From the NCBI RefSeq assembly GCF_036017915.1, contig NZ_CP107929.1, forward strand, positions 5,026,001-5,090,000: a DNA stretch of 64,000 nucleotides, written 5' to 3'. Within the stretch, counting starts at the first letter, position 1; the number at the start of each line of letters is the position of its first letter. The translations under genes were made by a program, and so were the position numbers. The notes beneath the pieces are model-generated. The model searched no databases, had not been told where the DNA came from, and saw only the letters and a program-made list of their open reading frames with translations. Source of the DNA: Micromonospora sp. NBC_00421 (lineage in GTDB: Bacteria > Actinomycetota > Actinomycetes > Mycobacteriales > Micromonosporaceae). This document shows positions 1 through 64,000 of the stretch, piece after piece.

Positions 1-1
1 G

Positions 2-1153
2 ATGCGCCGCCGGATCTTCCTGTCCATCAACCGGATCACCTCCATCGACGCCGACGCGGTCGTCCTCGGCAGCGGCACCCTCAACCTGCGCCGCTTCGAG
101 AAGCGCCCCAACGAGCTGCTCGTCCTCCAGGAGTTGCTGGACCGGCGGGTGCAGCTCGACCCGGGCGGCCAGCCCGGCGCGGTGGTGGACGTCGCGATGG
201 AACGCAGCCGGGGCGGCGAGTGGGCGTTGTCCCGGGTCGCCGTCCGCGAGCAGTCCACCCGGTTGACCCGCCGTGGTCACCTGCACCAGGTGGACTGGGA
301 GCGGGTACGCGGCCTGAGCGGCATAGCCGACAACCGGGGTACGGCCAACCTGCTCGCCGTGCTGGAGGACATGCGCCCGGCCGACCTGGCCAACGCCCTC
401 CAGGACCTGCCCGACGCCCGGCGCAACGAGGTCGCGGCGGCGCTCGACGACGAACGCCTCGCCGACGTGCTCAGCGAACTGCCCGAGCGCGACCAGGTGG
501 AGATCCTCGCCGCCCTGGACCGGGAACGGGCCGCCGACGTGCTGGAGGAGATGGACCCCGACGACGCCGCCGACCTGCTCAACGAGCTACCCCCACCGGA
601 GCAGGACGTGCTGCTCGACCTGATGGAGCCCGACGAGGCCGACCCGGTCCGGCAACTGCTGAAGTACACCTCCGGCACGGCCGGCAGCGTGATGACGTCC
701 GAGCCGGTGATCCTGCCGCCGGACGCCACCGTCGCCGAGGCGCTGGCCCGGATCCGGGAGGAGCAGCTCTCCCCGGCGATCGCCGCGCAGGTCTTCGTGA
801 CCCGCGCGCCGATGACCACCCCCACCGGCCGCTACCTGGGCATCGTGCACTTCCAACGGCTGCTGCGCGAGCCGCCTGCCGACCTGCTCGGCGGGGTGGT
901 GGTCAACGACATCGACCCGCTGCGGCCGACCACCCCGTTGCCGGAGATCACCCGCCGGATGGCCACCTACGACCTGGTGGCGATGCCGGTGGTCGACCGG
1001 AACAACCGGCTGGTCGGCGCGGTCACCGTCGACGACGTGCTCGACCACTCGCTGCCGAGGGACTGGCGGGACCGGGACGCCGTACCCGCCCCGGCCACCG
1101 CCGACGAGACGGACCCGTCCGCCCCGGCGATCGGCGGTGGCACCGATGGCTGA
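2..1153 (+). CDS. MgtE-N / CBS-domain protein, 5' end outside window
   Basis: This is probably a cytoplasmic regulatory relative of the MgtE magnesium transporter that lacks the membrane channel. An MgtE intracellular N domain with repeated acidic helices (motifs ADVLSELP and DPDDAADLLNELP) spans about residues 105-215. A CBS pair follows at about 220-350, with MTSEPVILPPDATVAEAL and then MPVVDRNNRLVGAVTVDD. The tail is acidic and proline-rich, with no hydrophobic segment. The frame is open to the first base, and the visible N-terminus looks like the second half of a PRC-barrel-like domain, so the true start is upstream. It overlaps the next gene by 8 nt (ATGGCTGA), which suggests translational coupling. 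The family is clear, but the ligand and partner are unknown. Confidence 0.85.
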   Translation: MRRRIFLSINRITSIDADAVVLGSGTLNLRRFEKRPNELLVLQELLDRRVQLDPGGQPGAVVDVAMERSRGGEWALSRVAVREQSTRLTRRGHLHQVDWERVRGLSGIADNRGTANLLAVLEDMRPADLANALQDLPDARRNEVAAALDDERLADVLSELPERDQVEILAALDRERAADVLEEMDPDDAADLLNELPPPEQDVLLDLMEPDEADPVRQLLKYTSGTAGSVMTSEPVILPPDATVAEALARIREEQLSPAIAAQVFVTRAPMTTPTGRYLGIVHFQRLLREPPADLLGGVVVNDIDPLRPTTPLPEITRRMATYDLVAMPVVDRNNRLVGAVTVDDVLDHSLPRDWRDRDAVPAPATADETDPSAPAIGGGTDG

Positions 1154-1799
1154 ACAGCGCCGGGCCGAGCGGTTGGACCAGCCGCGCGAGCCCCGGGGGG
1201 TCAAGCTGCCCCGGTTCGACGCGGAGGCGTTCGGCCGCTGGTCGGAGGGGATCGCCCGGGGGATGGGCACGGCGAACTTCATCGTCTACATGACCGTGGT
1301 GATCGCGCTGTGGTTCGGCTGGAACACCCTGGCCCCGGCGGACCTGCGCTTCGACCCGTACACCTTCACGTTCCTGACCCTGGTGTTGTCGTTGCAGGCG
1401 TCGTACGCGGCACCGCTGATCCTGCTCGCGCAGAACCGGCAGACGGACCGGGACCGGGTGGCACTGGAGGAGGACCGTCGTCGGGCGACCATGCAGAAGG
1501 CGGACACCGAGTACCTGGCCCGGGAGGTCGCCGCGCTGCGGATCGCGCTGGGCGAGGTGGCCACCCGGGACTTCCTCCGCTCGGAGTTGGCCCGGCTGGC
1601 CGAGGAGCTGGACGCGGCCGCCCAACGCCGGCAGAAGCGGGAGCTGCGGCAGTCGAAACGGACCGGCGGGCGGCCCGGGGGCGGCGAGGGGCGGTCGGAG
1701 GCTGGCCAGGGGCGGTCCGGGGGTGGTGAACCGCCGCTCGACGAGCCCCGGGACGAGCTGGACGGCGACTACGCCCGGGACGGCCGCCCGGAGAGCTGA
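1146..1799 (+). CDS. DUF1003 membrane protein
   Basis: This is a 217-residue small membrane protein of the DUF1003 family, whose function is not established. Two hydrophobic segments at about residues 44-62 and 74-95 are separated by a short polar loop. They are followed by a charged, probably coiled-coil region with the motifs ADTEYLAREVAALR and ELARLAEELD. The tail is low-complexity and rich in Gly, Arg and Glu. I chose the ATG inside the upstream stop (ATGGCTGA) rather than the GTG nine bases earlier because that arrangement is typical of coupled genes. Pairing of MgtE/CBS and DUF1003 proteins is common in actinobacteria and suggests a shared ion-related role. Confidence 0.85.
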   Translation: MAEQRRAERLDQPREPRGVKLPRFDAEAFGRWSEGIARGMGTANFIVYMTVVIALWFGWNTLAPADLRFDPYTFTFLTLVLSLQASYAAPLILLAQNRQTDRDRVALEEDRRRATMQKADTEYLAREVAALRIALGEVATRDFLRSELARLAEELDAAAQRRQKRELRQSKRTGGRPGGGEGRSEAGQGRSGGGEPPLDEPRDELDGDYARDGRPES

Positions 1800-1916
1800 G
1801 CGTGGCACTTCGTACCTGATCATCCGGGTTCGTCGGCGGGCCGGGACGACCCCGGCCCGCCGATCGATTCGCTCACACCCGGCCCCGCTGCCGGCGGACG
1901 CACCGCACCGCCGACG

Positions 1917-1922
1917 TAGCAT
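1917..1922 (+). promoter_or_regulatory. -10 box of a leaderless promoter for mrp
   Basis: TAGCAT fits the actinobacterial TANNNT -10 consensus and ends 7 nt before the mrp ATG. No Shine-Dalgarno sequence is visible, so transcription probably starts at the A of the start codon. Confidence 0.5.
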
Positions 1923-1929
1923 TGCCCGC

Positions 1930-3078
1930 ATGTCAGCTCCCGTCAGCACCATCTCCGACGCGATCCAGGCCGCCCTGGCCACCGTCAACGACCCGGAGAT
2001 CCGCCGGCCCATCACCGACCTCGGCATGGTCCGCTCCGCCGAGATCGGCGAGGACGGCGTGGTCCGGGTCGGGCTGCTGCTCACCGTCGCCGGGTGCCCG
2101 CTGAAGGACAAGCTGCGGGGTGACATCACCGCCGCCGTCGGCGCGGTGCCCGGGGTGGCCGGCGTCGAGATCGAGTTCGGGGTGATGAGCCCGGAGCAAC
2201 GGCAGGAGTTGCAGGGCAAGCTGCGCGGGGGCGCCGCCGGTGACGAGTCGGTGATCCCGTTCGCCCAGCCCGGCTCCCGCACCCGGGTGTACGCGGTGGC
2301 CAGCGGCAAGGGCGGCGTCGGCAAGTCCAGCGTCACCGTCAACCTGGCCGCCGCGCTGGCCGCCCGGGGCCTGGCCGTCGGCGTGGTGGACGCCGACATC
2401 TACGGCCACTCGGTGCCCCGGATGCTCGGCGCGGACGGCAAACCCACCCGGGTGGAAGACATGATCATGCCGCCGCAGGCGAACGGCGTGAAGGTGATCT
2501 CGATCGGCATGTTCACCCCGGGCAACGCGGCAGTGGTGTGGCGCGGCCCGATGCTGCACCGGGCGTTGCAGCAGTTCCTCGGCGACGTCTACTGGGGTGA
2601 GCTGGACGTCCTCCTGCTCGACCTGCCCCCGGGCACCGGCGACATCGCCATCTCGGTGGCCCAGTTGCTGCCCAACGCCGAGATCCTGGTGGTGACCACC
2701 CCGCAGGCGGCAGCGGCCGAGGTCGCCGAGCGGGCCGGTGCGATCTCCCTGCAGACCCACCAGCGCATCGTCGGCGTCATCGAGAACATGTCCTGGCTGG
2801 AGCTGCCGGACGGGTCCCGGATGGAGGTCTTCGGCACCGGCGGCGGTGCGGCGGTGGCCGAGTCGCTGACCCGGACGATCGGCGCGCAGGTGCCGCTGCT
2901 GGGTCAGATCCCGATGGACACCCGGGTCCGCGAGGGCGGCGACGCCGGCACCCCGATCGTGCTGTCCGCGCCGGACGCGCCCGCCGCGAAGGCACTGCGC
3001 CAGGTGGCCGACCGGCTGGCGGTACGCCGCGAGTCGCTGCTCGGCAAGCCACTGGGCCTCAAGCCCGCCGGCCGCTGA
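1930..3078 (+). CDS. mrp: Mrp/ApbC-type P-loop ATPase, iron-sulfur cluster carrier
   Basis: This 382-residue protein of the Mrp/NBP35 family is expected to carry or deliver Fe-S clusters in the cytoplasm. A DUF59/MIP18-like domain occupies about residues 5-85. The deviant Walker A motif GKGGVGKSS lies at about 126-134, and the VDADIYGHSVP and DLPPGTGD motifs of the family follow. The C-terminal CxxC that bridges clusters in many Mrp proteins is absent: the equivalent stretch reads ENMSWLELPDG. I believe this is common in actinobacterial Mrp. The start ATG has no ribosome binding site but sits 7 nt after a TAGCAT box. The gene converges on tatB, as in mycobacteria. Confidence 0.92.
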   Translation: MSAPVSTISDAIQAALATVNDPEIRRPITDLGMVRSAEIGEDGVVRVGLLLTVAGCPLKDKLRGDITAAVGAVPGVAGVEIEFGVMSPEQRQELQGKLRGGAAGDESVIPFAQPGSRTRVYAVASGKGGVGKSSVTVNLAAALAARGLAVGVVDADIYGHSVPRMLGADGKPTRVEDMIMPPQANGVKVISIGMFTPGNAAVVWRGPMLHRALQQFLGDVYWGELDVLLLDLPPGTGDIAISVAQLLPNAEILVVTTPQAAAAEVAERAGAISLQTHQRIVGVIENMSWLELPDGSRMEVFGTGGGAAVAESLTRTIGAQVPLLGQIPMDTRVREGGDAGTPIVLSAPDAPAAKALRQVADRLAVRRESLLGKPLGLKPAGR

Positions 3079-3108
3079 CCTGCCCCCGCCGCCACCCGGG
3101 CCGAGGGG

Positions 3109-3534
3109 TCAGGTGGCGTCGTCGTAGCTGGGGCGGGGGGCCGGTGCGGGAGCGGGAGCAGTGCTGGTCGCGGTGCTCTTCCGGGCGGCGGCCCGCGGGT
3201 CGACCCGGTCGGCGACCTCCTTGAGCTCCTCGTGCACGCCTGTCACGTCCGCCCGCAGGTTGTCGTAGACGCCCTGGAGGGGCTTGCGGATCGCCTGCTC
3301 GTCCTCCTCGCTGAGGAGGTGCTTGCGGATGAACGCCTTCGGGTGCAGGTCCTCCAGCTGGATGTCGGTGCCCAGCTCACGGCTCAGGTCGCCGGTCGCG
3401 TTGCGGGCCATGTTGCGCAGGTTGCGCACCATCCGCAGGCCGTCGCTGATGACGTTGGGCAACCGGTCTCCGAAGATCAGCAGCGCCAGGAGCAGCAGTA
3501 CGCCGATCTCCCACCAGTTCAGGTTGTCGAGCAC
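3109..3534 (-). CDS. tatB: Sec-independent translocase subunit TatB
   Basis: TatB is a component of the twin-arginine translocase that, with TatC, recognises folded substrates. The N-terminal helix reads NWWEIGVLLLLALLIFGDRL, with the conserved Glu and the FG-x-x-LP hinge. An amphipathic helix with NVISDGLRMVRNLRNMARN follows, and then an Ala/Pro-rich tail. Length is 141 residues. The GTG at 3534 was chosen because GAGGAGG lies 8 nt upstream; the longer frame back to 3573 would add an implausible N-terminal tail. It lies directly downstream of htrA in the same orientation. Confidence 0.93.
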   Translation of the reverse strand: MLDNLNWWEIGVLLLLALLIFGDRLPNVISDGLRMVRNLRNMARNATGDLSRELGTDIQLEDLHPKAFIRKHLLSEEDEQAIRKPLQGVYDNLRADVTGVHEELKEVADRVDPRAAARKSTATSTAPAPAPAPRPSYDDAT

Positions 3535-3607
3535 CGCGGGGCCTCCTCGTCGCGTCGGGCCAAGCCTACGCACGTCAGACCCCGATCCGGGAGGGGGTGA
3601 CCGGTCC

Positions 3608-4930
3608 TCACTTGGCGTCCGCGGCGAGCGTCACCGAGGCGTTCTGCCGGGTCGTGCCACGCCGGTACTCCACCGTCACCACCGATCCCGGGGCGAACTT
3701 GCGGACCAGGGCGATCAGGTCGGTCGGCTCGTTCATCGGCCGCCCGTTGAGCCTGAGGACCACGTCGCCGGTCTTCAGGCCCGCCTCGGCCGCCGGGCCG
3801 GTCGGCTCCACGGCCGCCAGGCGCACGCCGGTGCCGGCCCGGCTGGCGGTCCCGGTGCCGGCGACCTGGGCCCCGATCACGGTACGCCGGGCCTTGCCGG
3901 TGCCGATGATGTCCTGGGTGATCCGTTTCGCCTGGTTGATCGGGATGGCGAAGGCGAGCCCGATGTTCCCCGCCTCCTGCCCCTCCGCCACCAGCGACTT
4001 GATCGTCGAGTTCACCCCGATCACCCGGCCCGCCGAGTCGACCAACGGACCGCCGGAGTTGCCGTGGTTGACCGCGGCATCGGTCTGGATCGCGGCGTAG
4101 TAGCGGACCGGCCCACCCGGTTCACCCGCCTGCATGGTGCGGTCCAACGCGCTGATGATGCCGGCGGTGACCGTGTTCGCCAGGGACAGCGGTGAGCCGA
4201 TGGCCAGCACCGGGTCGCCCACCGCGAGCGTCTCGGAATCACCGAACTCGATCGGCCGCAGCCCCTTGCGGTTCACCTTGATCACCGCGATGTCCGACTC
4301 CGGGTCCTGACCGACCACCGTCGCCGGGGAGCTGCTGCCGTCGTTGAAGGTCACCGACGCCCGGCCGGTGCCGTCGGCGACCACGTGGTCGTTGGTGACG
4401 ATGTAGCCGTCGGTGCTGACGACGAACCCGGAGCCCTCGCTGGTGCCGCCCAGGCTGGCCACCCGGATGGTCACCACGCTGGGCAGGACCCGGCCGGCGA
4501 CCCCGGCCAGCGAATCGGGGCGACGCTGGGCCAGCGCCGGGCCCTCGGCCGGGCCGGCCCCCAGGGTGACCCCGCCGCCGACCCCGCCACGCACCGCGAA
4601 GGCGTACCCGAGGGCACCGCCCAGGGTGCCGGCGAGCAGCGCGACGATCAGCGGGACGAGCAGCAGTTGGCGGAGCTTCGGCCGGCCCGGCGCGTCCGGG
4701 TCGGTGACCGGCTCCGGTGCCGCCCCGGTGGCCGGCACGCCCGGCAGGACCACCGCTGACGGGGCGTACGGGTCGCGCCAGGGGTCGGCGAGCGCGTCGG
4801 ACCACCATGGCGACGCCGGACCGCCGTGGGCCCCGTACGGCGTCGTCGGGCCTGTCTGTGGCGGCCCGGCCGGCGGCGACGCCGACCCCGGAGTCCCGCC
4901 GGGCGCTCGCCAGTCCCAGCCGTCGGTCAC
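3608..4930 (-). CDS. htrA: HtrA/DegP-family membrane-anchored serine protease with PDZ domain
   Basis: This 440-residue envelope quality-control protease has a cytosolic Pro/Gly-rich N-terminus of about 90 residues and one transmembrane helix (LLVPLIVALLAGTLGGALGY). A trypsin-like domain follows with the triad visible: His in IVTNDHVVADG, Asp in ESDIAVIKV and Ser in NHGNSGGPLVD. A C-terminal PDZ domain (TGPAAEAGLKTGDVVLRLNG) completes it. The start is GTG at 4930. In mycobacteria this gene sits in sigE-rseA-htrA-tatB order. Here the region upstream holds only a divergent methyltransferase, so its usual sigma and anti-sigma genes are not beside it. Confidence 0.94.
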   Translation of the reverse strand: MTDGWDWRAPGGTPGSASPPAGPPQTGPTTPYGAHGGPASPWWSDALADPWRDPYAPSAVVLPGVPATGAAPEPVTDPDAPGRPKLRQLLLVPLIVALLAGTLGGALGYAFAVRGGVGGGVTLGAGPAEGPALAQRRPDSLAGVAGRVLPSVVTIRVASLGGTSEGSGFVVSTDGYIVTNDHVVADGTGRASVTFNDGSSSPATVVGQDPESDIAVIKVNRKGLRPIEFGDSETLAVGDPVLAIGSPLSLANTVTAGIISALDRTMQAGEPGGPVRYYAAIQTDAAVNHGNSGGPLVDSAGRVIGVNSTIKSLVAEGQEAGNIGLAFAIPINQAKRITQDIIGTGKARRTVIGAQVAGTGTASRAGTGVRLAAVEPTGPAAEAGLKTGDVVLRLNGRPMNEPTDLIALVRKFAPGSVVTVEYRRGTTRQNASVTLAADAK

Positions 4931-5326
4931 GTCGGTGCCTCCCAGTCCGTCCCCCGGTGCCCCGGGCCACGACCGGGGGTGGCGGTCACGGCGCAGGAGG
5001 GCACCCCATCCAGGATTGCACGGATGCGCCGGACGGAGTCAGCTCTTGCCCGCCCGTGATCGCGACCGACGCCTTTCATCCCGTCACGACCGACCACCGA
5101 CGACCGCCGGCCCCACCGACGACCGCCGGCCCCGCCGTCGGCGGAACTCCGGCCCTGCGGAACGGTGCACGGACGGACTTCGGCACGCCGTCGGTGGTGC
5201 ACGGGCGGACTCCGGCCCGACCGGGAACGGTCACGGGTGGACTCGCGGCTGCGCCGAGGAAGCCTCGCCTCTAGGCTCATACCGCCAACCCGCCCGTTGC
5301 ACCATCATCCCGCCCGGAGGTGTCCC

Positions 5327-5977
5327 ATCGCCACGGTCGCCAGTTCCGGCAGCCCGACGGCGCAGGCGTTGCAGTTCGCCGAGTCGTACGTGGGCGAGGA
5401 CATCGTGCTTCGGACCGCCCGCAGCCTCGCCCGGGAGGTCGGCCTCGACGCGGTCACCCCGGGCGCCGGGGCGGCGCTGCGCCTGCTCGCCGCCGCCGGC
5501 AACGCCCGCGCGGTGGTGGAGATCGGCACCGGCACCGGGGTCAGCGGGGTCTGGCTGCTCCGTGGCATGCGTGCCGACGGGGTGCTCACCACCATCGACG
5601 TCGAGATCGAGCACCAGCGGATCGCCAGGCGGATCTTCGTCGAGGCCGGCTTCCTGTCCGGCCGCACCCGGATCATCACCGGTCGGGCGCTGGACGTGCT
5701 GCCCCGGCTCGCCGACGGCGCGTACGACCTGATCTTCGTGGACGGCGAGGCGACCGGCTCCGCCGCGTACGTCGACGCCGCGCTGCGGCTGCTGCGCCCC
5801 GGCGGGGTGCTCGCCCTCAACGGCGGCTTCGCCGGCGGACGGATCGGCGACCCGGCCGCCCGGGACGCCGAAACGGTGACCATGCGGGAGACGGTCAAGG
5901 CGATCCGGGAGGCCGAGCAGTGGATTCCGGCTCTGCTCCCGGTCGGTCACGGCCTGCTGGCCGCGGTGAAGTGCTGA
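5327..5977 (+). CDS. SAM-dependent O-methyltransferase, possible ATC start
   Basis: This is a class I methyltransferase of the catechol/caffeoyl-CoA O-methyltransferase family. The SAM-binding motif VVEIGTGTGVSGVWLL is followed by TTIDVEIEHQ, DLIFVDGEA and LLRPGGVLALN. It is orthologous in position to the methyltransferase beside sigE in mycobacteria (Rv1220c). The start is uncertain. A good ribosome binding site (GGAGG, 5316-5320) lies 6 nt before an in-frame ATC at 5327, where homology seems to begin. The nearest in-frame conventional starts are TTG at 5297, with no ribosome binding site, and GTG at 5165, which overlaps a region without coding character. The substrate is unknown. Confidence 0.85.
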   Translation: MATVASSGSPTAQALQFAESYVGEDIVLRTARSLAREVGLDAVTPGAGAALRLLAAAGNARAVVEIGTGTGVSGVWLLRGMRADGVLTTIDVEIEHQRIARRIFVEAGFLSGRTRIITGRALDVLPRLADGAYDLIFVDGEATGSAAYVDAALRLLRPGGVLALNGGFAGGRIGDPAARDAETVTMRETVKAIREAEQWIPALLPVGHGLLAAVKC

Positions 5978-6015
5978 CCCGCTGACCGGCCGGAGCGCGG
6001 GCCGGGGTGGGCGGC

Positions 6016-7485
6016 TCAGTCCAGGGTCGCCAGCCAGCGCAGCAGGCCCCGGACGCCCCAGCCGGTCGCACCACGGGTCAGCTCCGCGTGGTCGCCGTCG
6101 GCCCAGGACGGCGCGGACATGTCGATGTGCAGCCACCGGTCCCGCAGCTCGCCGGTGAACTCGCGCAGGTAGAGCGCGGCCATCACCGAGCCGGCCCCCC
6201 GGTCCGGGGAGCTGTGCCGGTCGGCCAGGTCGCTGCCGAGGTGTTCGAGGTAGTCGGCGGGCAGTGGCATCCGCCAGGCCGCCTCGCCGGCGTCGTCCAC
6301 GGCGCCCAGCACGGCGGCGGCCAGTTCGTCGTTCTCGCTATAGAGCGCGCCGGTCCGCTTGCCCAGCGCCACCGCGTTGGCACCGGTCAGGGTGGCCAGG
6401 TCGATCAGCAGGTCGGGGCGGAGCTCGCGGGCCGCGTAACCGAGCGCGTCGGCGAGCACCAGCCGGCCCTCGGCGTCGGAGTTGGTGCTCTCGCTGGTCG
6501 TGCCGTCGTAGTGCCGGATGACGTCGCCGGGGCGGAACGCCGCGCCGCTGACCATGTTCTCGGCCAGGGGCGTCAGGGCGGTGACCCGGAGGGGCAGCCG
6601 CAGCGCCGCCGCGCCGAGGGTGGCCGCGACGACCGCCGCCGCACCGGCCATGTCCTTGCGCATCAGTTTCATCGCCGGCACCGGCTTGATCGAGATGCCG
6701 CCGGTGTCGAAGGTGATCCCCTTGCCGACCAGGACGACGTGCAGCCGGGCGTCGGCGGGCCGCCAGTCCAGCTCGACCAGGCGAGGAGGGCTGGCCGAGC
6801 CGCCGCCGACGGCGAGGATGCCGCCGAAGCCCTCGGCCGCCAACTCCTGTGGACCGCGTACCCGCAGGTGCAGGTCGGGGTGTTCGGCGGCGGCGGAGGC
6901 GACCTGGGCGGCGAACCACTGCGGGTTCTTCACCGAGGACGGGGTGTTGGTCAGGTCCCTGGCGAAACAGGTCATCCGGGCGGTGGTCCGGGCCGCCTCG
7001 ACCGCCTCGGCGAGCGGGTCCGGCGCAACGGTCAGCAGGGTCACCCCGGCCAGCGTGGGCGACGGCTCTCCCTCGGACAGCCGGAACCGGTACGAGGCGA
7101 GCAGCACCCCCTCGACGAGGGCCCGGACGACTCCGGCCGTAGCGTCGACCGGCAGAGCCAACGTGATATGTGTCTCATCTGCGGCGGCACGGGCCAGGGC
7201 GGCACCGGCAGTCCGCCAGGCCCGCTCTCCACCGTCGCCCACGCCGAGCAGCAGCAGACGGGCCGGGGTACGACCGGGGCGCAGCTGGGTCAGGGTCTCG
7301 CCGGCCCGGCCGGTCAGCCGGGTGGCCGGCAGCAGCGCCTCCGCCTCGGTCCGCAGCTCGTCGGCGGGCGGCGGTGCGGTGGCGACCAGTGCCGGCGCGG
7401 TGCCGTCCGGGTCGGTGGCGGCGCGGACGGGCAGGACGAGGACGTCCGACCGGTCGACGGCGACGGCGAGGCTGATGGCGAGCAC
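6016..7485 (-). CDS. pepA: Leucyl aminopeptidase, M17 family
   Basis: This cytosolic dinuclear-metal aminopeptidase releases N-terminal residues from peptides. The C-terminal catalytic domain has the metal and catalytic motifs VGKGITFDTGGISIKP, KDMAGAAAV and NSDAEGRLVLADAL, the last a Ser variant of the usual NTDAEGRL. The N-terminal 170 residues form the macro-like domain of the family. Length is 489 residues, normal for PepA. The start GTG at 7485 has no clear ribosome binding site. A TACGGT hexamer lies 5 nt upstream, which might indicate a leaderless or near-leaderless transcript. Confidence 0.93.
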   Translation of the reverse strand: MLAISLAVAVDRSDVLVLPVRAATDPDGTAPALVATAPPPADELRTEAEALLPATRLTGRAGETLTQLRPGRTPARLLLLGVGDGGERAWRTAGAALARAAADETHITLALPVDATAGVVRALVEGVLLASYRFRLSEGEPSPTLAGVTLLTVAPDPLAEAVEAARTTARMTCFARDLTNTPSSVKNPQWFAAQVASAAAEHPDLHLRVRGPQELAAEGFGGILAVGGGSASPPRLVELDWRPADARLHVVLVGKGITFDTGGISIKPVPAMKLMRKDMAGAAAVVAATLGAAALRLPLRVTALTPLAENMVSGAAFRPGDVIRHYDGTTSESTNSDAEGRLVLADALGYAARELRPDLLIDLATLTGANAVALGKRTGALYSENDELAAAVLGAVDDAGEAAWRMPLPADYLEHLGSDLADRHSSPDRGAGSVMAALYLREFTGELRDRWLHIDMSAPSWADGDHAELTRGATGWGVRGLLRWLATLD

Positions 7486-7549
7486 GCTGGACCGTACCTC
7501 CGGGAAGTTCGTGGTGCGGGACCTCGATGACCCGCGGGTGACAGACGAA

Positions 7550-7586
7550 GTCCCTGAGTCACCGGCGACGCCGGTGACTCAGGGAC
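7550..7586. terminator. Perfect 17-bp hairpin between pepA and the DUF3117 gene
   Basis: The arms at 7550-7566 and 7570-7586 are perfectly complementary around a 3-nt loop. The hairpin lies 41 nt beyond the stop of the minus-strand DUF3117 gene, so it is best read as that gene's terminator. There is no U-tract, as is usual in actinobacteria. Confidence 0.65.
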
Positions 7587-7595
7587 CCGGGACCG

Positions 7596-7615
7596 TCCGC
7601 GCGGCACCGCGCGGA
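7596..7615. repeat. Second short hairpin, 9-bp arms
   Basis: TCCGCGCGG and CCGCGCGGA are separated by CA. It sits directly between the 17-bp hairpin and the DUF3117 stop codon and may form a tandem terminator with it. Confidence 0.4.
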
Positions 7616-7626
7616 GTGCCGGCCGA

Positions 7627-7794
7627 TCAGCCGGCAGCCGCCTTCAGCGCGTCACCGAGCGCGTTGGCCTCGTCGGGAGTCATCTCGACGACGAGCCGGC
7701 CACCGCCCTCCAGCGGGACCCGCATGACGATGCCCCGACCCTCCTTGGTGACTTCCAGCGGACCGTCGCCCGTCCGCGGCTTCATCGCCGCCAT
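7627..7794 (-). CDS. DUF3117 small conserved protein (Rv1211-like)
   Basis: This 55-residue protein begins MAAMKPRTGDGPLEVTKEGR and ends DEANALGDALKAAAG, the pattern of the actinobacterial DUF3117 family. Its function is unknown. The start ATG has a GGGGAG ribosome binding site 6-7 nt upstream. No membrane segment or metal motif is seen. In mycobacteria the homologue follows tagA; here pepA and several unrelated genes separate the two. Confidence 0.85.
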   Translation of the reverse strand: MAAMKPRTGDGPLEVTKEGRGIVMRVPLEGGGRLVVEMTPDEANALGDALKAAAG

Positions 7795-7985
7795 GTTGTC
7801 TCCCCTCAGACCTAAACATCAGGGTAGGTGTACTGCCCCACAGCCACTTCGTGCCGACCACCCGCAAGGTACGCGGGGGCGTCGACCACGATTTTCCCTG
7901 ATGAACACCGCCGGACCCAAACCGGAGCAGCATTGATGTAACAGCATCTAGCTTATCTTGAGAAGGCCTGTCACAATGTGCGGTC

Positions 7986-8804
7986 ATGCAGGCACGGTCG
8001 GCACTCTTCGACCTCTACGGCGACCATCTCCGCACGAGGGGTGGGCGCGCACCGGTTGCCGCCCTGGTGAAGTTGCTGGCCCCACTCGGCGTCGCCCCGC
8101 CGGCCGTCCGGACCGCCGTGTCCCGGATGGTCCGCCAGGGCTGGCTCGAACCGCTGCGGCTCGCCTCCGGCCCCGGGTATTCGATCACGCCCAAGGCGGT
8201 CCGCCGGCTGGACGAGGCCGCCGCCCGGATCTACCGCACCGGGCGGATCACCTGGGACGGGCGGTTCGACCTGCTGGTCCTGTCGACCCCGACGGCCCGC
8301 CGGGACCGGCAGCGGCTCGCCGCCAACCTCAGCTTCCTCGGCTACGGCACCCTCGACGAGCACACCTGGGTGGCCACCCGGGCCAGCGAGGACGTCGACG
8401 TGCTGCTGGAGGAGGCCGGGGTGCACTACGAGCGGTTCACCGCCGCACACGCCGCCGGCACCCCCGGCGCGATGGGCGTGGTCCGCCGCGCCTGGGACCT
8501 CGGCGAGATCGGGCACGCGTACGAGCGGTTCGTCGCCGAACAGCGTGCCCAACTGGCCGGGGTGACCGTACGCAGTGGCGACGAGGAGGCGTACGCGGCC
8601 CGGTTCCGGCTGGTGCACGCATGGCGTACCTTCCTTTTCCAGGACCCGCAACTCCCCCCGGCGTTGCTTCCCGAACGCTGGCCCGGCACCGCCGCCGCCA
8701 GCTTCTTCGACAGGCACGCCACCCGGCTCCGGCCGGCCGCCGACCGGTACGTCGAGCAGTGCCTCGACGCCGGCAACCGGCTTCCCCGACAGAAGGGCCG
8801 TTAG
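7986..8804 (+). CDS. PaaX-family transcriptional regulator
   Basis: The 272-residue protein has an N-terminal winged helix with LLAPLGVAPPAVRTAVSRMVRQGWLEP, followed by the PaaX central and C-terminal domains (WDGRFDLLVLSTP and ARFRLVHAWRTFLFQDPQLP). PaaX proteins repress phenylacetate catabolism and bind phenylacetyl-CoA. The stop codon is only 4 nt before a crotonase gene, which implies an operon and an aromatic or acyl-CoA ligand. The upstream region (7931-7975) is AT-rich for this genome and probably holds the promoter. Confidence 0.9.
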   Translation: MQARSALFDLYGDHLRTRGGRAPVAALVKLLAPLGVAPPAVRTAVSRMVRQGWLEPLRLASGPGYSITPKAVRRLDEAAARIYRTGRITWDGRFDLLVLSTPTARRDRQRLAANLSFLGYGTLDEHTWVATRASEDVDVLLEEAGVHYERFTAAHAAGTPGAMGVVRRAWDLGEIGHAYERFVAEQRAQLAGVTVRSGDEEAYAARFRLVHAWRTFLFQDPQLPPALLPERWPGTAAASFFDRHATRLRPAADRYVEQCLDAGNRLPRQKGR

Positions 8805-8808
8805 CGAC

Positions 8809-9600
8809 GTGACCGAGCCACTGCTCGTCGACCGCACCGATGCCGTGGTCACCCTGACCCTGAACCGCCCCACCGCGATGAACTCGCTCGACGTGGCGCT
8901 CAAGGAGGCCCTCCGGGACGCCCTGGCCGAGCTGGAGACCGACCGGTCCTGCCGGGCGGTGGTGCTGGCCGGGGCGGGTGGCTCGTTCAGCGCCGGTCAG
9001 GACCTGCGCGAGCACGTACAGACCCTGGAGTCGCCGGGTCGGGATCCGTTGGACACCGTCCGGGCGCACTACAACCCGATCGCCGCCCGGCTGGCGAACC
9101 TGCCCAAGCCGGTGGTCGCCGCGGTCCGCGGGATGGCCGCCGGAGCGGGCGCCTCGCTGGCGTTCCTGGCCGACTTCCGGATCGGTGGGCCGAAGACGAA
9201 GTTCCTGATGGCGTTCGCCGGGGTGGGCCTGGCCGCCGACACCGGGGCGTCCTGGACACTGCCCCGGTTGGTCGGCCACGCCAAGGCCGTCGAACTGCTG
9301 ATGCTCGCCGAGCCGGTCGGTGCCGACGAGGCCTACCGGTCGGGGCTGCTCACCCGGCTGGTCGAGGACGACGAGCAGGTGCTGCCCACCGCGCACGAGC
9401 TGGCCGCCCGGCTCGCCGCCGGCCCGACCGTCGCCTACGGGGCGATCAAGCGGCAGCTCTCCATCGCCGACGCGGGCACCCTCGCCGACGCCCTCTCCGC
9501 CGAGGCGCAGGCCCAGTCGATCTGCGGGGCCACCGCCGACCACCGGGCCGCCACCATCGCGTTCGTCAAAAAGCAGAAGCCGGTCTTCCACGGCAACTGA
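8809..9600 (+). CDS. Enoyl-CoA hydratase/isomerase, PaaG-like
   Basis: This is a 263-residue crotonase-fold enzyme. The oxyanion-hole motifs are AGAGGSFSAGQDLRE and GMAAGAGASLAFLADFRIG. The segment FAGVGLAADTGASWTLPRLVG resembles 1,2-epoxyphenylacetyl-CoA isomerase PaaG, which uses an Asp, more than typical hydratases with two Glu residues. It is coupled to the PaaX-type regulator upstream (GTG start 4 nt after its TAG). No other paa genes are present, so the substrate could also be another acyl-CoA. Confidence 0.88.
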   Translation: MTEPLLVDRTDAVVTLTLNRPTAMNSLDVALKEALRDALAELETDRSCRAVVLAGAGGSFSAGQDLREHVQTLESPGRDPLDTVRAHYNPIAARLANLPKPVVAAVRGMAAGAGASLAFLADFRIGGPKTKFLMAFAGVGLAADTGASWTLPRLVGHAKAVELLMLAEPVGADEAYRSGLLTRLVEDDEQVLPTAHELAARLAAGPTVAYGAIKRQLSIADAGTLADALSAEAQAQSICGATADHRAATIAFVKKQKPVFHGN

Positions 9601-9717
9601 AGTGCCGGGCCGGCCCGGGGGCACCGGCCGTGCCGTGCCGTGGCGGTCACGCGTCACCTCGACGACCTGCCGGCCGGGCCACACCATCCCCGTCGGTGCC
9701 GGGCCACACCGTCCCCG

Positions 9718-10470
9718 TCAGCGGGCGACATAGCCGCCGTCGATGGGGACGGTGTGGCCGGTGATCCAGGTGGCGTCGTCGGAGCAGAGGAAGAGCACCA
9801 CGCCGGCCACGTCGTCCGGGCTGGGGATGCCGGGTTTCGGGTTGAACGACTCCATCCGGGCCCGCATCTCCGCCGGATCGGGCGCGCTGTCGATGAAGTG
9901 CTGCACCAGCGGGGTCATCACCACAGTGGGGGCGACCGCGTTGACCCGGATGTTGCGGGCCGCGTACTCCACCGCCGCCGACCGGGTGAGCCCGACGATG
10001 CCGGCCTTGGTGAAGGTGTACGGGGAGATGTTCTCCTGCGCCGCCAGGCCGGTGGTGGACGAGGTGTTGACGATCGCACCCCCGCCTCCGCGCAGCATGG
10101 CCTCGATGCCGTACTTGAGCACGTGGAACACGCCGTCGCCGTTGATCCGCCGGACCTTCTGCCAGTTCTCCACGTCCATCTCGTGCAGGGGCTGCTGCCG
10201 GCCGTCGATGCCGGCGTTGTTGAAGATGACGTCGATCCGGTCGTAGCGCTGCACCGCGTCCGCGATGCCCTGCTCCACCGCTGCGGCGTCGCCGGTGTCG
10301 ACGGTGACCGCGAGGGCGTCGGGCAGCTCGGCGGCCACCCGCCGGGCGCCCTCGGCGTTGATGTCGGCGATCACCAGCCGGGCCCCCTCGGCGGCGAATC
10401 GGCGGGCGGTCGCCTCCCCGAGCCCCGAGGCGCCACCGGTGACGAACGCGACCTTGTCCTGGAACCGCAT
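9718..10470 (-). CDS. Short-chain dehydrogenase/reductase
   Basis: This classical SDR of 250 residues has the nucleotide-binding motif TGGASGLGEATAR, the NNAG motif, the catalytic Ser in VNTSSTTG and YTFTK as YxxxK. The C-terminus DDATWITGHTVPIDGGY is typical of FabG-like enzymes. The acidic residue after beta-2 (VIADINAEG) suggests NAD rather than NADP. The ATG at 10470 has a GGGGGAG ribosome binding site; the upstream M at 10506 does not. It converges on the crotonase gene. The substrate is unknown. Confidence 0.9.
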   Translation of the reverse strand: MRFQDKVAFVTGGASGLGEATARRFAAEGARLVIADINAEGARRVAAELPDALAVTVDTGDAAAVEQGIADAVQRYDRIDVIFNNAGIDGRQQPLHEMDVENWQKVRRINGDGVFHVLKYGIEAMLRGGGGAIVNTSSTTGLAAQENISPYTFTKAGIVGLTRSAAVEYAARNIRVNAVAPTVVMTPLVQHFIDSAPDPAEMRARMESFNPKPGIPSPDDVAGVVLFLCSDDATWITGHTVPIDGGYVAR

Positions 10471-10535
10471 CGGCTCTCCCCCGACCGGCCGACCGACTGC
10501 CGGCACCCGTGCGCCCTTACCCGGTCGGCGGGTGG

Positions 10536-11120
10536 CTAGTCGTCCTCCTCCGGGTCCTGGTTGGCCTCGGCGCCCAGCACGAACGCCTGCATGGCCAGCT
10601 CGTCGCCGCTCGGTGAGACGAAGGCAGGCAGCTCGGCCGGACCGAGCTCCTGCACGTACGACCAGAAGAGCCGGACCGCCTCGGCCGGGGACTCGGCCTC
10701 GATCGGCAGGTCGAGGCTGACCAGCCAGGTCCGACGCAGCGGCGGCGGGCCGAGCCGGTCGACCAGCTCGCGGTAGCTGCCCGGGGCGAGCGCGGTGACC
10801 GGGCCGGCGACCGCCGTCCGGTCGATCGGCACCGGCGCGTCGAACGACCGCCGGGTGTACGTCACCAGCAGCGCCTGCCCGTCGTGCCGGGCGACCCGGC
10901 CCAGCGCCACCAGCCGGGGCGGGTCGTCGGCCAGCACCGCCACCGGGTCACCGGGGCGGGGCGCGGGCGCACCGGCCGGGACGGTCAGCTCCAGGGTGTC
11001 GTGGTGGACGAGGCGTTCGGCGTCGTGCCGCCCGGCCGGCAGCAGCACCGCCCAGGCGTCGTCGCCCCGCCCGCCGTCGACGTCGGTCGGGCCGGTGCTG
11101 CGGTGGTCGGTCACGGTCAT
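10536..11120 (-). CDS. Conserved hypothetical protein, 194 aa
   Basis: I do not recognise a family. The protein is soluble and rich in Pro, Ala and Asp, with an acidic C-terminus (GAEANQDPEEDD). The middle holds a possible beta-rich domain with PGDPVAVLADDPPRLVALGRV, resembling a small barrel. The ATG overlaps the tag stop codon by 4 nt (ATGA), so it is co-translated with the DNA glycosylase. Confidence 0.75.
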   Translation of the reverse strand: MTVTDHRSTGPTDVDGGRGDDAWAVLLPAGRHDAERLVHHDTLELTVPAGAPAPRPGDPVAVLADDPPRLVALGRVARHDGQALLVTYTRRSFDAPVPIDRTAVAGPVTALAPGSYRELVDRLGPPPLRRTWLVSLDLPIEAESPAEAVRLFWSYVQELGPAELPAFVSPSGDELAMQAFVLGAEANQDPEEDD

Positions 11121-11713
11121 GACCCCATCCCATCACGGGCCACGGCGGTGCCGGCGTGGCAGCCGGCGAGATGGTCGTCGACCATTCCGGTGGCCTGCAT
11201 CAGCGCGTACGCCGTGGTGGGGCCGACGAAGCGGAAACCCTGCTTCTTGAGCGCCTTGGCCAGCGCGGTGGACGCCGGGGTCGTGGCCGGCACCTCGGCG
11301 AACGATCCGAACCGGGCCGCCCGGGGCGGCGGCGCGTACGACCAGAGCAGCGCGGAGAGCCCGGCGGGCAGGGCCAGCGCGGCGCGGGCGTTGGCGACCG
11401 CCGCCTCGATCTTGGCCCGGTTGCGGACGATTCCCGCGTCGGCGAGCAGCCGGGTCACGTCCGCGTCGTCGAAGGCGGCGACCCGGTCGATCCGGAAGTC
11501 GGCGAAGGCCAGCCGGAACGCCGGGCGCTTGCGCAGGATGGTCAGCCAGGACAGCCCGGACTGGAACGCCTCCAGGGTGAGCCGTTCGTAGAGGGCGTCG
11601 TCGCCGCGCAGCGGACGGCCCCACTCGGTGTCGTGGTAGATCGCGTAGTCCGGGGTGCTCGCCCCCCACGCGCAGCGGGGCAGTCCGTCGGGGCCGGTCA
11701 CCAGGTCAGTCAC
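11117..11713 (-). CDS. tag: DNA-3-methyladenine glycosylase I
   Basis: This 198-residue Tag-family base-excision enzyme removes 3-methyladenine from alkylated DNA. Typical motifs are RCAWG near the N-terminus, YHDTEWGRPL, LTLEAFQSGLSWLTILRKR and the C-terminal FRFVGPTTAYALMQATGMVDDH with the zinc-binding HxxxC (HLAGCH). The GTG start at 11713 is preceded 7 nt upstream by TAGCGT, with no ribosome binding site, so the mRNA is probably leaderless. The neighbours match the folP2-tagA region of mycobacteria. Confidence 0.94.
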   Translation of the reverse strand: MTDLVTGPDGLPRCAWGASTPDYAIYHDTEWGRPLRGDDALYERLTLEAFQSGLSWLTILRKRPAFRLAFADFRIDRVAAFDDADVTRLLADAGIVRNRAKIEAAVANARAALALPAGLSALLWSYAPPPRAARFGSFAEVPATTPASTALAKALKKQGFRFVGPTTAYALMQATGMVDDHLAGCHAGTAVARDGMGS

Positions 11714-11720
11714 CCGGTAC

Positions 11721-11726
11721 ACGCTA
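11721..11726 (-). promoter_or_regulatory. -10 box of a leaderless promoter for tag
   Basis: TAGCGT on the minus strand fits TANNNT and ends 7 nt before the GTG start of tag. This is the same geometry as upstream of mrp. Confidence 0.5.
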
Positions 11727-11766
11727 GGCCAGGGGCCCGACACCGCCGGGTGGCGGGCCGGACCGG

Positions 11767-12288
11767 TCAGCGGGGCGCGGACGGCCGGGGCAGGCGGCCG
11801 GACTCGACCAGGCGGGCGAAGCGCCTCAGGGCCAGCGTCAGGCTTGCCTTGGAACCCGGCCAGAGCAGCGGCCAGGCGACCCGCCCGGCCGACCCGCCGG
11901 GCAGGTGGAACCACTCGTGCCAGACCACCTGCGTGCGGCCGTCGGCCAGCGGGGTGCAACGCAGCACGCCCGGGCCGCGCAGCAGCCTGCCGCAGTGCAC
12001 CACGCCCACCTCGTACGGGGCGTCGACCCGGACCACCCGCATCTCGTCGCGCAGCGCCGCCGGGCCGAGCGAGGTGACCGCCTCGACGAGGCTGCCCTCC
12101 CCGCCGTCGCCCTCGACCACCCGCACCCGGGTCAGCGGAATCCAGTCGGACTGCCCCTCCCAGTCGGTCAGCGCGGCGAAGACCCGCTCGGCGGGAGCGT
12201 TGACGATCACCGTGGCGGTGAACTCGCCGGCACCCGGCTGGGCGGCCTCGTCGGCCAGGCCGCCGCCGGCCGGATCGGGTCCGGTCAC
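11767..12288 (-). CDS. SRPBCC / START-like domain protein
   Basis: The 173-residue protein carries a polyketide-cyclase or START-like fold, recognisable from FTATVIVNAPAERVFAALTD at the start of the domain, followed by WIPLTRVRVVEG and WHEWFHLPGG. Such proteins bind hydrophobic ligands, and the ligand here is unknown. The GTG start overlaps the stop of the DivIVA-like gene by 4 nt, so the two are coupled. Members of this family are often found next to the DivIVA-like protein in Micromonospora-type genomes. Confidence 0.82.
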   Translation of the reverse strand: MTGPDPAGGGLADEAAQPGAGEFTATVIVNAPAERVFAALTDWEGQSDWIPLTRVRVVEGDGGEGSLVEAVTSLGPAALRDEMRVVRVDAPYEVGVVHCGRLLRGPGVLRCTPLADGRTQVVWHEWFHLPGGSAGRVAWPLLWPGSKASLTLALRRFARLVESGRLPRPSAPR

Positions 12289-12890
12289 ACCGGCTCCGAC
12301 CGGGCCACGGCACCGCCGGGACGGTCCGCGTCGGCCCGGTCCGTCTCGGCACGGTCCTCGGTGCGGTCCGTCTCGGTGCGGTCCGTCTCGGTGCGGTCCG
12401 TCTCGGTGCGGTCCGCATCGGTGCGGTCCGTGGTCGGGGTGGGGGTGATGTCGATGGGCTCGACCTCGACGGTCGGGCCTTCCGGACCGGGTGCGTCCGG
12501 GGCAGGGGTCGCCGGAGAGGCGTCGGGCGGGGTGGCGACGGCCTCCTCCCGGGTACGGCGCAGCACGTCGGCGTCGGCGGTACGGCCCTCCCGCAGCGCG
12601 ACGACCTCGGCCTCCAGCACCCCGATCAGCTCGGCCTTGTATCCGATGTCGTAGGCGGCCCGGCGCATCGCCTGGTCGACCTGGGCCATCCGGTAGCCGC
12701 GCAGGGCGGTGTCGAAGCGGAGCGCGCCGACGTCCGACTCCCGCAGGGGTCGGCCACCGGGCAACGGGACGGCTCTGCCGTCGGGCTCGGTGGGGGCGAG
12801 CCCGTCCCGACCCGAGATCAGCACCGTCACGCCGAACACGACCGCCGCCACGGTCAACGCGACGACCACAATGAGCAGAGTCTGACCCAT
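12285..12890 (-). CDS. Membrane-anchored DivIVA-like protein (Rv1209-type)
   Basis: This 201-residue protein begins MGQTLLIVVVALTVAAVVFG, a single N-terminal transmembrane helix. A short DivIVA-like motif follows (LRFDTALRGYRMAQVDQAMRRAAYDIGYKAE, about residues 50-80), then a coiled coil. The tail is low complexity and contains a repeated DRTET unit. It is probably a polar or cell-wall scaffold, inferred only from the motif. The ATG at 12890 has no strong ribosome binding site but removes a 14-residue extension that lacks homology. Confidence 0.8.
   Translation of the reverse strand: MGQTLLIVVVALTVAAVVFGVTVLISGRDGLAPTEPDGRAVPLPGGRPLRESDVGALRFDTALRGYRMAQVDQAMRRAAYDIGYKAELIGVLEAEVVALREGRTADADVLRRTREEAVATPPDASPATPAPDAPGPEGPTVEVEPIDITPTPTTDRTDADRTETDRTETDRTETDRTEDRAETDRADADRPGGAVARSEPV
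12361..12435. repeat. 15-bp tandem repeat, five copies, inside the DivIVA-like gene
   Basis: The unit GTGCGGTCCGTCTCG occurs three times identically and then twice with substitutions. More degenerate copies extend to about 12325. It encodes the acidic/basic pentapeptide repeat DRTET and keeps the reading frame when copies are gained or lost. Confidence 0.85.
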
Positions 12891-13080
12891 AGGGAGATCG
12901 TGGCACGGGGACACCCTCCGGAGCGACCCCAACCACCATCATCGTCACCGATCTTCTGGCCGTACCGGCTCCGGAGCGGGGCGGGGGCCTGGGGTCGTAC
13001 CGGCCCGAGGGCCGGGGCGGACGACCGGCTAGCGTCGGCATCGGCCGGGTCGTCCGGCCGGTGACCTGCGGGAGGCGGAA

Positions 13081-13950
13081 TTGGCCGGGGCGCTGCGGCT
13101 CGGAGGGCGGACGTTCGCCCCGGGCGAGCCGGTGGTGATGGCGATCGTCAACCGGACGCCGGACTCGTTCTTCGACCGGGGTGCCACCTTCGCGCAGGAC
13201 AGCGCGCTGCGCGCGGTGGAACGGGCGGTCGCCGAGGGCGCCGAGATCATCGACATCGGTGGGGTGAAGGCCGGGCCGGGCGACGAGGTCGACGTGGTCG
13301 AGGAGATCCGGCGGACGGTGGACACCATCGCCGCCGTCCGGGCCGCGTTCCCCGAGGTGGTCATCTCGATCGACACCTGGCGGGCCGAGGTGGCGGTCGA
13401 GGCGGTGGCGGCCGGTGCCGACCTGCTCAACGACACCTGGTCAGGGGCCGATCCGGCGCTCGCCCGGGTGGCCGCCGAGACCGGGGCCGGGCTGGTCTGC
13501 TCACACGCCGGCGGCCTGACGCCCCGCACCCGGCCGCACCGGGCGGCCTTCCCCGACGTGGTCGCCGACGTGGTCGCGACGGTGACCGGGCTCGCCGAGC
13601 GGGCGGTGGCCCTGGGGGTACGCCCCGACGGCATCCTGATCGACCCGGCGCACGACTTCGGCAAGAACACCCGCCACTCCCTGGAGATCACCCGCCGGTT
13701 GGCCGAGCTGTCCGGCACCGGCTGGCCGCTGCTGGTGGCGTTGTCGAACAAGGACTTCATCGGCGAGACACTGGACCTTCCGGTGTCGGACCGGTTGGAG
13801 GGCACCCTGGCCGCGACGGCGGTGTCGGCCTGGCTCGGTGCCCGGGTCTTCCGCGCCCACCAGGTCCTGCCTACCCGTCGGGTGCTCGACATGGTGGCCT
13901 CGATCCGGGGCGACCGCCCACCCACCGTCACCCGCCGCGGCCTGGCCTGA
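13081..13950 (+). CDS. folP2: Dihydropteroate synthase paralogue (FolP2 type)
   Basis: This 289-residue pterin-binding TIM-barrel protein has the sequence NRTPDSFFDRG in place of the canonical N-V-TPDSFSDGG loop. Later motifs (EIIDIGGVKAGPG, SIDTWRAEVAVEA, NDTWSG, DPAHDFGKN) are recognisable. Mycobacterial FolP2 carries similar changes and, to my knowledge, lacks DHPS activity. The TTG start follows GGGAGGCGGAA. It is divergent from the Rv1209-like gene. The usual neighbour gpgS is absent here. Confidence 0.85.
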   Translation: MAGALRLGGRTFAPGEPVVMAIVNRTPDSFFDRGATFAQDSALRAVERAVAEGAEIIDIGGVKAGPGDEVDVVEEIRRTVDTIAAVRAAFPEVVISIDTWRAEVAVEAVAAGADLLNDTWSGADPALARVAAETGAGLVCSHAGGLTPRTRPHRAAFPDVVADVVATVTGLAERAVALGVRPDGILIDPAHDFGKNTRHSLEITRRLAELSGTGWPLLVALSNKDFIGETLDLPVSDRLEGTLAATAVSAWLGARVFRAHQVLPTRRVLDMVASIRGDRPPTVTRRGLA

Positions 13951-13978
13951 CCGCCGCCCGACCCGGCCGCTGGGGTGG

Positions 13979-14356
13979 TCAGGTCCAGTTCAGGATGCGC
14001 TTGCGCCAGGCGTAGAGGATGCCGAGCGCGACCACGGCCACGAAGACGCCCATCTCGGCGACCGTCACCGCACCGAAACCGGGCCGGTCGAAGACCATCG
14101 CCCAGGGGAAGAGGAAGACCGCCTCGACGGCGAAGAGCACGTAGAGGTACGCGTACACGTAGTAACGGATCTGCATCTGCGCCCAGTCGCCACCGACCGG
14201 GTCGAGGCCGCACTCGTAGCCGGCCCGCTTGCCGGCGGGGTCGGCCGGACGGCCGGGACGTAACACCCGGTTGGCGGAGAACGCCGTAACGAAGAAGAGG
14301 ACGGCAGCGAGCAGCAAGAGCCCGAGCGTCGCGTACGAGCCCAGGTAACCGGTCAC
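13979..14356 (-). CDS. nuoA: NADH-quinone oxidoreductase subunit A, solitary
   Basis: This 125-residue membrane subunit of complex I has three hydrophobic segments. The loop motif is YECGLDPVG with the conserved Cys, and the QIRYYVYAYLYVLFAVEAVFLFPW region is typical. The GTG start at 14356 is close to unrelated genes on both sides. No other nuo gene is in the window, and downstream is the convergent folP2. It is either an orphan paralogue or part of a dispersed alternative complex. Confidence 0.9.
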   Translation of the reverse strand: MTGYLGSYATLGLLLLAAVLFFVTAFSANRVLRPGRPADPAGKRAGYECGLDPVGGDWAQMQIRYYVYAYLYVLFAVEAVFLFPWAMVFDRPGFGAVTVAEMGVFVAVVALGILYAWRKRILNWT

Positions 14357-14502
14357 GGTGGGTCAGCCTACCGGGCCTCGGGCCGGTCCGGACGCCGTGG
14401 GCGGGCACCCGAACACGTCACCGAATTCTCTTCCACAGGTACTGGTGCCACCTGGCAACTGTTACCGAATAATGAACTCTCACCCAGAGTCACGGAGGTC
14501 AG

Positions 14503-15945
14503 ATGCCCGGCGTGAACACGCGTGCCCTTCGGCGGTTCCTCGTCCGGCGTACCCCTGCTCTGGTCGGGGCGGTGTTGACGGCCGGGCTGGTGGTCGCGCT
14601 CGGGATGCCGGCGGGCCTGGCGACGGCGGCACCCACCGTGACCCGTCTGGTCACCGACCCGGCCGACGTCCCCACCGCCGGCGGCGGCGACCCGACGGAC
14701 GGGACCACGCCCCCGGGCGAGCCGACGGCGACCGGGCCGGCCCCGACCACGGCACCGCCGACGCTGCCGCCGGCCCCGGAGCCCACCACACCCGCGCCGG
14801 AGCCGACCGGCACGACGCCGGAGACCACGGCACCGGTGCCGACGGCCACCACCACTCCGACCGCGGCACCGACCCCGAAGCCACCGCTGCCCAGCAGGCC
14901 CGCGCCGCCGGGGCCGAACCCGCAGCAGCCGGGCGGCGGGCGGGTCGGGGTCCAGGTCACCACGGGGGACGTCACGCTCGACGACCGCTACTGGGGAGCC
15001 CGGAGCACGGTCACCACCCTGCGGGTCACCGTCTCCAACACCGGTGCCGTGCCGGAGCGGGTGCGACTGGCGTACACGCTGCCGGCCGGGCTCACCGACG
15101 CCGGGACGCCTGGTTGCGCGGCGGCCGGCGACGACGGTTGGCACTGCGGCGAGTGGACCACCGCGCCGGGCGACCTGTTCGACACCCTGATCCGGGTACG
15201 GGTCAGCGGCGGCGCCTGGCGGCAGATGCCGCTGAGCGGTGCGGTACGGGTCACCGCGACCGGGCCGGGCGCCGGCGACACCGCCCGGGACAACGAGGGC
15301 TTCGCGGTCCTCTTCCCGCCCGGTCCGCCGGTGCCCGGGATCCTGCTGGACGCCGACGAGGTCGCCTTCGACATCAGTGGCGGACCCACCGTGCTGGCGG
15401 CCCAACTGGGCAACACCGGGCGGGTGGACGCCACCGGACGGGTCGAGGTCGTGCTGCCTGCCGGGGTCAGCGTGCTGGATCCGCCGGCCGGCTGCGTGTC
15501 GGCGTCGCCGACGCGTACCCGCTGCGACCTGGGCGTCATGCCGGCGGGGCGGACGGAGACGCTCCGGTTCACCGTCGCCGCCACCCCGGACGCCCAGCGC
15601 GAGGCGCCGCTGGCCGGCGCGTTGGTCGGCCGGCTGACTCCGGAGCGCGGGCCGGCCCGTCAGGTCCAGCTGAGCTTCCGGATCACCGCCGCCGCCGCGC
15701 TTGCCACCACGCCGGTGGGCACTCCCGCGCCGACCGGGTCGCAGGGGTTGATCGCGGCGGAGGGACGCGGGGCCGTCGACATCGCCGGGATGTCGTCCGC
15801 CCAGCGGACCGCGCTCGTGCTGATCGTGGTCTCCGTCCTGCTGGTGGTGTTGGCGCTCGCGCTTGCCACCGGCTCACTACGGCGACGGGCGACCGGGCCG
15901 GCGGCGGACACCACCGGCGAGGCACCGACCCGGCTGACCGGCTGA
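14503..15945 (+). CDS. Secreted Pro/Thr-rich protein with DUF11-like domains and C-terminal membrane helix
   Basis: This 480-residue cell-surface protein has a signal peptide at residues 1-43 (RRFLVRRTPALVGAVLTAG core, likely cut after LATA). A low-complexity PTPE-rich region covers about 50-145. Two beta-sandwich segments resembling DUF11 repeats follow (TTLRVTVSNTGAVPERV and VLAAQLGNTGRVDATGRV). A C-terminal hydrophobic helix (LVLIVVSVLLVVLALALA) is followed by RRR. It is probably anchored outside the cell. ACGGAGG precedes the ATG. The function is unknown; adhesion or wall structure is a guess from architecture. Confidence 0.8.
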   Translation: MPGVNTRALRRFLVRRTPALVGAVLTAGLVVALGMPAGLATAAPTVTRLVTDPADVPTAGGGDPTDGTTPPGEPTATGPAPTTAPPTLPPAPEPTTPAPEPTGTTPETTAPVPTATTTPTAAPTPKPPLPSRPAPPGPNPQQPGGGRVGVQVTTGDVTLDDRYWGARSTVTTLRVTVSNTGAVPERVRLAYTLPAGLTDAGTPGCAAAGDDGWHCGEWTTAPGDLFDTLIRVRVSGGAWRQMPLSGAVRVTATGPGAGDTARDNEGFAVLFPPGPPVPGILLDADEVAFDISGGPTVLAAQLGNTGRVDATGRVEVVLPAGVSVLDPPAGCVSASPTRTRCDLGVMPAGRTETLRFTVAATPDAQREAPLAGALVGRLTPERGPARQVQLSFRITAAAALATTPVGTPAPTGSQGLIAAEGRGAVDIAGMSSAQRTALVLIVVSVLLVVLALALATGSLRRRATGPAADTTGEAPTRLTG

Positions 15946-16252
15946 CGGGCGGGCGGGAGCCGGGGAGTCCGGTGGCGACCGGGACGGGCGGTGATCTCAA
16001 TTACGGCGGGCACCGCAAATCGCCGCAAACTCCCACAAATGCCACCGACCTGTATCCCAGGTGTCGGACCTCCACCAAGGATGCCCTAAGCCCGGGACGT
16101 AGGCTCGGAGCGAGAGACGACAGCGGGCCGGGCCAGCCCACGGGCGGACCGGGCGCAGCGGCGCGTCAAGGAGGTCGAGTGGCCGGGCAAGGCGGGGTCA
16201 CCATCATGTGCAGCCGCGCGCGCGGCGGGGCCGAGCGAAGCGAGGTGCGGGC

Positions 16253-18100
16253 GTGACCAAGCAGATCCGTCAGTTGGACCGGGTGGTGATCCGGTTTGCG
16301 GGTGACTCGGGTGATGGGATGCAGTTGACGGGGGACAGGTTCACCTCGGAGACGGCGCAGTTGGGTAATGATATTTCGACGTTGCCGAATTTCCCGGCGG
16401 AGATTCGGGCGCCGGCGGGGACGTTGCCGGGGGTGTCGAGTTTCCAGGTGCATTTCGCTGATTACGACATTCTGACGCCGGGGGACGCGCCGAACGTCCT
16501 GGTGGCGATGAATCCGGCGGCGTTGAAGGCGAATCTGGCGGATCTGCGTCGGGGTGCGGACATCATCGTGAACACCGATGAGTTCACCAGGCGGAACCTG
16601 GTCAAGGTCGGTTACGCGGTGAGTCCTCTGGAGGATGACTCTCTGGCGGGGTTCGTGGTGCATCCGGTGGCGTTGACGTCGATGACGGTCGGTGCTCTGG
16701 CGGAGTTGCAGGTGTCGAAGAAGGACGCCGAGCGGGCGAAGAACATGTTCGCGTTGGGGTTGTTGTCGTGGATGTACTCCCGCCCGTACGACTCGACGTT
16801 GCGGTTCCTGGAGCGGAAGTTCGCGAAGCGTCCGGATCTCGTCGCGGCGAACATCGCCGCGTTCCGGGCGGGGTGGAACTACGGCGAGACCACTGATTCG
16901 TTCTCGGTGCGCTACGAGGTGAAACCCGCCAGGATGCTGCCGGGTACCTACCGCAACATCACCGGTAACGCCGCCCTGTCGTTGGGGTTGGTCGCCGCGG
17001 GGGTCCGTTCCGGGTTGCCGGTGTTCCTCGGCGCGTACCCGATCACCCCCGCCTCCGACATCCTCCACGAACTGAGCAAACACAAGAAACTCGGCGTGGT
17101 CACCATGCAGGCCGAAGACGAGATCGCCGCGGTCGGCGCCGCGTTGGGCGCCTCCTACGGCGGTGCCCTCGGGGTCACCACGACCAGCGGCCCCGGGGTC
17201 GCCCTGAAATCCGAGACGATCTCCCTCGCCGTCGCCCTGGAACTTCCCCTGGTCGTCGTGGACGTGCAACGCGCCGGCCCGTCGACGGGGCTACCCACGA
17301 AAACCGAACAGGCCGACCTGAACATGGCCCTACACGGCCGCCACGGTGAAGCCCCCGTCGCGGTCATCGCCGCGAAGTCCCCCTCGGACTGCTTCCACGC
17401 CGCCCTCGAAGCCGCCCGTATCGCCGTGACCTACCGCACCCCGGTGATCCTGCTGTCGGACAACTACGTCGCCAACGGCTCCGAACCCTGGCTCCTGCCC
17501 GACGTCGACTCCCTGCCCGACCTACGCGTCTCCTTCGCCACCGCACCCAACCACGACGACGGCGTCACGTTCCTGCCCTACCTACGCGACCCCGACACCC
17601 TCGCCCGCCCCTGGGCGATCCCCGGCACCCCCGGACTGGAACACCGCATCGGCGGCCTGGAGAAAGCCGACAAGACCGGCGACATCTCCTACGACCCCAC
17701 CAACCACGACTACATGGTCCGCACCCGCGCCGCCCGCATCCAGGCCATCCCCGTGCCCGACCTCGAGGTCGACGACCCCGACGGCGACGCCCGCGTCCTC
17801 GTCCTCGGCTGGGGCTCCACCTACGGCCCCATCGGCGCCGCCTGCCGCACCCTGCGCCACCGCGGCCTGCCCATCGCCCAAGCCCACCTACGCCACCTCA
17901 ACCCCCTCCCGGCGAACCTCGGCCAGGTCCTGACCGCCTACGACCGGGTCGTCATCCCCGAGATGAACCTCGGCCAACTCGCCCAGGTCATCCGCGCCCG
18001 CTACCTGATCGACGCGATCGCCTACAACCAGGTCCGCGGCCTACCCTTCACCGCCGCCGAACTGGAGACGACGCTGGAAGAGGTCCTCAAAAATGCCTGA
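16253..18100 (+). CDS. korA: 2-oxoacid:ferredoxin oxidoreductase, fused gamma-alpha subunit
   Basis: The 615-residue subunit oxidises 2-oxoglutarate or a related 2-oxoacid with ferredoxin and CoA, together with KorB. The N-terminal gamma domain (RFAGDSGDGMQLTGDRF, residues about 10-190) precedes the alpha domain with the GAYPITPASDILHEL and MQAEDEIAAVGAALGASYGG motifs. The GTG start has a weak GAGG. The stop overlaps the korB start by 8 nt. The first 700 bases are G/T-rich, with TTG, GTG and GGG codons, and the rest is extremely C-rich. That compositional switch is unusual for one gene. Confidence 0.93.
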   Translation: MTKQIRQLDRVVIRFAGDSGDGMQLTGDRFTSETAQLGNDISTLPNFPAEIRAPAGTLPGVSSFQVHFADYDILTPGDAPNVLVAMNPAALKANLADLRRGADIIVNTDEFTRRNLVKVGYAVSPLEDDSLAGFVVHPVALTSMTVGALAELQVSKKDAERAKNMFALGLLSWMYSRPYDSTLRFLERKFAKRPDLVAANIAAFRAGWNYGETTDSFSVRYEVKPARMLPGTYRNITGNAALSLGLVAAGVRSGLPVFLGAYPITPASDILHELSKHKKLGVVTMQAEDEIAAVGAALGASYGGALGVTTTSGPGVALKSETISLAVALELPLVVVDVQRAGPSTGLPTKTEQADLNMALHGRHGEAPVAVIAAKSPSDCFHAALEAARIAVTYRTPVILLSDNYVANGSEPWLLPDVDSLPDLRVSFATAPNHDDGVTFLPYLRDPDTLARPWAIPGTPGLEHRIGGLEKADKTGDISYDPTNHDYMVRTRAARIQAIPVPDLEVDDPDGDARVLVLGWGSTYGPIGAACRTLRHRGLPIAQAHLRHLNPLPANLGQVLTAYDRVVIPEMNLGQLAQVIRARYLIDAIAYNQVRGLPFTAAELETTLEEVLKNA

Positions 18101-19127
18101 ACCCGTCACGGTGAAACTCACCACCAAAGACTTCAAATCCGACCAGGAAGTCCGCTGGTGCCCCGGCTGCGGCGACTACGCCATCCTCGCCGCCATCCAA
18201 CAATTCATGCCCGAACTGCACATCCCCCGCGAGAACACCGTCTTCATCTCCGGCATCGGCTGCTCCTCCCGCTTCCCCTACTACATGAACACCTACGGCA
18301 TGCACTCCATCCACGGCCGCGCCCCCGCCATCGCCACCGGACTGTCCGTCACCCGACCCGACCTGTCCGTCTGGGTCGTCACCGGCGACGGCGACGCCCT
18401 CTCCATCGGCGGCAACCACCTCATCCACGCCCTACGCCGCAACGTCAACCTCAAAATCCTCCTCTTCAACAACCGCATCTACGGCCTCACCAAAGGCCAG
18501 TACTCCCCCACCAGCGAAACCGGCAAAATCACCAAATCCACCCCCACCGGCTCCGCCGACGCCCCCTTCAACCCCCTCTCCCTCGCCCTCGGCGCCGAAG
18601 CCACCTTCGTCGCCCGCACCATCGACTCCGACCGCAAACACCTCCAAACAGTCCTCCGCGCCGCCGCCCAACACCAAGGCTCCGCCTTCGTCGAGATCTA
18701 CCAAAACTGCAACATCTTCAACGACGGCGCCTTCGACCAACTCAAAAACCCCGACACCCGCGACGACCACCTCATCCCCCTACACCACGGCCAACCCATC
18801 ACCTTCGGCCACAACAACCAACACTGCCTCGTCCACCCACCCCACGCCTTCGGCCTCGAAGTCCGCGACACCGCCACCACCCCACCCGAAGACATCGTCA
18901 TCCACGACACCACCATCACCGACCCCGCCTACGCCTTCGCCCTCACCCGACTCCCCGGACCCCACCTCCGCAACACCCCCATCGGCGTCTTCCGACAAAC
19001 CAACCGCCCCACCTACGACAACCTCGTCCAACAACAGATCACCACCGCCAAAGCCACCACCACCCACACCCCCGAACAACAACTCACCGACCTCCTCCAC
19101 ACCGGCGACACCTGGACCATCAGCTAG
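18093..19127 (+). CDS. korB: 2-oxoacid:ferredoxin oxidoreductase, beta subunit
   Basis: This 344-residue thiamine-diphosphate-binding subunit pairs with KorA. The N-terminal VRWCPGCGDYAILAAIQ carries the CxxC cluster ligands. The ThDP motif begins VVTGDGDALSIGGNH and ends in FNNRIYGLTKGQYSPTSE. Codon use is odd for this genome: Lys AAA, Gln CAA and Glu GAA are frequent and the coding strand is G-poor, continuing the skew of the 3' part of korA. The gene is coupled to korA and ends before a hairpin. Confidence 0.94.
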   Translation: MPEPVTVKLTTKDFKSDQEVRWCPGCGDYAILAAIQQFMPELHIPRENTVFISGIGCSSRFPYYMNTYGMHSIHGRAPAIATGLSVTRPDLSVWVVTGDGDALSIGGNHLIHALRRNVNLKILLFNNRIYGLTKGQYSPTSETGKITKSTPTGSADAPFNPLSLALGAEATFVARTIDSDRKHLQTVLRAAAQHQGSAFVEIYQNCNIFNDGAFDQLKNPDTRDDHLIPLHHGQPITFGHNNQHCLVHPPHAFGLEVRDTATTPPEDIVIHDTTITDPAYAFALTRLPGPHLRNTPIGVFRQTNRPTYDNLVQQQITTAKATTTHTPEQQLTDLLHTGDTWTIS

Positions 19128-19146
19128 TCGCCCGTCGACACGTCGA

Positions 19147-19178
19147 AGTGGCCGTTCCCCACGCAGGGGCCGGCCACT
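19147..19178. terminator. Hairpin between korB and the K+ channel gene
   Basis: AGTGGCC (19147-19153) pairs with GGCCACT (19172-19178), and CCCC pairs with GGGG inside. It lies between two convergent genes, so it probably ends both transcripts. Confidence 0.5.
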
Positions 19179-19203
19179 CGCCGTTTCGGCGGGCTACACG
19201 GTG

Positions 19204-20220
19204 TCAGGAGGCGGTGGTGTTGGCGGTGGGTCGATCGTCGCGGACGTGCACGAGCATGTCGCCGGTCTCGATCACCGCACCGGCCTTGTCGGCCAGGGTG
19301 ACCACCTTGCCCCGGCGTACCAGGGCGATGACCAGGGACTCCAGCTCACGCGGGGACTTGCCCACCTCGTGCCGCTCGGCGGAACGCATCGCCAGCGCCA
19401 TGCCCTGCCCGGGGGTGAGCAGGTCCTCCACCACGTCGATCAGCGGCGGGGCCGAGGTGGAGAGGCCCAACAGCCGGCCCGCGGTGGCCGAGGAGACGAT
19501 CACGTGGTGCGCGCCGCTCTGGCGCAGCAGCGGGGCGTTCTCGGCCTCCCGGACGGCCGCGATGATGCGTACCTGACCGGCGGTGAGCTGCCGGGTGGTG
19601 AGCGCCACCAGCACCGAGGCGTCGTCACTGTCGGTGGCGATGATGACGGACTTGGCGTTGCGGACGTGCGCCTCCTCCAGCACCGACGAACGGGTGGCGG
19701 AGCCCTCGATGGCGACCAGCCCGGCCGAGGTGGCCTGCCGCAGCGCGGTGCCGCTGCGCTCCACCACCACGATCCGGGACTTGTCCAGGCCGTTCTCCAG
19801 CAGGGCGGAGACCGCGCTGCGACCCTTGGTGCCGTAGCCGCAGATGATGACGTGGTCCTTCACGGTTCTCCTCCACCGACCCAGGCGACGGCCGGTCCGG
19901 TACTGCTCGGTCAGGACTTCCAGGGTGGTGCCGACCAGGATGATCAGGAAGATCACCCGGGCCGGGGTGATGAACAGGACGTTCACCAGGCGGGCCGACT
20001 GCTCGTAGGGGGTGATGTCGCCGTACCCGGTGGTGGAGAGGGTGACCACCGCGTAGTAGAAGCAGTCGAGCAGGGTCAGCCCGTTCTCGTCCACGTCGCG
20101 GTAACCGCTGCGGTCCAGGTAGACCACCGCCACGGTGAGCAGGACCAGGCCCAGGGCGGCGGCCAGGCGGAGACTCAACGCGCTGAGCGGTCCCCGCCGC
20201 TGCGCCGGGAAATGGATCAC
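19204..20220 (-). CDS. Two-TM potassium channel with RCK (TrkA-N) domain
   Basis: The 338-residue membrane protein has a first hydrophobic helix (SLRLAAALGLVLLTVAVVYL), the selectivity filter TLSTTGYGDITP, and a second helix (VIFLIILVGTTLEVL). A cytosolic RCK domain begins with VIICGYGTKGRSAV and continues with the NAD-binding acidic pattern RIVVVERSG; a TrkA-C domain is at the end. It is a ligand-gated K+ channel of the MthK/TrkA type. The GTG at 20220 was chosen because GGGGAG lies upstream and the longer frame adds low-complexity sequence. Confidence 0.9.
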   Translation of the reverse strand: MIHFPAQRRGPLSALSLRLAAALGLVLLTVAVVYLDRSGYRDVDENGLTLLDCFYYAVVTLSTTGYGDITPYEQSARLVNVLFITPARVIFLIILVGTTLEVLTEQYRTGRRLGRWRRTVKDHVIICGYGTKGRSAVSALLENGLDKSRIVVVERSGTALRQATSAGLVAIEGSATRSSVLEEAHVRNAKSVIIATDSDDASVLVALTTRQLTAGQVRIIAAVREAENAPLLRQSGAHHVIVSSATAGRLLGLSTSAPPLIDVVEDLLTPGQGMALAMRSAERHEVGKSPRELESLVIALVRRGKVVTLADKAGAVIETGDMLVHVRDDRPTANTTAS

Positions 20221-20392
20221 CGTCGGTCCTGCTCCCCCTGGGTCACCTGCACGAGCACAACATAGCGGGTGACGGGTGGGGCGGCAGGTCGGGCCGCCGG
20301 TCGGACCAGCGGGAGACGCCGGGGGCCGGTGCCGAGCCGGGCGACCGGGCATGATGGGAGGGTCCCGGGACACCGGCCACGAGGAGGCCCGC

Positions 20393-21055
20393 ATGTCACT
20401 GCTGCGTCGGGTGATCGGCGGGGTGCTCCGCCGGGTACGGCTGCGCCAGGGCCGCACGCTGCGCGAGGTGGCCACCGCCGCCGGCGTGTCCCTGCCCTAC
20501 CTCTCCGAGGTCGAGCGCGGGCGCAAGGAAGCCTCCTCCGAGGTGCTGGCGGCGATCTGCCGGGCCCTCGGGATCCACCTGTCCGACCTGCTCGAAGAGG
20601 CCCGCGACGAGCTACGGCGGGTCGAGCGTCGGGTGCCCGTCCCGCCGGGCGGCACCCTGGCCGGGCCGGGCCGGGTGCCGACCGCCCGCCGGGCCGGCAC
20701 CGGTCCGCACCTCCAGGTCGGCCGACCCACGGCAGGATTCGGCCGACCCACTGCGGCGGTCGGTCCGTCCAGGGCGAACAGCGGCCCATCCACGGTACGG
20801 GCCGGCGGGCCGACCGGCTTCGCGCCGATGTTCCACGTCGGCGGCGCGGGCTTCCGCTCCAGCGGCGCGGGCTTCCGCTCCGGCGGTGGTGCGCCGGCAC
20901 CCGTCGGCGGTGCGTCCGGGTTCGCCGTGGTGGCCGGTGTCGCGCCCGTCCGGGTGCCGGCCGTCCTGTCGACCGCCCGCCCCGCTGCGCGTACCGCCAG
21001 GATGCTGGCGCGGCGGCGGGCCCGGACGGGCCGGCGGCGGCTGCTGGTCGGTTAG
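20393..21055 (+). CDS. popR: PopR/ClgR-type XRE regulator of clpP
   Basis: This 220-residue protein has an N-terminal helix-turn-helix very close to Streptomyces ClgR and Pop[20 protein letters not shown], then [19 protein letters not shown]. The rest is a low-complexity Gly/Pro/Arg-rich tail with a repeated AGFRS unit. PopR activates clpP3 in Streptomyces and is itself a Clp substrate. The di-Ala or di-Val C-terminus that marks those proteins is missing here; the end is RRLLVG. GAGGAGG precedes the ATG. The PopR operator lies between this gene and clpP. Confidence 0.85.
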
Positions 21056-21066
21056 GCTGGCCGGGT

Positions 21067-21096
21067 TCTGCCGAGGGCAGATCTGCCCGGGGCAGA
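21067..21096 (+). promoter_or_regulatory. Tandem PopR operator upstream of clpP
   Basis: Two copies of TCTGCC-N3-GGCAGA stand head to tail without a gap: 21067-21081 (spacer GAG) and 21082-21096 (spacer CGG). As I recall, this is exactly the motif reported for PopR at the S. lividans clpP3 promoter, also as two repeats. It lies about 95 nt before the clpP ATG. Confidence 0.85.
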
Positions 21097-21191
21097 AAGG
21101 CTGGGGTGGCGGCCGCCCGACGGCGCAGGCTGGACCCGCCGGTCCCCGGGCGGAGCGAGGTCGCCCGCCGGCAACGCGGAGGGTGGTCACC

Positions 21192-21788
21192 ATGATCGGG
21201 TACGACGTGCGCATGCTGGACGGCGGGCAGCCAGCCTTCGGCGACCAGGTCTTCGAGCGGCTGCTGCGGGAACGGATCATCTTCCTCGGCACCGAGGTCA
21301 CCGACGCCTCGGCCAACCAGATCTGCGCGCAGATCCTGCTGTTGGCCGCCGAGGACAGCAAGCGGGACATCTACCTCTACATCAACTCGCCAGGTGGCTC
21401 GGTCAGTGCCGGCATGGCCGTCTACGACACCATGCGGTACGTCAGCAACGACGTGGCCACCCTGGCGCTGGGGCTCGCCGGGTCGATGGGGCAGTTCCTG
21501 CTCTGCGCGGGGGCGGCGGGCAAGCGGTTCGCCCTGCCGCACGCGCGGGTCATGATGCACCAGCCATCCGGTGGGATGGGTGGCACCGCCGCCGACATCA
21601 CCATCCAGGCGGAGAACATGCTGCACGTCAAGCGGACCATGCAGGAGCTGATCGCCGAGCACAGCGGGCGCACCCTCGACGAGATCCAGGCCGACTGGGA
21701 CCGGGACCGGTGGTTCACCGCCGAGCAGGCCAGGGACTACGGCCTGATCGACCAGGTGCTCACCCGGGCCGACCAGCTTCCCGGCTGA
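21192..21788 (+). CDS. clpP: ATP-dependent Clp protease proteolytic subunit, ClpP3-like
   Basis: This 198-residue serine peptidase of the ClpP family has its catalytic Ser in LAGSMGQFLLCAG, His in ARVMMHQPSGG and Asp in QARDYGLIDQV. The motif INSPGGSVSAGMAVYDTM is typical. The ATG at 21192 is preceded by GGAGGGTG. The window has only one clpP here, not the clpP3-clpP4 pair of Streptomyces. Expression is probably conditional and PopR-dependent, judging from the tandem operator upstream. Confidence 0.94.
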   Translation: MIGYDVRMLDGGQPAFGDQVFERLLRERIIFLGTEVTDASANQICAQILLLAAEDSKRDIYLYINSPGGSVSAGMAVYDTMRYVSNDVATLALGLAGSMGQFLLCAGAAGKRFALPHARVMMHQPSGGMGGTAADITIQAENMLHVKRTMQELIAEHSGRTLDEIQADWDRDRWFTAEQARDYGLIDQVLTRADQLPG

Positions 21789-21850
21789 CCGTCGACGTCA
21801 CCCCCGGCGCGCACGACGGCGGCGGAACGCGTGACCCACATCGACGGTCT

Positions 21851-22825
21851 TCAGACGGTCAACACCACCTTGCCCAGCGCCCGCCGGCCCTCCAGGTCGG
21901 CGTGCGCGACAGCCGCCTCCGCCAGCGGGTACGCCGACACCAGCGGACGCCACCAGCCCCGGCCGCCCAACTCCACCGACCGGGCCGCCAACCCGGCGAT
22001 CCCCCCGGGCCTGGTGCGGAGCCGTTGCCCGAGCCACCCGGCGGTCAGGCTGCGCCCCACCAGATCATCCGTGCCGATCCGGGTCGGCTCCCCCGCCGAC
22101 CAGCCGAACATCACGAACCGTCCACCCGTCGCCGTCGACTCCAGCGCGGCCCGGCCCAGCGCCCCGCCGACCCCGTCGTACACCAGCGTCGGCCCGCCGA
22201 CCCGTGCCCGGACCAGGTCCGTCCAGTCCGGCCGGTCGTAGTCGACCACCACCACGTCCGCACCCAGTTCACCCAGTCGGGCCGTCCGCTGCGCGCCCCG
22301 CGCCGCCGCGACCACCGTCGCGCCGACCGACCGGGCCGCCTGCACCAGCAACCAACCCATCCCGCCGGCCGCCGACAGCACCAGCACCACGTCGTCCGCC
22401 GTCGGCGGCTCCACCTCGAACACGCCGAGCGCGGTCCGGCCCGTACCCACCAGGGCCACCGCGTCGGCGAACCCCATCTTCTCCGGTACGGCGAACAGCG
22501 ATCCGACCGCGGCGACCGCCTGCTCCGCGTACCCGCCCGGGACCATGCCCAGGTGGGCGACGACCCGTCGACCCCGCCATGTCTCGTCCACCTCGTCCCC
22601 TACCAGGTCGACAGTCCCCGCGACCTCCCGGCCCGGCACGGTCGGCAGCTCCGGCAGCGGCAGCGGGCCGCCGCCCTCGCCCCGACGCAGCGTGGTGTCG
22701 AGCAGGTGCACCCCGCTGGCCGCCACGGCGATACGTACCTGGTCGGGGGCGGGGGTGAGGTCGGGCAGGTCGTCGAGGACGAGATTGGTGGCGGGACCGA
22801 ACTCGTGAAGGCGAATCGCACGCAT
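21851..22825 (-). CDS. Quinone oxidoreductase-like MDR dehydrogenase
   Basis: The 324-residue protein belongs to the zinc-independent QOR branch of medium-chain dehydrogenases. The N-terminal GroES-like domain starts MRAIRLHEFGPATNLVLDDL. The cofactor motif is VLSAAGGMGWLLVQAARS, and YDGVGGALGRAALE follows. No zinc ligands are seen. The ATG at 22825 was chosen over the one five codons upstream because homologues start with MRAI. NADPH-dependent reduction of a quinone or enone is likely, but the substrate is unknown. Confidence 0.88.
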   Translation of the reverse strand: MRAIRLHEFGPATNLVLDDLPDLTPAPDQVRIAVAASGVHLLDTTLRRGEGGGPLPLPELPTVPGREVAGTVDLVGDEVDETWRGRRVVAHLGMVPGGYAEQAVAAVGSLFAVPEKMGFADAVALVGTGRTALGVFEVEPPTADDVVLVLSAAGGMGWLLVQAARSVGATVVAAARGAQRTARLGELGADVVVVDYDRPDWTDLVRARVGGPTLVYDGVGGALGRAALESTATGGRFVMFGWSAGEPTRIGTDDLVGRSLTAGWLGQRLRTRPGGIAGLAARSVELGGRGWWRPLVSAYPLAEAAVAHADLEGRRALGKVVLTV

Positions 22826-22858
22826 GCCCCCATCCGACAACCTGCACCGGACGTGAGG

Positions 22859-23344
22859 TCAATGGTCTCCACAGTTTCCGGTGCGCACCGCCCCCTCGGG
22901 CAGGTGGGCGGCGAGGGCGGCGAACTGCGCCCGGGTCAGGTACGACGGGTTGGCCGCCTGCGGCTGACGGAACACCTCCAGGCCAGCCAGCCGGGGGTCG
23001 GCGCGCAACCGGTCACGGCGCAGCCGTTGCGGCTCAGGAAGGATGGTCAGCTCCAGCGGCACCGACCAGGGTGCGTGGGCCTCCTCGCCGGGCACCGGCT
23101 CGCCGATGAGCCGGCCGATCCCCCAGACGCCGTAGGGCAACCGTCCCCGGCTACCGCTGGCCCAGAAGAGCATGGGCTGACCGGCCCGCATCAGCCGGGC
23201 CCGGTAGCCGGGGCGTACGCACCAGCTCGTCACCCGGGGATCCCGGGCGAACCGGCCGGCGAGGTCGACCGTGTCCGCGTTGCCCTTGATCAGCCAGGCG
23301 CCCAGGTTCTCCCGGGTCACCTGTCGCTCGTCGGTTTTCGACAC
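22859..23344 (-). CDS. EVE/PUA-like domain protein
   Basis: The 161-residue protein resembles EVE-domain proteins of the PUA superfamily, which bind modified bases: WLIKGNADTVDLAGRF near the start and MLFWASGSRGRLPYGVWGIG in the middle. The C-terminal part ends with the YLTRAQFAALAAHLP pattern. The GTG at 23344 has AGGAGGAA 7 nt upstream. The role is not known. EVE proteins are often linked to modified DNA or RNA, but no restriction genes are nearby. Confidence 0.65.
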   Translation of the reverse strand: MSKTDERQVTRENLGAWLIKGNADTVDLAGRFARDPRVTSWCVRPGYRARLMRAGQPMLFWASGSRGRLPYGVWGIGRLIGEPVPGEEAHAPWSVPLELTILPEPQRLRRDRLRADPRLAGLEVFRQPQAANPSYLTRAQFAALAAHLPEGAVRTGNCGDH

Positions 23345-23572
23345 GTCGGTTCCTCCTCGGCGACCGGTCGGCTCTGCCCGGACCGCGCTTCGGACCACCG
23401 GAGCGGTGGGTCCGGTGCTCAGGTGCCCCGGCTCGCTTCGGACAATGCCGTCCGTCCGCGGAAACCTCGATCCGGCGCGTCCTGGCGCCGTACGGGAACT
23501 CGAAGTCAACCGCGACGGAGAGGGTGAGGTCGGCCCATGGCCGGCTTCCTGCTGGTCACGGCCCCGCGTTGG

Positions 23573-23645
23573 TGCCCCCGGCAGGATTCGAACCTGCGAC
23601 ACACGGTTTAGGAAACCGATGCTCTATCCCCTGAGCTACGAGGGC
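23573..23645 (-). tRNA. tRNA-Arg (anticodon CCT)
   Basis: The acceptor stem GCCCTCG pairs with CGGGGGC. The D arm is in AGCTCAGGGGATAGAGC, the anticodon loop is TTCCTAA and the T arm is GCAGGTTCGAATCCTGC. The discriminator base is A, and CCA is encoded at 23570-23572. The tRNA reads AGG. Confidence 0.95.
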
Positions 23646-23674
23646 GCGAGCGCCTAGTCTAGCGACCTGCGGGT

Positions 23675-23884
23675 TCACCTGGGGTGGCAGGGAGCGGCCC
23701 ACGTCCACCCGCAGCACCCGGACCCGTGTTCGCCCAGCCCAGGCCCACACCTCGAGCACACGAACCCCCGTTTGCGACCACAATCGGCTGCGGTGACCCG
23801 CGTCGGCACCGGGTGACCCGGGCTGGCATCCGCTGGCGAACACACGTCGAGCACAACATCGAAGATCAACGACGTTCCGTCCAT
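23675..23884 (-). CDS. Possible small Cys-rich protein, 69 aa
   Basis: A short frame has a fair ribosome binding site (AAGGGG, 8 nt before ATG). It starts MDGTSLIFDVVLDV and ends with cysteines arranged as CSRC followed by CC, which might bind zinc. There is no recognised family. GC-rich third positions are only moderately dominant, so it may be spurious. It lies just after the tRNA in an otherwise non-coding stretch (23646-24080). Confidence 0.25.
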   Translation of the reverse strand: MDGTSLIFDVVLDVCSPADASPGHPVPTRVTAADCGRKRGFVCSRCGPGLGEHGSGCCGWTWAAPCHPR

Positions 23885-24080
23885 GTAGCCGCCCCTTGGC
23901 GTCGTCACCAGAGAAGCACGGAGCGCTCACCTCGGGGTCGCTCGCGCCGTGTCCTGTCCGGCGAGGTCCTGATGGACTCGGGTACATGCGGGCGGATTCT
24001 GGGCCCGGGATAGCCAACAGAGTTGACCGAGGCATCCCCGACCACGGTCAGGTGGGGGCGTGGGTGAGGGCCTGGTCGGG

Positions 24081-25256
24081 CTAACCCGTCCGAAGGGTGA
24101 GCAGGGTGATCTCGCTCGGCGCGAAGATCCGGAACGGCGGGCCCCAGAAACCGGTCCCCCGGCTCGTGTAGAGCTGGGTCCGGCCGTGCCGGCTGAGGCC
24201 CTGCACGACCGGCTGGTCGAGCCGGACCAGGTAGTGGAACGGCCACATCTGGCCGCCGTGGGTGTGCCCGGACAGTTGCAGATCCACGCCGGCCGCGACC
24301 GCGTCGTCGATCTGCTTCGGCTGGTGCGCCAGCAGCAGCACCGGCAGCCGCGGGTCGGTGCCGGCCAGCGCCGCGGCGTGGTCGGCGCGGTGACCGGCCA
24401 CGCCGGACGAAGCGGCGGTCACGTCGTCGACCCCGGCCACGACAAGTTGGGCGCCTCCCCGCTCCACCACGAGGTGCCGGTTGTGCAGGGGCTCCCAGCC
24501 GAGGGCCCGCATGTGGTCGACCCAGCCCTGCGCCTGGCCGTAGTACTCGTGGTTGCCCGTCACGTACACCCGGGCCAGCCGGGCCTGCACAGTGCCCAGC
24601 GGCGCTGCCTGCGCCCGGCGCTGGTCGACGGTGCCGTCGGCGATGTCGCCGGTGTGGCAGACGATGTCGGGGGCCAGGCCGTTGACCACCTCGATCGTGC
24701 GGGCGGACCAGCGGGCCCGGTCGATCGGGCCGTAGTGGGTGTCGGTCAGCAGCACCACCCGGACCCCGTCGAGACCGGCACCCAGCCGGTCGATGGTCAC
24801 GTCCACCCGCCGGACCCGGGGCACCCGCATCGCCTCGGCGTACCCCCAGACGGCCAGGACGATCGAGACGACCGCCGCACCGACCGCCACAGCCCGGGAC
24901 CGCACCGGGTCGGCGACCCCTGCGACGGCGAGCGGGAGCCGAGCCACGTTGCCGAGCAGCGCCCAGACGAAGAGGATCCAGACCAGGCCAAGGAGCGTGT
25001 CCCCCGCGCGGGCCGCCGCGTCCAGCCGCCGGCGGCCGTGCCCGAGATACATCAGAACGGGGAGCGCGACCACCGCGACCACGAACACGCTCGTGCCGGC
25101 GGCCACCACCGGCTCCGGCCACCGCGCCGCCACCGTCAACGTCCACCATGGCAGCCCGAACAGCAACGCCAGGACCACGACCAGCGTCGCCCCGGACACC
25201 AGCGGTCGCAGCGACCCTCGCGCCGGCCGGACCTGTACGGCATCGCCAGCAGCCAT
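24081..25256 (-). CDS. Membrane-anchored metallophosphoesterase
   Basis: This 391-residue calcineurin-like phosphoesterase has four N-terminal hydrophobic helices (about residues 20-130). The metal-binding motifs follow in order: LLTDTHYG, HTGDIADG, VTGNHEYY, LLAHQPKQ and LSGHTHGGQM. It resembles YaeI-type phosphodiesterases fused to a membrane domain. The active site probably faces the cytoplasm, but this is not certain. The start is ATG at 25256. The substrate is unknown. Confidence 0.9.
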   Translation of the reverse strand: MAAGDAVQVRPARGSLRPLVSGATLVVVLALLFGLPWWTLTVAARWPEPVVAAGTSVFVVAVVALPVLMYLGHGRRRLDAAARAGDTLLGLVWILFVWALLGNVARLPLAVAGVADPVRSRAVAVGAAVVSIVLAVWGYAEAMRVPRVRRVDVTIDRLGAGLDGVRVVLLTDTHYGPIDRARWSARTIEVVNGLAPDIVCHTGDIADGTVDQRRAQAAPLGTVQARLARVYVTGNHEYYGQAQGWVDHMRALGWEPLHNRHLVVERGGAQLVVAGVDDVTAASSGVAGHRADHAAALAGTDPRLPVLLLAHQPKQIDDAVAAGVDLQLSGHTHGGQMWPFHYLVRLDQPVVQGLSRHGRTQLYTSRGTGFWGPPFRIFAPSEITLLTLRTG

Positions 25257-25767
25257 CGTCGTCCTCCCGTCGGGTCCATGCAGCATGACACGGTCCGCGC
25301 CAGATCGACCACGCCCGGAAACCGGGACGGATCCGGCCCGTAGGTGATCGATCCGCGACCTGGGAGTGCCTCGGCTCGGATACGGTCAGCGGGTGGCGTA
25401 CGACGCCCTGGCCGAGAGCCTGCGCCTGACATTTCAGGGTTGCCGGACGGCCGGCTATAGAGGGCTGGTAGCAGGCTCACCGCCCCCGTACGGGTGGCGA
25501 GAGCCGGTGCTCGGTGCCTCCTTCCCGGCGGCGGGCCTATGCGGACCAGTGGGGAAGGCCGTCGTACCGATCGGCGCTGTCTCGGCCGGATGTCGGCAGT
25601 ACGTCCGTGCGTATCAGGATGTGATCTCGGGTGCTATGACGGTCGTCTCCTTCGGTGTTTCGTTCATGGCTTCCACGAAGTCGTTCCGTGCCCCTTCGTA
25701 CCGCATTGATGGATGCGCTTACATTCGGGCCGCGCGGTGGACCCTGTGTTTGGCTGGCGTTCGGTGG
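25257..25767. other. No gene recognised; low-complexity intergenic stretch
   Basis: About 510 bases carry no frame with convincing codon bias or a recognisable product, and base composition is less GC-biased than in neighbouring genes. It separates the metallophosphoesterase from the IS-disrupted transporter locus and may be eroded sequence from that accessory region. Confidence 0.5.
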
Positions 25768-26487
25768 TCATCGGCGGGGCTCCCAGCGGAAGAGTCGGGT
25801 GGCGAGGGCGACGGCGATGACGACCCAGCCGAGCGTGGGCGCGAACAGGAGCAGGGAGTCGGTCACGGCGACGCCGCCGTTCCACGCGTTCATGGTCAGC
25901 TCGGTGGCGGCACCGCCGGGCAGCAGTCGCTTGAGCCAGGGGAGGTTCTCGGTGCCGGAGATGCCGACCCAGGTGGCCATGGCGATCACACCGAGGGTGA
26001 CGGGCAGGGTGGTGACCTGCGCGTGTTCCGGGGAGTTCGTCAGCCCGGCCGTGGCCAGGGCCAGGCCGACCATCATAGCCAGGGTTGCGAGGAACGCCAC
26101 GACCAGCAGAGCGACGTTGGCCGGTGCGCCGGCGACCACGGCCAGGGCGGTCAGGATCGCGGTCACCTGCACGACCGCGAGGACCAGTACGGGCAGCAGC
26201 AGGCCGGCGAGAATGCCGGCGTCGCTTTCCGCGGTGGAGCGCAACCTCTTGAGGAAGAGGTTCTGCCGCCGGGAGGCCAGCGTGGTGACGGCGGTGGCGT
26301 AGAGCCCGAACGCGGTGATCGTGAATATCACGACCGCGGCGATGTAGCCGAGGCTGCCGAGGGCGGCGTAGGTCTCGTGCTGGCGGACGAAGAACGCGCT
26401 GACGACGACCGGGATGATGAGGCTGGTGATCAGTACCAGCCGGTTGCGGAAGATCTGGATCAGTTCGCCTGCGGCGATGGACCACAC
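25768..26487 (-). CDS. ABC transporter permease, DrrB/ABC-2 type
   Basis: The 239-residue ABC-2 permease has six hydrophobic segments, beginning VWSIAAGELIQIFRNRLVLIT and continuing with FAPTLGWVVIAVALATRLFRW at the end. The GTG at 26487 is preferred because AGGAG lies 7 nt before it. The apparent ATG at 26532 is inside the IS110 end. The matching ATPase gene is 1.3 kb upstream, on the other side of the insertion sequence. The permease is intact but may have lost its promoter or depend on the element. Confidence 0.88.
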   Translation of the reverse strand: MWSIAAGELIQIFRNRLVLITSLIIPVVVSAFFVRQHETYAALGSLGYIAAVVIFTITAFGLYATAVTTLASRRQNLFLKRLRSTAESDAGILAGLLLPVLVLAVVQVTAILTALAVVAGAPANVALLVVAFLATLAMMVGLALATAGLTNSPEHAQVTTLPVTLGVIAMATWVGISGTENLPWLKRLLPGGAATELTMNAWNGGVAVTDSLLLFAPTLGWVVIAVALATRLFRWEPRR

Positions 26488-26528
26488 GGTGGAACTCCTG
26501 TCGGGATGGCGGGATGCTCCTATGGATG

Positions 26529-27599
26529 TCAAGCGGCGAGTTGGAGATCGTTTGAGGTGATGAGCTGGTAGAGCTCGCGGGCGATGTAGCGCTTGAGGCA
26601 GCGGATGATCTCTTTCTTGGAGAGGCCTTCCTTGGTGCGGCGTTGCATGTATTCGCGGGTGTGGGGGTCCCAGCGCAGGCGGCAGAGCACGACTCGGTAT
26701 AGGACGGCGTTGGCCTGGCGGTCGCCGCCGCGGTTGAGGCGGTGCCGGGTGGTCTTGCCGGACGAGGCGGGGATCGGGGCGACACCGCAGAGCATGGCGA
26801 AGGCTGCTTCGGAGGCGAGCCGTTCGTGGTTTTCGCCGGCGGTGACCAGCAGTTGGCCGGCGACGTCGGTGCCGACGCCGTTGGCGGCGAGTAGGCCGGG
26901 GTTGATGGCGGCCACCAAGGGATCGAGGACCTCGTCCAGGTCGGTGATCTCGGCGGACAGTTGTTGGTGGCGACGGGCCAGGGACCGCAGGGCGATTTTG
27001 ACGGCGGTTACGGGGGCTGCGGCGTCGGCCGGGTCGAGTCGCATCCTCGCGCAGACGGTGATCAGCTGCTTGACGGTCAGGCCGCGTAGCTGGGCGCGTA
27101 GTTCGTCGGGGGCGGTGACGATCAGGGTCTTGATCTGGCGTTGGGTGTCGGCGCGCTGGTCGACGGCGCTGCGCCGGGCCACCCGCAGGTTGCGCAGGGC
27201 TTCGACGCGGCCGTCGCGCTGCTTGGGGATCCCGGTCCGGTCGCCGGCCAGGGCGGCCTTGGCCGCTTGGATGGCGTCGATCGGGTCGGACTTGCCCTGG
27301 AACCGGCGGGTCTTACGGTCGGGCCGGTCGACCTCAATCACCTCGACCTGCTCGTCGCGCAGCCGGCGGGCCAGACCGGCCCCATAAGCGCCGGTGCCCT
27401 CGATCCCGACTCGCCCCAGGCGACCGAAACCGCGCATCCAGGCCAACAACGCGGTGTAGCCGGCCACCGTGGCCGGGAACTGCTGGGTGCCCAACACTCG
27501 GCCGACCTGGTCGATCACCGCTGCGGTGTGGGTGTCCAGGTGAGTATCGACGCCGCCGGCGACCTCGATCATGGCGATATCGGGTGTAATAGAGGGCAT
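26529..27599 (-). CDS. IS110-family transposase (DEDD plus Ser recombinase)
   Basis: The 356-residue transposase has an N-terminal RuvC-like DEDD domain (GGVDTHLDTHTAAVID with the first Asp; GIEGTGAYGAGLARRL with the Glu). A coiled-coil linker and the C-terminal Tnp_20 domain follow, the latter containing MLCGVAPIPASSGKTTRHRL, which holds the conserved Ser. ATG at 27599 follows AGGACGACG. Known IS110 enzymes work with a bridge RNA encoded next to the gene. Length is typical and no frameshift is seen, so it is probably active. Confidence 0.94.
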   Translation of the reverse strand: MPSITPDIAMIEVAGGVDTHLDTHTAAVIDQVGRVLGTQQFPATVAGYTALLAWMRGFGRLGRVGIEGTGAYGAGLARRLRDEQVEVIEVDRPDRKTRRFQGKSDPIDAIQAAKAALAGDRTGIPKQRDGRVEALRNLRVARRSAVDQRADTQRQIKTLIVTAPDELRAQLRGLTVKQLITVCARMRLDPADAAAPVTAVKIALRSLARRHQQLSAEITDLDEVLDPLVAAINPGLLAANGVGTDVAGQLLVTAGENHERLASEAAFAMLCGVAPIPASSGKTTRHRLNRGGDRQANAVLYRVVLCRLRWDPHTREYMQRRTKEGLSKKEIIRCLKRYIARELYQLITSNDLQLAA

Positions 27600-27820
27600 C
27601 GTCGTCCTGTCGTTCGTGGCTGGCAGCAGGGCGGCACGCACCAGCCGGGCAACGCGGACAAGACAGAGACGGGGCCTCTAGCCAGGCTCCTATGAAGTCA
27701 CAACGCCACGTCCAGTGAGTGCACGAGCACCTCCCGACCGAGGCCGACAAATCCCGTTAAGGACCCGAAGTCAGTCAGTAGCTGGGTCAGACCCCGGGCG
27801 GGAGGTGCTCACCAACATCA
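27600..27820 (-). ncRNA. Candidate IS110 bridge RNA
   Basis: IS110-group elements encode a structured bridge RNA in the end upstream of the transposase, and this end is unusually long and gene-free. GAGCACCTCCCG (27725-27736) and its perfect complement (27799-27810) enclose a 62-nt internal region that could form a guide loop. A second segment (27686-27700) repeats the sequence at the opposite end of the element almost exactly (GCTCCTATGAAGTCA against GCTCCTATGGATGTCA). This is expected if it is a donor-guide segment. The structure is my inference and has not been folded. Confidence 0.6.
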
Positions 27821-27826
27821 TCTCTG

Positions 27827-28708
27827 TCAGTTGCTGATGGCGCGGAAGACGTCGTCGAGGCGGGTCGGTCCGGCCTCCAGGCCCTGCAGCTCGACGGCGT
27901 GGTCCTGCGCCCACCGGAGCAGGAGGTGCAGGTCCTCCTGCAGTCCGAAGGTCTCGACCACGACCTTCCCCTCGGCGTCGGCCACCGCCTGCAGCGGCAG
28001 CTCCGGCGCGCCGGCCGGGAGGGAGAAGCGGATGACGGCCGGCAGGGTGCGGGTCAGTTCGGCCACGGTTCCCTCGCGGTGCAGGGTGCCCTGGTGCATC
28101 AGTCCGATGCGGTCGGCGCGTTGCTGCGCCTCCTCCAGGTAGTGGGTGGTGAGCACGATGGTCGCGCCGTTCTCGCGGAGCCGGTCGACGGTCGTCCAGA
28201 CGGCGTCGCGGGCGGAGATGTCCAGGCCGGTGGTCGGCTCGTCCAGGAAGATCAGGTCCGGGGTGCCGTAGACGGCGGTGGCGAAGTCCAGCCGACGCTT
28301 CTCCCCGCCGGAGAGCTGCGACACCCTCCGGCCGGCCCGGCCGGTGAGATCGACGAGGTCGAGGACCCGGTCAACGTTGTCGGGGCGCCCGCTGAGCCGG
28401 CCGACGAGCCGGACGGACTCGCGGACCGTGAGGTCCGGGGAGAAACCGCTCTCCTGGAGCATCACGCCCATCCGGGGACGGACCACACGCCGGTCCTGCG
28501 GGCTGTGCCCGAAGACGCGCACCGCGCCGGAGGACGGCCTGCGGTGTCCCTCGACAACCTCCAGGGTCGAGGTCTTGCCGGCCCCGTTGGTGCCCAGCAG
28601 CGCGTACAGCTCTCCGGGCTGCACCTCGAAGGAGAGGTCCCTAACGGCGTGGAAGTCACCGTAGGTGAGGTTCAGCCGGTCGACTTCGATGACGGGTGAG
28701 GTGGACAT
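27827..28708 (-). CDS. ABC transporter ATPase, DrrA type
   Basis: The 293-residue ATPase of a drug-efflux-type ABC-2 system has Walker A GTNGAGKTS, signature QLSGGEKRRLDF, Walker B DLIFLDEPTTGLD and the switch His in VLTTHYLEE. The C-terminal extension (DDVFRAIS) is typical of DrrA-like proteins. It was probably co-transcribed with the permease before the IS110 insertion. The divergent two-component system shares its upstream region, so regulation of the transporter by that system is likely. Confidence 0.92.
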   Translation of the reverse strand: MSTSPVIEVDRLNLTYGDFHAVRDLSFEVQPGELYALLGTNGAGKTSTLEVVEGHRRPSSGAVRVFGHSPQDRRVVRPRMGVMLQESGFSPDLTVRESVRLVGRLSGRPDNVDRVLDLVDLTGRAGRRVSQLSGGEKRRLDFATAVYGTPDLIFLDEPTTGLDISARDAVWTTVDRLRENGATIVLTTHYLEEAQQRADRIGLMHQGTLHREGTVAELTRTLPAVIRFSLPAGAPELPLQAVADAEGKVVVETFGLQEDLHLLLRWAQDHAVELQGLEAGPTRLDDVFRAISN

Positions 28709-28742
28709 GCACCCATCACAGCGCGGGCGCCACCTTCCCGTC

Positions 28743-28782
28743 AGTGGCACCATGTCACCGCCGAATGTGACGCGGTGTCACT
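28743..28782. promoter_or_regulatory. Large imperfect inverted repeat between ABC ATPase and histidine kinase genes
   Basis: AGTGGCACCATGTCAC (28743-28758) and GTGACGCGGTGTCACT (28767-28782) match as inverted repeats at 13 of 16 positions around an 8-nt spacer. They lie between divergent genes. A response-regulator dimer site is the obvious reading. Confidence 0.6.
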
Positions 28783-28812
28783 GGTCGTGGCCCTCGGCTG
28801 CCGGATACTGGT

Positions 28813-29970
28813 GTGGTGACCGCGACATCCCCGCGCTTCACCGAGTCGACGCAGGGAAGGCTGCGCCGGCTCAATCTCGCCACGTCACTACCGCCGGTCG
28901 TGTTCGCCGCCGTGGTCCTGCTCTACATCGACGCGCGCACCTGGTGGCATCTCGTCATCCTTGTGCCGGGGGCCGTGGCGGCCGTGGTGGCCTTCGAGCG
29001 GTGGACTGCCAACGACCTGGCCCGGGTAGCGGTCCCGTGTGTGATCGTCGGGGCAGCGGTGTGGCCGCTGGGGGTCCTGGTGACCGGCAGTCCCAACGCC
29101 TACTGGGGGTTCTGCGCCGTCGGTTCGCTTGCCCTGCGCGAGGTCCGGCGACACCGCCGGCTGGCGGTGGCGGGACTGTTCAGCTACGTCGCCGCCGTCG
29201 GCGCGACGCGGCTGATGGTGCAGCGGGACGACGTCGGTCACGTCCTCGTCACCTACGTCCTCGTCCCGACCGCCCTCACCGTCGTCGTGACGGTCTTCAC
29301 CATCGTGGGCGAGCGGTTCTACGACCTCATCCGGGAACTCGAACAGACCCGGGAACGCGAGGCGGAACTTGCCGTGGTCCGCGAGCGCGTGCGGTTCGCC
29401 AGCGACCTGCACGACATCCAGGGACACACCCTGCACGTGGTCAAGCTGAAGATCGCGCTGGCCCAGCGGCTGCTGGGCCGCGACACCGAGCGGGCCGAGA
29501 AGGAGCTGCGCGAGACGTACGCGCTGGTCAGCGACACCATCACGCAGACCAAGGAGCTCGCGTACGCCCAACGGCGGCTCAACCTCACCGCCGAGATCGA
29601 GAACGCGAAGAACCTGTTCGAGGCCGCCGGCATCCGGGTCCGGGTGACCCGCGAGGCCGAGGTCGACGCCCGCGTCAGCGAACTGCTCGGTCAGGTGCTG
29701 CGCGAGACCACCACCAACATCCTGCGCCACGCACAGGCCACCCAGGTACAGATCACACTCTCCGAATCAGGCATCACCATCGTCAACGACGGCGCGACCG
29801 CCGACACCCCACCGCAGCTGCGGGGACTATCCGCGCTGCGGCAGCGAGTGGCGGGTGACGGAGGTCAGCTGAACGTGGAGCAGCACGAGGGGCGCTTCCA
29901 GACGGCCGCGACGTTCCCGCCCGCCCGTGGCGCGGTGAGCCCACCGGCCCGCGAGGAGGGCCGTCGATGA
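28813..29970 (+). CDS. Sensor histidine kinase, DesK/NarX-like
   Basis: This 385-residue membrane kinase has four or five hydrophobic N-terminal helices (about residues 30-160). A HisKA_3 dimerisation domain contains the phospho-acceptor in ASDLHDIQGHTLHVVKLK. A HATPase domain follows with N-box ETTTNILRHA and a G1-like box reading IVNDGAT. GTG starts at 28813 or 28816 are possible; no ribosome binding site is clear. It overlaps the regulator gene by 4 nt. It faces the DrrAB-like transporter genes and probably senses membrane stress or a drug. Confidence 0.92.
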   Translation: MVTATSPRFTESTQGRLRRLNLATSLPPVVFAAVVLLYIDARTWWHLVILVPGAVAAVVAFERWTANDLARVAVPCVIVGAAVWPLGVLVTGSPNAYWGFCAVGSLALREVRRHRRLAVAGLFSYVAAVGATRLMVQRDDVGHVLVTYVLVPTALTVVVTVFTIVGERFYDLIRELEQTREREAELAVVRERVRFASDLHDIQGHTLHVVKLKIALAQRLLGRDTERAEKELRETYALVSDTITQTKELAYAQRRLNLTAEIENAKNLFEAAGIRVRVTREAEVDARVSELLGQVLRETTTNILRHAQATQVQITLSESGITIVNDGATADTPPQLRGLSALRQRVAGDGGQLNVEQHEGRFQTAATFPPARGAVSPPAREEGRR

Positions 29971-30569
29971 CGACGATCGTGCTCGCCGACGACGAGGTGC
30001 TGCTGCGTACGGCCCTCGCCGCGCTGCTGCCCATGGAGGGTGACATCACCGTCCTCGCCGAGGCGCAGGACGGCGCGACGGCCATCGAGGCCACCCTGCG
30101 GCACCGCCCCGACGTGCTGGTCATCGACCTGGAGATGCCCGGTGTCGACGGCCTCGGCGCGGTCGCTGAGATCCGCCGGACTCGACCCGAGCAGGTGGTC
30201 CTCATGCTGACCCGGCACGCCCGCCCCGGGGTGCTGCGCAAGGCGTTGAAACTCGGCGTCCAGGGCTTCGTCAGCAAGTCCGCCGAGCCTGCCCACATCA
30301 CCTCCGTCATCGCCACCCTGCACGCCGGCAGACGCTGGATCGACCCGGACGTCTCCGCGCTCGCCGTCACCGACGACTCCCCCCTCACCGACCGCGAAGC
30401 CGACGTCCTACGGGTCACCGGCGAGGGCTACTCGGTCACCGACATCGCCGCCCGACTGCACCTCGCACCGGGAACCGTCCGCAACTACCTCTCCAACGCC
30501 ATGCGCAAGACCCAGACCCGGACCCGCCACGAAGCGGCCCGATATGCCCGCGAACACGACTGGCTGTAA
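29967..30569 (+). CDS. NarL/LuxR-family response regulator
   Basis: The 200-residue protein has a receiver domain with the phospho-acceptor Asp in VLVIDLEMPG and the conserved Lys in GFVSKSAEP. A C-terminal LuxR helix-turn-helix domain follows (LTDREADVLRVTGEGYSVTDIA). It overlaps the kinase gene by 4 nt. The likely operator is the inverted repeat at 28743-28782, giving control of the divergent ABC transporter. Confidence 0.93.
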   Translation: MTTIVLADDEVLLRTALAALLPMEGDITVLAEAQDGATAIEATLRHRPDVLVIDLEMPGVDGLGAVAEIRRTRPEQVVLMLTRHARPGVLRKALKLGVQGFVSKSAEPAHITSVIATLHAGRRWIDPDVSALAVTDDSPLTDREADVLRVTGEGYSVTDIAARLHLAPGTVRNYLSNAMRKTQTRTRHEAARYAREHDWL

Positions 30570-30628
30570 CCGGCGGTACGGGCGTCCTCGCCGAGGCGCG
30601 AGACCACAACACTCGATGGATTGAGAGC

Positions 30629-31807
30629 ATGACCTCCACCTGGATCGATACCCCGATCACCGCGGACCTCCTACCCGGCGCGCTCGACGTGCAGCACACC
30701 GCGCGCGGTGTGCTGCCGCACCGGCTGCCCGCCTGGGCGCGCGCCCAGAACACCGACAGTCAGCTCGCCATGGTGGAGGCCCAGCCCGCCGGCGTACGGC
30801 TGGCCATCCGCACCCGCGCCACCGCGATCGAGCTGGACGCGCTGCCTACCCGATGGACCTACACCGGCCTGCCGTCCCGCCCCGACGGTGTGTACGACCT
30901 GCTCGTCGACGGTCAGCTGATCGACCAGGCCAGCGTCGCCGGTGGTGACACGGTGACCATCGACATGAGCAGCGGGACCACGCAGCGCCGGTCGGGTCCA
31001 CCCGGCACCGTCCGCTTCACCGGCCTGCCCGACCGGATGAAGCACGTCGAGATCTGGCTACCGCACAACGAGACCACCGAACTCGTCGCCCTGCGCACCG
31101 ACGCCCCCGTCACACCGGCGCCCATCCGAGGTCGCCGGGTGTGGCTGCACCACGGGAGTTCCATCAGCCAGGGCTCCAACGCCGCCGGCCCCACCACCAC
31201 CTGGCCGGCCCTCGCCGCCCGCTCGGGCGGCGTCGACCTGGTCAACCTCGGCTTCGGCGGCAGCGCGCTGCTCGACCCGTTCACCGCCCGCACCATGCGC
31301 GACACCCCGGCCGATCTGATCAGCGTGAAGATCGGCATCAACCTGGTCAACACCGACGTGATGCGGCTGCGCGCCCTCGGCCCGGCCGTGCACGGCTTCC
31401 TCGACACCATCCGCGACGGCCATCCCCACACGCCGCTGCTGGTCATCTCCCCGATCTACTGCCCCATCCACGAGGACACGCCCGGCCCCGGCTCGTTCGA
31501 CCTCGCCGCCCTCGCCACCGGGCAGGTGCGGTTCCGGGCCACTGGCGATCCGGCCGAGAAGGCGACCGGGAAGCTCACCCTCGGCGTCGTCCGGGAGGAG
31601 CTGGCCCGGATCACCGTCCAGCGGGCGGCCGCCGACCCGAACCTTCATCACCTCGACGGTCTCGCTCTCTACGGCGAGGCCGACTTCGCCGAGCTGCCGC
31701 TCCCCGACGACCTGCACCCGGACACCGCCGCCCACCGGCGTATCGCCGAACGCTTCGGGCCGCAGGTGTTCGACACCAACGGCCCCTTCGCGGGCCCTGT
31801 TGCCTGA
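30629..31807 (+). CDS. SGNH/GDSL-family hydrolase
   Basis: This 392-residue protein has an N-terminal jelly-roll-like domain and a C-terminal SGNH esterase domain. The GDSL-like block reads WLHHGSSISQGSN, block II is NLGFGGSAL, block III is VKIGINLVN and the final Asp/His block is LPDDLHPDTAAH. No signal peptide is seen, so it is probably cytosolic. It is likely a carbohydrate or ester deacylase, but the substrate is unknown. No regulatory site is obvious upstream. Confidence 0.85.
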   Translation: MTSTWIDTPITADLLPGALDVQHTARGVLPHRLPAWARAQNTDSQLAMVEAQPAGVRLAIRTRATAIELDALPTRWTYTGLPSRPDGVYDLLVDGQLIDQASVAGGDTVTIDMSSGTTQRRSGPPGTVRFTGLPDRMKHVEIWLPHNETTELVALRTDAPVTPAPIRGRRVWLHHGSSISQGSNAAGPTTTWPALAARSGGVDLVNLGFGGSALLDPFTARTMRDTPADLISVKIGINLVNTDVMRLRALGPAVHGFLDTIRDGHPHTPLLVISPIYCPIHEDTPGPGSFDLAALATGQVRFRATGDPAEKATGKLTLGVVREELARITVQRAAADPNLHHLDGLALYGEADFAELPLPDDLHPDTAAHRRIAERFGPQVFDTNGPFAGPVA

Positions 31808-31841
31808 TCGGGCCGGGGAGACCCGGTGGAGGCGGGATGAA

Positions 31842-32042
31842 CTGACCCGTCAACTCGCGGCCCTGCGGCAGTTGGAGCGGAACGGGGTTGTCGATCGGAC
31901 GCTTCATGCCACCGTTCCGCCACGCACCGAGTACCGACTTACCCCCGCCGGCCGGGATCTGCACGACACGATCAATGACTTCTGCCGGTGGAGCCGCCGC
32001 CAACTGGATGAGGTCCTGACCTCGCGTCGCCGGTTCGATTAG
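31842..32042 (+). pseudogene. Truncated HxlR-type regulator remnant
   Basis: The frame encodes the C-terminal half of an HxlR-family winged helix: LTRQLAALRQLERNGVVDRT, then VPPRTEYRLTPAGRDLHD. The first helices of the DNA-binding domain are missing because the preceding gene runs into it. It is most likely a decayed gene fragment; a functional short protein is not expected. Confidence 0.65.
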
Positions 32043-32542
32043 GCCGGACTTCCGAGCGCCACCGCCTCGCGCCCGGCAGCCTTCCCGGTCGGGCGATCGC
32101 CGCCGACCGCCCCTTCGCGGAACGCCGCTCCTGATCCACCCGCGGTCAGTCCGCACCGCGCCGCTGATGCCCGATCGGCATGAATCCCGCGATTTCTGTC
32201 TTCGACCCGCGCGGAGCCGGTCCATGCGACGATCCCGACGGCGACCGCCACCCCGAGCAGGCTCCCGACCGCGGAGACGAGGCGCTCTCCGCGCAGCAGC
32301 CGAAAGACGACCAACGCCAGCCCGGTCGCGACGGCGACGGCGACGGCGACGGCGATCAGCAGCGGCAGCAACGCGTTCGCCGTCACGAACACGACTACCG
32401 GGATCGTCGAGTAGACGAACCCGGAGACGCCGCCCACCTGGTCCAGGATGGTCGGGCTGGTGGCCTGGCCGGCGTCGTCGGGGCGGGCGGAACCGCGATG
32501 ACGCTCCGGCACCACTTGCGGTGATCCCTCGTCGATATGCAC
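32039..32542 (-). pseudogene. Truncated DUF3159 membrane protein
   Basis: The frame contains ILDQVGGVSGFVYSTIPVVV, then a second hydrophobic helix pair and FRLLRGERLVSAVGSLLGVA, which look like the first half of a DUF3159 protein. After WTGSAR the frame turns into charged sequence without helices, as if a frameshift had occurred near 32200. The usual second half is absent. The start ATG at 32542 lacks a good ribosome binding site. Confidence 0.6.
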
Positions 32543-32975
32543 CGAAACAATAAGCAGGTATGCCGCAGCGGCACACTCAAGCCGGCCCGGCCCGGTGTGG
32601 CCGACCTCACGGCAACCGAGCCGGCCGCCTCGCGGCCGGGCAGGTTCAGCCGACGGGTTCGTCCCGGTCGAGGATGACGTTGACGCGCTGTAGGACGTCG
32701 ATCTGCACGGGTTGTGCAGTTCGACGACCGCGTGGGGGAAGCACTCTCGCCTCCTGTCCGACCCGCCCTCAGCGGACTCGCCCCCATCCGAACCTGTGCC
32801 CTCGGGTCACAGTCAAACGGCGGCTGGGCAGCTCTTCCGCTGACGATTCCGGGGCCCCACAGGGCGGCTCCGACCGCCCGGGCCGTCAGTCCCCCTACCG
32901 AGTTGAGTGTGCCGCTACGGTCGGGTGTTCCCTCGGACGCGCACTCTGTTGAACGACTCGATCCCGGAGGCTCCC
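32543..32975. other. No gene recognised between two pseudogenes
   Basis: About 430 bases with short overlapping frames and no recognisable protein. A CGGAGG ribosome binding site at its end belongs to the next pseudogene. It appears to be part of a degenerating segment. Confidence 0.5.
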
Positions 32976-33710
32976 ATGACCTTGTTCGACACCGGCCCGC
33001 CAGCGGACCGGCCCAGCTCACCAGCTCAGGGGCGTACCACCGGTCGCTTCCGCGCCGCTGCCGGGGCGACCGCGGTGCTCGCCCTGCTGGCGGCCTGTAC
33101 GAGCATCCCGACCTCGGCGGGTTCCGACCCGCAGCCGTCCGCAGCCGACCTGACGGCGTACTAGGGGCAGAAGTTGTCGTTCGGCTCGTGCGAGGGCTAC
33201 GGCACCACGCCGAACGAGAAGAAGAGCTTCGTCAAGCCTTTCGAGTGCGCCCGGCTCAAGGTGCCGCTGGACTACCAGGACGCGAAGGGCAGGACCATTC
33301 AGGTCGCGGTGCTCCGGCTCCCTGCCCAGGGTGATCCCGGACAGCGCAACGGGTCACTGGTGCTCAACCCGGGCGGCCCGGGCGGTTCGGGCATGACCCA
33401 GGCGACGAGCTTCGTCGCCGCATACGCGAAGAGCCCGGTGCTGCAGCGGTTCGACGTGGTGGGGTTCGATCCGCGTGGGGTCGGGTCGTCGACGCCCGCG
33501 ATCAGCTGTTTCACCGACGCCGAACGCGATCGCGGCGAGGACCAGACCACGTTGCTGGCGTCGTCGGGTGAGTGGAGCCAGGACGACACCCGGCAGCTGC
33601 TGGCGGGAAGCGGCAGCGCAGGAGCAGACGCTTCCTGTCGACGCCGATGGGAGTCCACTAATGCGGTGAAGCGGGTGCCCGCCGCGTCGGAGCTTCCATC
33701 GACGCGGTGA
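32976..33710 (+). pseudogene. Alpha/beta hydrolase lipoprotein (TAP-like) with in-frame stop and lost C-terminus
   Basis: The gene starts normally (CGGAGG, ATG) with a lipoprotein signal, lipobox LAAC and a threonine/serine-rich linker. An in-frame TAG at 33162-33164 interrupts it; the same frame then continues with FGSCEGYGTTPNEK, VLNPGGPGGSGMTQA and FDVVGFDPRGVGSSTP, all typical of secreted tripeptidyl-aminopeptidase-like hydrolases. The catalytic Ser, Asp and His regions that should follow are missing. The gene is therefore broken twice. Confidence 0.8.
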
Positions 33711-33816
33711 AGGTCGTAGTGGGGGTGACCGTGACCGGGGATCGCCGGCCCCGGCCGCCGTTCGGTGGCGGTCCGACTCCCCCGCCAACCGTCGCGGCAC
33801 CTGCTTGAATGGCGGT

Positions 33817-34377
33817 GTGCAGGTCAGCAGGGACGGACGGAGTTGGCGCATCGGCACCGCCGACGACGTGGCATGGATCGCTCGTCACACCACTGCCGGC
33901 TTCTCGATCACCACCGCCGTCCCGCAGACCTTCGACGCCTACGCCACGACGTACCAGGCCGACGATGTCACCGCCGCCGTCTACGAGCAGGCCCTGGTCG
34001 AGGACCTCAGCACGCACACCCCGGAACAGCCGTGGTGGCTGGCCTACCTCGACACCGGCGCCCACGACGTCGTCTTCCCCCACGCCCCGAGGGTGTCGCT
34101 CTACTGGGACTGGTCCTACGTGCTCGTCGAGGCCGGCCCCGAGCAGGCCCTGACCTGGCGCACCGGCGGCCACATGCGCCACGACCTCGGGGCGCTACCC
34201 GACCTGTTCTTCCCCGCCGACCGGTCGTGGCTGGTCTCCGCGCTCTGGGACGACACCTGGACCTGCGTCGGCGGCCCCGCACCACTGATCCACACCCTCG
34301 CGCGCGACCCCCTGGTCAACGCCCGCCGGGTCCGACCCGACGAGGACGCGCTGCCACCGGGGCTGACCCGCGAGTGA
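33817..34377 (+). CDS. Conserved hypothetical protein
   Basis: The 186-residue soluble protein begins VQVSRDGRSWRIGTADDVAW and contains PWWLAYLDTGAHDVVFPHAP and YWDWSYVLVEAGPEQALTW. It is rich in Trp and acidic residues. No domain is recognised. The GTG at 33817 was chosen because it fits the start of the conserved pattern; a TTG four codons upstream is possible. Codon bias is normal, unlike the pseudogenes just before it. Confidence 0.7.
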   Translation: MQVSRDGRSWRIGTADDVAWIARHTTAGFSITTAVPQTFDAYATTYQADDVTAAVYEQALVEDLSTHTPEQPWWLAYLDTGAHDVVFPHAPRVSLYWDWSYVLVEAGPEQALTWRTGGHMRHDLGALPDLFFPADRSWLVSALWDDTWTCVGGPAPLIHTLARDPLVNARRVRPDEDALPPGLTRE

Positions 34378-34672
34378 CGACCGCCGCCCGGAGTCGGGGC
34401 GAGCCTCCGACGGTGGCCGCCGTCTCCTCGTGCCGTCGTCGAGTAGGAGCCCCGCTCGATGGCCACCGCCGGATCGGCCAGGGACATCGGGACGACGCGC
34501 AGATCGTGCCGCCCCCGCGCGGCCTCATCGTGGCGGCCCACCCCGCCCGCGGACGGCATCGATGACGCTGGGTGGGTGGGCGATAGGCTGCGGGCGGCGT
34601 ACGACTGACCTAAGGGGTACGGGTGACAGGCGGCACGGTTCGCGCGCTGGTCGCGGTCTACGGGCATCCGGC

Positions 34673-36304
34673 ATGAACGACGGGTTGCGTCCCGGCGACC
34701 CGACCCGCCTCGGTGGGTACGAGGTGCTCGGCCGGCTCGGCGAGGGGGGCATGGGCAGCGTCTTCCTGGCCCGGTCACCGCAGGGACGGCGGGTGGCGGT
34801 AAAGGTCGTCCGCGCGGAGCTCTCCCACGACGACGAGTTCCGTGGTCGTTTCCGTAGCGAGGTGAACCGCGCCCGTCAGGTTCCGCCGTTCTGCACCGCC
34901 GAGGTCCTGGACGCCGACCCGGACCATGACCCGCCGTACCTGGTGGTGGAGTACGTCGAGGGCCCCAGCCTGGCCCGGGTGATCCGGGAACAGGGGCCGC
35001 TGCGGCCTGCCCAACTGCACAGCATCGCGGTCGGGGTGGCTACCGCGCTCACCGCCATCCACGGCGCCGGGGTGATCCACCGGGACCTGAAACCGGCGAA
35101 CGTCCTGGTCGCACCGGGTGGGATCAAGGTCATCGACTTAGGTATCGCCCGAGCGTTCGAGGCTACGAGCCGGCACACCCGGACCAACCAGATGGTCGGG
35201 ACCGTCTCGTACATGGCTCCGGAGCGGTTCGACACGACGTCCGGCCCTCCGGTGGGCCCGGCCGCGGACATCTTCGCCTGGGGTGCGGTGGTCGCCCATG
35301 CCGCCACCGGCCGCAACCCGTTCGGGGGCGACTCGCCCACCGCCATCGCGATGCGAATCCTCACTCAACCTCCGGACCTGACCGGGCTCGACGGGCCGTT
35401 GCGGGAGTTGGTCTCCCGGGCGTTGGAGAAGGATCCCGCCGCCCGGCCCACCGCCCGGGAACTGCTCGACGGGTTGTTGACCGCTGCGTACCCGGTGGGT
35501 GTCGGCGAGCCGGCCCAACCCTTGATCGGGACGCCGACGGCGGGTGTGTCGCCCGCCGCCGGCGGTGACGAGCAGGGCCGGCGGCCAGTGCCACCGGCTC
35601 CGGCCCCGGATCCGGATCCGGCCCCGGTCCGCCGAGCGGGCTCCCGTCGGCGCGGCTGGCTCACCGCCCTGGCGGCGACCGCCGCGGTGGTCGCGGTGCT
35701 GGTGCCCGCTTCCCTGTTCGGCCCGCAACTGCTGAGTGGGCGGTCCACGTCGGACCGGGACGGCCCGGCGGTGACCGGCAGCCCGACGGCGAGCGGGCCG
35801 GCGGCCGCCGGGTCCACACCCGCATCGGGCAAGCCGCCACCGTCGACCGGTGCGGACCCTACCCGGGCCATCCTGGCAGGCCAGCGGCGAATCCTGCTGC
35901 ACGTGGTGGAGATCGACCGTGACCTGTCGCTGCCGTTCCACGGGGAACTCGAGGTCGGTGACGGGACCGGCAAGGATGCGCTCTTCGTGCTCGAACCGGT
36001 CGGTGTCGACTACATGATCAGGTCGGTGAACCCGGACATCGCCCACCGACCCTGCCTCGGCGTCAAGATCGACGCGAAGGGGTACGCGTCGCTCGTGGGA
36101 GCCGATTGTTACGCCACAGCCGCAACCGTGTTCGGGATAACCCGCGAGGGCAAGGACGACAAGGGACGCACCTCCTACTCCATCATCAGCGACGAGTACG
36201 GCGTGGTGCAGTGGAGCCCGAGCAAGAAGGGGATCCGCGTGGAGTTCCTCGGTGACGCCCCGGTCCCCACCACGTTCAGCCTGGTCGACCGGGGCGCGGT
36301 CTGA
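34673..36304 (+). CDS. Receptor-like Ser/Thr protein kinase
   Basis: The 543-residue protein has a cytoplasmic kinase domain (residues about 15-275), one transmembrane helix (LTALAATAAVVAVLVPASL, about 328-348) and an extracellular C-terminal domain of about 170 residues. Kinase motifs are LGEGGMGSVFLA, VAVKVV, HRDLKPANVLV and MAPERF. The DFG motif reads DLG (KVIDLGIARAF). The C-terminal domain has no recognised family; two cysteines (HRPCLGVK and GADCYATA) may form a disulfide. The ATG at 34673 lies 242 codons into a long open frame; homology starts there. Confidence 0.9.
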   Translation: MNDGLRPGDPTRLGGYEVLGRLGEGGMGSVFLARSPQGRRVAVKVVRAELSHDDEFRGRFRSEVNRARQVPPFCTAEVLDADPDHDPPYLVVEYVEGPSLARVIREQGPLRPAQLHSIAVGVATALTAIHGAGVIHRDLKPANVLVAPGGIKVIDLGIARAFEATSRHTRTNQMVGTVSYMAPERFDTTSGPPVGPAADIFAWGAVVAHAATGRNPFGGDSPTAIAMRILTQPPDLTGLDGPLRELVSRALEKDPAARPTARELLDGLLTAAYPVGVGEPAQPLIGTPTAGVSPAAGGDEQGRRPVPPAPAPDPDPAPVRRAGSRRRGWLTALAATAAVVAVLVPASLFGPQLLSGRSTSDRDGPAVTGSPTASGPAAAGSTPASGKPPPSTGADPTRAILAGQRRILLHVVEIDRDLSLPFHGELEVGDGTGKDALFVLEPVGVDYMIRSVNPDIAHRPCLGVKIDAKGYASLVGADCYATAATVFGITREGKDDKGRTSYSIISDEYGVVQWSPSKKGIRVEFLGDAPVPTTFSLVDRGAV

Positions 36305-36570
36305 CTCGCGCGCCCCCGAAGGAACACGCGCACCACAGACGAGCGTCCCCCCGACGGCCCCGACCCGCTGGGCACCCACGACAGGGAGCCGGCAGGGCGG
36401 ACGCCCGCAGCGCCGCCGCCAGCCAGCCGGCCGGGTGTTGGCGGCGGACCTGGAGACAAGCCGTCGGGGCGTCGCGGGGTCTGGCGTGTCGCCGACGCGC
36501 ACGGCAATCTATGGAGCGGACCGGCCCCCGGCGGAGAAACGATCATGACATACGCGGCGGAAGGCGGGAC

Positions 36571-37731
36571 ATGGGCCATCTCGACGGCGGCACCGACTAC
36601 TTCAGCGACCCGCTCGGCGGGCTCGCCGACCAGCAGTGGGACGAGATGGCCGGCAACCGGTTCTACTCCTCGGCGTTCTGGCTGCGGCTGTGCGCGCTGG
36701 AGGGCGGGGGTGCCTCCGGCGGCGTCCACGTGACACTGCCCGACGGCGGGCGGGCGGGCGTGCCGGTGATCGCGGTCGGCGCGGATCCACACCCCAACTG
36801 CCGGTGGGGCACCATTCTCGCCGCCCACCACCTGCCGAGCCCTCCACCACAGGGCATCTACGTCGGACAGCGCCGCGGCTACCTGGCGAACCTGCTGACC
36901 TCGCCGGGAGCCGACCCGGTGGCGGCCGCCGGAAGGATCCTCGAGGAGGTCCGGTCGGCGCGCCCACCGGTGCCGCCCGCGTCGGCGTCCGCGCAGGTCG
37001 CCGTACACCTGACCACCCCGGACGTGCTGGCCTTCCGGGAGGCGGGGGTGACTGCGGAACCGGTCCTGTTGGCCGCCGACGCCTGGATCGGCATTCCGCC
37101 CGGCGGGTGGGAGGAGTGGCTGGAGTCGCTGGGCTCCCGGCACCGGATCCGTCGTATCCGCGCCGAGGTACGGCGGTTCGCACAGGCCGGCTACCGGGTT
37201 ACCCGGCGTACCCTCCGGGAGGCCTGGGCGGACGTGGCCCGGCTCGCGATCCACACCGAGCAACGCTACGGCCGGGCGGGTGACCCGTCCGTCTACTACG
37301 ACGGGTTCCGCAAGCAGGGCGAGTTGGCCGGGCCACGGGCCGAGGTCCTGCTCTGCGCCTACGACGACGAACCGCCGGTCGGCTGCTGCCTCTACTACCG
37401 CGACGGCGACACGGTCTACCTGCGGGCGGTGGGCTTCGACTACGAGCGGCTCCGGGGGGCCGCCGAGTACTTCAACCTGGCCTACCACCTTCCCGCCCGG
37501 CTACCCGGCGTGCGGTGGCTGCACGCCGGCGTCGCGACCCCGGACGGCAAGGCGCTGCGGGGCGCCGAGCTTCGTCCACTGTGGTTGCTGGACCTCTCGG
37601 CGACCAGCGTGCTGGACAAGCACCGCGACGAGATCCGGGACCACAACGCGGCCCTGCGGTCCGACCTGGCCGGGCGTTCGCCGGCGGTCGCGGCGGCCCT
37701 GGGCACGGCGGAGTGGGAGACCTTCTGCTGA
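36571..37731 (+). CDS. FemAB-like GNAT-fold transferase
   Basis: The 386-residue protein resembles FemAB/peptidoglycan-recognition acyltransferases with two GNAT-like halves. Visible patterns are WDEMAGNRFYSSAFWLRLC, RHRIRRIRAEVRRFAQAGYRV, CAYDDEPPVGCCLYYRDGD and FDYERLRGAAEYFNLAYHLP. Such enzymes transfer amino-acyl groups from tRNA or carrier proteins. It is the first gene of the cluster and lies 71 nt before the AMP-forming ligase. FemAB proteins are also found with the ligase-decarboxylase-ACP set of exosortase-A loci. GGAAGG precedes the ATG. Confidence 0.75.
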   Translation: MGHLDGGTDYFSDPLGGLADQQWDEMAGNRFYSSAFWLRLCALEGGGASGGVHVTLPDGGRAGVPVIAVGADPHPNCRWGTILAAHHLPSPPPQGIYVGQRRGYLANLLTSPGADPVAAAGRILEEVRSARPPVPPASASAQVAVHLTTPDVLAFREAGVTAEPVLLAADAWIGIPPGGWEEWLESLGSRHRIRRIRAEVRRFAQAGYRVTRRTLREAWADVARLAIHTEQRYGRAGDPSVYYDGFRKQGELAGPRAEVLLCAYDDEPPVGCCLYYRDGDTVYLRAVGFDYERLRGAAEYFNLAYHLPARLPGVRWLHAGVATPDGKALRGAELRPLWLLDLSATSVLDKHRDEIRDHNAALRSDLAGRSPAVAAALGTAEWETFC

Positions 37732-37802
37732 TCCGGCGGCCGGATCGCCCGCCGGTCCGCCCGCAGCGCTCACACACGACGAGGAAGGCGAGGTCGACCG
37801 GC

Positions 37803-39380
37803 ATGGGTGGTGCGATGACGACCCGGCATCTGTTCACGGTCCACGCCCTGCTGCACGACGCGGCCGGGACGTTCGGCGACGACCTCGCGGTGAGCGACGG
37901 CACGCGGTCGCTGTCCTTCGCCGAGCTGCGGGACGCGGCGCTGGCCACCGCGGCAGTCCTGGCGCGTCACGGCGTCCGGCGGGGCGACCGGGTGGGGATC
38001 TGCATGGCGAAGTCGGTCGACCAGGTGGTGGCGATCCTCGCCGTGTCGACGGCCGACGCGGTGATCGTGCCGATCCTGCCCACCCTCAAGGGCGACAACA
38101 TCCGGCACATCGTCCGGGACTCCGGGATGCGCACCGCGATAACGGACGACGTACGCGCCGACGAGCTGCGTACCTCCGTCCCCGTGCTTCCGCTGCTGCT
38201 CGCCGGGGACGTCTGCGTCGAGCCGGGCGACGCGGCTGCGCGGACCGACGGTGGTGCGGTGCCGCAACGCGCCATCGGCGACGACCTCGCGGGGATCATC
38301 TACTCCTCCGGCTCCACCGGCCGACCCAAGGGCATCATGGTGACCCATCGCAACGTCTGCGACGGCGCCCGGATCACCGTCCGGTACCTCGGCACCCGCC
38401 GCGACGACCGGATCGGCAGCGTCCTGTCCCTGAACTTCGACTACGGGTTGAACCAGCTCTGGCAGGCGCTGTACACCGGCGCCCAGCTCCATCTGCACGA
38501 GCTGGTGTTCCCCGCGGACCTGTTCCGTTTCCTGGCCGCCGAGCGCATCACCGTCCTGCCGGTCATGCCGGTCATCGTCACCCGGATGTTCAACCCCCGG
38601 TTGCTCCGGGAATGGCCGACCGGGGACCTCTCCGCCGTGCGCTACGTCTCGTCGTCCGGCGGCGCGGTGTCGCACCGCATGATCGAGAACCTCACCCGGG
38701 CCTTTCCGGTGGCGGAGGTCTTCCTCATGTACGGGCTGACCGAGGCGTTCCGCTCGACCTACCTGGAACCGGACCAGCTCGGTCGCCGTCCCACGTCGAT
38801 CGGTCGGGCGATTCCGGACGTGGAGATCCTCGTCCTCGACGAGCAGGGCCGCGAGGTCGGCCCGAACGAGCCCGGGGAACTCGTCCACCGGGGGGGCTGC
38901 ATCGCCAAGGGCTACTGGGAGGCCCCGGAGGAGACCGCGAAACGGTTCCGGACCCTGCCGGCGTACCCCGGCGAGACCGTGGTGTTCAGCGGCGACATGG
39001 TGACCCGGGACGAGGAGGGTTACCTGTACTTCCAGGGCCGGCGCGACGCGATGATCAAGACTTCGGGGTTCCGGGTCAGCCCGACCGAGGTGGAGGAGAC
39101 GGCCGCCCGGTTCCCCGGCGTCGACGCGTGCGTGGCGGTCGGCGTGCCGAACGTCGAGATCGGCGAGGACGTCGCCCTCGTCTACACCGTGAGCGCGCCG
39201 GTCGACGCGGGGGAGTTCCGGCGCTTCCTCGTCGACCACCTGCCGACCCACATGGTGCCGCACCGCCTGGTGCCGCGCCCGTCCCTGCCGGCCACCGGCA
39301 ACCAGGGCAAGATCGACAGGCAACGGGTACGGGACTCGCTGCTGAGCCCCGCCTCCGCCACCGACGGCGACCGGCCCTGA
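37803..39380 (+). CDS. AMP-forming acyl/aminoacyl ligase (exosortase-A-associated type)
   Basis: The 525-residue member of the ANL superfamily has motif A3 IIYSSGSTGRPKGIMVTH, motif A5 MYGLTEAFRSTYLEP, motif A7-A8 FSGDMVTRDEEGYLYF with KTSGFRVSPTEVEE, and the catalytic Lys in TGNQGKIDRQRV. The YGLTEAFRSTYL stretch is, as I recall, typical of ligases in exosortase-A polysaccharide loci, which occur with a PLP decarboxylase and ACP. Both partners are in this cluster (50684 and 52056). It probably activates an amino acid and loads the ACP, like VinN. The start could be 37803 or 37815. Confidence 0.88.
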   Translation: MGGAMTTRHLFTVHALLHDAAGTFGDDLAVSDGTRSLSFAELRDAALATAAVLARHGVRRGDRVGICMAKSVDQVVAILAVSTADAVIVPILPTLKGDNIRHIVRDSGMRTAITDDVRADELRTSVPVLPLLLAGDVCVEPGDAAARTDGGAVPQRAIGDDLAGIIYSSGSTGRPKGIMVTHRNVCDGARITVRYLGTRRDDRIGSVLSLNFDYGLNQLWQALYTGAQLHLHELVFPADLFRFLAAERITVLPVMPVIVTRMFNPRLLREWPTGDLSAVRYVSSSGGAVSHRMIENLTRAFPVAEVFLMYGLTEAFRSTYLEPDQLGRRPTSIGRAIPDVEILVLDEQGREVGPNEPGELVHRGGCIAKGYWEAPEETAKRFRTLPAYPGETVVFSGDMVTRDEEGYLYFQGRRDAMIKTSGFRVSPTEVEETAARFPGVDACVAVGVPNVEIGEDVALVYTVSAPVDAGEFRRFLVDHLPTHMVPHRLVPRPSLPATGNQGKIDRQRVRDSLLSPASATDGDRP

Positions 39381-39389
39381 CTTTACCGG

Positions 39390-40577
39390 TCAGGCCGGCC
39401 GGGTCCGGATGACGAAGCTCCGACGGGCCAGTTCGAGCCCGTCGTCGACCAGGGTCGGGTCGTCGGCCGAGAGGATGACGTAGGCACGCCGCTGTGCGGA
39501 CGACACCACCGGGGCGAGGACGTCGCCGACCCCCGCCAACACGCCGGCGCGTCGCACCGCCGGGTGGGCCCGCACCTCGTCCAGCCCCTCGATCGCCGTG
39601 ACGACGCCGGGTTCCGCGAGCGGGAAGTGCGCCGCGGCGTGGGCCACCCACCGCGGCGGTCGCTCCGGCAGCGGCATCGACATCGCCAGCCGGACGACCA
39701 TCTCGAACCAGTCGATGCCGTACGTCAGGCCGAGCAGGTCCATCAGGTAGTCGCCGGGCATCCGGACGGCCACCTCCATCACCGTGGCACCGGCGTCGGC
39801 CAGCCGGAACTCCAGATGCACGATGCCGCTGCCCATGCCGAGCGCGGCCAGGACGGACCGGCCGAAGCCGTCGACGGCCGCGCGCGTCACGTCGTCGACC
39901 GGCGCAGCCGTCCGGTGACCAGTCTCGACGAAGTACGGGGGACCGGTCGTAGCCTTGGCCGTGACGGTGGAGAACCAGACGGCACCCTCGTGGACCAGCG
40001 CCTCCCAGCTGTACTCCGACCCTTCGACGGCCTGCTCCACCAGCAGCGGCGTCTCGCCGGCACGGCGGCGTACGACGTCGGTCCACCCGCGCTCGCCCGC
40101 CACCAGTTCGACGCCGACGCTGCCCGCCGACGACAACGACTTCACCACCACCGGGAAGCGGGCGCCCGCCCACTGCCCCGCGGCGTTGAGGTCGGTGGCG
40201 ATGAGGTACTCGGGCTGCCGGATGCCGGCAGCGGCGAAACGGCCCCGTTGCAGCGCCTTGTTCCGCGACAGCACCGCCGCGCCCAGTGACGGGCCGGGCA
40301 ACGAGAAGGTCTCCGCCACCAGGGCGGCCGCCAGCACCTGCGGCTCGGTGAAGGCGACGACTCCGTCGGGCGTCCGCGCGGCGGTCGCCGAGGCGGCGGC
40401 CGCCGCCCAGGCCTCGTCGCTGTCGCCACTGGTCACCGTCAGGTGATCGGGTTGCTCCGGCAGCGCGGCTGCGGCGGCGGCCGTCTCCACGACGTGCACG
40501 CTCAGGCCCAGCCGACGCGCCGCGGCCAGGTAGGGCCGGCCCATGAGGCCGACCCCGATCAGCAACAACTCTCCCAA
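39390..40577 (-). CDS. ATP-grasp ligase 1
   Basis: This 395-residue ATP-grasp protein has an N-terminal preATP domain (LLLIGVGLMGRPYLAAARRL) and ATP-binding strands with FPVVVKSLSSAGSVGVELV and LLVEQAVEGSEYSWEALV. The metal-binding end contains GIVHLEFRLADAGATVMEVA. It resembles carboxylate-amine and L-amino-acid ligases, which form amide bonds through acyl phosphate. The TTG at 40577 was chosen because GGAGGAGG lies just upstream. It converges on the AMP ligase with a 9-nt gap. BtrJ-type loading of an amino acid onto an ACP is one possible role. Confidence 0.82.
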   Translation of the reverse strand: MGELLLIGVGLMGRPYLAAARRLGLSVHVVETAAAAAALPEQPDHLTVTSGDSDEAWAAAAASATAARTPDGVVAFTEPQVLAAALVAETFSLPGPSLGAAVLSRNKALQRGRFAAAGIRQPEYLIATDLNAAGQWAGARFPVVVKSLSSAGSVGVELVAGERGWTDVVRRRAGETPLLVEQAVEGSEYSWEALVHEGAVWFSTVTAKATTGPPYFVETGHRTAAPVDDVTRAAVDGFGRSVLAALGMGSGIVHLEFRLADAGATVMEVAVRMPGDYLMDLLGLTYGIDWFEMVVRLAMSMPLPERPPRWVAHAAAHFPLAEPGVVTAIEGLDEVRAHPAVRRAGVLAGVGDVLAPVVSSAQRRAYVILSADDPTLVDDGLELARRSFVIRTRPA

Positions 40578-40611
40578 CCCGTCCTCCTCCGTCACTTCCG
40601 ACCGGCGAACT

Positions 40612-40726
40612 CCGTCACTGCTGCCAGCAGCCCCCGACACTGCCCGTCGGCTGCCCCCGTCACTGCCCGTGGGCTGCCCCCGTCACCGCCTGGGGGCATC
40701 CTTCGTCACTGCCCGTGGGCATCCTC
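40612..40726. repeat. Intergenic minisatellite, five 23-bp copies
   Basis: Five contiguous copies of a 23-bp unit beginning CGTCACTGCCCGTGGGC lie at 40613-40634, 40635-40657, 40658-40680, 40681-40703 and 40704-40726. The middle and last copies are best conserved. They lie between the MFS gene and ATP-grasp ligase 1 on the same strand. The repeat is not a multiple of 3 and sits in non-coding DNA. Confidence 0.8.
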
Positions 40727-40763
40727 CGTCCGGCGCCCGGCGGCGACGCTGTCGGCCCGCCGG

Positions 40764-42104
40764 TCACCCGGCCGGGGACAGACGGCGTCCCACGACGACC
40801 GGCACGAGCGCCCCGGCGACGGCGAGCACCGCCCCCAGACCCAGCCAGCCGACCGCCCCGGCGGGCAGGACGACCGAGGTGAGCAGTGCCGGACCCACGA
40901 TCATCGCCCCGGTGGAGCCGAGACTGTAGAGCGACAGGTGGTAGCCGCGGCTGGCGTCGGGCGCATAGCCGTAGGACACGCCCCAGGCACCGACGGACTG
41001 GTAGATCTCGCCCACCGTCAGCGCCACGGTCGCCGCCAGGATCAGGGCCGCCGCCACGGCGGGCGCGCCCGAGCCGGTCACCGACACCAGCCCGCAGCAC
41101 ACGGCCAGGACGAGCCCGGCGTACACCTGGCGCGACGCGGCGGGTCGCAACCCGTCGACGCCCCGGCTCAGCCGCATCTGCAACGAGATCGCGAGCACGG
41201 TGTTGAGCACGACGACCGCGCCCACGAGTTCCACCGGCGCGTCCGTCCTGATCGTGATCCAGAGGGGCAGGCCGACGCTCAGGATCACGGCGTGCAGATA
41301 GAGCACGCCGTTGAGCAGAGCCAGCACGAGGAACCGGAGGCTGGGCCGGGTACGAAGCCCGGCCTGCTCCTGGTCGTCGGTCGGTGGCCGGACGACGGCC
41401 AGCCGGCCGCGCAACCGCAGCAGCAGAGCGCCGGAGACGAGGAAGGACACGGCGTCGAGGACGACGAGCGCCCGGTAGACGTCGCCGCCGCCCACGGCGA
41501 TGGCGATCGTCGCGGAGGCCGCGCCGAGGACGAAGCCGATGTTGCGGACCAGCATCACCGCGGCCATGGTGCGTACCCGCGCCGCCGGGGCGACGAGCGA
41601 GCCGAGCAGGCTCTGCACGACCGGGCCTGCCGCCCACTCGCCGGCACCGGCGAGGCAGCACACCACGAGGAACCAGGGCAGGCTGTCCACCATCGGGTAG
41701 GCGAAGAACCAGGTCGCCCGCCAGAACTGGAGGGCCACCAGGACCGGTAGTGCGCCGTACCGGTCCGAGAGGCGGCCGACGGGCACCGAGCACAGGAAGC
41801 CGGTGACGGCGGCCAGGGACAGGCCCAGGCCGACCTGCGCCGCGGTGAGCCCGATGTCCCGGGTGAAGAACAGCGCCGACCCGGTGAGGAACATGCCGGT
41901 GCCCAGGGAGTCGATGAACGACACGGCCAGCATCCGCCGGACCGCCGTCCCGTCCGGTAGCCAGCCGACGGCGAGGCGGACCACACGGCTGCGCATCCCG
42001 GCCGGAGCCGCCGGTCGGTCGTCGGCCCTCGGAGGGGCGTCGGTCGCCACTGCACCGGCGGACGGGTCGGGACCGGGAGTCTCGGGCGACCCGTCGTCGG
42101 CCAT
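40764..42104 (-). CDS. MFS exporter
   Basis: The 446-residue major facilitator has about 12 transmembrane helices. The first helix region has MLAVSFIDSLGTGMFLTGSA, and the loop motif SVPVGRLSDRYGALPVLVAL resembles MFS motif A. The N-terminal 40 residues are a Pro/Ala/Asp-rich cytoplasmic tail. It is the only transporter in the cluster and is the likely exporter or self-resistance pump for the product. ATG at 42104 follows GAGAGG. Confidence 0.87.
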   Translation of the reverse strand: MADDGSPETPGPDPSAGAVATDAPPRADDRPAAPAGMRSRVVRLAVGWLPDGTAVRRMLAVSFIDSLGTGMFLTGSALFFTRDIGLTAAQVGLGLSLAAVTGFLCSVPVGRLSDRYGALPVLVALQFWRATWFFAYPMVDSLPWFLVVCCLAGAGEWAAGPVVQSLLGSLVAPAARVRTMAAVMLVRNIGFVLGAASATIAIAVGGGDVYRALVVLDAVSFLVSGALLLRLRGRLAVVRPPTDDQEQAGLRTRPSLRFLVLALLNGVLYLHAVILSVGLPLWITIRTDAPVELVGAVVVLNTVLAISLQMRLSRGVDGLRPAASRQVYAGLVLAVCCGLVSVTGSGAPAVAAALILAATVALTVGEIYQSVGAWGVSYGYAPDASRGYHLSLYSLGSTGAMIVGPALLTSVVLPAGAVGWLGLGAVLAVAGALVPVVVGRRLSPAG

Positions 42105-42251
42105 GCGCGGGATCCTCTCGCACGAGTCGAAACGGATAGGCACTCGGCGATTTTTCTATCACAGTTCGTTCCCGCATGGTCGCCCTGTGACACGGAGGCG
42201 ACCGTCCGGGTGCCGGGCGCGTCGGGGTCGCCGATCGACCACGGCCACTGT

Positions 42252-42257
42252 TAGCCT
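42252..42257 (+). promoter_or_regulatory. -10 box of a leaderless promoter for ATP-grasp ligase 2
   Basis: TAGCCT fits TANNNT and ends 6 nt before the GTG start at 42264. There is no ribosome binding site. Confidence 0.45.
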
Positions 42258-42263
42258 GCACCG

Positions 42264-43562
42264 GTGAGCACCGCGTCGGCACTGCGCGCCAACTCCCGCT
42301 ATCTCCTGGTGCTCGGTGCCACCATGGCATTGCGTGAACGCGCGATCGTGGCAGCCGTCCGGAGCTTCCCCGGGCCGGTCGTCACGATCGCACCGACCGC
42401 GGCCACCCGGGCCGGCAAGTTCTTCGACCACGTCGTCCGGGGCGTCAGCAGTGACCCGGTGGCGGCCCTGGAGGCGGTGCGCGACCTCGAGAAGGAGACC
42501 GGCTGCACCCCGGCCGCCGTGGTGCCGTTCATCGACGGTGTGCTCGTCGCCGGCCTGGCCCTCGCCGAGCACTACGGCGTGCCCTACCTCAGCCGGGACG
42601 CGGTCGTCACCTCCTCCATCAACAAGAACCTGATGAAGGACCGGCTCCTGGCCGCCGGCCTCGACACGCCGCGGTACCGCCAGGTGGACAGCGTGGACGA
42701 GGTCCACCAGGCCATCGCGCAGTTCGGCCTGCCGTGTGTCATCAAGCCGTCGGCGTTCGGCGGCAGTCTCGGGGTCCGGTTGATCCGGTCGGCCGCCGAG
42801 GTGCCCGAGGCGTACGGGTACGTCCGGACGATCATCGACCAGACCGCCGCGACGTTCACCGTCAAGAACCGGTCGATCCAGGTGGAGCAGTTCTGCACCC
42901 TGACCGACGAGGTCTCGGTCGAGGTGCTCAACCACCGTGACCGCCGGGTCGCGCTCGCCGTGGTCGACAAGTCGCTCGGGCCGGAGCCCTACTTCGCCGA
43001 GATCGGGCACCGGGTGCCGAGCCGCTACTCCGACCGCGCCGACGTACGGGAGCTGGCGATCGCCTCGTGCGCCGCGATCGGCCTGGACCGGGGGCTCGCC
43101 CACGTCGAGATCCGGCTGGAGGACGGCCGGGATCCGCAGATCATCGAGGTGGGTGCGCGCACCGCCGGCGACGGCATCCTCGACCTCGTCGAACGCGCCC
43201 TCGGGATCTCACCGTACGAGCTGCACGTGCGCTCCTACCTGGACCAGCTCGACGAGCTGCCGCTGCCCGGGCCGGCTGTCGGAGTGGCGGCCATCGCCAC
43301 CCTGAAGGCGCGTCCGGGGCGGATGACCCGCATCGCCACGCCCACGACGGTGCCTCCCGCGGTGTCGAGTTACGAGGTCTTCGCCACCCCCGGTCACGTC
43401 TCCGCCGCCGTGTCGGCGAACTACCTGACCCGCGAGGGGTACGTCGAGTGCTTCTGGCCGGACGCCACCCCTGAGTCGGTGCCGCCCCGCGCCCACCTGG
43501 ACGTGGCCGACCAGTTGTCCGCCCAGCTCTTCGAGGTGACGGACGAGCCCGCCGACGCCTGA
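42264..43562 (+). CDS. ATP-grasp ligase 2
   Basis: This second, divergent ATP-grasp enzyme of 432 residues has an N-terminal preATP domain (YLLVLGATMALRERAIVAAV), a core with LPCVIKPSAFGGSLGVRLI, and a metal-site end with LAHVEIRLEDGRDPQIIEVG. It resembles L-amino-acid ligases. Two ATP-grasp enzymes in one cluster suggest two sequential amide bonds, or a loading plus a gamma-glutamyl protection step as in butirosin. The promoter appears to be leaderless. The gene ends 3 nt before the convergent mutL-like gene. Confidence 0.85.
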   Translation: MSTASALRANSRYLLVLGATMALRERAIVAAVRSFPGPVVTIAPTAATRAGKFFDHVVRGVSSDPVAALEAVRDLEKETGCTPAAVVPFIDGVLVAGLALAEHYGVPYLSRDAVVTSSINKNLMKDRLLAAGLDTPRYRQVDSVDEVHQAIAQFGLPCVIKPSAFGGSLGVRLIRSAAEVPEAYGYVRTIIDQTAATFTVKNRSIQVEQFCTLTDEVSVEVLNHRDRRVALAVVDKSLGPEPYFAEIGHRVPSRYSDRADVRELAIASCAAIGLDRGLAHVEIRLEDGRDPQIIEVGARTAGDGILDLVERALGISPYELHVRSYLDQLDELPLPGPAVGVAAIATLKARPGRMTRIATPTTVPPAVSSYEVFATPGHVSAAVSANYLTREGYVECFWPDATPESVPPRAHLDVADQLSAQLFEVTDEPADA

Positions 43563-43565
43563 GGG

Positions 43566-44819
43566 TCAGCAGGGCGCCGGGCTCCGTGCCGGCACGTCCT
43601 GGAGGCCGTACGCCCACAGCAGGTAGCGGTGGTCGACCACCACGGCGCGCGGCGGTTCCACCCGGCCGGCGGCGGCCTCCACGACCCGGCGGATCTGCGC
43701 CGTCGACGCACCGCAGCGGGCACCGCCGGTGACGACGACGCTGGCCGCCCGACCGACGTCCACGAGGTGTGGGCCGTCCGGTGCCGCGAGCCGGCGCAGG
43801 GCCAGGAAGACGCAGCACAGGAAGCCCACCGGAGGCTTGAGCGCCGCCTGACGACCGGCGCACAGGTCGTGGTAGAGACCGCGGGACCGCTCCGGTGCCA
43901 CCGCCCGGACCAGGTCGAACAGGTCCGGATCGGCGGCGAGTCGGCCCAGCAGGGCGGGCCCGGAGGCGACGACACCGAGGTCGGTGAAGACATGCCGGAC
44001 GACGGAGCTGTCCGGCCCGGTGCCGCGCGCCGGATGCGCCCGGCGCAGCTCGGTGCAGGCGAAGGCGTCGGTGGTCGCGCCGCCCACGTCGATCAGGACG
44101 AACGGTGCGGTCACGCCGGGGAGAAGGAGACCTCGTCGACTCATCCGCTCCGCCGCCAGCCCGACGACTGCCGGGGTGGGCCAGATGGGCGTCTCGGTGA
44201 CGTCGGCCAGCGCGCCCAGACCCTTGCGACCGACGAGATCACTCGTGTAGATGTCTCGGACCAGCTCGGTGAGCCCACCGGGACGCGGTCGGAGGTGACG
44301 GTCGAGGACGTTGCTGGCGCTGCGGTGCGGCGGCAGCAGGGCGGTGACCTCGGGAGCGTCCACTCCGGCCCAGACCAGGATCTCGTGCGGATGGTCCGCG
44401 AGCCGCGCGCCGGCCAGCGCGGCGCGCAACCGGTGGTGGTCCCCGCCGTCGACCCCGCCGGTGAGGATCAGGACGTCCACCGGCGGGGCGGGCGGGCCGG
44501 ACAGGTCGGTGAGCACGCGTTCGTAACGGACGTTCCCGCCCGCGGCGACCGCCGCCCGGGCCGCCGCCGCCACGCTGTGCCGCCCGGAGAGTCCTAGTAC
44601 GCCGACGAGAACTCCCCCGCTGGCCGAGCTGCACACCCGCACGCCGGTCACCGCGTCCGTCAGCCGTCGGGCGGCGATCTCGACGACCTGGTCGCCGGGG
44701 CTGATGCCGGGAAGTCGAGGGATCCGCTGCACCGCCGAGAAGCGGTCGGCCCGCCACCTGGTGCACACCTTCACCACGGTGCTGCCCACGTCGACGAGCA
44801 GCGTTCCGGTGGAGGTCAC
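43566..44819 (-). CDS. mutL: MutL-like glutamate mutase reactivation protein
   Basis: The 417-residue protein of the glutamate-mutase accessory (MutL/GlmL) family has an actin-like ATPase fold. Evidence is the N-terminal LLVDVGSTVVKVCTRW, DVLILTGGVDGGDHHRL and FVLIDVGGATTDAF. Such proteins exchange damaged cobalamin in the mutase. The GTG start overlaps the glmE stop by 4 nt. The gene is the last of the four-gene rSAM-glmS-glmE-mutL operon. Confidence 0.9.
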   Translation of the reverse strand: MTSTGTLLVDVGSTVVKVCTRWRADRFSAVQRIPRLPGISPGDQVVEIAARRLTDAVTGVRVCSSASGGVLVGVLGLSGRHSVAAAARAAVAAGGNVRYERVLTDLSGPPAPPVDVLILTGGVDGGDHHRLRAALAGARLADHPHEILVWAGVDAPEVTALLPPHRSASNVLDRHLRPRPGGLTELVRDIYTSDLVGRKGLGALADVTETPIWPTPAVVGLAAERMSRRGLLLPGVTAPFVLIDVGGATTDAFACTELRRAHPARGTGPDSSVVRHVFTDLGVVASGPALLGRLAADPDLFDLVRAVAPERSRGLYHDLCAGRQAALKPPVGFLCCVFLALRRLAAPDGPHLVDVGRAASVVVTGGARCGASTAQIRRVVEAAAGRVEPPRAVVVDHRYLLWAYGLQDVPARSPAPC

Positions 44820-46219
44820 GCGAGGATCCGCACGTCGCGCAGCAGGCGTTCCCAGAGCGGGCTCCGGTCGTCGTGACGCGTGCCCAGCAGCTCGCGCTCG
44901 CGGCGGAGGTGGCTGCTGGAGAGCGGTACCGCACCGGGCGACAGGATGCGGATCCTCCGCCCCGGTCCACGGTCGGTGAGCAGCCGCCCGGCGTTCTGCT
45001 CGTGGGGCGCGAACGGCACGTCGAGGACCCCCGAGACGACGCACCGGTGCACCGCCGCGAGCAGGGATCCGGTCGCCTGCTGGAGCACGTGCTCCATCAC
45101 CTCGGTGACCTCGCCGTCGATCAGGTCGTCCTCCTCGTCGATGACCTCGCTCGACAGCGCGGCGGTGCCGGGGAACATGTCGAGCACGTACCGGACGGCA
45201 CGGACCGCAGCGGCGTTGGTCTCGACGCGGGGAATGCCGATCGCCTCCTCCGGCGTCTTGACCACCACCTTGTCGGCCCCCACCAGGCGGCTCAGCGCGG
45301 CCGAGACGGCGATGAGCTGCCAGGCCAGGGACGGCTCTGTGGGGAAGGCACCCATCCACTGGTGGTAGACGAGGCCGACCCGCACGTCGGGGCGGCCGGC
45401 GCGGGCCAGGAGCCGGGCGGCGTGCCGGCGCAGTACCCGGGCGATGGCGACGTCCTGTTCGAAGCTGCCGGTCTGGCCGAAGCTGACCGCGAACGACCGG
45501 ACGCCCTGTTCGGCGGCGAGGAGCAACTCGCAGAGCTGGACCACGACGGTCGTCACCGGCGGCACCAGGGTCGCCGTCAGCGGACCGAACGACTCCCGGT
45601 GGATCGGCGCGTCCGCGGGCCCGACCAGGGCGCAGAGGCGGTCCACGTACTGCCAGTGCACGAGGGCCCGGTCGACCGGGTAGCTCTTGGCGTAGGGCAG
45701 GGAGTAACACAGCCCGCCGCCCTCGATCTCGGTGATGCCGGAGGCCAGGGCCACCTCGGCGAGCAGCCGGGCGTCGGGGGTGCCGTGGCGCAGACTCACC
45801 GGGACGTCGACGCCCTCGTACAGGTCACGGGTACGGGCGAAGCCGTGACTGACCAACGGATACCCGTTCAGCAGGTCGTGCCCCTCGGCGTGACCGGCCT
45901 CCAGCAGCTTGCCGGCGGTGGCGTAGTCGTTGTGCCGGGTGTAGCTGTCGATCGTCAGCGGGATGAAGTCCGCGCCCGCCCGGTGCAGCGCCACGGTCAG
46001 TGCGCGCTGCTGGTCCCAGCCGGGGAAACCGCCCCGGGGCTGGATGTACGGCCGGTCCCGCTCCCGCTGGTAGGCGACCGAGGCGAAGCGGCTGCGGGGC
46101 AGTGACTCCAGATAGCGGCGGGCGGTCGACAGGTCGAGCTCGGTCGAGCCGCCGGCCCGGATGACCTGCGCCCGCTCGTCGTCGAGGTCGCCCAGGCAGG
46201 GGTCGTCAGGATCGGACAT
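44816..46219 (-). CDS. glmE: Methylaspartate (glutamate) mutase, large subunit E
   Basis: This 467-residue TIM-barrel subunit of the B12-dependent glutamate mutase converts L-glutamate to (2S,3S)-3-methylaspartate. Typical features are FIPLTIDSYTRHNDYATAG, DLLNGYPLVSHG, LRHGTPDARLLAEVALASG and SFGQTGSFEQDVAI. Length agrees with MutE (about 480). The ATG overlaps the end of glmS by 14 nt. Such mutases supply 3-methylaspartate in lipopeptide and vicenistatin biosynthesis, so this gene anchors the pathway model. Confidence 0.93.
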   Translation of the reverse strand: MSDPDDPCLGDLDDERAQVIRAGGSTELDLSTARRYLESLPRSRFASVAYQRERDRPYIQPRGGFPGWDQQRALTVALHRAGADFIPLTIDSYTRHNDYATAGKLLEAGHAEGHDLLNGYPLVSHGFARTRDLYEGVDVPVSLRHGTPDARLLAEVALASGITEIEGGGLCYSLPYAKSYPVDRALVHWQYVDRLCALVGPADAPIHRESFGPLTATLVPPVTTVVVQLCELLLAAEQGVRSFAVSFGQTGSFEQDVAIARVLRRHAARLLARAGRPDVRVGLVYHQWMGAFPTEPSLAWQLIAVSAALSRLVGADKVVVKTPEEAIGIPRVETNAAAVRAVRYVLDMFPGTAALSSEVIDEEDDLIDGEVTEVMEHVLQQATGSLLAAVHRCVVSGVLDVPFAPHEQNAGRLLTDRGPGRRIRILSPGAVPLSSSHLRRERELLGTRHDDRSPLWERLLRDVRILA

Positions 46220-46673
46220 CGACGAGGTCCCGCTTCAGCGCGTCGAACACCGGCCGGAAGCTCGACGGCCGGTGGAACACCCGGTGGAAGCCGAAGCCGG
46301 TGAAGAGCCGTTCCACCTCGGCGGAGGGGCGGTCCCCCACCACGAGGTTCCCGCCGGCGTAGAGGAGGACGTCGGCCAGGCCGACGGCGGCGAAGTGGGC
46401 GCCGAAGCCCCCGCAGGCGCCCTCACCCTCGCCGTTGATCGAGGCGACCAGCACTGCGCGGGCGCCCGTCTCCCACGCCGCGTCGGCGAAGTCCACGATG
46501 TCGTTGCTGGTGCCCAGGTTGTACGGGCGGAATCCCTCCTCGGCCAGCCCGATGGTCAGGATGCGGTTGGCCACGACGTGGATGTCGTGGCCGACGACGC
46601 CGAGCACGACGCCCGGTCCGGACGCGTCGTGCAGGATGTCCGGACCGGCCACCGGCCCCGTCGACGCGTCCAC
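46206..46673 (-). CDS. glmS: Methylaspartate mutase, B12-binding small subunit S
   Basis: The 155-residue cobalamin-binding Rossmann-like domain has the motif GVVGHDIHVVANRIL. The canonical DxHxxG is read as DIHVVA, with Ala at residue 35 in place of Gly. The rest (VLVASINGEGEGACGG and YAGGNLVVG) matches MutS/GlmS well. The GTG start shares one base with the TAG stop of the radical SAM gene (TAGTG). It forms the mutase with GlmE. A role as a B12 donor for the coupled radical SAM enzyme cannot be excluded. Confidence 0.9.
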   Translation of the reverse strand: MDASTGPVAGPDILHDASGPGVVLGVVGHDIHVVANRILTIGLAEEGFRPYNLGTSNDIVDFADAAWETGARAVLVASINGEGEGACGGFGAHFAAVGLADVLLYAGGNLVVGDRPSAEVERLFTGFGFHRVFHRPSSFRPVFDALKRDLVDVRS

Positions 46674-47722
46674 TACTCCGACGCGGACCTGACGGCGAGC
46701 GTCGGCATCCCGAGCAGCGCCACCCCACCCGGGTTGGCCGTCTTCTGCCCCGGCTTGTCGAAGTGCCGGAAGCAGGAGAAGGTCTGGTCCTCGTGCTTGC
46801 TCTGCACGAACGCCTTCAGCTTGGGGCTCTCCTCGTACATGGCGAGCATGTCGGTCTCGAAGACGTTGCCGATCACGTCCGGGTTGCCCAGCTCGCAGAT
46901 CATGACGTCGCCGTTGGAGTGGAGGTGGAGCTGCGCCTTGCCCTCGATACAGCTGGCGTAGATCACCCCCGGGTCGCGGAGCAGCGGCTGCAGCCGCTTC
47001 CACCCGTCACTGCCCGGCCGGAGGTAGGCCGACAGGCAGCTGAAGAAGAGGGTCGTCCGCGGATCCCGCTGCTCGACGAGGTTGGCGATCGCCGTGCAGA
47101 CCCGGTCGGCGTCGAGGGTGTTCGCGTACCCCTGGTGGACGCTCGGGATCTCCATCTGGATCTCGTGCTTCCGGACGCCCAGCTCCGCCGCGAAGCGGTG
47201 CACCTCGGCCATCCGCGACTCGGTCTCGTCGAAGAGGATCGTCTCGACCACGGTGTCGATCGAGGACGAGGCGACCGACCGGCCGATCGCCGTGACGATC
47301 TTGCCGAACATCTTCTCGGTGACGCCGTAGAACGCGGAGTGGCTGGCCGCGTCGGTGTGGTTGAGCGAGAAGTGCAGGACGCTCAGCCCGGCCGCCTCGA
47401 GACGCTGGAACTTCTCCTCGGTGAGCACGGTGCCGTTGGAGTTGATCTGCGTCTCGATGCCCTTGCTCGTGCAGTACCGGACGATGCCCTCGCAGATGTC
47501 GAACTCGAGCAGCACCTCGCCGCCCGACAGCTTGACGCGCTGGAGATCGGGCAGCGTGTCGATCACGTTCGCCACGTCCTCGACGGAGAGGATCTTCCGC
47601 TCGAGAAGGTCGTACGCACCGCAGTAGTCGCAGCGGAAGTTGCACCGCGACGTCACACCGATCTCGATTGCCCGCAGGGCGCCCCCGCCCACGCGATCCA
47701 TTTCCAGAGACTTGAATGTCAC
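46673..47722 (-). CDS. Radical SAM enzyme coupled to glutamate mutase
   Basis: The 349-residue radical SAM protein has the cluster motif CNFRCDYC (Cys27, Cys31, Cys34). Extra cysteines are in FFSCLSAYL, YASCIEGK, MICELGNPD and FSCFRHF, which suggests a SPASM- or twitch-type auxiliary cluster. No cobalamin-binding domain is fused. GTG at 47722 follows AGGGGAG. It is the first gene of the operon with glmS, glmE and mutL. The reaction is unknown; modification of a peptide, carrier-bound amino acid or methylaspartate is plausible. Confidence 0.88.
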   Translation of the reverse strand: MTFKSLEMDRVGGGALRAIEIGVTSRCNFRCDYCGAYDLLERKILSVEDVANVIDTLPDLQRVKLSGGEVLLEFDICEGIVRYCTSKGIETQINSNGTVLTEEKFQRLEAAGLSVLHFSLNHTDAASHSAFYGVTEKMFGKIVTAIGRSVASSSIDTVVETILFDETESRMAEVHRFAAELGVRKHEIQMEIPSVHQGYANTLDADRVCTAIANLVEQRDPRTTLFFSCLSAYLRPGSDGWKRLQPLLRDPGVIYASCIEGKAQLHLHSNGDVMICELGNPDVIGNVFETDMLAMYEESPKLKAFVQSKHEDQTFSCFRHFDKPGQKTANPGGVALLGMPTLAVRSASE

Positions 47723-47931
47723 TTTCGCTCCCCTGCAGCGAGATATCCGGGCGGCGACGTGCCGCCGAGATCGGAAAATTGCGCCTCGGTGCGATTCGGT
47801 CGCGCTGGCCAGGACGGCAACGCCCCCACTCAACCTCGAAAAAGATTAACTCTCATCACTTCCCGCAGGCAAGGCCATGTCGGGAACCCGTCGTACCACC
47901 GCTATCGAAACGCCCGGGAAACAGCGAATCG

Positions 47932-48885
47932 TCATCCTGCGGCGAAAACTCCACCGATGTGCCCGAATTCTGCGGGATCTGGAGGTAGGTCGATAATGAT
48001 GTCGGTAATGCCGAGGTCGTGACACGACCGCAGCCAGTCGGCGACACCCGCCACGGATCCGACCAGTTTCGGCGCGTCGATCCCCCGCATCGGCGCGCCG
48101 TACCACAGCCGCTCGTCGTGGACCTCCCGCGCCTCGGCGAGGGCGTAGCTGGCGGTGTGCTCGCTGGAGACGACCTGCGACATGAACATCCTGCCGGCCA
48201 CCTCCTGACGCCGGTCCGGCGCGTACCACCGGGTGGTGGCCGCCCAGGCCTGCTCGTCGGTCTCCCGCACCACCAGACCGACGAGCATGGCGACCCGGTC
48301 GACGCCCTGCTCCGCCCGGACCCGGGCGACGTCCCCGGCCAGGGTGGCCCGGGGCCGGGCCATCATCAGGACAGCGTCGACCGGCACCACCCCGGCGGTC
48401 GACGACGAGGGCGTCACCAGCAGGGGGGCGCACGGCCCCTCGGCGTACCGCCCACGGTCCAGGCCGGCCCGGAGCTCCACGGCGAACTCCGCGAGCCGAC
48501 GCCGGGCCGCGACCTTGTCCGGCTCGGCGGCGCGTGCCGTCCGGGTCGCTCCGGCCACGATGTTGACGTGCGTCGGCCGTCCGAACCGGTATTCCAGGTC
48601 GGCCACCCGCCGCGCCACCGACTCCGCGCTCTCCTGGTGCGGCCGGACCGCCACCACCGGTTGGAGCGTCGGCGAGCAGGCCAGCAGGTCGAAGGCGACC
48701 AGCCAGGGATCCATCGCGGCCGGGAAGTCGTAGACGAAGGCGCCGACCACGCCGGCCCGCTCGGCGGCGCGCGCGTACCCGACCAACCGCTCCAGGTACG
48801 ACCGGGTGGGCAGTCGTCGCCCGATGCCGAAGCTCTCGGAGTGCGGCGGGACGATGAAACTCAGCGACGTCGGCCAGTCAGCCAC
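47932..48885 (-). CDS. LLM-class flavin-dependent oxidoreductase
   Basis: The 317-residue luciferase-like TIM-barrel protein begins VADWPTSLSFIVPPHSES and contains ERLVGYARAAERAGVVGAFVY, THVNIVAGATRTA and VAMLVGLVVRETDEQAW. It probably uses reduced FMN to hydroxylate a substrate. BtrO in butirosin synthesis, which hydroxylates an ACP-bound amino acid, is of this class. The GTG start at 48885 is weakly supported, with no strong ribosome binding site; an upstream start near 49002 is possible. A flavin reductase partner is not in the window. Confidence 0.85.
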   Translation of the reverse strand: MADWPTSLSFIVPPHSESFGIGRRLPTRSYLERLVGYARAAERAGVVGAFVYDFPAAMDPWLVAFDLLACSPTLQPVVAVRPHQESAESVARRVADLEYRFGRPTHVNIVAGATRTARAAEPDKVAARRRLAEFAVELRAGLDRGRYAEGPCAPLLVTPSSSTAGVVPVDAVLMMARPRATLAGDVARVRAEQGVDRVAMLVGLVVRETDEQAWAATTRWYAPDRRQEVAGRMFMSQVVSSEHTASYALAEAREVHDERLWYGAPMRGIDAPKLVGSVAGVADWLRSCHDLGITDIIIDLPPDPAEFGHIGGVFAAG

Positions 48886-49150
48886 CCGGCCGAGTGTGCC
48901 GGACGTGGCAGACCCCGACAAGGCCGCTGTCCACCATGCGTCAGGCACCCCGCCGGACCCCGCCCCCGACCCGGACGGGATCGACCGACATGAGCAGGAC
49001 AACCGGGGCGCGGGACGGATCTCCGACCCCGGCCGACAGGCTCCGGACGCGTTGCCGAGCGACCTCGGTCGGCGCTACCGTCCATCCGGTAGCACCGTGA
49101 TCCCGTCCCGAACCGTTCCCCACGCACGGCTCACCGACCGAGGTGCCATC

Positions 49151-49981
49151 ATGCTCACCGATCTGCGGAACTTCTCGATGACGGCCTTTCCCGCCCGGCG
49201 GCTGGTGGTCGGTTCCGCCACGCTGACCGCTCGGGAGCACCCGCCGCACGAGATCCACCTCGACGCGTACGACCTGGGTGACAGGTGCGTCAGCGCGGCC
49301 GACTTCCACGCCTTCCTGCGCGACCGCCCCGGCGACGTGAGCCACCTGGACGTCGACTGCATCGACCCGTGCTTCGTCGTGCACCGTCCCGGTGGCTTCG
49401 AGCTCCGGCCGGGCTGCGCCGACTTCCCCATGATCCAGATCAGCTACTGGGGTGCGGCGGCCTACTGCAACTGGCTGTCCCGCCAGGAAGGCCGACGCCC
49501 GGTGTACGACCTGCCCGTCCGCGGGGTCGACCCCGACGCCGACGGCTACCGGCTGCCCACCGAGGCGGAGTGGGAGGCCGCCTGCCGGGACGGCCACCCC
49601 GAGGAGACCGTGGCACCGGGCGACGCCGCCAACACCTCCGACGCCGGCCCCGCCTGCCGACGGCTGCGGGCGGGGGAGAGCCGCGCCGGCAACTTCCTGC
49701 CGGGACAGCCCGCGCCGGTCCCGGTGGCGGGCCTGCCCGCCGACGCCGCGGGCCTGTACGGGATGCTCGGCAACGTCCGGGAGTGGTGCCACGACCGTTA
49801 CGGCCCCTACGGTCCCGAGCCCCGACGCAACCCGACCGGAGTCACCAAGGGCTCGTTCCGGGTGGTGCGGGGCGGGTCCTTCGTCGACCCGGCGGCGGAC
49901 GTCGGCCCGGCGAGCCGGATGGCGGCGTACGAGGACACGAAGTGCGAGGTCTACGGGTTCCGGGTGGCCCGGTCGCGATGA
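49151..49981 (+). CDS. SUMF1/FGE-fold protein A
   Basis: The 276-residue protein of the formylglycine-generating enzyme fold has the motifs YWGAAAYCNWLSRQEGRRPVYDL, GYRLPTEAEWEAACRDGH and LGNVREWCHDRYGP. The C-terminal FRVVRGGSFVDP is followed by a region without the two catalytic cysteines of true FGEs. It starts at ATG 49151 after CGAGGTG. The gene overlaps protein B by 4 nt, so A and B are made together and may form a heterodimer. The role is not known. Confidence 0.87.
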   Translation: MLTDLRNFSMTAFPARRLVVGSATLTAREHPPHEIHLDAYDLGDRCVSAADFHAFLRDRPGDVSHLDVDCIDPCFVVHRPGGFELRPGCADFPMIQISYWGAAAYCNWLSRQEGRRPVYDLPVRGVDPDADGYRLPTEAEWEAACRDGHPEETVAPGDAANTSDAGPACRRLRAGESRAGNFLPGQPAPVPVAGLPADAAGLYGMLGNVREWCHDRYGPYGPEPRRNPTGVTKGSFRVVRGGSFVDPAADVGPASRMAAYEDTKCEVYGFRVARSR

Positions 49982-50712
49982 CGGAGGAGAGGTCCGGCAC
50001 CATCGCCGCCGCCGTCACGCCGACGTTCGTCGACGTGCCGCCCCCGGCCCCGTTACGCCCCGACGAGGCGACGCCCGTCGCCGGTTTCCGCCTGGCCGCG
50101 ACGCCCACCACCGTCGGGCAGTACTGGCACTACCTCGTCGACCTGGGGCTGGACCGGTCCCCCGCACCGTTCCTGCACGGCCTTCCCGCCACCCCCGGCA
50201 CGGGTCTGCGCAGCACACCGGCCGGCACCGTGGAGATCGACCCGGACCTGGGCGACCTGCCGGCCACCTGGGTCACCTGGCACGGGGCGACCGCCTACTG
50301 CCGGTGGCTCGCCGGCCGGACGGGCGTGCCGTGCCGGCTACCCGACGCCGCCGAGTGGCGGCACGCCGCCGCCGGGCCCGCCGGCTTCCGCTGGGCGCTC
50401 GGCAACGACTTCGACCGGCCGGTGTACGCCCCCGCGGCGACCGGTCCACGGCCGGTCGGCCGTACCCCCGCCAACGGCTTCGGTCTACACGACATGACCG
50501 GAAACGTCTTCGAGTGGTGCCAGGATGCGCTGGACGCCCCCGACGGCCCGGAGGCGGGGAACCCCGGCTCACGTGTCATCAAGGGCGGGGCCTACACCGT
50601 CCGCAACCCGGAGAGTTTCGACAACGCCACCGTGTTCACCGCCGACGAGCTGAGCGCGGTGCCGTACATCGGCTTCCGGGTGCTCAGCTCCCCCGCACCG
50701 ACCCGGCGCTGA
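49978..50712 (+). CDS. SUMF1/FGE-fold protein B
   Basis: This second paralogue is 244 residues, with WHGATAYCRWLAGRTG, CRLPDAAEWRHAAAG, HDMTGNVFEWCQDALD and RVIKGGAYTVRNPESF. It lacks the FGE cysteine pair as well. The start ATG lies in the stop of A (ATGA). The 3' end overlaps the convergent PLP decarboxylase gene by 29 nt. A separate substrate-binding or oxidative role on a carrier-bound intermediate is a guess. Confidence 0.85.
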   Translation: MTEERSGTIAAAVTPTFVDVPPPAPLRPDEATPVAGFRLAATPTTVGQYWHYLVDLGLDRSPAPFLHGLPATPGTGLRSTPAGTVEIDPDLGDLPATWVTWHGATAYCRWLAGRTGVPCRLPDAAEWRHAAAGPAGFRWALGNDFDRPVYAPAATGPRPVGRTPANGFGLHDMTGNVFEWCQDALDAPDGPEAGNPGSRVIKGGAYTVRNPESFDNATVFTADELSAVPYIGFRVLSSPAPTRR

Positions 50713-51970
50713 GCGGCACGCCCAGCGCGACCGGCAGGTGGCCGCTCGCCAGCGTCCACGCCTCGACCACGTCGTCGCCGTCGACCACCACCTCCACCGC
50801 GGGGGGCCGGGAGAGGAACGCCGACAGCGCGGCGGTCGTCGCGTACGCGCCGACGTTCTCGACGCAGAGCAGGTCGCCGACGCGCGGGGCGGCGACCGTG
50901 GAGTTGACGGCGAGCCGGTCGAGCGGCGTGCAGAGCGGCCCGACGACGTCCACCGTGGTCGTCGCACCGTCCGGGTTCGACAGGTTGCGCAACCGGGTGC
51001 TCGGACGCAGCACCCGGCCCAGCCCGGACATGCCGCCCAGCACGTTCACCCCGGCGTCGACCACCAGCACGGTGCTCCCGCCCCGCTCCTTGACGTCCCG
51101 CACGGTGGTGAGCAGCCGTCCCGCCGCCGCGACCAGGCCACGACCGGACTCGAACCAGATCTCGGCACCGGTGGACGTCAACGGGGCAAGCACCGGGGGC
51201 AGGCCCACGGTGAGCGGGGTCAGGTCCGGCCCCTCGCCGGGTGCCGCGTACGGCCAGGGGAAGCCCCCGCCGACGTCGACCACGCGGGGCTGCACGCCGG
51301 ACGCCGCGGAGATCTCCCCCACCACGTCCACGACGTGCGCGAACGCGGCGAGCAGGTCGTCGGGCGTGGGCAGCTGGGAGCCCAGGTAGCAGTGGAAGCC
51401 GAGGACCTCGACCCCCGCGCCCGGTCGCCGGCAGAAGTCGACCGCCTCGTCCGGCAGGAATCCGAACTGCCGACCGTCCGCCATGGACAGGCCGGCCGCC
51501 GGACGGCTCGGCGGCTGGACCCGGACCACGACCGGGAGGGGATCGGCCGGACCGGGCCGTACGGCCTCGCGGAGCCGGGCCACCTCCACCGCCGACTCGC
51601 AGGACAGGACGGCTCCGGCGGCCACCGCCGCCCGGAGCTCGGCGATCGACTTGCCCGGGCCGGTGTAGAGCAGCCGGCCTGGTGGTGCCCCGGTGCCCAG
51701 CGCCACGGAGAGCTCGCCGAGAGAGGAGACCTCACTGCCGCAGCCTGCGGCCTGGAGGGCGGCGACGACCGGTGGGAGCGGGTTGGCCTTGAGCGAGTAG
51801 AGCAGGAGCGCGTCGGCCGGCAGCACCCGCCGCAGTTCCTCGGCCCGTCGGCGCAGCACGGCCCGGTCGTGCACGAGCAGCGGGGTCGACAGTTCGGCCG
51901 CGAGGTGCCGCAAAGCCGACTCCGATGAATGGTCGATCGACGGTCGCAGGTCTTCCAGCGGCTCGCTCAC
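50684..51970 (-). CDS. Type III PLP-dependent decarboxylase (Orn/DAP/Arg family, exosortase-A/VinO/BtrK-like)
   Basis: This 428-residue alanine-racemase-fold decarboxylase has the Schiff-base Lys61 in LLYSLKANP, DVGGGFPWPYA, and GPLCTPLD with the active-site Cys and Asp. The pocket motif FHCYLGSQ has Tyr where lysA-type enzymes have His. In VinO and BtrK, homologues decarboxylate an amino acid tethered to an ACP, and the ACP gene here lies 86 nt away, divergent. The GTG start has no ribosome binding site but a TACAGT box 7 nt upstream. Confidence 0.9.
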   Translation of the reverse strand: MSEPLEDLRPSIDHSSESALRHLAAELSTPLLVHDRAVLRRRAEELRRVLPADALLLYSLKANPLPPVVAALQAAGCGSEVSSLGELSVALGTGAPPGRLLYTGPGKSIAELRAAVAAGAVLSCESAVEVARLREAVRPGPADPLPVVVRVQPPSRPAAGLSMADGRQFGFLPDEAVDFCRRPGAGVEVLGFHCYLGSQLPTPDDLLAAFAHVVDVVGEISAASGVQPRVVDVGGGFPWPYAAPGEGPDLTPLTVGLPPVLAPLTSTGAEIWFESGRGLVAAAGRLLTTVRDVKERGGSTVLVVDAGVNVLGGMSGLGRVLRPSTRLRNLSNPDGATTTVDVVGPLCTPLDRLAVNSTVAAPRVGDLLCVENVGAYATTAALSAFLSRPPAVEVVVDGDDVVEAWTLASGHLPVALGVPLSAGSVRGS

Positions 51971-51977
51971 GTGCGTT

Positions 51978-51983
51978 ACTGTA
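51978..51983 (-). promoter_or_regulatory. -10 box of a leaderless promoter for the PLP decarboxylase
   Basis: TACAGT on the minus strand fits TANNNT and ends 7 nt before the GTG at 51970. It lies in the divergent region shared with the ACP gene. Confidence 0.5.
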
Positions 51984-52055
51984 GCCGGGAGTTCATGAGC
52001 CGCGACGGCTGATTTCAGGCAGTTCGGCCGGTTTTCCCGGGCGACGAGCGAGAAA

Positions 52056-52337
52056 ATGCAGGAGCTCATGGGCGACGTGCAGGCGACGGAGACGGCAGTC
52101 CGCGACAGGCTTCAGGCGGTGCTCGCCAATCATTTGCGAAAAATCCCCGAGGGCACCGACTGGACCAGCGTCCCCCTACCAGATCTTGGCCTCGATTCAC
52201 TGTCGGCAATCGATCTGGTGATCGATATCGAGGAGACCTTCGGCGCGGAGTTCCCCGCCAATCTTCTCGTCCGCGAGACATTCGCGACTTTCGCTGCTCT
52301 TGAAGCGGTGGTCACCGCGATGGTGCGGTCGGCGTAA
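52056..52337 (+). CDS. Stand-alone acyl carrier protein
   Basis: The 93-residue ACP has the phosphopantetheine site Ser48 in LPDLGLDSLSAIDL and a typical helix IDIEETFGAEFP. It is not part of a PKS or NRPS megasynthase. The neighbouring decarboxylase and P450 are likely to act on its cargo, and the ligase at 37803 to load it. The start may be 52056 or 52068. It is 26 nt upstream of the P450 gene and is probably in one operon with it. Confidence 0.9.
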   Translation: MQELMGDVQATETAVRDRLQAVLANHLRKIPEGTDWTSVPLPDLGLDSLSAIDLVIDIEETFGAEFPANLLVRETFATFAALEAVVTAMVRSA

Positions 52338-52363
52338 CAGAAGCACGGAGAGGAGCGGGGAGC

Positions 52364-53734
52364 GTGGCCGTCTCGACCGAGCATCGACGGCGGCGTCTGC
52401 CGGGGCCGAGCGGGCCGGGTCACCTGCGGTACGTCCGCGGCCTGCTGGGGCGCCCCTACGACGCCCTGCTCGACCTGCACCAGCGCTACGGGCCGGTGTG
52501 CGCCTTCGGGTTCGGTCCGCAGCGCTACGTGCTGCTCTTCGGCGCCGAGGCCAATCAACTGCTGCTGACCGACAATCCGGCCCGGCCCCGGTTCCTCTCC
52601 CGGGACGTGCTCAGTCTGCTGATCCCGGTGGTCGGCGCGCGCGCCATGGTGGTCAGCGACGGAGAGGACCACCGGCGGCGACGTGCCCTGGTGCGGCCCG
52701 CGTTCGTCCGCCGACGGATCGAGGGCTACGTCCCGGTGATGGTCGACGAGATCCATCGCATGATCGGGAGCTGGCAGGTGGGCGGCACGGTCGACGCCTT
52801 CGACGCCGTACGCTCCTGCATCCGGCGGATCGCGATCCGGTCGCTCTTCGGTGACCGGCTCCAGGCCCACACCGACCAGATCGGCCGGGAACTCGAGACG
52901 GCGCTGCGATACATCAACCGTTCGCCGTTCCTCCGGTTCGACCACGACCTGCCCGGCACCGCGTACCGCCGGGCGATGGCCGCCCGGGGTCGGGTCGACG
53001 AGCTGGTCCGGGCGGAGGTCGCCAAGCGCCGCGCCGAGCCCGAGGACCGGGGCGACGTCCTCGACGCGCTGCTCGCCGCCTCCGCCGACGACGGCGACCA
53101 CCTCGCCGACCTGGAGATCCGCGACCAGGTGATCAGCCTGATCGCCTCCGGGTACGACTCCAGCAGTTCCGCCGCGGGCTGGGCGGTGTACGCCCTGCTC
53201 AGCCATCCCGAGGTGTACGACCGGGTGCGCGCCGAGGTGGGCCGGGTCGCCGGCGACGAGCCGCTGACGGCCGCCCTGCTGGGCGACCTGACCTACGTGG
53301 GCTGGACGGTGTCGGAGATCCTGCGTCTCTACACTCCCGGCGTGCTGACCGGGCGCTCCACGATCACCGACGTCGAGTTCGCCGGTGAGCTGATCCCCGC
53401 CGGCAGCAAGGTCCTCTATTCCCAGTACGTGACCCACCGGTTACCCCGGCACTGGGCCGACCCGTTGACCTTCCGTCCCGAAAGATGGAATCGTGACGCG
53501 CCTGACCATCGGGAGCCCGACCCGTTCAGCTTCGTTCCCTTCGGTGGCGGTTACCGCAAGTGCATCGGCTGGGCGTTCGCTGAGCTGGAGTTACGGGCAC
53601 TGATCGCGGAACTCGCCCGCTGTACGCAGTTGTCGCTCGCCGGGCCACCGGTCGAGCCCACCGGCGTGGCCACCATGTGGCCCCGGGGAGGCGTACCGGT
53701 CACGGTGCGGAGCGTAGAATGCGCCAGAGGCTGA
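52364..53734 (+). CDS. Cytochrome P450
   Basis: The 456-residue P450 has the heme motif FGGGYRKCIG with the Cys ligand, the ExxR in VSEILRLY, and the PERW meander region. The I-helix reads ASGYDSSSSAAGW, with Ser where the usual acid-Thr pair has Thr. No membrane anchor is seen. It is co-transcribed with the ACP and probably hydroxylates an ACP-bound amino acid or acyl chain. GAGGAG precedes the GTG start. Confidence 0.92.
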   Translation: MAVSTEHRRRRLPGPSGPGHLRYVRGLLGRPYDALLDLHQRYGPVCAFGFGPQRYVLLFGAEANQLLLTDNPARPRFLSRDVLSLLIPVVGARAMVVSDGEDHRRRRALVRPAFVRRRIEGYVPVMVDEIHRMIGSWQVGGTVDAFDAVRSCIRRIAIRSLFGDRLQAHTDQIGRELETALRYINRSPFLRFDHDLPGTAYRRAMAARGRVDELVRAEVAKRRAEPEDRGDVLDALLAASADDGDHLADLEIRDQVISLIASGYDSSSSAAGWAVYALLSHPEVYDRVRAEVGRVAGDEPLTAALLGDLTYVGWTVSEILRLYTPGVLTGRSTITDVEFAGELIPAGSKVLYSQYVTHRLPRHWADPLTFRPERWNRDAPDHREPDPFSFVPFGGGYRKCIGWAFAELELRALIAELARCTQLSLAGPPVEPTGVATMWPRGGVPVTVRSVECARG

Positions 53735-53741
53735 TGCCGCT

Positions 53742-53755
53742 GCCCCGTTCGGGGC
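53742..53755. terminator. GC-rich hairpin after the P450 gene
   Basis: GCCCCG and CGGGGC flank TT, and a further GC-rich palindrome follows to 53766. Position and form suit a terminator, but the stem is short. Confidence 0.35.
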
Positions 53756-53869
53756 CCCCCGGGGCCTGACCCGGTTCGCGCCCGTCCCGTGCCAGCCGGG
53801 CAGGCGGCGGTGCCTCTCGCCGATGGGCCCGACCCCATCTGCGGAGTCTGCGACCAACCGAGGTGTCGA

Positions 53870-57496
<3,627 letters not shown>

Positions 57497-57679
57497 ACCG
57501 CCAGGACGGTTTCGGCAACGACGCCGATCATCGTCCGATCATCGACACGGGGTACACCGTGATCGATGGCGGACCTACTGTGGACCTCAACCGGTGGGCT
57601 GTCGACGTCTAGACTGGGGCATCCGGTCACGTCGATGTCCACACGTCGACCACAGCCTCCCGTCCGGAAGGAAACCGCC

Positions 57680-58786
57680 GTGTCCGACGACACGCTCCAG
57701 TCGTTTCCCCACCTCCGCACGCTGTTCGACAAGGAGATCGCCGACGGCGTCGAGACCGGTGTCCAGTTGTCGATCTCGCACGCCGGCGTCCGCCACGACA
57801 TCGCCGTCGGCGACGACGGGCTGGGCTCGCCGCTCACCCCGGACACGTGGGTGCCCTGGACCTGCTCGTCGAAGCCGCTCGGCGCGCTGGCCTTCGCCCG
57901 TGCCTGGGAGAGCGGCCTGCTCGGCCTCGACGACCGGGTCGCCGCGCACCTTCCCGAGTACGGCGAGGGCGGCAAGGACGCCGTCCGGGTGCGGGACCTG
58001 CTGACCCACACCACGGGTGTGCCGGACCCCCTGCTCATGCTCGACACGGACGGCCAGGAGCTGCCGGACTGGGATCAGGCGCAGGCGTTGGTCTGGATGG
58101 TGGTCTGCGCCGCCGAGACTCAGCAGCGGCCGGGCACGTCGATGAGCTACAACCCGATCACGAACTGGTTCGTGCTGGACCGGCTGCTCACCACCATCGA
58201 CGGGACCGCCCCGGGGGACAGCTACCGGTCCATGTTCTCGTTGCTCGGCATCTCGGCGACCCTCGGGCTCGACGGGGACGTGGCGCCGCCGGTCGCGCCG
58301 GTCGCCTCGCCGGAGGAGGCCGTCGGGCTGGAGAAGATGGTCATGGCGGCCCGGCTGCCGCTGCCCGGCACGGGGGTCTGGGGCAGCATGCGCGACCTGC
58401 GGTGCGTCGGCGAGGCGCTGCTCACCGGCCGGGCCGCCGACGGCACCGAGGTCGCCCGGCGGGCCACCATCGAGGCGTTGACGGCGACGCACTGGCCCGG
58501 CACGGTCCGCAGCGCCCTCTCGGACACCGACTTCGCGTACGGTCTGGGGTTCATGACCCTGCCCCATCTGCTGGGTCGCGCCTGCTCGTTCCGCGCCTAC
58601 GGCCACGCCGGCGGCAACACCTCCAGCCTGGTGGTGGATCCGGACGCCGAGCTCGTGATGGCCATGTACTGGAACGGGCGGCTGGCCGACGTACCGACGG
58701 TCACCCGCCGGCACGCCCTGGTCGAGGCCGTCTACGCCGACCTGGAAATCCACCGGCCTGCGGTCCAGTCACCGCAGGGCGCCTGA
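57680..58786 (+). CDS. Serine hydrolase of the beta-lactamase/PBP fold with altered nucleophile motif
   Basis: The 368-residue protein resembles class C beta-lactamase-like esterases: LLTHTTGVPDPL, SYNPITNWFVLDRLL, and YGHAGGNTSSLVVDP near the end. The SxxK motif expected in the first third reads WTCSSKPLG, so Cys62 sits at the nucleophile position before Lys65. The YxN region reads YNP. It may be an amidase, esterase or transacylase working with the cluster, or an inactive paralogue. GTG at 57680 has GGAAGGAAA upstream. It ends in a strong hairpin. Confidence 0.85.
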   Translation: MSDDTLQSFPHLRTLFDKEIADGVETGVQLSISHAGVRHDIAVGDDGLGSPLTPDTWVPWTCSSKPLGALAFARAWESGLLGLDDRVAAHLPEYGEGGKDAVRVRDLLTHTTGVPDPLLMLDTDGQELPDWDQAQALVWMVVCAAETQQRPGTSMSYNPITNWFVLDRLLTTIDGTAPGDSYRSMFSLLGISATLGLDGDVAPPVAPVASPEEAVGLEKMVMAARLPLPGTGVWGSMRDLRCVGEALLTGRAADGTEVARRATIEALTATHWPGTVRSALSDTDFAYGLGFMTLPHLLGRACSFRAYGHAGGNTSSLVVDPDAELVMAMYWNGRLADVPTVTRRHALVEAVYADLEIHRPAVQSPQGA

Positions 58787-58813
58787 CCCCGACGGTCGTC
58801 GGGGCCAGGCGCC
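58778..58813 (+). terminator. Two-part hairpin overlapping the serine hydrolase stop
   Basis: GGCGCCTG (58778-58785) pairs with CAGGCGCC (58806-58813), and CCCCGACG (58787-58794) with CGTCGGGG (58797-58804). Only one mismatched pair separates the two stems, and the loop is GT. The stop codon lies within it. Confidence 0.6.
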
Positions 58814-58867
58814 GCGGAGGGTGTCCTTCCGGTGCACTCACCGGCCGGGCAGGGCGTGGCGGTGGCC

Positions 58868-59542
58868 TCAGCGGCCGACGGACCGGGCGACGCGGAACCC
58901 CACGTCGTCGATGCGCAGACTCGGGTGGCTGCGCCGACGGACGGACGCCCGGCAACTCCACTGCTCGTCGAACCAGCCACCACCGCGCAGCACCCGGTAG
59001 CTGCCGTAGACCTCGGCGTCGTAGACGTCCCAGCACCAGTTCCAGACGTTGCCGAGCATGTCGTGAAGGCCCCACACGTTGGGCAGTTTGCCGCCCACCT
59101 CGTGGAGGCGTTCGCCGGAGTTGCCGCGGTACCAGGCGATGTCGTCGAGCGGGCCGTAGCGCGGGCCGGCGGTTCCGGCGCGGCACGCGTACTCCCACTC
59201 CGCCTCGGTCGGCAACCGGTAGCCGTCGGCGGCGGTGTCCCAGCCGGCATGCTCGTCGGCGGCGCGCAGGCGGTAGGCCGGGGTCAGGCCGTCGCGTGCC
59301 GACAGCGCGTTGCAGAACTCGGCGGCGTCCCACCACGACACGCTCTCCACGGGCAGCGAGTCGCCGGTGGCGACGCTCGGCCGCCGGCCGGTGACCTCGG
59401 CGTAGCACCGTTGGGTCACCGGACAGGCGGCGATCTCGTACGCCCCGAGGCCCACCTCCCAGGAACGCTGGGTCCGGCGGTCCGACAGCGTGACCTGGCC
59501 GGCGGGAATCCGGACCATCTCGGTGTACGGCCCATCGCTCAT
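58868..59542 (-). CDS. SUMF1/FGE-fold protein C
   Basis: A third protein of this fold, 224 residues, has AGQVTLSDRRTQRSWEVGLG, VESVSWWDAAEFCNALSARD, GYRLPTEAEWEYACRAGT, LHDMLGNVWNWCWDVYD and VLRGGGWFDEQWSCRASV. It keeps one of the two cysteines of the FGE region and is closer to ordinary family members than A or B. ATG at 59542 is preceded by sequence rich in CGAT with no strong ribosome binding site. Its role is unknown; three copies near one cluster is unusual. Confidence 0.87.
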   Translation of the reverse strand: MSDGPYTEMVRIPAGQVTLSDRRTQRSWEVGLGAYEIAACPVTQRCYAEVTGRRPSVATGDSLPVESVSWWDAAEFCNALSARDGLTPAYRLRAADEHAGWDTAADGYRLPTEAEWEYACRAGTAGPRYGPLDDIAWYRGNSGERLHEVGGKLPNVWGLHDMLGNVWNWCWDVYDAEVYGSYRVLRGGGWFDEQWSCRASVRRRSHPSLRIDDVGFRVARSVGR

Positions 59543-59609
59543 GATCGGACGATCGTACCCGGGACACCCGCCACCGGTACGGGGCTCTGCCACGGCATCG
59601 TCCGGTAAC

Positions 59610-59660
59610 GCGGGACGGGCCCGGCGCGGAGAGTGGTCCTCCGCGCCGGGCCCGTCCCGC
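59610..59660. terminator. 22-bp perfect hairpin after the cellulase gene
   Basis: The arms at 59610-59631 and 59639-59660 are perfectly complementary around a 7-nt loop. It starts 9 nt beyond the stop of the minus-strand GH6 gene and also lies upstream of the SUMF1 protein C gene, isolating the two. Confidence 0.8.
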
Positions 59661-59669
59661 CGGTCGGGG

Positions 59670-61040
59670 TCAGCCCGCGCAGGTGGCGGTCGCGCCGGGG
59701 CCGGTCCCGGTGCCCTGGAAGCCGAAGTTGGTCGACTGCCCGGCACCGACCTGGCCGTTGTAGCTCACGTTGGTGAACCGGACGGTGCCGCTGTTGCCGC
59801 TGGACTGTGCGCTCCAGGCGCTGGTGACGGCGGCGCCGCCGGGCAGCGTGATGGTCACGGTCCAGCCGTTGAGGGCGGTGGCGCCGGCGGTGACCGTCAC
59901 GCTCGCGGTGAAGCCACCGGACCACTGGTTGACCGTCACCGACGCGGAGCAGCCGTTACCCGCCGGCGGCGGCGTGGTGGGCGGAGCCGTGGTCGGCGGA
60001 GCGGTCGTCGGGGGAGCCGTGGTCGGGGGAGCCGTGGTAGGCGGCGTGGTGGTGGGCGGGTTGGGCGCGCCGTTGGCCAGGCTGAAGGCCAGGTCCGGCT
60101 GGAACGACCCGGCCGTGTAGCGGCAGCCGTCCGCCTCCCCCGGCGGCTTCACCCAGAGGTACGCGTCGATGTTGTTGTCGTTGGTGTTGGTCGTCGGGTA
60201 CATCCCGATGCGCCGGTCGGTGTTGTCGTCGCCGCACCAGTCCCCGCTGGCACCGCCGTTGCGGCTGGTGTCGATGACCTGGCGCTTGCCCGAGATGCCC
60301 ATGCCGTTGAGGGCGGAGATGACCGCCCGGCCGAAGTTCGCCTCACTGGAGGTGGGGTTGAAGTTCGACACGTTGCTGAAGAAGCCGTCGGCGTACTGCA
60401 CGCCGGCCGCCCGGAGCCGGTTGGCGGTCTCGTTGGCGCTGTTCCAGGTGGAGTGGCCGGCGTCGAGGTAGACCTTGGCGTTGGGGTTGGCCGACTTGAG
60501 AGTCCGGGTGGCCGTCGAGATCGCCTGGTTGCGGGCGTTGATCTCGTTGCTGTTCAGGCAGGTCAGCAGGGCGAGGGAGTCGGTCTCCAGGATGATGATG
60601 ACGGTCCGGTTGCCCAGCCCCCGGGAGAAGTTGGACACCCAGGTCTGGTACTGGTTGAGGTCCGGCGCTCCACCGGCGCTGGCCCCGCCGCAGTCCCGGT
60701 TGGTGATCTGGTAGATCGCCAGCACCGGAATCTGCTGCGCCGCGTTGGCGGCGCCGATGAACTCGGCGGCCTCGGCCTGCGCGGTCGACAGGTTGAAGTT
60801 GGCGAACCAGCGGGCCTGCGGCTGACTCGCGATCTTGTCCCGGATGGCGGCGGCACGCGAGTCGCCGGGGTTCGCGGCGACCCAACGGACGACCGCCGAA
60901 CTCGGGTCTCGGTAGAGCGGGCCGGAGATGGTGCCGGCGGAAGCGCCGCCGGCGGCGAAGCAGACGGCGGCAGCGGTGGCGCCCGCGACGGCGGCCACAC
61001 TGGCGGCCACCGATCTGCGACGCCGGGAGAGGATAGCCAC
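59670..61040 (-). CDS. Secreted GH6 cellulase with CBM2
   Basis: The 456-residue cellobiohydrolase/endoglucanase of GH6 has a signal peptide (RRRRSVAASVAAVAG, ending near ASA), catalytic domain residues about 45-330 with IIILETDSLALL and KVYLDAGHSTW, a PPTTA-repeat linker, and a C-terminal CBM2 (NGCSASVTVNQWSGGF). The GTG at 61040 is preferred because AGGAGG lies 9 nt upstream; the apparent ATG at 61058 overlaps that ribosome binding site. A CebR-like box lies 41-54 nt upstream of the start. Confidence 0.93.
   Translation of the reverse strand: MAILSRRRRSVAASVAAVAGATAAAVCFAAGGASAGTISGPLYRDPSSAVVRWVAANPGDSRAAAIRDKIASQPQARWFANFNLSTAQAEAAEFIGAANAAQQIPVLAIYQITNRDCGGASAGGAPDLNQYQTWVSNFSRGLGNRTVIIILETDSLALLTCLNSNEINARNQAISTATRTLKSANPNAKVYLDAGHSTWNSANETANRLRAAGVQYADGFFSNVSNFNPTSSEANFGRAVISALNGMGISGKRQVIDTSRNGGASGDWCGDDNTDRRIGMYPTTNTNDNNIDAYLWVKPPGEADGCRYTAGSFQPDLAFSLANGAPNPPTTTPPTTAPPTTAPPTTAPPTTAPPTTPPPAGNGCSASVTVNQWSGGFTASVTVTAGATALNGWTVTITLPGGAAVTSAWSAQSSGNSGTVRFTNVSYNGQVGAGQSTNFGFQGTGTGPGATATCAG
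59965..60066. repeat. 15-bp tandem repeat encoding the PPTTA linker of the cellulase
   Basis: Units related to the PPTTA codons are repeated about six times, ending near Gly-rich sequence. The same repeat occurs in the esterase gene at 63159-63271, so linkers are likely sites of recombination. Confidence 0.7.
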
Positions 61041-61080
61041 GTCGTGTTTCCTCCTCATCACATAGATGTGTCTGAGTTCA

Positions 61081-61094
61081 TGGGAGCGTTTCCA
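61081..61094. promoter_or_regulatory. CebR/CelR-like operator upstream of the cellulase gene
   Basis: TGGGAGCGTTTCCA differs at two positions from the TGGGAGCGCTCCCA box bound by the LacI-family repressors CebR and CelR, which respond to cello-oligosaccharides. It lies just upstream of the GH6 start. Confidence 0.75.
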
Positions 61095-61686
61095 TGGACG
61101 GTAGCCGAGGCACACGCTGCTGCCAAGGTGTGTGGACTTGTCGATAGGCAGGGGACGTTTCCGCTGCACTCCCGTTGGCCTCCGACCCGAAGCAGCGGAT
61201 GCCTGCCGATCTCCCTCTGCGGCACGACGGCTGATCCCGCACGAGCAGCCGCCCGACCACCGACCTGCCGGCCGCCCCCTGATCCCGGCGGGGTCGAAGG
61301 CCCCCGGCCGGCCGCCGGATGCTCGCGGTCCTCACCTACCTGCTGCACCGGCCCGGCCCGGTAGCGGCCCGGCGTCGCGCCGAGGGTCCGCCCCCGGCCC
61401 CAGCCATGATCAAATTGCCGGAATGCAGACGACACCCCGGGGAGAGTGCAACTGATCGCAATGCGATCTTGAAGCTTCCTTGGCAAGTTTCCGAGGTGCT
61501 GGTCGCCACCCGGCCCAGCGGTTCCGGGTGATCCGCGTGCTCGACTGGCCACCTGCGACGGCTGGATCCGGCTCGACGGCCACCGGCTCGACGCCGAGGG
61601 GAACGCGGTGGCCCGCCGATCGATCTTCGTACAACCGGCGGGACTGGTCGTCCCACGACGAACCGCCCCGGCGCGACCGGGGCGGT
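61095..61686. other. No gene recognised; palindrome at 61454-61468
   Basis: Frames here lack convincing codon bias. The stretch holds GATCGCAATGCGATC (61454-61468), a perfect palindrome with a 1-nt centre, and CTTGGCAA at 61479-61486, which is the half-site seen upstream of the sod gene. They may be operator sites but no gene start follows closely. Confidence 0.45.
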
Positions 61687-61947
61687 TCAGGGGGCGGGCG
61701 GTGGCGACGGGTCGGCCACGAGCAGGGTGAGCTGCCGTACCAGGTCGTCCAGGGATTCGCCGGTGTGCGCCCGGACCAGCCCGAGGGCGAGGTCGGCGAG
61801 CAGGTAGAAGCCGAGGGTGCGGGCCGCTTCGGAGTCGAAGGAGGCCAGCAGCGTCTCCGCGCCGGCGAGGTCACCGCGACGGCGCGCGGCGATGACCCCG
61901 GCGGCGCGTTGGACGAGGTCGGCGGCGACCGGGACCGGACCGGTCAC
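61687..61947 (-). CDS. Small hypothetical protein
   Basis: The 86-residue helical protein starts VTGPVPVAADLVQRAAGVIA and contains RGDLAGAETLLASFDSEAAR, like a TPR-like helix pair. The GTG lies 5 nt after the sod stop, so the gene is in an operon with it. No family is recognised. Confidence 0.6.
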   Translation of the reverse strand: MTGPVPVAADLVQRAAGVIAARRRGDLAGAETLLASFDSEAARTLGFYLLADLALGLVRAHTGESLDDLVRQLTLLVADPSPPPAP

Positions 61948-61952
61948 GCCGG

Positions 61953-62567
61953 TCAGCGCTTCGGCGGCTGGGCGCGGGCGGCGTCGAAGCGGGCGGTGAC
62001 GTCGGCCCAGTCGACCAGACCCCACAGCCGGTCGACGTAGTCCGGACGGACGTTGCGGTACTGCAGGTAGTAGGCGTGCTCCCAGGCGTCGAAGACCAGC
62101 AGCGGCGTCGAGCCCTGCCCGACGTTGCCATGGTGGTCGTAGACCTGCTCCACGATCAGCCGCCGCCCCAGCGGCTCCCAGGCCAGCACTCCCCAGCCGG
62201 AACCCTGCACGCTCTTGGTCGCCGCCGACAACTGCCCGGCGAAGCCCTCGAACGCGCCGAAGTGCTCGTCGATCGCCGCCGCCAGTTCCCCGTCGGGGCG
62301 ACCACCGCCGTCCGGGGAGAGGTTGTTCCAGAAGATCGAGTGCAGCACGTGCCCGGACAGGTTGAACGCGAACGTCTTCTCCAGCCCGACCAAGGCCGCG
62401 AAGTCACCCTTGTCGCGGGCCTCGGCGAGCTGCTCGACGGCGTCGTTGCTGCCCTTCACGTACGCCGCATGGTGCTTGCCGTGGTGCAGCTCCAGGATCT
62501 CGCCGGACATGGCCGGCTCCAGCGCCCCGTAGTCGTACGGCAGGTCGGGCAGCGAGTAGAGGCCCAC
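61953..62567 (-). CDS. sod: Fe/Mn superoxide dismutase
   Basis: The 204-residue enzyme dismutates superoxide. Metal ligands are in [14 protein letters not shown] (first His), [12 protein letters not shown] (second His) and [14 protein letters not shown] (Asp and His). Dimer residues are typical. GTG at 62567 has AGGAG 6 nt upstream. A 17-bp palindrome lies about 107 nt before the start and may be a nickel-responsive or redox operator. The downstream gene encodes the hypothetical protein. Confidence 0.95.
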
Positions 62568-62673
62568 AGCAACTCCTCGGAATCGTCGGTCGGTGGCGGG
62601 GCGGGGCGGACACCCGGGCGAGGTCGGATCATCGCGCGCCCGGACGCCCGCCACTGCTGCCACTATTCCGCAG

Positions 62674-62690
62674 TTGCCAAGTCTTGGCAA
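62674..62690. promoter_or_regulatory. 17-bp palindrome upstream of sod, Nur-like spacing
   Basis: TTGCCAAGTCTTGGCAA is a perfect palindrome with a 1-nt centre. Its length and the TTGC...GCAA ends resemble the 6-5-6 Nur box of streptomycetes, which represses sodF with nickel; about 8 of 12 consensus positions match. Another LacI-type or redox regulator is possible. Confidence 0.45.
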
Positions 62691-62811
62691 TAAGGCCCGA
62701 CGCGGATGGGCCTGCACAGGTCGCCTCGGCTCCCGGTGCTCCGCCGCCACGAGGGACACCGGCGCGAACGGCGCACCGGGACCGGCAGCGGACCGGGAGG
62801 TGGGTGGACAG

Positions 62812-62849
62812 CGTCGTGGCCCGGAGCCGGTCGGCTCCGGGCCACGACG
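62812..62849. terminator. 18-bp hairpin after the esterase gene
   Basis: The arms at 62812-62829 and 62832-62849 are perfectly complementary around a 2-nt loop. It lies just beyond the stop of the minus-strand CBM2 esterase gene. Confidence 0.75.
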
Positions 62850-62856
62850 TCACAGG

Positions 62857-64000
62857 TCAGGCGCAGGTGATGTTGCTGGGCGGCGGGGTGCCGTTGCCGG
62901 TGGCGGTGAATCCGAAGGTGGTCGAGCCGTTGGCGGCCAGCGCGCCGTTGTAGGCGGCGTTGCGGACGGTGACGTTACCGGTGCTGCCGGTGTTGACACC
63001 GTTCCAGACGCTGCTGATCGCCTGGCCGCTGGCCAGGCTCAGGCCCACGGCCCAGCCGCTGATGGCGCTGGCGCTGGTGTTGGTCACGGTGACCTCACCC
63101 TGGAACCCGCCGGGCCAGCTGTTGACCGCCTTGTAGGTGGCGGTGCAGCCGCCGGGTCCGCTGGTAGGCGGAGCCGTGGTCGGCGGCGCGGTCGTGGGCG
63201 GCGCGGTGGTGGGCGGCGCGGTCGTCGGCGGCGCGGTCGTCGGCGGGGTGGTCGTCGGCGGGGTGGTGGACGCGAACTGGGTGAAGAACTTCCAGATCTC
63301 CCCCGAGGTCCAGGTCCGGGAGTCGTTGGGGCTGCCCGACCCGTCTACCGGGCTGGGGGTGTGGTCCCCGTCGAACGCGGCCCACTGCACCGGGTAGCCG
63401 GAGCGGCAGCCGGAGTAGGTGGTGGTGATGTGGGTGAAGGTGTTCAGGCCGGGCTCACGCGGGCTCTGTGCGGTGCAGCCGTTGTTCCGGACGAACGTGT
63501 CCCGCAGCGACCGACCCATGGAGATGTTCAGCACGCTGTCGTGGGTGCCGTGGATGCCGAAGTAGGGCACCGGCTGGGTGCCGCCGTTGCAGCCGCTGAG
63601 CTGGGCGCCGGAGAGCACGGCGACCGCGCGGACGACGGTGGGCCGGGCGCAGGCCACCGCGTAGCTCATCGCCCCGCCGTAGCTCCAGCCCAGCACGAAC
63701 CGCTGGGTGGTGTCGACGCACAGGTCGTTCTCGACCTGCCGGGTGATGTCGTCGAAGAGGGTCAGGTCCCGACCGTTGGTGTTGGCCCAACCCGCGTCGA
63801 TGCCCTGGGGGGCGACGAAGATCGTGCTGTTGTTCGACAGCGGCAGCAGGCCGTAGTAGCCGGCCGAGGAGACATTCTGGGCCGAACCGTTCAACCAGTG
63901 GAAGCCGACGACCAGCCGGTACTGGCGGTTGCGGTCGTACCCGTCCGGGATCCGCAGGATGTAGCTGCGGTTCTGCCCGCTGCTGGAGATCGTGCGCGTC
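62857..64000 (-). CDS. Secreted PHB-depolymerase-family esterase with CBM2, N-terminus outside window
   Basis: The visible part has an alpha/beta-hydrolase domain with the nucleophile motif LGWSYGGAMSYAV, a DGDHTP region with the probable catalytic His, a PPTTA-repeat linker and a C-terminal CBM2 (CTATYKAVNSWPGGF). Family members act on polyhydroxybutyrate or feruloyl and acetyl esters of plant cell walls. The frame runs open to the window end, so the signal peptide is missing. An internal TTG at 63894 is not the start. Confidence 0.9.
   Translation of the reverse strand, partial: TRTISSSGQNRSYILRIPDGYDRNRQYRLVVGFHWLNGSAQNVSSAGYYGLLPLSNNSTIFVAPQGIDAGWANTNGRDLTLFDDITRQVENDLCVDTTQRFVLGWSYGGAMSYAVACARPTVVRAVAVLSGAQLSGCNGGTQPVPYFGIHGTHDSVLNISMGRSLRDTFVRNNGCTAQSPREPGLNTFTHITTTYSGCRSGYPVQWAAFDGDHTPSPVDGSGSPNDSRTWTSGEIWKFFTQFASTTPPTTTPPTTAPPTTAPPTTAPPTTAPPTTAPPTSGPGGCTATYKAVNSWPGGFQGEVTVTNTSASAISGWAVGLSLASGQAISSVWNGVNTGSTGNVTVRNAAYNGALAANGSTTFGFTATGNGTPPPSNITCA
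63159..63271. repeat. 15-bp tandem repeat encoding the PPTTA linker of the esterase
   Basis: Six to seven near-identical units encode PPTTA repeats, matching the linker of the GH6 gene at 59965-60066. The repeat keeps the reading frame when copies change. Confidence 0.7.

What the first reader, a model, noticed from the sequence alone, without database searches (positions are those of the whole stretch)
36571..59542. Candidate undescribed biosynthetic gene cluster built on glutamate mutase and a lone carrier protein
Within 23 kb are glutamate mutase with its reactivator, an AMP-forming ligase, a stand-alone ACP, a PLP decarboxylase, two ATP-grasp ligases, a P450, an LLM flavoprotein, a radical SAM enzyme, a FemAB-like transferase, an MFS exporter and three SUMF1-fold proteins, with no PKS or NRPS. 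The model is 3-methylaspartate formation, ACP loading, decarboxylation to a 3-amino-2-methylpropionyl-type unit, oxidation, ligation and export. I know of no described cluster with this exact set.
Basis: partly seen in the sequence, partly recalled or inferred. Interest (0 to 1): 0.9.

Follow-up and report, generated by a model that had tools for sequence, protein, structure and literature searches.

The report
Conserved orphan beta-amino-acid gene cluster
This bacterium carries a set of about sixteen genes, found together in other actinobacteria though often in another order, that probably builds and exports a small molecule from a rearranged form of glutamate by a route that I could not match to a described pathway.

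Summary
The gene set is real and co-conserved. Nine other actinobacterial genomes hold homologous clusters, eight with 13-16 of the 16 genes; the ninth (S. coffeae, split by contig ends) shows 11, without mutase. The third SUMF1 protein is not part. No ketosynthase or condensation domain lies in the window. Active-site residues support the first steps: mutase site 9 of 9, ligase VinN D230/S299/R331 10 of 10, ACP and decarboxylase intact. So 3-methylaspartyl-ACP decarboxylated to 3-aminoisobutyryl-ACP, as in vicenistatin but without PKS, is likely. The FemAB-like protein is predicted to fold like aminoacyl-tRNA-dependent peptide synthases; the beta-lactamase-fold protein has Cys for the catalytic Ser in 91 of 91 assessable close homologs. 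Later steps and product are unknown. Ten searches of openly licensed papers showed no cluster with this set; MIBiG and antiSMASH could not be run.

The parts
36571..37731 (+). FemAB-like double-GNAT transferase, predicted aminoacyl-tRNA-dependent
   Evidence: Pfam Acetyltransf_6 3e-5; AF2 mean pLDDT 84.8; first Foldseek hits Sbb17 and Sba18; in 10 of 10 clusters
37803..39380 (+). VinN-like AMP-forming ligase, predicted to load a beta-amino acid on the ACP (start 37803 or 37815)
   Evidence: AMP-binding 8e-79; pocket region best matches VinN 3wv4/3wvn; VinN D230, S299, R331 kept 10 of 10, F231->Y and K330->F 10 of 10
39390..40640 (-). ATP-grasp, L-amino-acid-ligase-like protein 1 (accessory)
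   Evidence: ATP-grasp_4, LAL_C2; 60-86% in 4 of 9 other genomes; about 30% hits in 4 more, the one in S. xanthophaeus being its ATPg2 gene
40764..42143 (-). MFS exporter
   Evidence: MFS_1 2e-23; 61-85% in 4 of 9 others; other MFS genes beside the S. lichenis and M. parastrephiae clusters
42264..43562 (+). ATP-grasp ligase 2
   Evidence: ATP-grasp_4 2e-15; 59-90% in 8 of 9 others, only a 26% relative in M. parastrephiae
43566..44819 (-). GlmL/MutL-like partner of glutamate mutase (start uncertain)
   Evidence: MutL 6e-28, GlmL NF040745 2e-22, below cut-off; 9 of 10 clusters
44816..46219 (-). Glutamate mutase E subunit
   Evidence: Met_asp_mut_E 1e-124; R66, R100, R149, E171, Y177, Y181 of C. 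cochlearium GlmE kept in 9 of 9
46206..46673 (-). Divergent glutamate mutase S subunit, DxHxxA in place of DxHxxG (start uncertain)
   Evidence: 9 of 9 sequences
46673..47722 (-). Radical SAM/SPASM protein, CNFRCDYC (start uncertain)
   Evidence: Radical_SAM 1e-18; 74-92% identity in 9 of 9 other genomes
47932..48885 (-). LLM (luciferase-like, SsuD-like) flavoprotein (start uncertain)
   Evidence: no Pfam hit at 1e-3; NCBIfam SsuD 4e-13, below cut-off; PDB SsuD-type chains, best 1e-14; 10 of 10
49052..49981 (+). FGE/SUMF1-fold protein 1 (start uncertain)
   Evidence: FGE-sulfatase 2e-39; 10 of 10
49978..50712 (+). FGE/SUMF1-fold protein 2, next to FGE1 in 10 of 10
   Evidence: FGE-sulfatase 3e-27
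50684..52069 (-). PLP-dependent decarboxylase of the DAP decarboxylase/BtrK/TIGR03099 kind
   Evidence: YSLKAN 10 of 10
52056..52337 (+). Stand-alone acyl carrier protein (LDSL)
   Evidence: PP-binding 4e-8; Ser invariant in 10 of 10
52364..53734 (+). Cytochrome P450
   Evidence: p450 4e-65; haem motif 10 of 10
53789..57496 (+). Methionine synthase MetH, the only one found in this genome; inside the interval, not a core gene
57680..58786 (+). Beta-lactamase-fold protein with Cys in place of the SxxK serine
   Evidence: Beta-lactamase 1e-38; CSSK in 9 of 9 aligned, Cys in 91 of 91 assessable of 94 close homologs; 10 of 10 clusters

Best explanation
It is a biosynthetic gene cluster, independent of PKS and NRPS, for a small, probably peptide-like, exported metabolite. 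Glutamate mutase (MutS/MutE, kept active by the GlmL-like protein) turns L-glutamate into 3-methylaspartate; the VinN-like ligase loads it through its side-chain carboxylate on the lone ACP; the PLP decarboxylase removes the alpha-carboxylate to give 3-aminoisobutyryl-ACP. These steps are inferred from homology and kept residues. The later part is weaker inference: the Fem-type transferase adds an amino acid from a charged tRNA (in the place of VinM capping), LLM, P450 and radical SAM enzymes modify the carrier-bound or released unit, the cysteine-type beta-lactamase-fold protein transfers or releases the acyl chain, ATP-grasp enzymes add further amide bonds, and the MFS protein exports the product.
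For: Co-conservation of 16 genes in nine other genomes: 16, 16, 14, 14, 14, 16, 16 and 13 at 38% identity or more in eight, 11 on two contigs in the ninth. Mutase site residues 9 of 9. Ligase: VinN is the best PDB match of the pocket region, with no gap in the KR loop; D230, S299, R331 kept 10 of 10 (residue roles from passages of PMC11253843). ACP Ser 10 of 10. Decarboxylase matches DAP decarboxylases and BtrK, motif 10 of 10. Fem fold: first Foldseek hits Sbb17/Sba18. Cys for Ser 91 of 91. No KS or condensation domain in the window. The same first steps are described for vicenistatin (passages of PMC11284099).
Against: F231 and K330 of VinN are Tyr and Phe in 10 of 10 ligases, so the substrate may differ. 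For the whole ligase, linear gramicidin synthetase ranks above VinN in the PDB; for the decarboxylase, two DAP decarboxylases rank above BtrK. The best NCBIfam models of ligase and decarboxylase are exosortase-associated families, both below cut-off. The S subunit departs from DxHxxG. S. coffeae has ten core genes but no close MutE in its genome (best 40%, another contig), though its cluster is cut by contig ends. No flavin reductase or ferredoxin was recognised among the scanned window ORFs. No product, expression or enzyme data.
Confidence: 0.62

Rival explanations
1. 3-Methylaspartate is built in whole, for example by an ATP-grasp ligase, while ligase, ACP and decarboxylase handle another amino acid.
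For: F231Y and K330F in the ligase pocket, 10 of 10; best NCBIfam families TIGR03098/TIGR03099 are hypothetical equivalogs; S. coffeae keeps ligase, ACP and decarboxylase without a mutase found nearby.
Against: D230, S299 and R331 kept 10 of 10; mutase genes lie with ligase, ACP and decarboxylase in 9 of 10 clusters.
Confidence: 0.2
2. The locus makes a 3-aminoisobutyrate starter for a remote PKS, that is, a displaced macrolactam pathway.
For: Same first enzymes as vicenistatin; the genome has 95 ketosynthase-family matches, all outside the window; A. auranticolor has PKS genes about 7 kb beyond its cluster.
Against: One AMP ligase and no acyltransferase among the 30 window ORFs scanned; the nearest strong ketosynthase matches are over 500 kb away. 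Of 20 neighbour genes of relatives scanned only the two A. auranticolor ones were PKS; many neighbours were not scanned.
Confidence: 0.06
3. A RiPP cluster built on the radical SAM/SPASM protein.
For: SPASM domain; the RiPP P450 ApyO is among the P450's relatives, below cut-off.
Against: A crude ORF comparison (about 60 aa or more) found no further ORF shared by all clusters; gaps between genes as drawn are at most 206 bp, starts uncertain; a RiPP needs no carrier protein.
Confidence: 0.04
4. Unrelated gene sets lie side by side by chance.
For: Genes on both strands; MetH and the third SUMF1 protein are indeed not shared by most relatives.
Against: Recurrence in ten genomes with changed order.
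Confidence: 0.02

Closest known systems
Vicenistatin starter-unit genes (VinH/VinI, VinN, VinL, VinO, VinM, VinK)
   Same: Glutamate mutase, beta-amino-acid ligase with three key residues kept, stand-alone ACP, PLP decarboxylase
   Different: No second ligase, acyltransferase or PKS seen in the window; adds Fem-type transferase, ATP-grasp, LLM, P450, radical SAM, FGE-fold and Cys-type beta-lactamase-fold proteins
Butirosin side-chain genes (BtrI, BtrJ, BtrK named in PMC11405602 passages; their exact roles and BtrO, BtrH, BtrG recalled)
   Same: ACP with a BtrK-like decarboxylase; ATP-grasp and LLM proteins present; a BtrH_N protein lies beside the cluster in M. parastrephiae
   Different: Loading by an AMP ligase is predicted instead of ATP-grasp; a mutase supplies the amino acid; no BtrH among scanned window ORFs
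Aminoacyl-tRNA-dependent GNAT-fold transferases (VlmA, PacB, DhpH/DhpK, Orf11; Sbb17/Sba18)
   Same: Predicted double-GNAT fold, natural-product setting
   Different: No sequence match to PDB chains at E 1; tRNA use not tested
Exosortase-A-associated ligase and decarboxylase families TIGR03098 and TIGR03099
   Same: Best NCBIfam matches of ligase and decarboxylase
   Different: Below the curated cut-offs; no exosortase among the scanned ORFs

Membership tests
Vicenistatin-type 3-aminoisobutyrate module | Glutamate mutase E and S | tested here: met
   by sequence
Vicenistatin-type 3-aminoisobutyrate module | Ligase with VinN D230, S299, R331 | tested here: met
   10 of 10; but F231->Y and K330->F in 10 of 10
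Vicenistatin-type 3-aminoisobutyrate module | Stand-alone ACP and ACP-acting PLP decarboxylase | tested here: met
   by sequence only:
Vicenistatin-type 3-aminoisobutyrate module | VinM second ligase, VinK acyltransferase, PKS | tested here: not met
   one AMP-binding ORF and no acyltransferase among 30 scanned ORFs of 28.8-63.9 kb; no KS in the window; ORFs of 1-28.8 kb not scanned
Butirosin-type side-chain pathway | BtrI-like ACP and BtrK-like decarboxylase | tested here: met
   (BtrK 7ru7 and 2j66, third and fourth after two DAP decarboxylases)
Butirosin-type side-chain pathway | BtrJ-type ATP-grasp acting on the ACP; BtrO-type hydroxylation | tested here: inconclusive
   superfamily members present; roles not testable
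Butirosin-type side-chain pathway | BtrH transferase | tested here: not met
   none among the scanned window ORFs; a BtrH_N protein only beside the M. parastrephiae cluster
FemABX-type aminoacyl-tRNA-dependent transferase | Double-GNAT fold | tested here: met
   on a predicted model
FemABX-type aminoacyl-tRNA-dependent transferase | Use of aminoacyl-tRNA | not testable with these tools
   needs an assay
PF00144 SxxK serine hydrolase | Nucleophilic serine | tested here: not met
   Cys in 9 of 9 and in 91 of 94 close homologs, 3 fragments lacking the site; 24 of 26 more distant listed proteins have Ser, 2 Cys
Glutamate mutase S subunit | DxHxxG cobalamin motif | tested here: not met
   DIHVVA in 9 of 9
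Formylglycine-generating enzyme | Catalytic Cys pair near the C terminus (recalled) | tested here: not met
   no such conserved pair in the FGE1 and FGE2 alignments

The most novel reading that the evidence does not exclude
An actinobacterial cluster family makes a new class of ACP-tethered beta-amino-acid metabolites with neither PKS nor NRPS: amino-acid capping from charged tRNA, oxidation on the carrier, and release or transfer by a beta-lactamase-fold enzyme that uses cysteine instead of serine.
Probability: 0.35. Interest if true: 0.78.

Novelty: new variant of a known kind. Interest (0 to 1): 0.58.

Why it matters
Clusters without PKS, NRPS or RiPP hallmarks are easily missed by rule-based mining. 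This one recurs in ten genomes of at least four genera, and relatives of two of its proteins are numerous in metagenome collections, so a product of some use to its makers is likely. The first three steps could be tested with the assays known from vicenistatin, and the invariant Ser-to-Cys change is a direct biochemical question.

Tried and rejected
Rejected as members: the third SUMF1 protein (58868-59746; best hits fall on FGE1 in all nine stretches with a hit), the Ser/Thr kinase (34430-36304), GH6 and SOD, none with a hit in the relatives' fetched stretches.

MetH: inside the interval here and in M. sonchi; an N-terminal MetH stretch follows FGE2 at a contig end in S. coffeae; no hit in the fetched stretches of the other seven genomes, though M. 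parastrephiae has its MetH on the same contig some 33 kb from the cluster. Read as lineage-specific; self-resistance and one-carbon supply are untested ideas.

A small protein (about 80 aa) beside the beta-lactamase-fold gene in five clusters looked to me like an ACP without serine; the profile comparison (probability 0.9%) and fold search (best E 4.8; a carrier protein third at E 6.5) did not support it.

RiPP reading: no shared further ORF by a crude caller. Plasmid search: six records, at most 1% of the query covered. PADLOC: the radical SAM protein hit viperin models over part of its length (best 57 bits, residues 21-131), read as the shared radical SAM core.

Literature: ten searches of openly licensed papers, seen as listings, three of them empty; passages seen of PMC10662134, PMC11284099, PMC11253843, PMC11405602, PMC12087186 and PMC12945691. 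No cluster with this set appeared; this is weak evidence of absence.
Full report
What is there. The window is 5,026,001-5,090,000 of a single-contig 7.23 Mb genome. ORFs chosen by third-position G+C and a few others, 30 in all from 28.8 to 63.9 kb, were scanned with Pfam and 20 of them with NCBIfam. Between 36571 and 58786 lie the Fem-type protein, AMP ligase, two ATP-grasp ligases, MFS, GlmL-like protein, MutE, a divergent MutS (read), radical SAM, LLM protein, two FGE-fold proteins, PLP decarboxylase, ACP, P450, MetH and a beta-lactamase-fold protein. Several neighbours touch or overlap by a few bases; start codons of MutL, MutS, radical SAM, LLM, FGE1 and the ligase are uncertain.

Co-conservation. 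MutE matched in 57 of 300 genomes of the family sample, the own genome included; apart from it only two were above 42% identity, G282 at 90% and G192 at 70%. Both carry the cluster; stretches around MutE in nine genomes of the about-40% group do not. An alignment of the radical SAM protein against genome contigs gave ten loci: eight at 74-92% identity, and two Oscillospiraceae loci at 22% that I dropped. Of the 16 genes (MetH not counted) they hold, in this order and at 38% identity or more, 16, 16, 14, 13, 14, 16, 14, 16, and 11 on two contigs. Counting the window, FemAB, ligase, radical SAM, LLM, FGE1, FGE2, PLP, ACP, P450 and the beta-lactamase-fold gene occur in 10 of 10; MutS, MutE, MutL and ATPg2 in 9 of 10; ATPg1 and this MFS in 5 of 10. 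Order is the same in the window, G282 and M. sonchi and partly or largely changed in the others. Taken as neighbours among the 16 genes, other genes between them passed over, FGE1/FGE2 and beta-lactamase/P450 are kept 10 times and radical SAM-MutS-MutE-MutL 9 times. The window's outer neighbours are not shared. The cluster is rare: in a class-wide sample 1 of 394 genomes, the own one, had the radical SAM protein at 1e-40. Protein searches listed many metagenome relatives of the radical SAM and beta-lactamase-fold proteins; their gene context was not seen.

First steps. MutE aligns to C. cochlearium glutamate mutase; R66, R100, R149, E171, Y177 and Y181 (species and roles recalled, positions checked) are invariant in 9 of 9. 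MutS has DIHVVA where DxHxxG is expected, 9 of 9. The ligase pocket region best matches VinN, though whole-length the best PDB match is linear gramicidin synthetase. VinN D230, S299 and R331 are kept in 10 of 10 ligases, while F231 is Tyr and K330 is Phe in 10 of 10 (residue roles from passages of PMC11253843). The decarboxylase matches DAP decarboxylases, then BtrK, with YSLKAN in 10 of 10. The ACP serine is invariant, 10 of 10. Vicenistatin makes 3-aminoisobutyryl-ACP by these steps (passages of PMC11284099). I infer the same unit here.

Limits. No ketosynthase or condensation match lies in the window, but A. auranticolor has PKS genes about 7 kb beyond its cluster. In S. coffeae the best MutE is a 40% protein on another contig; its cluster is cut by contig ends, so absence is not proven. 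MIBiG and antiSMASH were not available, and the ten paper searches covered only openly licensed papers.

Noticed in passing
window 53789-57496: The only methionine synthase (PF02965) found in this genome lies between P450 and the beta-lactamase-fold gene; M. sonchi has a 90% copy in the same place plus another elsewhere; S. coffeae has a MetH start after FGE2 at a contig end and a MetH end at the start of the contig holding ATPg2.
   Followed up: partly
L082:6959-8583 and L091:10772-12432: A methenyl-THF cyclohydrolase-like (FchA) and FolD gene pair lies by the cluster in A. auranticolor and S. coffeae; each genome has further FolD copies.
   Followed up: partly
L091:7674-7925, L086:322-579, L089:13121-13354, L080:16290-16541, L082:12029-12256: Conserved, predicted helical protein of about 80 aa next to the beta-lactamase-fold gene in five clusters; fold and role unknown.
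   Followed up: yes
L057:1-869 and L078:33-932: In M. parastrephiae the P450 matches in two overlapping pieces and the GlmL-like protein ends early: sequencing errors or decay.
   Followed up: no
L077:2462-6378: BtrH_N protein, ACP, AMP ligase and acyl-CoA dehydrogenase-like gene beside the M. parastrephiae cluster, resembling a prolyl-to-pyrrole loading set (resemblance recalled).
   Followed up: partly
L005-L011, L013, L014: A separate group of MutE/MutS pairs (about 40% identity) in the family; in several of the nine genomes looked at AMP ligase or P450 matches lie near, probably other methylaspartate clusters.
   Followed up: no
L076:14497-16294 and L082:17814-19546: A ThiF-like protein and a neighbour without NCBIfam match are shared by the M. 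sonchi flank and the A. auranticolor cluster.
   Followed up: no
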